Source: Chromera velia
Lineage: Eukaryota; Sar; Chromeraceae
Direction of reading: 5' to 3'
Assembly (NCBI GenBank): GCA_018398765.1
Contig: JAHBMJ010004120.1
Span: 1 to 36,354 of the forward strand
DNA length: 36,354 nucleotides
The notes under the pieces were generated by a model. It was given only the letters and a program-made list of their open reading frames with translations. It searched no databases and was not told the DNA's origin. Made by a program: the position numbers and the translations under genes. Below, in pieces: positions 1-36,354 of this stretch. Every line of letters begins with the position of its first letter. The stretch's first letter is position 1.

Positions 1-618
1 AGAAGGCACCAAAAGGTTGGGGCAGCATTTTTTGAGCTGTTAACGGGGGTAAGGTACTGTACGGTTGGGGGGGAGACGACGATAGGATCGTTGGGGCTCG
101 ATTTGACAGGACCGTTGGCCGAGGAACGCGACAAACGACCAGACTTGTTCGCGTCTTTGCCGAATGGGGACTCCATTCTAGGGGATGTGGCTCTGATCCA
201 CCCGATCCAGGATGCAACCCGCCTGCACAGAAACGCCAAGAAAGCAGGGGCTGCAGCTAAGGAGAAGGAGGGGAAGAAACATACCCACTACGATGATGCC
301 TGCAGAGCAGTGGGCATTCGTTTTGTCCCTTTGGTTTTTGAGACCTATGGAAGGCCTGGGGGGGAAACAGTGCGGTTCGTGAAAGAGATGGTGAGACAGG
401 CTACAGAAAGGTTGGGGGAGATGAATGATGCGCCAGCACGTCAGAAAATTGCTGACAGATGGTGGAAAACGTTGTCAGTAGCGGTTCAGAAAGCAGCAGC
501 GTCTACAATCTTGGCATCTGTGCAGGCAAGCCGCGGTGCACGCGGTACACAGGTTACAGAGATGCTGCTTGGGAGGGAGTTTTCGGCCTACGTGGGCCTT
601 GCAGAGAAGAAAGAGTAA
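1..618 (+). CDS. 3' end of a retroelement-like protein (5' incomplete)
   Basis: The frame is open from the first base of the window to a TAA at 616-618. An internal TTG at 91 should not be taken as the start, because the reading frame continues upstream off the edge. About 205 residues are visible. The pattern is an Arg-Pro-Asp-Leu, then a hydrophobic strand containing 'GDVALIHP', then Lys-rich helices with 'KEGKKHTHYDDAC', then 'GIRFVPLVFETYGRPGG'. From memory, this order resembles the region after the reverse transcriptase in some algal and protist retroelements, and the PD...D...K spacing recalls PD-(D/E)XK-type nucleases. No reverse transcriptase motif lies inside the window, so the assignment rests on the tail alone. 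It could also be a host protein with a similar fold. Confidence 0.5.
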   Translation, partial: RRHQKVGAAFFELLTGVRYCTVGGETTIGSLGLDLTGPLAEERDKRPDLFASLPNGDSILGDVALIHPIQDATRLHRNAKKAGAAAKEKEGKKHTHYDDACRAVGIRFVPLVFETYGRPGGETVRFVKEMVRQATERLGEMNDAPARQKIADRWWKTLSVAVQKAAASTILASVQASRGARGTQVTEMLLGREFSAYVGLAEKKE

Positions 619-1493
619 AAGAATGGGGGGGGGGCCAGCAGGGGCGCTGGTAAGAGAATTGAAAGAAAGAGAAAGACCATTTTAATGTTTAAGAGATAGA
701 AAAGACATAAACGGAGAGAAGAGCCTGACAACATCAGATTGAAGAAACATGACAAAGGAGCTAAAAGCCGCTAAGCATGCAAAAGAATTTATGGATGTAA
801 AGAAAAGGTTTAATAAAGAAATGTTGAGGAGAAACAAATTTTTTTAATGGGCTGAGGAACCCATTGAAGAAAAAGTTGGGGAAACGAAAAGGAAGACCAC
901 AACGCCCATCCATAGATAGGCAGAGTTGACCACGCGAACACACGGAGAATGAAAGGTATTAATTTTTATCCACCATGGAGTAGTATAAGCTAGGCGCGGC
1001 GGCCTAGTTCGAGGGGCTTGCGCTTGCAACAGATTGGCCATAACAGACGGACAGGACCTATGCCTAGGCAAGATGCATACTGGCCCGACAAAGGACCAGA
1101 GAGACACTAAAGAAAAATAGCTTAATTCGGCGCCGAATGCGCCGCGAAGGATTCTTATTAAAGCCGATTATTTGCATGCATGCATGCATGCATGGCCCCG
1201 CGGAAAGCGAAGCGCGCGGCCGGGGGGCAGACTTTCGACCGAAAAAACACTCCGGATATGAGCCTCGCGCGGCCCAATTAATTGTATTGAACTGTGTCAC
1301 GGCAAGTCACGGCCGTGACACTGACACATCACCTCACATTGATCAGGAAGCTGTGCCGATTGTGCAGTCGGTGTTTGATTGTCGCACGATTTCCTCCGTC
1401 GACGAATCTCATATTAATAAGCAGTCTGCTCGAATCAGATTCTTCCGTTCAATTTGACTGACCTGAGTTTAATTCATTTGCCGTGTCGAAGTG
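619..1493. other. Intergenic stretch without a supported gene
   Basis: Short open frames exist on both strands but none has domain-like composition. The left part is purine-rich and could be the 3' untranslated tail of the retroelement. A 14-base perfect palindrome (ATTCGGCGCCGAAT) lies at 1124-1137, and a run of about five GCAT units lies near 1174-1192. The promoter and 5' leader of the downstream F-box gene should be here, but I see no clear TATA box or initiator. Confidence 0.5.
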
Positions 1494-3176
1494 ATGAGAC
1501 CCCTGCCGTCTACACAACCCGTCAACCTGACAGACATCCTCCGCAGAAACTCATCCAATCCCCTTTGTGACACTTTGACACCAAGGGAGTTGCTGAACCT
1601 CCAAAGTACATGCAGAGTGGCATCCCGACTGGACGAGTCTGTGTGGAGACGCCGGGTGGAGGTCTGGTATCCTTGTCTGTCTCTGTCCCGGGCTTCTTAT
1701 TCCCCGTCTATTGGGGGGTCTTGTGGTATTGCTAATCAACAGAAGCAGCTGCGTCGTCCGTCGTCGTGGCGTCAGGCCGTTCTGGAGTTTGATTCGTGGG
1801 TGCGTGTGTTGCTTGACTCTCCGCGTGCGTGGCCAGCTGAAGAGGGCCCGTTGGTACGCGTTTGGGCCAAGAGCGCTGGACATGTGGTTGAATTCTGTCA
1901 GGATGGAGGGGCCCTGCTCTCTGCTGACTGGGCAGGGAGGGTCGTCCTGCATGGGGTAGAGGGGGCAGATGGGAAAGAGAGCGGAGAGGGGGGAGAGGGA
2001 GGAAGTGGGGTAAAAAAATTGGGTGTGGTCAAGGAGAAGAGGACGTTGTTGAAGGTAGAGGGAAAGATCCGATCTCTGGCTGTTGCAAAAACGGGACTTG
2101 TAGTGGCTGGGGATTCGGATGGTTCTGTCCACATGATCACACGACACTCAGAGAGTCACACGGAAGTACATAGTCATCGGCTTTTCGGATGCCATGTGAT
2201 GGGTGTATGTGTGCTGGATGACCCGGAAAGTGAGGAGAAAGAAGGAAAAGAAGTGCCAGGGGATGGGAGACCACTTTTTCTTCTAGCTGTGGGACACAGT
2301 GATGAGGAAGGCAGTAAGGTGGAGAACCTCTCAGGGGATGCGGGAAGGGCAATGGAAGAGAAGGGGGCACAGGTGGGGATATGGAAAATATTGGAGGGTG
2401 GCCGTGTGTTGGAGGAAGGCCAAAGAATGGCTGTACTTGTGAATGATCAGAAGGGGAACGGAGAGCAAAAGGGGGTGGACTGGGCATTTGCATTGGAGAG
2501 GAGGGGGCGGCACGTTGTGTGTGGTCTTGACAGCGGGTCCCTGGTAAATTTCCATTTGAAACAACCACACGGGGTTGGCCGTTCCCATTCTCGCACCGTC
2601 AGTACCGTCCCAGAGTCCAATCCGTCTGTAGAGTTGATGCGAGGGAAGGTTTTGCAGACGCAAAGCGAGAAGGGCATTCGCAGACTGAAGATGACAGACA
2701 GATACCTCGTCGTTGGAACGTTGGATGGAACTGTGATGTTCTACAACCTTGATGAATTGACACAGAGGCAGAGGGAGGGCATGCCCCTCAGAGAGATTCT
2801 GTGCTTCTCCCTGCGTGTAAATAAAGGGTATGGTGTGCAGTCCCTCTTTGTCTCAGATGAGATTCTGGGAACAGGGCTCAGAGACGGTAACATTTACTTC
2901 TACGACATGAAGAAACTCTCAGGGCTCTTCAAAGACAAATCTGCAGAGAGCCAGGTCGGGAAACAGCAATCAGTCTGTGGGTCTACAGACAAGGGGGGAG
3001 AGGAAAATGTTGATGACGGCGGAGAAATGCAGGGTAGAGAAGTGCGTTCGCGTGTGGTTCCTGTCCACCAGGAGGCTGTCAGAACCGCACATACAAGGTT
3101 CTGGCCTAACGCGCTTCACTTCTTTGCAGGACGGTTTGTGAGTGGGCATGGAGGGGGGGAGATGAGGACCTGGTAG
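1494..3176 (+). CDS. F-box protein with WD40-like repeats
   Basis: One uninterrupted frame of 560 residues. The first ATG is at 1494; the GTG three bases upstream is not needed. Residues about 10-60 look like an F-box: a helix with 'LTPRELLNLQSTCR' followed by 'LDESVWRRRVEVWYP', the usual leucine-rich helices and tryptophan. The rest contains strand pairs typical of degenerate WD40 blades, for example 'LLSADWAGRVVLHG', 'LVVAGDSDGSVHMI', 'HVVCGLDSGSLVNF', 'LVVGTLDGTVMFYNL', 'ILGTGLRDGNIYFYDM' and 'FVSGHGGGEMRTW'. Gly/Ser/Glu-rich loops (about 155-175 and 480-510) separate the blades. Proteins of this layout usually act as substrate receptors of SCF ubiquitin ligases, with the F-box binding Skp1. 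The frame stops directly after the last Trp, so either the propeller closes there or a 3' exon is missing: a GT sits at the stop. The gene is convergent with the giant gene on the other strand. Confidence 0.72.
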   Translation: MRPLPSTQPVNLTDILRRNSSNPLCDTLTPRELLNLQSTCRVASRLDESVWRRRVEVWYPCLSLSRASYSPSIGGSCGIANQQKQLRRPSSWRQAVLEFDSWVRVLLDSPRAWPAEEGPLVRVWAKSAGHVVEFCQDGGALLSADWAGRVVLHGVEGADGKESGEGGEGGSGVKKLGVVKEKRTLLKVEGKIRSLAVAKTGLVVAGDSDGSVHMITRHSESHTEVHSHRLFGCHVMGVCVLDDPESEEKEGKEVPGDGRPLFLLAVGHSDEEGSKVENLSGDAGRAMEEKGAQVGIWKILEGGRVLEEGQRMAVLVNDQKGNGEQKGVDWAFALERRGRHVVCGLDSGSLVNFHLKQPHGVGRSHSRTVSTVPESNPSVELMRGKVLQTQSEKGIRRLKMTDRYLVVGTLDGTVMFYNLDELTQRQREGMPLREILCFSLRVNKGYGVQSLFVSDEILGTGLRDGNIYFYDMKKLSGLFKDKSAESQVGKQQSVCGSTDKGGEENVDDGGEMQGREVRSRVVPVHQEAVRTAHTRFWPNALHFFAGRFVSGHGGGEMRTW

Positions 3177-4426
3177 AAGTTCAGCTTGACACGGAAGCAG
3201 CACTTGAAGAGAATTGCTATGAAATACCACAAAAAATAATTTGAAACTGGGAAAGTCTTGATTGAACTGCGTGTAAAGCGCATGAGACAAACTCGCCTAG
3301 CTTCTTGTGCAGCTCTCGGTACAGCTTGAAGCCCAGCTTGAAGCGCTCAGACATAAACTTGGACAATTTCAGGGACAATCGGGCATAGGCCCCAACGCAG
3401 CCGTTTTATAGAGTGTATTGGGTATGAGTGACTCGAATGAGGACCGGGATGACGAAAACTGTACATGCAACGTCAAATTTACTTTCAGCATACATCATAA
3501 AGAAGATCGTAAACAAATTAGTATACATTTTTTTGAATCATATTTTATTTTAGCTGTTAATGTGTATATGTAGCACCTGACCAGACTGAAATTGTATAGT
3601 TGAAATTTGAAATTTTATGCACAACTAGGATAGTACTAATATAATTCAAACCTAGGAAGGAAAAAAATAAAAATATAATGTTTATTATAGACTTATGGGT
3701 TTTAATAAATAATTGAAGAATTTATTTTTTGCTTTCATTGACTCGACCTAATATGTAACAGTTTTACCAGTATGAAATTGTATGAGTTTCCAAGGATTTT
3801 ATGTATTTTTCCTTTCAAATTCAAATTTCAAAAACACAAAAAGACTTAAATCTGTATACCAACATTCTAATTCTTAATTGTTAGTAATTTAATTACGAAA
3901 TAAAAAAAACTCACATAAAAATAATTAAAAACTTAAAAAAAGAGACTCTAGAAGAGACTGAACTAAATGTGATAGTGAAAATATGAAATGCCATCTAGAA
4001 TGCCACATGACTCGTATTATAACATAAATGAATCGTGTTTCAGCCCCGTAAGCCGTTGCTTTTTCTGTCCAGTCCTTTGTCAGGATGGATCTTTCGGTGG
4101 GCGGAGGGGTAAAATATTGCGTTGATTGCACATGCATTGATTTTATAAATAGACCCATCAGGTTCCTTAGACTCTGCCACTGCTGTCATTGCAGCTTCCG
4201 TGCGGTCGCCAGGATGATGAAGCTGGCCGGGGCAAACCTGTGCCTGCATACGTGTGCTGGACACGTCATTGATTCGATCAGCCTACGTTTCGGTCTTTGA
4301 GATAGACAGGCACCGAAGGCCATGCAGGAACTCCTTGCGACGATCTCTTGGCTTCATTCATTCACGCATTCACATATTGGCATGCCACCATATACCACCC
4401 CCCTGAGAGTGTGTGTCTTCTGCCTA

Positions 4427-4487
<61 letters not shown>
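4427..4487. repeat. Hexanucleotide repeat (CTGTGC)n
   Basis: About ten perfect tandem copies of a 6-base unit. Because the unit length is a multiple of three, it leaves frames open on both strands (poly Cys-Ala on +, poly Gln-Ala on -). This explains the short open frames here without any gene. Confidence 0.9.
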
Positions 4488-5060
4488 GATGAAGACGAAA
4501 CAATCGGGCTCCTCCTCATGGGAAGGGAGCAGTGCTGTCTTTTGATTCACGATTAGTGACTGTCTGTCTGCCCCATCGTTTCCCTCCGTACCTTTTTTTG
4601 CCCCATGTCCGTCTGTATCTCTCTCTCTCTCTGCCCGCGTGTTTGTCCGAAAACTCCTGTACTGAATTTTCGGGACAGAACTCGAACAAGCCGGCAGGCA
4701 GGCAGGCAGAAAGATCGAAGGCTACTTGGAGGGAGAACATCGGGGAAGAGTGAAGAGGCAACAAGAGCTGAACCCGATCACTCGATCTCTCTGGTCTCTC
4801 CCTCATGCACGTTAGTTGACTTTCTCCCCTGGTCTCTCTTCGTGCACCCATCCTCTCCTCTTCTGATCGGCACATCTCGACTCTCTGTCTGCCGCCTGTT
4901 AACCATCTCACAGTATACTTCGACCTTTCCCTCCCCTTCCCCTTTTCTCTGTCGATATGCATGCAAAGGAAACAAACAAACATCCACCGGCTCTGACCCC
5001 TACATTGGAGTCTTGACGGCGGTGATGAATTGGCTAGGAACTTTTCTTGCTGTCTTTCCT

Positions 5061-5089
5061 TCTGTCTGTCTGTCTGTCTGTCTGTCTGT
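5061..5089. repeat. Tetranucleotide repeat (TCTG)n
   Basis: Seven tandem units in a pyrimidine-rich intergenic stretch, just downstream of the giant gene. Confidence 0.85.
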
Positions 5090-5736
5090 TTTTCTTTCCT
5101 TCTTTCTTCATTTATTCGTTTCGTACTTTCTTTCCGTGGACGCGCTGGCCTGTTTCCTTCTCGACTGCACGACTTTGAAGAATCTGTCCTAGCTCGCCCA
5201 CAGTCCGCCTGTACGCTGGTGTCTTTTTCTTTTTGACTGGGCGACTTTTTTCCTTTTGAACGCGGCTACCGTCCGCTTGAAAGGAAAAGGACAAAATCTG
5301 ACGGCTTGAAGGGGAGAATCGCGACGCAGCCTCCGACAAATCCTCTCGGCCTCTTCCTCGCGCGTAGAGTGGAAATCTTGCATTAATGGCTCTCTTTCGA
5401 GCCCTGTGCCTTCTTTCTTTCTTTCTTTCCTTTCTTGCTTTCTTTCTTCACGAATGCATGCACGTACTCATTCATTGAAGCAAAGGCAAAGAAGAAAGCT
5501 GTTGCTTGGAAAGACTTTCTTTCGAAAGCTCTTCAAAAAGAAAAAAGAGAAGTCGACATTCATCATGTCACCTCCCCTCCCTTCCTTTGTGTTTAAATCA
5601 ACCCATGTCACCTGTTTGCCTTCCCCCCCCCCCCCNNCCCCCCCCAAATTAACTCTTTGTGTTGCTTTTCCGACCCAAACATCTTTCTTCCCCCTGCCCG
5701 CCCTCTACTGATTGAAAGAAACCAAGCCGATCTTTT

Positions 5737-5814
5737 TCATGCCTCCTCCTCAATCTCGTCTGGCGGGGTCAGCCCCTGGGCCAGCAGACGCTCCTCCTCA
5801 TCCGGTGGGTCCAG
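5737..5814 (-). other. Exon 40: acidic C-terminal tail and stop
   Basis: A 78-nt terminal exon after a GCGTCAG acceptor, phase 0. It encodes '[20 protein letters not shown]' plus five residues and TGA. Its acidic composition continues exon 39 well ('EEEKDDDG' then 'LDPPDEEE'), which supports the join. 'DEEERLL' is an acidic dileucine of the kind that binds clathrin adaptors, so it may act in endocytic sorting. Confidence 0.75.
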
Positions 5815-5837
5815 CTGACGCACGCACGCACACACAC

Positions 5838-5881
<44 letters not shown>

Positions 5882-8800
5882 ACACATGCGTTCATTCTAT
5901 TTAATCAATCGTCGTTCGTGTCCTTTTGTTGGAGTCGCCTCCACTCACGCATTCCCTTTCACAGAGAAATGAGAAGGACAACCAAAACGGCAGTGAGAGA
6001 AATCAACACATGAAGAGGCGTACTGACGATTTTGGTCGCACTGAGAGAGAGAGCTTGGGTGAGAGGGAACAGGAGCGCGCAGAAAGGAATTTAAATGAAC
6101 AGTCACGCAGCGAGACTGCTGGAACAATGGTGACTCCCTGACTGCCTGAGAGCCTCCTTGGCTGCTTGACTTCCTGTGCAGCTGCTGACTGCGTGACTAC
6201 CTCCCTCCCTCCCGTACTGACTGACTGACTGACTGACTGACTGACCCCGTCGTCGTCCTTTTCCTCTTCGTTGAATCGGAACGCGGCCGGGAGTAGAGAC
6301 ACGAACGGATCGAAGATGGAAGACCGGAGAATCGCCCAAAGGAGGAACAAGAGGAAGACCACCCAAATGATCGGAATCAAAAGGTAGTCGATCACGAAAG
6401 TTGACGTGTTCGCAATGATGAAGTCCAGCATGTCCTGTTCGATTGTCGAAACACACACAATACAGATTACACTTTGTTCCTCAGTTGAGAAAACACCACA
6501 GCCGCCGAGAAGAGTTTCATCCAGACTCGCAGACTTGGACAGCAATCAAAGAAAATAAATCCAAACAACTGAAAAAGGCATGAGCAGATGACCACGAAGA
6601 AGAAAAAGAAAAAATGAGAGACAAAGAATGAAGAAACCGATAGACAGACCTGGATTCTAAAGTCGGAGGTCAATGCGAACATCATCAGGTAGTAGAAGCA
6701 GAATGTCAGCCACCCGCCTCCCACTGCGTATCCGATGATTTCCTTTGTCCTCATGTTCTTCACCCATTGCCTCCTCTCTGCCGCATTCATCATCCATGGC
6801 GATTCCGGCTGGACGAGAATCTCCAGTTCCGATACTCGTGAGTTCTTCACCATCTTCTCGTGCCTGTCCATGTACGGTGTTCTCTTCTTGAACATCTGGT
6901 CGCAGAAGATCGGGACAGGCAAACTGAAGAGGATCGATAGGAACATTCCGATCAGCGTTCGGATGGACATTTCGAACTTCGCGTAGTCCCCCCCTCCGAA
7001 GCTGATGGAGATGAAAGGAGTGCCAATCACTCCACTCGTCTCAGTGCCTCCGAAGAACAGCGCCGTGATCTGCATGGGTTTAGCAATATAGGAACATGCT
7101 ATCGATAATGCATGCGTGTACATTCATTCTCTTTGTGGGAGAGGGAGAAGACAGCATAGAGAGAGGGAGGAGACAGCACAGAGAGAAGGATAAGACAGCA
7201 CAGAGAGAAGGATAAGACAGCACAGAGAGAAGGATAAGACAGCACAGAGAGAGGGAGAGACGGAGAGAGAGAGCGAGAAAGAGAGATGTGACAAGGTGCA
7301 CTCAATAGACGAAGACATTCAAACAGGTGTTCCTGCCCTTCACGGATGTTTTTGTGATTTGACTAAGAGAGATGATGCACAGAGATAGACTCCGGCCGAC
7401 AACAAGCGCCAGCAAATTGTGGCTCAACCATCTTCACTAAGATGGCTGCAGACTGACCGTCAGAGCTGTGAACCATGAGATCGCACTGAGAAGCCACCGT
7501 TGAATTCTGGTTCTCGACGGATTGTTGTCGTTGGTCTTCGAGATTGGGTGGTCCCTGCAGGCAGCCAGGCAAGCAGACAGGGAGACAGGGAGAGGGAGAG
7601 GGAGAGAGCGTGCATGGGAACCAGAAGTACCCTTTCCCGTTTTCCGTTCCCCCCGGATTGCAGAACGAAAATTCGAGTCGTCGTGATGATCAACAACACT
7701 TCGAAGAACACGACTGGAAACACAATGAATGAATGAATTAATGAATGTCGCATGATGCAGAGACAGACGGACCTCACAACCACCTGGTAGGCGAACTTCC
7801 AGGTAGACCATGTGGTGAACCTCAACCTCTCCTCCTTCCCGAATGCGAGGGTCTCAGCTGTCTCGTCCTCGATGGCTTTCTTGGCCTCTTTTCGCACAAG
7901 CTCTGCGAAGTCTTCTTTGGTCAGCAATCGGAGACTCGACCAGCCCTCAGGCATTCCCGCCTTCTTCTCTGCAAGTGCCACTGGCTCACGAGGCGCCGCC
8001 GCAGCACTGCTCATTCCTCTGGGTTCCTTTGCGAGAACCTCAGAGACGCCGAGACCCTCACAAACCTCACAGGAGAGACGGAATCGCATACCGTCAGAGA
8101 GAACGCAAATGATGTGGAAGGCCTTGTCGCCTGCCAGGATCATGCTACTGCTGAAGGATGCCCTGGAGGCTCCTGAGGGTGACCCGTCTTTGCTCGGAGG
8201 TGCCAGGAGAGTGTTGATCTTCTTCGGACTGCTGTCGTCCGCAGAGACATGCTTTAGGGCGGTGAGACTGCGGACGCTGTGGTCTCCGTCGTCGTCAATT
8301 TTCTCTTCCGGCGCTTTCTTGTCGACTCTGCCCACGCAGACCTGCGCAGGATCGTTGGAAGCGCACGCAGCTCTTTTTTTTAAATCAAGGTGAGATCGAA
8401 GTCTTTCAATCTCATACGCCTGACTGAAGATGCGCAGTATCCGAATGGATGGTGAAATCGTTCTTCGATGGATTGACAAATTTAAAGGGAATCGAAGGAA
8501 CGAAACGCGACGTAAAACAATTATCGACTAGTTCTGAATAGAAATATTCTACCTGAACAAACAGACAGACGGACATACCTGTTCGACAAATTTGAAGGGC
8601 ATGACGAATGCTGGTTGAGGAGCTCCGAAGACTTGTTTCTGGAAGTCGGTCTCTGTCATTCCCACTCCCTGAGCAAACAGCTTCCTGGCATACTCAGGAA
8701 TCTGCTCATGGGCGTCAGCCAGGAGAGTTGCACGGTCCTTTGCAGCCACAAAGACGGTGGTCTCCCTCTCGGGAGGCCACTGCATCCATCCCTCTCCTCC

Positions 8801-11800
8801 TGCCGCGCTTTTCTCGACCGACCCCCTGTTCGAATGATTGGCATCTTGCTGCTCATGCTCGTCTTCCTGGTCAATCCGGATCTTGTAACAGAGAGGCTCG
8901 AACTGCAAGCAAGGAAAACAAAAGAAAGAAGGGAAAAAAGAAACACATTGCTGCTCAGTCGTTCATTCATTCATTCATTCATTCATTCATTCATTCATTC
9001 AATTCATTTTTTCAACATGAAACTTTTCTTTTTCATACCCAATCCTGCTGTTCTTCCAGAGTTGGTCGACTCACGCCCTTTGTTTGCAGCGCGAAGAGCC
9101 TGAAGGCACTATCCATTGGCTGCTCAAATTTTGGCACACTAAATGAAAAGACCTGAGAAAAAAGCAGTCGAGAGTGCGAGCAGATAGAGGGCAAGTGAAG
9201 GAAAAAGAAAAACGAAGGGAAAGCAACAAGCGAGAAGAACTGTCTCTCTCTCTCTGACTGGAAGGAAGGCTAGGCTGACCAGTAGGCCCCTCTCTGTGAC
9301 ACGAATGACGTAGACGATGTCTCTTTCCTTCTCTGTGCCGATGTCGATGAATCTTTTGGACCTTGTGGCGGTGCTCTTTCTTTGGGCCAGGGAGAAGAAA
9401 GTCGACTTCCTCTGAGGACCCCCAGAGGCATTCGTAGGAGATCGCGAGATGCTCTTCCTCGTTGCCACGGAACCTCGGAGAGAAGTCATGGATCTGAACA
9501 CGATGGTTCCTTGAACCAACCCCAGAGTCTTCTTCATGGCCGCATCACCCAAACCCTTGTGAAGCTGCTCATCAAGGAGATCGGGGTCTGCAACGCTCTC
9601 ATTCTCATCTCCGTTGCCATCCAAGCTGTCGCCTTCATCCCCATCAGGGGCTGCAGGGAGATCGTCAGGGCCCTCGCCCTCCCCTGAACCTTGCCGCTCT
9701 GATGCCCCTTCCTCGCTCAGCTGGCCCCTTTCCCTGTCGTTGCTGTAGGGATTCTCCATGTCCTCCATGCTTTGGTTCGGAAGGCCGTCACTGTCCAGTA
9801 AGGACATGGAGGCCTCCACGTTGATGTTCAACTCATTCATCGCATCGTTCAAGCTCTCAGTGTCGAAGAGTTCGCCGTCTTTCGGCCTTGCGGGGAGCGC
9901 ACCTGCTTTCAAGCCTCCATCCTCTTCCTCCTCCTCCTCTGCGTAGACCTCCGCCTCTTCAATGAGGTCCTCAAGAGCTTGCAAGGCGTCCTGAGCAGCC
10001 CTGCGTTGCTTCGGATCGGTCGAGATCGTCAGAGACGTTCGGCTTTCTTCTGCAGCCTCGAGACAATCAACAGACGATCGCGCGTTGGGGGGTGCCATCG
10101 CGAGAGTGGGACGGGGGGCATCCAAAGGTCTGTCTCTGAGGGGAGACTCCATGTTGACTGCCTGCTCCTGGATTGTGGAACCTGGAACGTGGGAGGATGT
10201 GTCGTCTGTCTGTGACAGCCGCTCCATCACGTAGGCGTACTCCGTCCATTTATCCCAAGCACGATTGGCCGCTGCTGGCGACACGGTGTGCTTCAGGACT
10301 TCTTCCTCAGCCTTCAAGGCGGCAGCACTTCCTGAGGCAGAGGCAAGTTTGGGCATTTTGCGTCTGAGGAAGTTCAGGGAGTCGACAACTTCATTGTGGA
10401 AAGGGAAAACCTGCTCGCCCCCGAAGTGAAGAGCGAGGCGGACAACCACGAGAGGGCCCTCGACGTCCGAGAGGGCCCCGGCCCCTGCGTCAAGGAATGC
10501 GGGCACTGTGCCGGGGACGGTGTTTTTCAGAGATTGGGGAGCGACACGTCCGACACCACCAACAACGAGTCGGTGGATACGGGCCCATCCTGGTTTGGTA
10601 CTCCGGTCCTGTTTGAGGTATTCCCATGTCGCCGGGTCGGCCCAGTCGTATCCCTTCGGTTCCTTCTCTCCGGTCTTGTCGAGAATCCACTTGAGAGGCC
10701 CGCCGGCAGCAGCCGTCTCTGCCATGTTGACCTCGAAAGTAACCAGCTTGGGAGGAAGGAGGGTGGTCCACATGGTACCTCGGGCATCGAAGACTTCTCC
10801 GTCGTCCCTCTGGGGACTCATCATGTTCGCAAGGGGAAGCATCAGCCCCCTCCATCTGTCCTCAGTGCTACCGTCGTCAGCCTTCGGCAATGGTTTGCCG
10901 TCAACTGTCTGGAGGAGAATCGCTCTATCGGTCAGGTAACATGTGGCCTCAGAGGCATCGACGGCGGCTGTGTCTCCTTGACGGGGCTGCATCCCTCCGA
11001 GAATGTCCACAAGGAGGGAGGAGAGGGTGCGGCCGTCTCCCAACGCCCCCTCTGGTACTGTGCGTGCCGACACACCTGCAAGGCATGGCAAGGCGTTCCA
11101 CTGATCAACTCTGGAGTCCTGCACTCCGGCATTGAAGGGCATCACGATGGTGTGGAGCTTCACCGAACTTGCGTTGACGTCTATGCCCTTCCGCGCAGCA
11201 ACCTTTGCCCTCCATTTGCGCGCAATGCGCGAAGCAGCGACATGCAGCTGCTTTCTACGGAGACGAGCGTGGGTTGACACATACTGTCTGAGCTCTCCCT
11301 TCTCGATGACGTGTTTGAGCGCCGAGCCTTTGTCCATTCCCTCGTCCTCCTGCAGTTTGGTTGCCATCGATCTGATGACCTTAAGGTCTTGGAGGGTCTC
11401 CGTCTCGTGCATCGTGGACTTCTTCCCCTTCTTCTTCGATCCGCAGAACTTCTTTGCGCAGATCTTGCAAGACTCTCGGCAAGGCTTGCAGCTGCACAGA
11501 AGAAATAGGGAGAGGGGTAAAAAGCGAGGTATGCACGTGAAAACATCATCAAACTGGAGGGAGGAGATTTAGGAAGGGAAAGAAAAGTGTCTGAACGCAA
11601 AACGAAAGGACCGTCTCGCCCGTATGTATTGATCTATGCTTGCATCATCGCATTTTGGGGGGGTTGTCAACATGTCATTCTTTGATTGACGCAATGTGCT
11701 GAGGGGAGTCGCATACACGACTGTATGAATGCCTCGTATGTCACGGTTGAGTCCTGTTCTCACGATTTTTGATTCACCCGAAGTGAGCCATAGAAGAAAG

Positions 11801-14800
11801 AGTTGACAAGTGGGGACAAAACAAAAAACTGCCCCACAAAACTGACGTCAGCCACATGAAGAGCGCCTGCCAGAATGTGGGCGGCCTGCCCTGTCTGATT
11901 CTTCTGATGATCTTCTCGTTCCTCAAGTAAAGGAGGGAGAGGAACATGAAGTCGTGCTGATTCTTCCAGTCGTGACGAGCGGCTCTGCATGCACACAACA
12001 GAAGATCGAAGGGAGAAGAGGCGATGCACAGAGAGAGACACATGCAAAACGGAGCGGACTCTCACTTCTGAAATGCTAACGGGGTTTCACTTTCAAACAC
12101 AGAGACTCCCTCACATTCAGGCGCCAATTGTTTCTTTTTGTGAGAGATTGCTCTACTCCAGGGGGCTCGGGGAAAGCAGATGAAAAAAGGCATGCAGATT
12201 GAAAACGCGTACAAGAGAGCAGTGAGAAGAAGTAGGAGCACTTGGCAAAGTGCAAGAGATGCCAACCCCAAGACAACTGTGTATCAAAACTGACTGACAG
12301 GACGAGGAGGACCAGATAGAAGCCGATGAAGAATGATATGATCCAGATCACTGGGTTCTCGGGGTTCGCGTTGGCTGCTTTGTTGAAGTCACTCAGCGGT
12401 TCTTCGTTGATGTCGTTGAAGATGTCCTTCACCTCCTCCCCTGCTGAGGGGGTCTCCTCCTTCGTCTCCTCGGTTGCTGGGGGGGTGCTTTCCTGGCTGG
12501 TCCCCCCAAATTCGGTCAAGTGACTGCACCGACAATGGAGCATCGAGGCAGTGCTTCCTGTGCCCGTCTCACATCCCTCAGTCGACCAGGCGGCGGCCGT
12601 GTCGTTCCAGAACGCGCACCCGGTCTCTTGGTAGACTCCGTTGACGTATCCGGTGCTTCTGGTCATCGGAACCATAATGTCAATCTTTTCAGAGAGACCG
12701 GAGACGGGCAGCGACTGACCACATCTGTAGAGAGAGAGGTCGGAAGACTCCGATGCTGCACTGGAGGTAGTGGATGACGGCAGAACAGACCGAGGGCTCT
12801 CATCAAATTTCACGGAGGTCACCACGATCGCGGAGGACGCTGGACAGGCAACCGTTGGGGAAGAGACCCCAGAAATCGGGAGAGCTGGGAAACTTGCGGA
12901 CATTCCGGATGAAGCAGTAGCGGAACCGCTCCCTCCTGTCATGTCTGAGAGTCCGAGAGGGGAAGAGGAAATCGAAATTCCTCCAAAGGAAGCCTCCGAC
13001 GCACTCGCACCCGCTGGCTGGCTCTTGGACATTGCTACCGCAGCCAGACGTACGATGTTCGCAATTCGGCCTGCCCCATCGTTGATCTTCCCAGGAGACG
13101 TCGTCGTGTTGGTGGCCGTGTCGCCTCCCAAAGCATCGACGGTGCCTTGCTGGTTACCGTACCTGTACGCATTTTGCAACCAAATTCACGTTTTTTATTC
13201 TACGCGTGGCCGGAAGTGTCCTTCTGCACGAGTCCCACCCCAACAAAAGTGCGCCGGCTGCCTGCCCGAATCGCTCACTGTCTCCCGGACTGATCGACTG
13301 ACTAACCTTCTCGCTGAATGAGTGACTGGCTGCCTCCCTGCCTGCCTGCCTGTTTCGATGACTGACTGCCTATCTGGCAGACTGCTTGATTGCATGATTG
13401 ACTGACTGACTGACTGACTTTCCGATCGACACAATAGAGGTTGAGATGGAGGCAGCTGCAGAGAGCATGGCTGTGACTGTGGAGGCAGGAATTTCGTCGT
13501 CCGAGTTGATGGCAGCGGACATGGCACACTCCAGGACAGTAGCAGCCTGCAAGGAGGGGGGGGGGNNNNNNNNNNNNNNNNNNNNNNNNNNNNNNNNNNN
13601 NNNNNNNNNNNNNNNNNNNNNNNNNNNNNNNNNNNNNNNNNNNNNNNNNNNNNNNNNNNNNNNNNNNNNNNNNNNNNNNNNNNNNNNNNNNNNNNNNNNN
13701 NNNNNNNNNNNNNNNNNNNNNNNNNNNNNNNNNNNNNNNNNNNNNNNNNNNNNNNNNNNNNNNNNNNNNNNNNNNNNNNNNNNNNNNNNNNNNNNNNNNN
13801 NNNNNNNNNNNNNNNNNNNNNNNNNNNNNNNNNNNNNNNNNNNNNNNNNNNNNNGGGGGGGGGGGGGAGAAAAACGTGTTGCACAGCTGACATCGGATGA
13901 AGAAGCGATTCAAGCGGATTCTGATGCGAAATCACTTCTCCTTCACAGCTTCTTTGTCCACTCGGTCTCAAAGTCTTCCACAATTCATATACCTTCCGTT
14001 CAATGTTTTCTGTCTCTCCAAGTCTCTCTGCGTTCCACATCCGGCACGGCACTCTAGCTGCCCCACATGGATGCATTCTAGCACTGCAGGTTAGCTTTCT
14101 TTCCCCCCTTTTCTTCATTCTAATTTATTTGAAAGAACCGACCCTCTTTTGGATCTCCGCCTGGGCGGCCATCTTTGCCTCTGCATCCTGTGCGCCCAGG
14201 CCTGTGCCTCCCGCCTTGATTGCTCTCCCTGCAGCTGCACTGCCGATCTCGGCAAGGTCCTTCACTGCTGTGACACTCTGCAGGAGAGCAGAGGCTGAGG
14301 CGGTCTGAGTGTCCATTTGAGTGACAGCGCTCTCAAGGACGGTGAGTGCAGATTCGGAAAACTCCTGCATCTCGAGGGCCTCCGCGTCCGTGAACTCTGT
14401 CTGGGTGTCGTCACCGCTGACATCCACCAGAGAAGTGGCAGATGAGATGAAGGTCAGAAGCTGCGCGGTGTCTGAACTCTGTACAGACGTGGACTTGGTG
14501 TCGATCGTCGATTTGATGGACGCAATGGTGGGGGGATTCGCGTTGGAGACTGTGAAGACTGCTGATCTGACCTCCCCCTGACTGCCTGTGGTATCTCGTG
14601 CCATCGCAATAATCTGGAACGACGATCCGACTGTTCCCGCTCGAAGTACAATCGTCAGTCTCTGTGCTGCGGAGCCACCAGTGTACCCCTGCAACACTTG
14701 GTCCCCTTCCGTGACATCGCTGTACGTGCTCGTGGCTGCGTCCAAGGAAACCTCCTGGAGGACGAATTTGTACTCCAGAGTGTCCGTAGAGATATCGGAG

Positions 14801-14987
14801 GCCCAGCCGGACTGCTCGAGCGCAAACTCGGTCGAAAATGCCTCCCCGGATGCGGGAGAGACTGTCACGGCACCCCTGGAGGGCGGTCCGGTCACCTTCA
14901 TGAGATCAAAAGGGGCCACCGGGTTGAAGGTGTGCCAGGTGTAGTCGTCTGCAGACGCGGGTATGTTTTCACAGATATTAGCACACA

Positions 14988-15025
<38 letters not shown>

Positions 15026-18000
15026 CGCACAGATACATAGACAGAGGGAAAGATGAGTCGGACGGGGCAGCAGAAAGGCGGAGAGATAGCCCGACAGACA
15101 GTGCAGAAAAGACAGGGAAACATATAAAAGTATTCCGGCCTGACGTACCTACCTGCAGTTGAGATTGCGCTCTGCATGTCTACCGCCAAGATCATCACTT
15201 CGTCGACCAGCTCCGAGACAACTGAGGAAGGAATGACGGCTCTGTAGTAGGTGATCTCTATTTCGCTGTCGCTTTCCGGGGCTCCATAGGGTGTGTCTGT
15301 GGTTGACATCGCGATGCCTGCAGACTGCAGCTCGATTGCGCCTTCATCAATGAACACCGGGAAGCTCTCCTCATCTGCGGCCAGGAGGTTGGACAGAGAG
15401 AGGAGGTCCTTCTGGAGTTTGTAGACTTCCAGAACGGGACTGATGCTCGGCTGCATGGAGGTGGGCAGGGCGGGCAGGGTTTTCGGATACAGAATTCAGG
15501 TCGAACGAATTAATCGTTTTGCTTAATTGTACTATTTGACAGAGCTACAAAGTTGCATCGGATGGAAAAGGGGAGTTCTCGCTGCATTTTTTGAGCAGAT
15601 GTTTCGATATCAAAAGCAAAAAAAGTGCGAATTGGCATGCAGACAACAAACAGCGACAGTCTACCCTTTCACGCGCACACACAGCGGACTGACTGACTGA
15701 CTGACTGACTGACTGACTGACTGACTGACTGGCTGACTGACTGACCTTGCAAGATCCCGAGGAGGACGCAGGCGAGGCCAGAGCAATCTCGAGGGTGAGA
15801 GCAGCCTGGCTGGAGACCAGAGCTGCTGTGTAGGTCTGCCCAGACTCGATCACGGTGGAGCTTTCCGATTTGGATGCCGACACGACACTCACTGTGTAGG
15901 CGGCTGCAGAGCCGGTGTCTGTGACTGGATAGACATACAACGTCCTCGACGCTGCAGCGCTGGTCGTTGCCGCAGAGGTGACGGACATCGCGGCGTGTGT
16001 GACGGATGCAGTCGCACTGATTCCGATAATATACTCCTCGCCTACTGTCAGAGCACCGCTCGGCAGAGTGAGAGTGTAATTGGCATTTGAAACGGCTGTG
16101 GCGGCGGCGCCGGTACAGGCGGTGTCCGTGATTGTGGGTGGGACGGCGGTGCCGTTGATGGTCCTGTGGAGACATGTCCATGAGAAGACTGTGGCACCTG
16201 CTGTGAAGTATGCGGAGTAGAGGTCTGCAAGCAGGTCCTTGTTGGGGTTTGTGGACGCACCTGCACTGATGACAATCGGACAGTTGGCAGATGGTGCGGG
16301 GGGTGCGATGGCTCGGACTTCAGGAGTGAGGGGTGTGAAAGTTCCGACGTTGACTGTGAAGACAACGGTCTTGAAGGTCCCTGGGTTGTCTGTGAAATAG
16401 GCCTTTGCCGTGATTGTTGTTGCGGAATTCTCTGGCAGGATTCCTGGGGGGAGTTTCAGTGTGTTGAATGACGGTGCAAGGTCTGCTGTTTTCAGAATGG
16501 TGGTGACGTCTGTGCTGGAGGGAGAAGTCATCTGGGCGGACCAGTCCACAGAAATCGCTAGTTCTGCTGCGGTCAGAGTGCACCCAGAGACAGCCTCAGG
16601 TGTACTCACTGCCACCGCAAGGGTAATGGCCTCCGTCACTGCTGCAGAGACTGTCGTGCCTGTTGCAGGAGAAGTCGGGCGGATACCGGGAGTGATGCCG
16701 GAGGTGTCGAAAGTGACAGTCAGGGCTGCGGCACTGCTCGCGGTTCCAAATGTATTCGTTACAGTCAGAGAGAAGGCGAGGTCTGCTGCTGTGACGGAGA
16801 GACCCGAGAGATGAGATTCGACCAACAGCAGATCTTCAGCTGTGAGAGAGAAAGTCAGCTCTTCCTCATCATTCACGTCAAATATGGCGTCATCAAGTGT
16901 GTCGCCACACGCGATCGAGGCCCCGCCCGCGTTGTTGGTGCATGTGAGCGTCCAGGCCACGCTCATCGGTTCTCTTCCGGCCAGCCCCAGGCCTGTGACA
17001 GACCCGGAAATAGTCAGCGGTTGACACCTGGAAATTTCTGTCGGTCCCTTGAGAGAGAGCGTTGGAGCAAATGAAGTGACGTCAACCCCTGAGGGGAACT
17101 CGACCTCCATTCCGACAGAGCCGCTTCCTGTGTATTTGACCCCATAGATCGAGGGGGGCACGTCCGCGTGAGCGTCTCTTCTCTGTAGTAATCCGCCTCC
17201 CATTCTGACGGCATCTCCAGGAAGGAGAAGTCGATCAGGCAATTCAGGTTCTTCTCCAAGAGTCACGATCAGACGACGGGTAGAGGCCCACCTACACACC
17301 GAGTTCTCTCCCAGACTGGTGAGGGTGGTGTCGTCAAAGAGACCAGACACAGTACTGCAGGGACCTTCAGCTGACACGGCGGTGACTGCCGCGATTTGTG
17401 CTGCTGTGGAGAGGGACATGTCAACAGTCGTGAAGGGAACCTGATGCACTGCAATCTCAGTGTCAAAGACAAGCTCAACCTCCTTCAGGGCAGTGGTTAG
17501 GAAAGCCGCAGAACGAAGTTGAGGGGCCGAGACGGTCTTACACGCGTACGTGGAAGCAAAAGTACTCGGGTCAAGGTTCGCATCTGTTTTTGATGCTGCT
17601 GTCAGATACGTCTGCATCGTGTATGGACATCCTATGCGGGCGGTGACGGTAGTGGAAGAAGATGAGCACTGCTCGGCGCACTGCACAAGAGAGCTGAGGG
17701 CGGCGTTCGGACCCGAGCTGTCGCAAATCGAGGCGCCGTCAGGTAGAGGGTCCCCACGGGAGGCGGCGCAAAGACGTGTGCAATTTGATGTTGTTCCAGA
17801 GCCCCAGGCATCGCAAGACCAGCCTTTCTCTATCTGACAGAGGGCCGAACACCCGTCTCCGTTGGCGTTATTGCCGTCTTCACATGCCTCAGTGGATGCC
17901 CAGATGCCGTCTCCACATGCCGGGATGTTGCAGGACTTCCCGCGGCCCTTTGTCTGGATGGTCTGGTAGTTGGAATCGAAGTACCCATCCTCCTCCTTGC

Positions 18001-21000
18001 ACGCACAAGAAAACCCCGTGACGGTGTCAATGCAGATCGCATTCGTGTCACAGTCGTCGGTATTCGCTGTGCATTCGTCGGTCCCTGCAGAAAGATGAGT
18101 TTTTGTTTTCACTGTGAAATGTACGTGAAGATCGTTCATGCCTTTTTCATTTCTATCTGCGTCAGGGTCGTTCTGCAGTTTACACAAGCAGGCCTTTTCA
18201 CGCAGATGACGTTCCTTCGGTGAAGCTGTATTTTCTTTCTTTCTTTCGATGCTTGCTTGTTAGTTTGGGCCAGATCGTGCAGAAATTTTGTCTGATGGAA
18301 ATGGGGGAGGCAAGATTCATCCAACTCTTTCTTTGATGCATGGCTGCATGGTTTGGACGCACCTCCCGGACACGCAGGGCGAGTCGAAGGAATTGCATAG
18401 AAGGCGTTGGACTTGAGAGGCAGGGAAGTGTCGGCAGAGTTCAGGTCGTCCGCCCCCGTGCAAGTCAGGGTCACCGAATGGGAGGAGCAATTGTACGTCA
18501 CAGCTGAGGTGGATGCCAGGGCTCCTCCATCCGCAGGCTCGGACCCTGGGTTCTCTCTGGCGATTCCGGGACCCAGAATGGCGTCTGGGGAGACGGCGAA
18601 AACGTTCGAGAAGTCACTTGTGGATGTCTGTGTGCACAGAAGATCAGGTGCAGTCGCGTCGATGCACTTGCAGTTGTCGTTGTCGGGGAGGTTCGCAAAT
18701 CTGTGCACGAAGACGTCAGCGCAGGCAGAGTCAGCAGCCACCAGCGTAGCACATCCGGCAGCTGTGACTGCGTTTGCTCCCTTTGCTGAAGGTGTTCTCA
18801 GGGTCGTCTCGCACTTCGACTTCGCATTCATCAACACTGGGTTGTCTCGAGCGCACGTTGCCTCTGCATTCAACAATGAAATCAATGCACATACACGCTC
18901 GAGCGTAAACAACGAAGGAAGAAGAGGACGGGAAGCAACGTAGGAGGAAAGAAACGGCTTTTCGGTCCAATTTGATTTTTCCTTCCAAGGGGGTATCACG
19001 CTCGATTCCGCAACGAGGGAGAATAATGACGGGCGCACAATGAACAGACAGACAGACAGACAGACAGACAGAGAGGCAGGCAGGGAGGCAGGCAGGCAGG
19101 GAGGCCGGAAGACACAGAGAATGCCCGAAGAGAGCGAGTTCGACAGTAGACTGACGGGAGACTGAAGGGAAGGTGACAGAGAGTTGCAGATCTGTTCCGG
19201 AGATCCCGCACTGCACTGTCACAAGGGTAGACGCCGCAAGGGGCTCTGCAGTAAATGAGTACCCTGCTGAGGGGGCCACCTTCAGATTCGTCGACTTGCC
19301 GTATGCGAGGACCTTGCTTGACGGAGAGAAACCGAGAACATCCACATTGGTCGGGGTTGAGGACATTGGCGTGTTCAGCGTACAGTTCCGCACTGCACTC
19401 AGGCAAGCAACATCCATCACGCGCATTGCGGGAAAAGGATCACTCTTAGTCCGAGGAGAACAAAAAGCGAAGCTGCTTGGAAAGGATCAGAGGACACAAG
19501 AGGATTTTCCATCAGGCGACCTTTGAAAAGCGTTCTCCTTCTTTTCTGACTGCATATTTGTTTGGTTTTCTTCATTCCTGCCGATTGAAGAATGAATGCA
19601 TGCGCAGGAAAAGGAAGGTTGCACGGTCAATTTTATCACTCTCTCGGCCATTCTGACCGTTGCAGACAGGGTAGATGTGCGATGCGGGTTGGAAGATGAA
19701 GTCTGTGTCCGACAGCGACCCTGCTCTGCTGCCACAGGTCCAAGTGGCAGAGGTATTCGAGGCCGCACTGTTCTGGAGTCGGTACCCGGTGTTGCACGCG
19801 TAGTGGACGCTGAGGGTGTCCCCAGGGAGGGCAGAGGCGGTCCAGTTGGCGTCGCTGTAAATCGCCAGGTTGGGCATGAAGGAGGTCGTCTCCGTGAGCT
19901 CGCAGGTGTCCTCTGCAGATTTCAGAAAGGAAAAGCCGGTCGAATGAGCGAGTTCATAGGAAACAGTAAGACATGAAGACCAAACGAGACAGTCCTTTCC
20001 ATTTGCGACAGAAGACAATGGAGAAGTGCGTGAATTCACTGTCAAGTAACGAGGGTTTGCGGGACTGCCAACTGACTTGCGGCACAAGCGGGTCCGCTCA
20101 ACTGGAAGTAGTTGTTCCCACTCAGAGTCATGCAGCTTGCAGTGCGGGTCAGAGTGGTGGCTGTAAGATCCGATCCCGTGAATTCATACCCAGTCTGGCA
20201 TTTGAAGGTGATTGCTGCCGTCGTGGAGGAGTCTGACAGAGCCCCGCTGACGTAAGTCCCTCTCGGGGCCGCGGCCGAAAGAGTGGAGGCTGAGGTGAAC
20301 GTTCGGGCCCCAGAGGAGAATGAAGATGTGCACGTGTCCGCATTCACACACGAGCAAGCGAAACCCGGAGCGCATGAAATCAGCTCTTTGCCGGCACAGT
20401 TGCCGCTGCTGGTCATGTCGGCTGCTGCGAGAGCGCTAGCCAGAGTCAGCCCGCTTCCCAGGCTGACGGAGTCACTACCGGTTGCTGTGCAGACTTCATT
20501 AACGGACACGAGAACTGGGTCCGCGGTCAGGCAGGAAGGTGCCGCAGCTGCAACCATGGACAGAAGGAGACAACGTGAAATTGACGCTTTCCAAATTGAC
20601 GCTAATTCCACAGAAAAAAGGACGCGAAAGCACAAGGGAAGAGGACCAGTAGTGAGGCAAATGATTCGATTTCGGAGTTGAGAATAGATTTATCATTTCA
20701 GACCCTTCTGCCCCCGACCTACCCAGGCAAACGTATCCATCTCCAGTGAACCCAGGGTTGCACACGCACGAGTAGCCTCCGTTGGTGTTCGCGCAGGTTG
20801 CATCGGAAGCGCACGGAGACGAAGCGCACTCGTCCACATCTGCAAAGGCGACAAAAAAACTGTTTGTTTGTTGATGACAAAGTGTCTGGCGATGGGGAAC
20901 TTGGAAGGACTCAAAAGCCGATTGTCGAATGGACGATGCTTCAGCTAACAGAACTGAATAGAATACCACCACTCCTCCTTCTATCACCTGGATCGTGAAG

Positions 21001-23753
21001 CAACCTCAGCTAAAGCACCAGTTGTATGGAAGTCCTTGTCCATGAGAGGATGCCTCGTCAAGGAGCCGGCTCTTTTCGAAGGAAGACCGGCCACTTGTTC
21101 GGACAACACAACGAAGGAACTGACTTACCGGTGCAGGTTGTGCCGTCACCCGAGAAGCCGGACCGGCAGGCGCATTCAAACGACCCCTGAGTGTTCTTGC
21201 ACACGTTCGAGCCGCACGAGTGGGTCGACGCCGCACACTCATCGATGTCTGCATGCTCACATGCGAAAGAAAGTACATGGAGCGAAAAAAAAAATTCCAA
21301 GCCGAGCAACCGAGCTCAAAGCGTCTCTTGCACAACTGCAGTGGGCGTAGAGCTGATGATGGCCAGGGAGAGTTCTGGAAGAAGCTTCATGTTACGGAAG
21401 GACCGACTTATCTACTTACCCGCTCGAGACTGCACACGCACGTGACCTCAGCACCACGGAATTTTGTCAATTCTGAAAACAGAAGTATGCAGTGTATCGT
21501 CTATGCGCTTACCGCTGCAGAGCAGTCCGCTCCCCTGGAAGCCTGTACCGCATGCGCATGAAAAACTGCCGGCAGTGTTGGAGCACGCAGCGTTGGGGTC
21601 GCAGTTGTGAATCTGAGTTGTGCACTCGTCGACATCTGCATTCAGACAGACAGGGCGGGGAGGGGGGGGGCATGGGGAGGACCGAATCGTTCAAATACAC
21701 ACACACATACATACATACATACATACACACACACATACACACACACACACACACACACATGTATACACGCCCGTCTTTCTAATCTCTGCTTTTCTGGCTT
21801 CGGCTGCAAAATGCTTATAGACAATCGACTCTTTCGACAAATGAGTAGGAACACAAGCCAGGAGTTTTGCCTTTCTCCCGCTTCTTTGTACAGGCCCCTG
21901 CATTGCTTTCATACTGACAGAACCTTAGCCCAGGCGTGGTCATCAACGCACAAACGCACTTGAACTGAATTCATGCAGGTAAAGGAGAAAAACAGCTGGG
22001 GAAGGTTAGAGAGACTCCTGGAGGGAGAGAGGGAGAGAGATGCCAATTCCTACCGCTGCAAGTCGTGCCGACTCCTGAATACCCTGTGTTACAGGTACAA
22101 GTGAAAGACCCCTCTCCATCGAGACAGAATGCGTTTGTATCACAGTCGTCGCTTGTGCCGCACTCGAGCTCGTCTGCATGGATGGGCATATGAATTCGGA
22201 TTCCGCTGATTTCTGAACTTCTGTGTATTTGTAAGACGGAGAGAGAGAATCAGAGAAGCAAAGGCACCCAAGCACAAGTTCGGTCGCGCGCTTTTAGGAG
22301 AGAAAATCATTAGCGTCGACATGATGCCTCCTTGGTCTCTGGTCCAGTATGTGACAAGCTCGCAAATAAAATTTTCCGTTGTTTGCTGATCACAAAACGT
22401 AATGGGATGCTGTATCAAAGACTGACTGTACTCAAGAGCGGAATACAGATTGAAGCTCACCGAAACAGTCATTGCCGTCTCCAATGAAGCCGGTGTTGCA
22501 CGTGCAGTTGGCGAAAGAGCCATGGATGTTGCAGAGGGCATCCAGAGAACAGTCGGCGTCGGCACACAGGTCTGCAGACAAGCAATCAAGGGAGAGGGAA
22601 GAAAGAGTGCAACTGAAAGGATTTTTCTGTATTCTCTCTCTGAGTACCAAATCTGTTCAGAGAATTACCCTTTCCTGCAAACGTTTCTCTTCCCGTCATG
22701 GAAAGACTGTCCGACATTGAAGAGGGAAGTGAGAAGCCTCTCGGGTGGGTCAATTGAATTTGACGTCACAAGCGAAGGAAGGGAGGGAGGTGACTCGCTC
22801 CATGGAAAGGGGCGACGGATGTTGTTTGCTTGCGACGGCTGGAGGACCTAGCTCACCTGAGCACACGGTGACGCCGTCACCACCCAAGGGGGGAATGCAC
22901 TCGCAGAGGAAGGAGCCGAATGTGTCTGTGCAAGTCGCGTTCGCCCCTCCGAGGCAGTTGTCGACCCCGGTCGAACATTCGTCAATGTCTGCATGCATGT
23001 GTGCATGCGGTCAGGTCCCAATGTCAATCAAACAAGGGGAAGATTGACTTCAGAAAACTTGGGGGAAGAGGCCAGAATGTTGCAGAAATGGGCAGAAAAC
23101 AGATGCACTCAGGTATGTCTGTCTGTTCATCTGCCTGCAGATGTATGTGCGATCTGCCTGCTCTGACAAAGAGATCTTCTGCATCATTTAGCTTCTTTTG
23201 ATGCAATACCATGTGGAAGTCTTTGTCATTGAGGTTTGTCTCTCTTTGCTGTTGTTTGAGACTTTTTTCTCAACATGGCGAGCCGACATTGATTGCTGAC
23301 ACAGTTGCAGAGCGTCTTTGTGTACATTGAAATACAGACCAGCTACTTACTGTTGGCAGATGTCACACCGTCTCCTGTGAATCCCGGAGCGACGGCACAC
23401 GTAAACGATCCATCGGTGTTCGTGCACACGGCCTCTGGGTGGCAGTTGTGGAGATCCAGAGTGCACTCATCGGCATCTGCAGGAGAGAGAGAGAGAGACC
23501 GGGTGCGTCCACAGATATGAAAAAGACGGTGGGGATGTATGGGCAGTCCCAAAACAGGTACTTGATGAAAGGATTTGTGCGCTTTTTGCGCATGGTTTTT
23601 GCGCGCTTCTCATTTGACGGCTTCGGATCGCTCACACCCCGCCATGCACCCACTCGTAAAAGAAAACAAAAAACAGCTAGATTCACATGAAAATGGGTGG
23701 GTAAAAAAACGAAGGTTTGGCAGACTGACAGACAGACAGACAGACAGACAGAC

Positions 23754-23788
<35 letters not shown>

Positions 23789-26700
23789 GAATGGAGGTCA
23801 TTCTTCATGAACTCTCTCTGATCCCCTTTTTCCCGCCCCTGTTGCTCTCTCACTCTTTGTCTTGGCTACGAACCGATGCAGGTGATTCCGTCTCCGTTAA
23901 ACCCGTCGATACAAGCGCAGGTGAAGCTGCCAGTGACATCAGTGCAGTTCGCCGCGGTGGAATTGCAGTTGTCCAGTCCCAACGTGCACTCATCGATCTC
24001 TCCCACTGCAGGCAGGCAGGCAAGAACACATTGACAAAAACGAGACAGACACAGTGCGGCTTCACCTTCCATGCCTCCCTGCAATTACACAGATGTCTCT
24101 CTTTGACTCATGAGTGGCGAAATACCTCACTGGACCCACACACGGACCGACCGAAAGACTGAATTTACTGGGGAGTGAATGGATAAATCAAAGGAGGAAT
24201 GCGCGGATCGCCGAGGAATGCACGATCGTATGTTTGACTGCATGATCAAGTCACTCACTCTGCCAGGAAAGAGCAAAGAGTTCGATCTCCGAAATTCCGA
24301 TATTGGCGTCACTGCTTGATGAAGCCTTCTGCACAACGAATTTGAAGAAATTGAAAGGACCCTCCATGAAGTTGGTGGAGAAGTATTTCGTCTCTGCGGC
24401 GGTCCAATCAGTAACCCCTTCATAGAATCCGAGTTGGGTCGGCGTGCTGATGTCTGTCCCTCCAAAGACGCTGATCTTGCTGGGAGTTTCCGTCGCAGCC
24501 TCGGCCGCTGTCGAACTGCTCTGCACCCCAAAGGAGGCAAGATTCATCGTGCAAGGAGTCTCGAGGATGACTTCAAGTGTTGCGTCACCTGCTGTACTCA
24601 TTCCACTGCCCGTGACAGTAGACCAGTACCCGTAGCTTGACAGCGCACCGGTGTTATGCAGCACTCGATCGAAGACTCCGCTGGGAGCGCCCTCGCTGGA
24701 ACCCCACCCGGGGGGGGTGGTCTTTCCCAACCACGCAAGATTGGACAACGCTCTGTACCGGCCTGGACACACGGGCCCGGAATAGTCCTTGAAGAGGCTG
24801 AACTCTGCGCCGTGAAGGACCGACTCGTCCTTCGTCCAGGTGTCGCCCTGTCCGATGTCGGAGGCGGGGATTTGGGTGAGCTCGGCGGTCGAGTCTGCAC
24901 GAAGAAGGATCGAAGCAAGTGTGGAGTAGGGAAGAAACAAAAGAAAAAAAACACCTTGGCATTGGTGTGAATCGATACAAACAACCAATGAGTCTACCAA
25001 CCTGCCTTCTGCTACGCGTAGATGAAACCTGACAAGAGTGACGTTCTACAAACTTTTTGTATCTCAAGCTCTTTCTCTGTGTGTCTGTCTGTCTGTCTGT
25101 CTGCTCTGCCCACCTATTTGTTTCACTGAGTTTGTATGTCTACCTGCTCGTTTCACTGCCTCTCTCTCTTTCTTTCTTCTTCCGACTGACTGCAGAACTC
25201 TCCGTTCCCAAAGAATCCGGAGTTGCAATTGCACTCGAACCCCGTGCCCCTCATGGTGCACGTGGCATCGGAGCTGCAGTTGTTGTTGGCGCATGGGTCT
25301 GCATGCATGCATGCACAGAGGAGGAGGAGAAGAAGCACAGAAGTCACCCGCAGCTCTTGTCCGCCTGTTCAGCCGTGCAAACAGACCCCCCAAAGCATTG
25401 AGGGGGTATGCTGTTGCGGAGAGACGCAGTCCCACCAAAGCAGCAGCACTTCACAGACATACATACAGACATCATCTCAATATTCGTCTTTTCATCTCTT
25501 CGAAAGAGGCCTGGAGAGAGCCCGCTGAAGAAGGAGAGACGGGTGTGCAACAGGAGAAAAGGGAAGATAACAGAAAAGAAGGGGCGCCACCACGTCTGAC
25601 TCACCAATCCATCCTGAGCCAAACAGCTCAATTTCTCCGACTGAAAATTGGCCGTCGTCGGTTGCAGTGTCTGCGTATCTCTGGAGAACGAATTTGAATT
25701 GACTGAAAGGTCCCTTGGTGGCATCTCCGGTGAATGTCTTGACCTCAGAGTCCGTCCACATGGTCTGGCCGTCAAAAGACGTAATCTGCTCCCATGTACC
25801 GTCATCCAGAGAACCATAGACCTCCATTTTGGATGGGCTTTCCATGAGTGCCATTGTGCTTTTGCTGTGGACTGCGAATTCTGTGAGGCTCTGCATCAAG
25901 CACGGGATCTCCAAAATCAGGTTGATGTTCGAATCGCTCATACCGCCGGTGCCAGTGGGAGCGTTCAATTGGAATCCCTGGCTGGCACTGTCCGACCAGG
26001 GAGATCTGTCGAAGGCCCCGCTAGGCGGTTGTTCGCCGGTCATGAAGGTCCCGCCACTCCCCTGGTTCACCCAGTTGAAATCGGCCTTAGCTCGGTAGCG
26101 GCCCGGACAGATGGATCCTGAGTAGTCTGTGTAGATGGTCTCCACGCCACTGAACATGTTCAGTTGATCTTTTGTCCACGTGTCTCCAACGCCGATATCG
26201 GATGGCGGCAGTTGAACTATTTGGACTGCAGGGGCGCCATGCAAAACCATGCATGCATATTTCAAAGAGGCGTCAGTCCAACAGATGCAATTTCATGTGT
26301 GTGACTGTATGCACATAGCTAGGTAAAAAATAAACATGCTGAGAGACGGAAACAAACAGAGCGCCCAAAAGAAAAGTGCGACCAGCGACAGCGCGAGCGA
26401 AAAAGAATGGAACGAAGGGACACCAAACGCAAGAACGAATGAGCCAGAAAAGAGGAAACGGGGGAAGATGCAAAAAGAAAACCTCACAAAAAAAACGAAG
26501 AAATGGATGCGAGAAATCACAAAAGAGCAAGCAACGAAAGCCGTGAAAATGAAAGCCAGAAACAAAAGTAAAAGATGCTGCGCGGAGGGAAGAATGGCAC
26601 AAGAATGTAAGCACGCGGACTCTGGATGCTCTAGATCAGCATTGATCGCTGACTGGCTGACTGACGCTCAGTGCAATTTCCAGCCACGCCGTTGCCCTCG

Positions 26701-29700
26701 AAGCCGTTGTTGCACGCACAGGTGAAACTTCCAACCATGTCAGAGCAAGTCGCGTTGCCGTCGCAATTGTGCAGTCCGGCATTGCACTCGTTGATGTCTG
26801 CACAGATATTTGCATGCGTTTATGATATTTCATACAGAATTTCATACAGAAGAAAATAAATGAAATTCTGTATGAAAACACATGCACTCGTTGATGTCTG
26901 CATGCACAGACGGAGAGAGAGAGAGGATCGATCAGGTGTCGGAGACAGGAAGGGAAATACACACACAGAAAGAACAAAGAGATGAAAAAAGACCGCTCAG
27001 AGAGTGGATGGGTGGATGGATGAATGGACGGATGGATGAATGAATGGGTGGATAGATGGATGGATGAACAGATGAATTTGATGGATGGGTGCTTTGTGCG
27101 AGACATGACGATCACCCCAAGTCAGACAGAGCAAAAAGCAGGGAGCCAAATTAACTGACTGAAGCTGCCGTTGGATCGGACGAGTGGGGTGCGGGGCTGA
27201 AAGGGAATGGAAGGGAATGGAAGGCAAGAGCGACGATCGAAAGGAAACATATATGCAGCGCTGACCTCGCACAAGTGCCGCGCCAAGTATAATATCTGCC
27301 ACTGAGATCGGGACGTTAGAGGTTGAGGACGATCTTTGGAGAACGAATTTGAAGCCGCTGTAGTATGGCCATGTGCCGTCAGCAGTGGGGACGCTGAACT
27401 TTCTGGTCTCATTGAGGTACCATGCTATTTCGTTCTCCGCACTCATCATGGGATTCCACGTTTGGTCGGTGGCGTTCCACCCATAGAGGTGAATTCTGCT
27501 GGGAGTCTCGTCAGGGTCTCCGTCACCCCTGGCACGAACCACAAAGAGAGCGAGGGAAACTTCGCAAGGAAGCTCATAGATCAACTCGATATTCTCATCA
27601 GTTCCAGAGGTGTAGGGGTACCCGCTCTTAGGGCTGTTTGTCTGGAACCCCCCGAACGTCCCTGCCATCGCGTACGCCCAGTCAAAAGCTCCGGAGGGCG
27701 GCCATTCGTCGGTTCCCCACGCGTTTACCCCCGCGTTCTCCTTCCAATCTGAGTTGGTCTTCACTCTGTGGATGCCTGGACAATTGGGACCGGGATGATT
27801 TCTCCACATGCTGTAGTAGTTCCCGTACATGACTGTATCGTCCTTCGTCCATTGAGTGTAGTTGTAGACGGGACCCATGTCGGGAATGATGGAGGCCATC
27901 GAGCACATGTTTGTCGTGGTGCCGTCTCCGTACTCGACCATACCGCACTCACAAATGAAGCTGTCGAGCGTGTCCACGCATTTTGGGGACGTGTCACAGT
28001 TGTGAATTTCCTGTCCGCACTCGTTCAGTTCTGCATTCATTCATTCATTCATTCATTCGTTCGTTCGTTCATCCATCCATCCATTCATTCGTTCATTCAT
28101 TCGTTCATTCATTCATTCATTCATTCGAGAGGGTAAGCAATTAGGGGGGGGGGTAGACGGCATGCAACCAACACATTTCGTGGTACATACCTTTACTTCT
28201 TCCTCTCGCTCTCTCTCTCTCTCTCTCTTTCTCTCTCTGTGTGTGTGCGTATGTGCATGCGCGCTTGCACTGAAGAGAGCGGCTGCATATGGTTGCATGT
28301 TTGCCCAAAAGCCAATGTGTTCAAGCAAAAATAGAGGGTCGCGTGCTTTCTTTCTTTGTGGGCCGACCATTGGGGGTGGTGGAGATCACCTGAATGTCTC
28401 CGATGGCGAAGTGATCGTTCGAATCGGAGGTGGTGCGCAGAACTTCGAACTTATACGCCGTCCAGTTTCCGTTCATGGTAATTGGGAACGAACGCGATTG
28501 TCCCCCTGTCCAGTCTGTGGCCATCAGGTTGTCGAAACTTGTCAGAAGGGTCCACACTTTCTGCTGCTCATCCGATCCGTATATGTTCATCTTGCTGGGT
28601 GCCATGGAATCCGATGGGGGACCTGTGAGTTTGACCTCTGAGGGGTTAAAGAAACAAGGCACCTCCAGAATTAAATCGATCGGGGGATTCGCATCGTTGT
28701 GGCGATTGTAGATTGCATCTTTGGTCTTGTAGTTATTGTAGTTGCCTCCGCCCGTCTGGCCGTCAAATGCCCCCGTTGGCGGGTACTCGTCTGCCATGTA
28801 GGTCCCTGTGGAGAACTGATTCCCTGACCAGTCCGTGTTTGTCGTCACTCTGTAGTCACCAGGACAGGAGTTGCCGGAGCTGACGCTGATTGCCGTTTGG
28901 AAGATGTTGAATTGAGGATTGTCCTGGTCTGGGTCACTCTTTGTCCACATATCTCCGGATGGAATCAGACTTGGATCACTGGGGGGGAAGAAGAATGCAG
29001 GGTCACAGGTGAAGCCCTCTCCTGCAAATCCGGTGTTGCACTCGCACGCCCACGTCTCTGCGCCCTCCAGATTCAGGCATGTTGCGTTGATGCTACAATT
29101 GTTCCGACCGTCCTCGCAGGGACCTGCATGCATCGATCAGGAAGGAATTTGGTCAGTCAGTCAGTCAGAAAGCCAGAATGGAAGTAATTCAAAAATGCGG
29201 GGGAGTAGACGGGATGGAGTCGGGCGGCAGAACTCAAAGCAAAAAAAGAGAGAAAGAGGCAGGTTTGTGCTCTCTTAATTCAATGAACGAAGATCGACAG
29301 ACTTGTGAGACAGAGCTAGAGAGTGTAGACAGAGAGAAGGTAGGAAAGACATCTCTTTCCCATTGCATGTGTGTAGACATCAGAGACCCCGCGTTGCACT
29401 TTTGCCCACTGGATCTGAGCAACCGTCTAGCCCTGTACCCCAGTATGACTGTGTGCACTTTGTGTCGTGCTCGTGGATCAAGATAAGTTGGTGACGCTGA
29501 CTGACCTGCTGCGATGCTCATAGGGATGAACTCGAACTCGGTGATGGTCATGTTTCCGTTATCGTTTTGGGAGACGCGCTGGGGAACAACCTTGAAATAG
29601 CTGAAGTTACCGGCGCTACTGTTGACGGCAAAGCCCGGATATGGCTCGCCACTGGTCATGGGCCAGTTCATTTGGTTCTCATAAAACCCGAGAGCGACCC

Positions 29701-30458
29701 AATTCGTTCCGAAGTCCGGAGACGCCCAGAGCTCCAATTTGCTCGGGTTATTCACTGAGAGGTCCATACTCATTCCCCTGACGCCAAACCAGGCAAGGGA
29801 GATGGAGCAAGGCATGATCAGGTAGAGCTCAAGGCCTGAATCCATCCCTGAGGACAAACCTTGTCCCCGGCCCTCCTCCGACTTCCACGCTGAATAGGCG
29901 TTGCTGGAAGTGATTACCATAGCGTCGCCCTCACCGTCAAATGCACCGACAGGGGGCCACTCGTTGTTGTTCCAAGTCGAGTCTGTCCCCGTGCTGTTGT
30001 ACCATCTCTCGTTGGTCATCACTCTGTATCTACCTGGACAGGTCATGCCTGTGTAGTCCTTATAGAAGGTCACCAGATTGTTGTGCAGCCAGCTGGTGTC
30101 CTTGATCCATGTGTTGCCGTACCCAATGTCAGACTGAGGTACTCTGTTAGTCGTCAGGTCTTGGCACACGGTCACGCCGTCACCCACGTATCCGTAGTTA
30201 CATGCGCAGGTGAAATTGTTGGGCACATTTGTGCAGGTTCCGTACATGTTGTGGCAATTGTGCGTGTTTTTGTAGCACTCGTCTTCATCTGCAGCAGGCC
30301 AGTCAGCAAGGGGAGAAAAAAACAATGCAGAATGCCATCTGTGGACGGAAACACTCACTCTTGATTTCATGCCCACAAAGTCGAAACGCTGCAAAATGAA
30401 CAAGATCAAGCGCTCTAAAAGAAACCTCCATTCAAAACCAGAGAGAGACATACATTGC

Positions 30459-30489
<31 letters not shown>

Positions 30490-30809
30490 GAGCAGCGGAT
30501 AAACCAATGGAAAGGCACAGAAAGACAGACAAATCGGCAGACAAACAGAGAAAACGACAGAGATGAAGACAAGATAGGTCGACAGAACTAAGCAGGTGGA
30601 AGAGAGAGACAGACAGACGGACGGACAGACAGATTGACAAGCTGACAGAATGACAGGTAGACAGACTCGCCACACGTTTTCTTTTCTTTTTATTCTTTTC
30701 TGTCTCCTTCTTTTGCTTGACTCAGGAATCAAAATCACACAGAAACGCAGCTAGATGCCGCCATACATCGAGAAAGAGAGACACATCTACACGCACACAC
30801 ACACACATA

Positions 30810-30893
<84 letters not shown>

Positions 30894-33193
30894 CAGAATC
30901 AGAGAGAGGAGAGATGCTCCACAATCAATTAGGCACACAAACGAAAAATGACGACGCGCCAGCAAACACGTGATTGGACAGAGATGCCCCCCCACATCCC
31001 CCTTGAAATCGCATCTCTTATCTCACGTCTCCCTTCTGCCCCCCGGATAACCGCACAACTCCCCAAAACCCGCCCACACACGTACCTGTCTGGTTAAATG
31101 TGTACAGGTACACCTCATCGACCGAGAGAGGCTGGTTGTCTGTGGCCACGCGAAGGAACTCAATTTTGACGCTAGAATATGTTCCGTTCACTCGGACGTC
31201 AACCTTGTCCTGGGTATTCCAGTAATTCACGTCCAGACCCGAGAAATCGCCCATCCAGTTCCACTTGTTGCCGTTGTCGTCGGACCCCCAGATCACCCCG
31301 CTGATCGGAGCCATGTTCAGGTCTGCGGCGCGCTTGATCGTTACCTGACTTACGTCGACGAAGCAGGGCGTTTCGATGATCAAGTCGACCGAAGGGGTGG
31401 AGTCCGAATACTGGGAGAGATTGATGTTGGTCTTCCAGATTTGGTTGTCGGGATTCGAGCTCATGGTGTCGAATGCTCCGGAAGGAGGCATCTCGGTTGT
31501 TTCGATCATCGTTGTTTGCATGTCCCCATACCATGGTGTGTTACTCTTCACCCTGTACTTTCCCTCGCATATTCGGCCTGACATAAGGTGGTAGTCCGCA
31601 TAGAAGGTGTATTGGCCTTCGTATCTCTCCATCGTATCCTTCATCCACATGCTCGAGGCCACGTCAGAGGGAGGGATCTGAATCAAGGGATTGCACCAGT
31701 ACCCATCACCAGCGAACCCCTCTGGGCACTGGCAGGTCCAACTCTGCGCACCTTCCATGTTCGTGCAGTTCGCATTGGCGCTACAGTTATGCCTGCCGTC
31801 TTCGCACGGACCTGCATGCATGGATGAGGGAGGTGACAGATGCATGGAACAATATCTCAAGCCTCTCATGACACAAAAAGAATGAAAAGAAAGACTATGA
31901 TGACGGAACTGGATGGAGAGAGTAGACAGCCAGGCAGTAAGTGTCCCGGAATCCCGACACAGAGATCAATTTCTGCATTCTGCTTCTGTTCTATAAGTTT
32001 GTTTTTTTGTCTCATTCTCTCTGTAACTCGTTCACATCATGGCTAGCTCCAGATCAGACTGACCAGGAGTCCATGACTGTGCGTGTAGTTCGATGTCGGA
32101 GAGAGAGACGAGTGAGTTCGTTGGATTGCTCGATTGCTTCACAACGAACTTGAACGAGCTGAAGTTTCCAGCGAATGCGTTGGAATAAAAGTGCCTGGTT
32201 TCTTCAGCGTTCCAGCTCAACTCGCTCTGAAATGAGCCCAAAGAGACCCACATGTTCCCAAAATCTGCCGAGCCAAACACCTCCATCTTGCTGGGTGTCT
32301 CGAATTCTTGACCTGTGTCGTTCCGAGCTTGAACCGAGAACCATGCAAGAGAGAGGAAACAGGGAAGCTCCAAGATCAATTCGACGTTAGCATCACTCTC
32401 CTGATACCCTGCAACGTTGGACTGCACTCGCCATCCGTTGACTGTGTTCGACCCCCCCCCCGTGATACGATCAAACGCTCCACTGATGGGCCACTCGTTG
32501 TTGTTGAAATGATCCTGATGGTCCCCTTCTGCTGGGACATTCGTCTTCACACGATACCTTCCAGGACAAGTCGACCCGAAATAGTCCTTATAGATCGTTT
32601 TCTGGCTGCTGTACTGATTCGCGCTGTCCTTCATCCATGTATTCCCGGCCCCAATGTCTGCCGGAGGGAATGTCTCGGCAGGGTCGCAGGTGGTGAAGCC
32701 GTCTCCAACCAGCGTCGCGTTGCACAGACACCCGGCGCCACTCGGCAGATCGGTCCACTTGGCGTTCGGGTTGCAGGTTCTCTCGGATCGACAGTTCATA
32801 CCGGTCGCTGCAAAACCAGAGGTTGGATAAAATCATCAATCAATGAGTAAATGAGTAGATCGAGTAAGAAACCAAGGAAGGGAGGGAACTGCACAAGGAG
32901 CAAGAGATAAACAAATAAAGAGATAAATAAATAAACAAAGAAAGAAAGAAAAAAAGAAACACCTGATTGTGGACATGCCAAGGAACCGTCACGCTTGACA
33001 ACTTATGAGTTCAGAAGAAATCGAAAGTCCAGGGGACGAATGAGTTAGAGGGAGAGATCGGCTGTCCCGCAGGTGATCGGGCCACTCCGTGAGACTCACG
33101 AACTTACGAGAGAGACCTCTCCCTCCCTCTCTCCCTCCCTCCCTCTTTCTTTATCTATCCGTTGCTACGTTGTTGAATGACAGAATTACTGAC

Positions 33194-33228
<35 letters not shown>

Positions 33229-33873
33229 TTGCCTGTCTGACTGACTCACCGTCTGTATCTGCCTGCCTGCCTTACTGTCTAGCTGACTGACCGTCGCACC
33301 ACTCAGTGGGAATGAGGGTGACGTCACCGATCGATGCCTGTCCGTCAACCGCTGAGGAGATCTGCAGAATTTCGATCTTGAAGCAGTTGAACTTTTCTGC
33401 CGAGTAGACACCGAACGTCTTGCTCTTCCCAAAAGTGGTCCACTCAGATTCCAACCCCGCATGAGGGGCCAGTTCCGTCCATGTCCCTGGAGACACCGAA
33501 CAGCCGTTTGTTCCATACAGGATGTGCTTCGCTGGCATTTCCACGTATTCATTGCTGGAGCCCCATTTTCGGGTCTCGAGCACGTATGAGTGCAGAGCAA
33601 TCTGACAGGGGAGCTCCAGGATGATGGAGGGGGGAGTAGAGTCGTCCCCGTTCGAGTACGAGAATACGCTGCCCGATGTCTGCCAGAATGTCCGCGTGTT
33701 GGTCACGTCCTCGTTCTTCTGGTCGAATGCAGAACTCACCTGCATGCGAGACCATCGACACAGCAAGAACAAATTTCACGGACACACGTGCATGCTGACG
33801 ATTTGCGGGTGGGCTTGCCTGTGCATGAGTCTCGGAGCTCCTCTGCGTGCATGTGCGTGTGCGTGTGCGTGTG

Positions 33874-33912
<39 letters not shown>

Positions 33913-34926
33913 GTGTCCGAGAGTTGGTCAAAAATGTGTGAGTCGTTCCTATCCGTAGACACTCGTAGTCCGCCGATTCGCTTTTGTCACATACGGAACC
34001 GACCGGATACTCATTGGAGGCGAATGGGTCCGAAGCATGGTAGGAGTTCCACTGTGTGTCTGTTTTAGCTCGGAACGTTCCCGGGCAATTCAGGCCCATG
34101 TAGTCGGTCGCGAGAGTGGAGATAGAGGCGTACTGGGTGGTGCTGTCCTTCATCCACATGTCTCCTTGGTTGACGTCTCGAGGGGGAATAACCGCCATCG
34201 GGAGACAGTTAAAACCCATGCCGCCCTCTATGTTCTCACAGCGGTATCCTGTGGTGCAGTTGTGCTCGTCTCTTCCGCATTCATCGATGTCTGCGTTCAG
34301 GGAGACAGACAGACAGAGCAACATCCGTCAAAATAAACAAACTGACTGAGGGAATGCAGATTCAGCGCATGGATGGCAAGCAGTCATGAAGAAAGCAGGT
34401 TTTTCCCTATGCGCTTCCATGCTTCTGCTGGAGGCTTCAGCACCGAATTCTTCCGACATACCCGCACATGTACGCTCTTTCATCGAGTAAAGACGTGCTG
34501 TCACTCAGCAGGCGAATTTTCACTGCAACAGATTTGCAAGAAAACCCGAGCGAGAGAGAGAGCTGTATGGAAGGAAAGAAGGAGGAAACTCACTCACCTC
34601 TGCAGTATGCCCCGTTCCCGAGTGCTGTCTCGACGCAGAACTCTGTGGCCCCACAGGTTATGCCTGCGCATTTTGAGAGTGCCGGTCTTGTGACTGCACG
34701 CACATGCATACACGAGGCAAGAGAGAAGATGGAGACTCTCAGAACACATCAAGTCCACCACCGCGTTTATGTGCATGTATACATGTGCATCCAGTCGCCA
34801 CTGTGAGCACGGCGGCACGCAAGGGGGGGCTGGAGAGCGAAACACCCAACACGCATGCAGACCAGACGAAACGGAAAGCAGCTGAAGGCCGTGCAAAAGT
34901 TCAAAATGAAACACAAGGTGTTACAC

Positions 34927-34966
<40 letters not shown>

Positions 34967-36354
34967 GGGGCATCTACGAAAATGTAGATACATACGTAGG
35001 CCGAGAGAGGGGGGGGGGGGAAGAGAAAGGGACGAGCGAAAGAGAACAAGAGAAGAGAAAGGTGAAGAAGTCGGGCAGAGAGGAAGGGTAAGACGGATTG
35101 AGCGATCGGAAAGCATGAAACATGAGGGAGACATGTCTCCACCCAGACAGACTCTTCTCGAGATTGAAGGTATTTCCAGTCGCTCCTTTTGCAGTCTGAC
35201 AGCCGTCGTCCATTCCGGTCGTGTAGAACGACTCCTCTTCATCGAAAATTGCTGTCCAGAAGGCGCCCTGCAGCGCGTTTCTGTCCGGCATCCTCATCGT
35301 ACCCTCAAAGGTGAGTCCGGTGGGCAACACGATGTTCGTCCAAGTGTCGAAGATTTCATTTGCAGCCACCGAGGGGTCGGCGTTCATCGCCAGTTGTCCA
35401 TGTTCGTTGTTCCCAGCCGCTTTGATGGACCCGTCTTCGAACTGTACAAAGAATGACTCATACGTGAGCATACAGGCTTTCACAGAATCGAACACTTTCG
35501 TGGGACTACGATATGGCACCTGTGCGGCTGCTGTGCCGGGTTTGCCGAGAATACCAATGAAATTGCCGTCTTCGTTCTTTTCAGCCCCCCATATGTAGAG
35601 GCCACCACTCTCCATGAGCATGAAACCGTTGAATCTCGAGAGACCGATTTCTTTCACCACCTCCCCAGGAGGAACCGTGAGCTCAGTCATGCCGAGCTCG
35701 TAAACTTCTTGGTCGACACCCAAAACCCAGTGTCCAGGAGTTGTGTCGGTATTTGTACTGTCAAGGGCTACGGTGTTGCCCCCGTGGTACCCCCACCCGA
35801 AAACCCGATTGTCTGATGTGAGGGCGAGGCTGGATGATTTTCCGAGAGCGACCTGGACAACCTCGTATCCATCTGCGGTGCCTCCCATCACACGTGTCGG
35901 GGTGAGAATTGGATTAGCGGTGTCGGCAGGAACGGCGCGGCTCTCGCTGTTTCTGCCCCACATCCACAGTTCGCCATCCGTGGAGAGTAGCCCCCTGCAT
36001 GCGTGCGTCACTTGATGCCGATACACATTCATTTGGTTGCTCATCGAGAAGAAGTGAGAAATGCGCGTACTCACTGGTTCAAGTTTTCACGCATAAGTTT
36101 GTGTGTTTGCAGCACCACATAGGTACACAAAAATGGGCCCTCGTAATGAAAGAGCGGAGTCCGAGCCTCAAGAGGCACTGTGCAGATATTCCGACCAAAT
36201 GTCCTCGTACAAATACCCGCTGACACGGCAAAACGTAACGCCCCGGCGAAAAGGGGGCTGAAAAATTCAAGCAGCAAGACAGGTGCAAGTAGCAGAGTGT
36301 TGAAAGGATCCAAGTGACTCACAGACAGGTGTACGGAAACGGCAGCGCCCGCCT
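5737..36354 (-). CDS. Giant modular REJ/GPS polycystin-1-like membrane protein, 40 exons in window, N-terminus beyond right edge
   Basis: The listed exons (separate entries) join into 18,063 nt, 6,020 residues plus TGA, with every phase matching. Order (residues counted from the window edge): RCC1-like propeller 1-292; Cys-rich link 292-324; eight EGF plus jelly-roll-like units 324-2329; eight EGF domains 2329-2656; sushi-like region 2656-3144; EGF and DUF4215 about 3144-3230; Ig/REJ-type region to about 4330; GPS with the cleavage tripeptide HLT at about 4548-4550; first membrane span about 4602-4622; Cys cluster and long cytosolic loop 4668 to about 5750; about four further spans 5780-5985; acidic tail to 6020. 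In polycystin-1 and REJ proteins the GPS undergoes self-cleavage and the ectodomain binds ligands. Here the TM2-TM5 part is recognisable, including a 'SRTRIQRW' element like the FTRVQR element of that family, but no channel part follows. The likely role is a surface recognition or adhesion receptor. The main uncertainty is the boundary of exon 2, and any exon lost in the gap at 13566-13854. Confidence 0.85.
5819..5874. repeat. (CA)n microsatellite next to the last exon
   Basis: About 28 dinucleotides with single-base interruptions. It directly precedes the acceptor of the terminal exon on the - strand, where a polypyrimidine tract would be expected; there it reads as TG repeats. Confidence 0.88.
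6217..6244. repeat. Tetranucleotide array (CTGA)n at a splice donor
   Basis: Seven units that begin at the donor of the last intron on the - strand. Confidence 0.85.
6246..6434 (-). other. Exon 39: last membrane span
   Basis: A 189-nt phase 0-0 exon: '[19 protein letters not shown]', then the strongly hydrophobic '[17 protein letters not shown]', corresponding in position to TM5 of polycystin-1. It ends in acidic 'NEEEKDDDG' at a GGG/GTCAGTCA donor. Reading through the donor would give a low-complexity Ser-Gln-Val tail, which is why I splice here. Confidence 0.78.
6650..7069 (-). other. Exon 38: membrane spans like polycystin-1 TM2-TM4
   Basis: A 420-nt phase 0-0 exon. '[10 protein letters not shown]' completes the span begun in exon 37. 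'[18 protein letters not shown]' matches the position of the third span, with the helix-breaking prolines typical of this family. A basic loop follows ('[16 protein letters not shown]'), then '[20 protein letters not shown]' as the fourth span. Confidence 0.78.
7151..7260. repeat. 22-bp minisatellite, five copies
   Basis: Units start at 7151, 7173, 7195, 7217 and 7239. The middle three are identical (ACAGCACAGAGAGAAGGATA plus AG); the outer two differ at a few bases. It lies within the intron between exons 37 and 38. Confidence 0.9.
7458..7554 (-). other. Exon 37: polycystin-like FTRVQR-type element and start of TM2
   Basis: A 97-nt exon (phase 2 in, phase 0 out): '[19 protein letters not shown]', followed by '[13 protein letters not shown]'. 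Proteins of the polycystin-1/REJ family have an FTRVQR element immediately before TM2; 'SRTRIQRW' sits at the same place here. Confidence 0.72.
7773..8419 (-). other. Exon 36: end of cytoplasmic loop before the second membrane block
   Basis: A 647-nt exon (phase 0 in, phase 2 out). It contains '[15 protein letters not shown]', an ordered region '[18 protein letters not shown]', a charged helix '[18 protein letters not shown]', and ends '[17 protein letters not shown]', which leads into the next membrane segment. Confidence 0.72.
8579..8902 (-). other. Exon 35: cytoplasmic loop continuation
   Basis: A 324-nt phase 0-0 exon: '[19 protein letters not shown]', '[15 protein letters not shown]' and '[14 protein letters not shown]'. 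A soluble, charged region with no named domain. Confidence 0.7.
8961..9008. repeat. Tetranucleotide repeat (CATT)n
   Basis: About eleven units in the intron between exons 34 and 35. Confidence 0.88.
9039..9152 (-). other. Exon 34: cytoplasmic loop continuation
   Basis: A 114-nt phase 0-0 exon starting '[17 protein letters not shown]'. No motif is recognised. Included because both splice sites and the frame fit. Confidence 0.65.
9301..11491 (-). other. Exon 33: cysteine cluster and long cytoplasmic loop
   Basis: A 2,191-nt exon (phase 2 in, phase 0 out), about 730 residues. It opens with a cluster '[17 protein letters not shown]' (C-x2-C-x3-C-x2-C-x4-C), then a Lys-rich stretch and helix-rich sequence including an IQ-like '[17 protein letters not shown]'. 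The middle has ordered-looking sequence I do not recognise ('[18 protein letters not shown]'). The last third is acidic and low in complexity, then Ser/Arg-rich with possible kinase sites ('[19 protein letters not shown]'). Polycystin-1 relatives carry a PLAT domain in this loop; I see none. Confidence 0.75.
11847..11984 (-). other. Exon 32: segment after the first membrane span
   Basis: A 138-nt exon (phase 2 in, phase 2 out) encoding '[19 protein letters not shown]', then basic '[15 protein letters not shown]' and hydrophobic '[11 protein letters not shown]'. The basic stretch fits a cytosolic side. The last part could be a short re-entrant or amphipathic helix. Confidence 0.72.
12299..13162 (-). 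other. Exon 31: GAIN/GPS region and first membrane span
   Basis: An 864-nt exon (phase 2 in, phase 2 out). It ends the ectodomain with a full GPS: 'YRCGQSLPV', then '[17 protein letters not shown]', then '[13 protein letters not shown]'. All expected Cys and Trp positions are present, and the His-Leu-Thr cleavage site lies at 12514-12522. Known GPS motifs self-cleave between Leu and Thr/Ser. An acidic stalk of about 50 residues follows, then the span '[18 protein letters not shown]'. Confidence 0.88.
13419..13546 (-). other. Exon 30: helical stalk segment before the GPS
   Basis: A 128-nt exon (phase 0 in, phase 2 out). It is Ala/Ser-rich ('[14 protein letters not shown]', '[14 protein letters not shown]') and continues the helix-prone region. 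Its donor GTCAGTCA starts a CAGT array on the - strand. Confidence 0.72.
13566..13854. other. Assembly gap (289 N) inside an intron
   Basis: The gap is flanked by poly-G on both sides, so assembly broke in a homopolymer. The exons on each side (29 and 30) join in phase 0 without missing sequence, so no exon need be lost, but one with length divisible by three cannot be excluded. The given length may be nominal. Confidence 0.95.
14143..14948 (-). other. Exon 29: REJ-type module and Ala/Ser-rich stalk
   Basis: An 806-nt exon (phase 1 in, phase 0 out). It holds the most recognisable REJ element: '[17 protein letters not shown]', then '[10 protein letters not shown]' and 'LEYKFVLQE'. These match the 'P..G.al.T.F...W.....L.Y.F' pattern of REJ domains. 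The rest is Ala/Ser/Thr-rich and helix-prone ('[15 protein letters not shown]'), like the GAIN-type helical part that precedes a GPS. Confidence 0.78.
14982..15025. repeat. Compound (CA)n(GA)n microsatellite
   Basis: A CA run followed directly by a GA run inside the intron between exons 28 and 29. Confidence 0.85.
15153..15450 (-). other. Exon 28: REJ-region continuation
   Basis: A 298-nt exon (phase 0 in, phase 1 out). It encodes '[19 protein letters not shown]' and hydrophobic/acidic segments such as '[19 protein letters not shown]'. It has no cysteines and no named motif. It sits between two REJ-type exons and is most likely part of the same extended module. Confidence 0.65.
15687..15744. 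repeat. Tetranucleotide array (GACT)n at a splice donor
   Basis: About fourteen units with one interruption. The array begins at the donor of exon 27, so on the - strand the donor GTCAGTCA is itself the first unit. Confidence 0.88.
15746..18084 (-). other. Exon 27: EGF, DUF4215 repeat and Ig/REJ-type region
   Basis: The largest exon (2,339 nt; enters phase 1, leaves phase 0). It starts with an EGF ('[17 protein letters not shown]', '[13 protein letters not shown]'). Then comes a DUF4215-type repeat: '[18 protein letters not shown]', '[16 protein letters not shown]'. After this it becomes Ser/Thr/Ala-rich with beta-rich stretches. One of them, '[16 protein letters not shown]', followed by Trp and paired Cys, matches the start of REJ-type Ig-like modules. 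A second '[13 protein letters not shown]' element repeats the pattern. The donor GTCAGTCA opens a long CAGT array. Confidence 0.78.
18363..18863 (-). other. Exon 26: cysteine-rich segment resembling exon 23
   Basis: A 501-nt phase 1-1 exon: '[17 protein letters not shown]', '[16 protein letters not shown]', '[19 protein letters not shown]' and 'RPACPG'. The CKC/CSC pair followed by a Y-x-C...C unit parallels exon 23, so the two are probably old duplicates. Confidence 0.6.
19041..19073. repeat. Tetranucleotide repeat (ACAG)n
   Basis: About eight units in the intron between exons 25 and 26, followed by degenerate GGCA repeats. Confidence 0.85.
19156..19392 (-). other. Exon 25: divergent cysteine-containing segment
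   Basis: A 237-nt phase 1-1 exon beginning 'VRNCTLNTP' and ending near '[19 protein letters not shown]'. It could be a degenerate sushi-like unit, because it sits between two such exons and has the same phase. I cannot name it with confidence. Confidence 0.55.
19658..19912 (-). other. Exon 24: sushi (CCP)-like domain
   Basis: A 255-nt phase 1-1 exon starting 'DTCELTET', then '[19 protein letters not shown]', 'ATWTCGS' and a final 'YPVC'. The C...Y-x-C-x-x-G-Y...W...C order matches a sushi domain, although it is longer than the usual 60 residues. Confidence 0.66.
20077..20547 (-). other. Exon 23: cysteine-rich, sushi-like segment
   Basis: Phase 1-1 exon of 471 nt. The N-terminal half has paired cysteines ('[15 protein letters not shown]'). 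The C-terminal half has the sushi/CCP-like pattern '[16 protein letters not shown]', then 'TASC' and a final 'GPAC'. Sushi domains normally mediate extracellular recognition. The family call is by pattern only. Confidence 0.6.
20723..20839 (-). other. Exon 22: calcium-binding EGF domain
   Basis: A 117-nt phase 1-1 exon: '[16 protein letters not shown]', then '[18 protein letters not shown]'. Last of the consecutive EGF exons before the sushi-like region. Confidence 0.84.
21129..21248 (-). other. Exon 21: calcium-binding EGF domain
   Basis: A 120-nt phase 1-1 exon: '[17 protein letters not shown]', then '[18 protein letters not shown]'. It has a canonical GTAAGT donor, one of only three GTAAG donors in the gene. 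Confidence 0.83.
21513..21635 (-). other. Exon 20: calcium-binding EGF domain
   Basis: A 123-nt phase 1-1 exon. It reads '[18 protein letters not shown]', then '[18 protein letters not shown]'. It follows an intron rich in CA and TACA repeats. Confidence 0.82.
21693..21760. repeat. Compound (CA)n / (TACA)n microsatellite
   Basis: Alternating CA and TACA blocks in the intron upstream (on the - strand) of exon 20. Confidence 0.85.
22054..22173 (-). other. Exon 19: EGF domain
   Basis: A 120-nt phase 1-1 exon: '[17 protein letters not shown]', then '[18 protein letters not shown]'. Six cysteines. The calcium motif reads D-E-L-E, a weakened version. Confidence 0.82.
22461..22571 (-). other. Exon 18: EGF domain
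   Basis: A 111-nt phase 1-1 exon: '[18 protein letters not shown]', then '[18 protein letters not shown]'. Six cysteines, short C1-C2 loop, no calcium motif. Confidence 0.82.
22857..22988 (-). other. Exon 17: calcium-binding EGF domain
   Basis: A 132-nt phase 1-1 exon: '[20 protein letters not shown]', then '[19 protein letters not shown]'. All six cysteines are present; the loop before C6 is slightly longer than in its neighbours. GCATGCAG acceptor. Confidence 0.83.
23351..23476 (-). other. Exon 16: EGF domain lacking cysteines 5 and 6
   Basis: A 126-nt phase 1-1 exon: '[18 protein letters not shown]', then '[18 protein letters not shown]'. The frame is open and the splice sites are good, but the fifth cysteine is Val (GTC) and the sixth is Ser (TCT). 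The C1-C3 and C2-C4 pairs are kept; the C5-C6 pair is lost as a pair. Confidence 0.82.
23725..23788. repeat. Tetranucleotide repeat (GACA)n
   Basis: About fifteen units with one GAGA interruption, in the intron between exons 15 and 16. Confidence 0.88.
23874..24005 (-). other. Exon 15: calcium-binding EGF domain
   Basis: A 132-nt phase 1-1 exon: '[19 protein letters not shown]', then '[18 protein letters not shown]'. First of eight consecutive stand-alone EGF exons. All six cysteines and the calcium site are intact. Confidence 0.85.
24259..24894 (-). other. Exon 14: jelly-roll-like module, unit 8
   Basis: Phase 1-1 exon of 636 nt, the last module of the series. Signature: '[15 protein letters not shown]', '[18 protein letters not shown]', 'APSGVFDRV', '[18 protein letters not shown]', '[17 protein letters not shown]', '[12 protein letters not shown]' and '[13 protein letters not shown]'. 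The strand order and the 'S.DG..W' region recall F5/8 type C (discoidin) folds, but the N-terminal TWTKD/CPGRYR part is not part of that family as I know it. Confidence 0.82.
25191..25298 (-). other. Exon 13: EGF domain (EGF half of unit 8)
   Basis: A 108-nt phase 1-1 exon reading '[14 protein letters not shown]', then '[17 protein letters not shown]'. Six cysteines are present; the calcium-binding start is lacking. The acceptor is preceded by three GCAT units. Confidence 0.8.
25605..26225 (-). other. Exon 12: jelly-roll-like module, unit 7
   Basis: Phase 1-1 exon of 621 nt holding only the module, because the EGF is in the preceding exon. Signature: '[15 protein letters not shown]', '[18 protein letters not shown]', '[10 protein letters not shown]', '[19 protein letters not shown]', '[17 protein letters not shown]', '[11 protein letters not shown]' and '[13 protein letters not shown]'. 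This is the cleanest copy for building a profile. Confidence 0.82.
26666..26797 (-). other. Exon 11: calcium-binding EGF domain (EGF half of unit 7)
   Basis: A 132-nt phase 1-1 exon. It reads '[18 protein letters not shown]', then '[16 protein letters not shown]' and a last Cys. All six cysteines and the D-x-N-E calcium motif are present. Donor GTCAGTCA. A 20-base copy of this exon's first bases and acceptor lies 100 bp upstream (see repeat entry). Confidence 0.82.
26783..26902. repeat. 20-bp direct repeat 100 bp apart, enclosing an 18-bp inverted repeat
   Basis: TGCACTCGTTGATGTCTGCA occurs at 26783-26802 (start of exon 11 plus its acceptor) and again at 26883-26902. Between them, 26828-26845 and 26860-26877 form a perfect 18-bp inverted repeat with a 14-base loop. 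The shape is that of a small hairpin element flanked by a target-type duplication, or a local duplication with an inverted insert. Confidence 0.85.
27001..27090. repeat. Degenerate (GGAT/GAAT)n repeat
   Basis: Imperfect tetranucleotide units inside the intron between exons 10 and 11. Confidence 0.75.
27266..28030 (-). other. Exon 10: EGF plus jelly-roll-like module, unit 6
   Basis: Phase 1-1 exon of 765 nt. EGF: '[18 protein letters not shown]', then '[20 protein letters not shown]'. Module: '[17 protein letters not shown]', '[14 protein letters not shown]', '[10 protein letters not shown]', '[18 protein letters not shown]', '[18 protein letters not shown]' and '[12 protein letters not shown]'. 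This copy departs most in the linker between the EGF and the CPG motif. Confidence 0.78.
28035..28126. repeat. Tetranucleotide repeat (CATT/CGTT/CATC)n
   Basis: Over twenty units directly adjoining the acceptor of exon 10. On the - strand the acceptor GAATGCAG emerges from a GAAT array. Confidence 0.85.
28368..29123 (-). other. Exon 9: EGF plus jelly-roll-like module, unit 5
   Basis: Phase 1-1 exon of 756 nt. EGF: '[16 protein letters not shown]', then '[16 protein letters not shown]'. Module: '[19 protein letters not shown]', '[14 protein letters not shown]', '[10 protein letters not shown]', '[16 protein letters not shown]', '[18 protein letters not shown]' and '[12 protein letters not shown]'. 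The 'GPCEDGR' opening shared with unit 3 points to a relatively recent duplication of the pair. Confidence 0.8.
29506..30288 (-). other. Exon 8: EGF plus jelly-roll-like module, unit 4
   Basis: Phase 1-1 exon of 783 nt. Calcium-binding EGF: '[19 protein letters not shown]', then '[18 protein letters not shown]'. Module signature: '[15 protein letters not shown]', '[18 protein letters not shown]', 'WPPVGAFDG', '[18 protein letters not shown]', '[18 protein letters not shown]' and '[12 protein letters not shown]'. The donor is GTCAGTCA. Confidence 0.8.
30458..30489. repeat. Tetranucleotide repeat (GACA)n
   Basis: About eight units in the long intron (30289-31085) between exons 7 and 8. Confidence 0.85.
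30790..30896. repeat. Compound (CA)n(GA)n(GACA)-type microsatellite
   Basis: CA, then GA, then AGAC-type units, all within the same long intron (30289-31085), which holds nothing coding that I can see. Confidence 0.85.
31086..31811 (-). other. Exon 7: EGF plus jelly-roll-like module, unit 3
   Basis: Phase 1-1 exon of 726 nt. The EGF begins '[16 protein letters not shown]' and closes 'GFAGDGYWC'. The module has '[14 protein letters not shown]' and 'MPPSGAFD', but the usual CPGRYR reads 'CEGKYR' here. '[16 protein letters not shown]' and '[13 protein letters not shown]' follow. Closest in plan to unit 5, which shares the 'GPCEDGR' opening. Confidence 0.8.
32064..32807 (-). other. Exon 6: EGF-like plus jelly-roll-like module, unit 2
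   Basis: Symmetric phase 1-1 exon of 744 nt. The EGF part is divergent ('[16 protein letters not shown]', then '[16 protein letters not shown]') and lacks the usual DxDEC start. The module part is a good example of the family: '[15 protein letters not shown]', '[18 protein letters not shown]', 'WPISGAFD', '[16 protein letters not shown]', '[18 protein letters not shown]', '[12 protein letters not shown]' and '[13 protein letters not shown]'. Confidence 0.8.
33193..33227. repeat. Tetranucleotide repeat (CTGT)n
   Basis: About eight units inside the intron between exons 5 and 6. Confidence 0.85.
33292..34290 (-). other. Exons 4-5: EGF plus jelly-roll-like module, unit 1
   Basis: Exon 4 (33995-34290) opens with a calcium-binding EGF start '[12 protein letters not shown]' and the module signature '[14 protein letters not shown]', then '[11 protein letters not shown]'. 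A phase 0 intron (33740-33994, GTATGTGA donor, GCATGCAG acceptor) interrupts the unit just before the 'SAFD' that corresponds to GAFD in the other copies. Exon 5 (33292-33739) carries '[17 protein letters not shown]' and '[12 protein letters not shown]'. This is the only unit with an intron inside the jelly-roll part. Confidence 0.78.
33846..33916. repeat. (GT)n / (GTGC)n microsatellite
   Basis: A GT-rich run inside the intron that splits module unit 1. Confidence 0.85.
34598..34693 (-). other. Exon 3: short cysteine-rich, EGF-like link
   Basis: A 96-nt symmetric phase 1-1 exon between a GCGTGCAG acceptor and a GTGAGTGA donor. In the linking frame it encodes '[17 protein letters not shown]' and then '..GAYCR'. 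Four cysteines are spaced as in a reduced EGF-like or follistatin-like motif. Confidence 0.6.
34930..34963. repeat. (CA)n microsatellite
   Basis: A nearly perfect CA run in the intron between exons 2 and 3. Confidence 0.88.
35153..35994 (-). other. Exon 2: RCC1-like beta-propeller
   Basis: It begins after a GCATGCAG acceptor. Repeated motifs of the RCC1 type are visible: '[13 protein letters not shown]', '[15 protein letters not shown]', '[19 protein letters not shown]', '[19 protein letters not shown]', and a last partial blade with '[11 protein letters not shown]'. Four to five blades are visible here, and more would be expected upstream. The 3' limit is uncertain. I chose a weak donor GTCTGT because it gives the phase 1 end that exon 3 needs; the nearby GG/GTGGAG would give phase 2. 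Confidence 0.72.
36323..36354 (-). other. Exon 1 (partial): RCC1-like domain, N-terminal side cut by window
   Basis: Only 32 nt are present before a GTGAGTCA donor. Read in the frame required by the next exon it ends 'PFPYTC', with a split Leu codon (phase 2 intron). This joins smoothly to the first blade of the RCC1 domain. The signal peptide and true start must lie to the right of the window. Confidence 0.55.

Follow-up and report, generated by a model that had tools for sequence, protein, structure and literature searches.

The stretch of DNA analysed here (the window) comprises bases 1-36354 of contig C3495, 36,354 nucleotides in all, within a 177.8 Mb assembly. An earlier note on this DNA had suspected a protist genome, and the source is confirmed as Chromera velia by the identity of two database proteins of Chromera velia CCMP2878, P0001 and P0096, to a sister contig, C1987. 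The minus strand carries a receptor gene (5737-35994) of which 38 exons lie within the window and whose 5' end is missing at the contig edge. When joined, the exons remain in frame and encode 5,949 residues with no internal stop, closing on a TGA at 5737; the stop of this last exon (5737-5814) is matched at almost the same position in each of the paralogues C3608, C612 and C1987. The earlier note had proposed forty in-frame exons and a protein of more than 6,000 residues. The single gene and the in-frame joining stand, with 38 exons instead of 40, and the size was close; the full product would exceed 6,000 residues once the missing 5' exons are counted, not inside the window.

Exon borders were placed by eye on the minus strand, checked by translation and then corrected from the paralogues. 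All introns are GT-AG, with a CAG acceptor in 37 of 37 and phase 1 in 25, and retention would create a stop or frameshift for every intron except intron 27 (36 of 37). Exon 33 of the first model (9075-9152) was removed because the paralogue P0096 joins exon 32 straight to the next exon; each of the three paralogous loci has exactly the splice sites of this direct join and no significant match to the removed exon (best E 2.2). The first-exon start at 36032 was replaced by an acceptor at 35994 after comparison with C3608. Exon 31 is absent from the P0096 database model and was nevertheless retained because it is conserved in C3608 and C612 (96%) and in C1987 (74%). At the exon 28/29 junction the assembly has a gap of 289 N. 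GTCA starts 16 of the 37 introns, for example just below 15746, 13419 and 6246, and in several of them this GTCA opens a long CAGT repeat (gtcagtcagtcag...), which places the donor within a microsatellite. Elsewhere in the window, a single-exon ORF on the plus strand (1494-3176), convergent with the receptor gene, gives weak WD40/beta-propeller matches below Pfam cut-offs, and a 205-residue ORF (1-618, plus) runs off the contig edge and has no Pfam match at E≤10.

Protein database searches were performed with two parts of the product. The region from the GPS to the end, searched against proteins of about 1,913-6,086 residues, gave no match at E 0.01 among 2,539 candidates scored, and the span region, against proteins of about 929-2,954 residues, gave a single match, P0096, among 415 candidates. 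Among candidates of those lengths, no database entry came close to identity with the product of this gene.

The outer part of the product before the GPS is predicted to exceed 4,500 residues. Exon 1 of the window (35153-35994), its start set by C3608, encodes RCC1 repeats (PF13540 8.9e-13, PF00415 4.4e-5) and corresponds by comparison with that paralogue to the second half of an RCC1 propeller. It is followed by eight jelly-roll-like units, a count that agrees with the earlier note, all on the minus strand. Unit 1 (33293-34198) is formed by exons 3-4 with an intron inside and is preceded by an EGF-like stretch below the Pfam cut-off; unit 2 (exon 5, 32065-32676) has a weak EGF-like stretch before it; units 3 (exon 6, 31087-31683) and 5 (exon 8, 28369-28995) come with an EGF over the cut-off; unit 4 (exon 7, 29507-30148) has an EGF just under it and unit 6 (exon 9, 27267-27896) an EGF-like stretch below it; units 7 (exon 11, 25606-26217) and 8 (exon 13, 24260-24877) have their EGF in the preceding exon. 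The composite EGF/jelly-roll units proposed earlier are borne out in their EGF part for exons 6 and 8, while in exons 3, 5, 7 and 9, scanned singly, that part stays below the cut-off.

Eight single-exon EGF modules (exons 14-21, 20723-24005, minus), all with phase 1 introns, come next, and in the piece of exons 10-21 Pfam finds EGF_3 in 10 stretches and EGF_CA in 8. Exons 22-25 (18363-20547, minus) encode cysteine-containing modules that are 57-79% identical in the paralogues and had been called sushi-like; the Sushi match, at 20.5 bits, falls just under the Pfam cut-off of 20.7. Exon 26 (15746-18084, minus; 53-81% in the paralogues) holds an EGF-like stretch, DUF4215 at about 17807-17917 (Pfam 5.9e-8) and a 670-residue region before REJ. 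A Pfam scan and structure prediction had been proposed earlier as checks on this architecture. The scan returned RCC1, EGF, DUF4215 and GPS, all above the cut-offs, and a partial REJ, with Sushi just short and the jelly rolls without a match; together with the three collinear paralogues it upholds the proposed order of RCC1, jelly-roll/EGF array, EGFs, DUF4215, REJ and GPS.

Structure prediction was employed for jelly-roll unit 2, for which a galactose-binding-like jelly roll (CBM32/discoidin fold) was predicted, and on this model all eight units of the window are predicted to share that fold, as do CBM32, F5/8 type C (discoidin) and galactose-oxidase N-domains. The earlier description of the units as jelly-roll-like thus agrees with their number and, for one unit, with the predicted fold. 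The units differ from CBM32/F5-8C in their length of about 200 residues, their low-confidence loops, two invariant cysteines and the lack of a Pfam sequence match: none of the eight matched CBM32 or F5-8C at E≤10 (unit 1 was scanned in two pieces), and the sole Pfam matches among them were sub-cut-off hits to Peptidase_M30 (0.024) and DUF4930 (0.088), both in unit 6. A genome search gave at least 150 jelly-roll matches scored out of 392 candidates, five of them the window's own, on 33 contigs, with a weakest E of 4.1e-24 and an internal stop in 11. The jelly roll is a genome-wide expanded, Pfam-less, CBM32-like module in Chromera velia. Dense arrays of it also occur on contigs with no listed GPS match (C3590:52739-77930, C3927:110466-127521 and C679:3044-21907). 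In a prokaryote genome collection, searched for close relatives only, 17 stretches matched the pattern and none was confirmed.

The REJ domain match (PF02010) lies in exon 28 (14446-14898, minus) and covers profile positions 309-450 of 452. It scores 29 bits in exon 28 alone and 28.8 bits in the genome search, and since both scores pass the Pfam cut-off of 25 the match is taken as real but partial, so that the REJ domain of the earlier note is retained as a partial one. No REJ match was obtained when longer joined stretches were scanned, nor in P0001, nor in exon 26, which precedes exon 28; the REJ genome search lists two of the four loci, C3495 and C3608. The GPS motif (12508-12618, minus) matches PF01825 at 1.4e-8 (41.8 bits). 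Its H-L-T, at 12514-12522, is intact here and in C3608, C612 and C1987, and paired cysteines are present alongside it. The likely cleavage point, judged from the motif, falls between L4535 and T4536. Of the self-cleaving receptor envisaged earlier, the GPS with its intact H-L-T is supported, and cleavage itself would follow by analogy. A structure model of exon 30, built from two sequences to look for a GAIN fold around the GPS, reached a pLDDT of 40. GPS profile matches were found at 14 loci in the genome.

About 55 residues separate the GPS from the first of five hydrophobic segments, which are predicted to cross the membrane. Segment 1 (residues 4591-4609; 11981-12351, minus) spans intron 30/31, and segments 2-5 lie within residues 5710-5897 (6327-7493, minus), at 5710-5728, 5759-5777, 5834-5854 and 5879-5897 on hydropathy; the segment at 5834-5854 is weak and does not exceed 1.5 on the scale for 19-residue windows. 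Between segments 1 and 2 lies a predicted cytoplasmic region of 1,100 residues (4610-5709) with no Pfam domain. Exons 32-34 make up most of it and are 42-75% identical in the paralogues; exon 32 (9280-11491, minus), a large and conserved share of the region, is 64-65% identical in C3608 and C612 and 42% in C1987. Exons 36-37 are 67-86% identical in the three paralogues. A 255-residue query of the last part found distant relatives (18-44%) on further contigs, and a GPS and such a relative occur together at 8 of the 14 GPS loci, at one of them only at E 0.056. A further relative of the last membrane region is present at C182:43367-44398 (plus), on a contig for which no GPS match is listed.

The polycystin-type membrane spans of the earlier note were not recovered. 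Spans 2-5 may have motifs in common with PKD1. Searches of the PDB with 1-, 2- and 6-sequence queries of these spans gave no polycystin-1 (PKD1) match, the 6-sequence profile being composed of the window, P0096, C100, C859, C182 and C185. PLAT/LH2 had no match in the C3495 protein at E≤0.1 or in the paralogue P0096 at E≤10, and a PLAT genome search found none in the Chromera velia assembly, nor any in the control genomes. PKD_channel (PF08016) had no match in the C3495 protein; in the genome it occurs at seven places, none on C3495 (C3619, C2475 with two places, C1461, C3441, C3867 and C3611), one of them with internal stops, and these are possible candidates for separate channel partners.

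In the polycystin-1/REJ family, many but not all members carry PLAT/LH2 after span 1, and spans 6-11 form a cation channel (PKD_channel). With PKD1, PKDREJ and SpREJ the C3495 product shares a REJ domain and then a GPS shortly ahead of the first span, a huge multi-domain outer part and a large predicted cytoplasmic stretch after span 1. It differs from this family in having five spans against up to 11, in the absence of a detected PLAT or channel domain, and in carrying RCC1, jelly rolls, EGFs and DUF4215 in place of PKD repeats and a C-type lectin; its REJ match is partial and kinship of the span sequences is not detectable. That it is a true family member which has lost PLAT and the six channel spans, like the shorter sea urchin SpREJ proteins, is a serious possibility, somewhat short of even odds. 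REJ adjoins GPS upstream of span 1, one plus four spans are what remains when spans 6-11 are removed from an 11-span protein, and, in the excerpt of PMC1934368 used here, the span number of SpREJ proteins ranges from 0 to 11 and PLAT is absent from five of ten. Membership is weakened by the confinement of the REJ match to profile positions 309-450 and by the failure of spans 2-5 to match PKD1 in the PDB, even with the 6-sequence profile. The reading preferred is that the product is most likely a self-cleaving, PC1-like adhesion receptor without a channel of its own.

Region-by-region tblastn of the C3495 product was used to compare it with the three sister loci of the same assembly. C3608, C612 and C1987 have the same module order as C3495; the C612 and C1987 contigs begin inside the gene, and collinearity runs from the jelly rolls to the end in C612 and from exon 24 to the end in C1987. 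In the DNA, module order, an intact H-L-T and three collinear paralogues (two cut by contig ends) are established. In C3608, on a contig of 141.9 kb, RCC1 occupies 61004-60201; the jelly rolls and EGFs extend from about 59 to 39 kb, and exons 22-38 follow down to 24024, with 64-96% identity per exon from exon 22 on, except for a 43% piece in exon 34. At its 5' end four exons, the RCC1 exon included, join in frame into 665 residues that comprise a start, a hydrophobic signal-like stretch, an extra jelly roll, the first half of the RCC1 propeller and the parts equivalent to the window, and Pfam finds two RCC1 stretches there. By these extra exons, the window is probably without the signal peptide, one jelly roll and half the propeller of the gene. 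Splice sites were counted in exons 22-38, exons 1-21 being excluded because repeats make their homology ambiguous. Acceptors fall on exactly the homologous base in 17 of 17 cases in C3608, 17 of 17 in C612 and 13 of 15 in C1987, the two exceptions being one codon away; for donors the counts are 15/17, 15/17 and 13/15, and the misses fall on the last exon, where there is no donor, and on exon 36, which in the other three loci runs straight on into exon 37. Such retention of module order and splice sites in three paralogues goes beyond chance.

P0001 and P0096 are 100% identical to C1987 in two aligned blocks (293 and 67 residues) and 84-99% identical to it in nine others, some of which probably overrun exon edges. 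Protein databases currently cut at least this one receptor gene into two entries, around the exon 28/29 junction. This split, and the 289 N gap at the same junction in the window, would fit a pair of adjacent genes, one encoding a secreted adhesin (RCC1/jelly-roll/EGF/DUF4215) and the other a separate membrane protein with REJ/GPS. Such an arrangement is improbable: all three paralogues have the 28/29 splice sites at exactly the homologous bases, the REJ match comes before the junction and the GPS after it, P0096 shows no REJ match and, by eye, no signal-like start, and C3608 is collinear throughout on one contig. The earlier note had named a break between the EGF block and the REJ/GPS part as what would refute its single gene; as far as DNA can tell there is none, C3608 running uninterrupted from a signal-peptide-like start to the last exon.

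Two further families are rival readings. An adhesion GPCR would explain the modular ectodomain and the GPS, for which aGPCR structures are the best match, and is very unlikely given five hydrophobic segments instead of seven, 1,100 residues after the first and no 7tm Pfam match in the product. Equally hard to credit is a cysteine repeat modular protein (CRMP), of the alveolate family needed for rhoptry discharge: in its favour, the present product is a huge alveolate protein with EGF modules and several spans, and CRMPs are reported as expanded in C. velia (PMC9815656). In that excerpt CRMPs are defined by nine spans and EGF-like domains in a conserved core; the present product has five hydrophobic segments, a GPS, a REJ and no Kringle match in Pfam. 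It is put at roughly 0.6 that the C3495 locus is the 3' part of one gene for a predicted self-cleaving surface receptor with the module order and five hydrophobic segments described.

Self-cutting REJ-type receptors are best known from animals. Outside animals, REJ/GPS receptors are already known from the brown alga Ectocarpus, whose Esi0130_0068 (1,427 residues) is given in an excerpt of PMC4700764 as having REJ, GPS, 6-7 predicted spans and a polycystin channel match. Both are algal REJ/GPS proteins with several spans; the C3495 product has RCC1, EGF and jelly rolls, none of which that excerpt names. In further excerpts, a heterotrophic flagellate is listed as having the GPS motif (PMC7852580), and diverse non-holozoans are said to encode GAIN genes (PMC12716839). 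The term candidate new class is consequently too strong, because REJ with GPS and several spans is known in Ectocarpus and GAIN genes in non-holozoans; what is unusual is the module combination, the size and the CBM32-like module. The main text of the chromerid genome paper (PMC4501334) contains no mention of GPS, REJ or polycystin, and literature searching found no description of a single protein that combines RCC1 with CBM32-like jelly rolls, EGFs, DUF4215, REJ and GPS. Module pairs common to C3495 occur in P0009 and P0028 (RCC1 and DUF4215) and P0030 (EGF and DUF4215), of 636-1,117 residues, whose precomputed Pfam domains include neither GPS nor REJ; these are probably bacterial in origin, being single-frame metagenome proteins beside Myxococcota matches.

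The architecture has good evidence behind it, and the function is proposed by analogy alone. Following established GPS-protein biology, the receptor would cleave itself at the GPS between Leu4535 and Thr4536 in the secretory pathway, and the two halves would remain associated. To judge from their fold, the jelly rolls may recognise a ligand on a surface, most probably a glycan, and the EGFs would be putative calcium-stiffened spacers. A ligand or a pull might loosen the outer half, whereupon the five-span half would signal through the long conserved cytoplasmic region. With no channel domain found in the product, any gating of ion channels would need separately encoded PKD2-like channels, for which the genome has candidates; this step is speculative. 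A bolder and rather unlikely proposal is a chromerid-specific class of self-cleaving, channel-less REJ receptors, each with about nine or more jelly rolls and an RCC1 propeller, which would sample the surface glycans of partners (coral, bacteria, gametes) and pass force by GPS dissociation to separate PKD2-like channels, the jelly roll (at least 150 copies) being the alga's main recognition module.

Chromera, a free-living and photosynthetic alga, is related to the apicomplexan parasites, and the C3495 gene provides a short, testable GPS construct. If the preferred reading is true, self-cutting REJ-type receptors would exist in very large form in a relative of the malaria parasite, and the split into 'receptor' and 'channel' genes would exist outside animals. 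At least four genes of a REJ/GPS receptor family in Chromera, together with the genome-wide expansion of a jelly-roll module, would point to PC1-like self-cleaving adhesion receptors as something that ancestors of alveolate parasites already had at their disposal.
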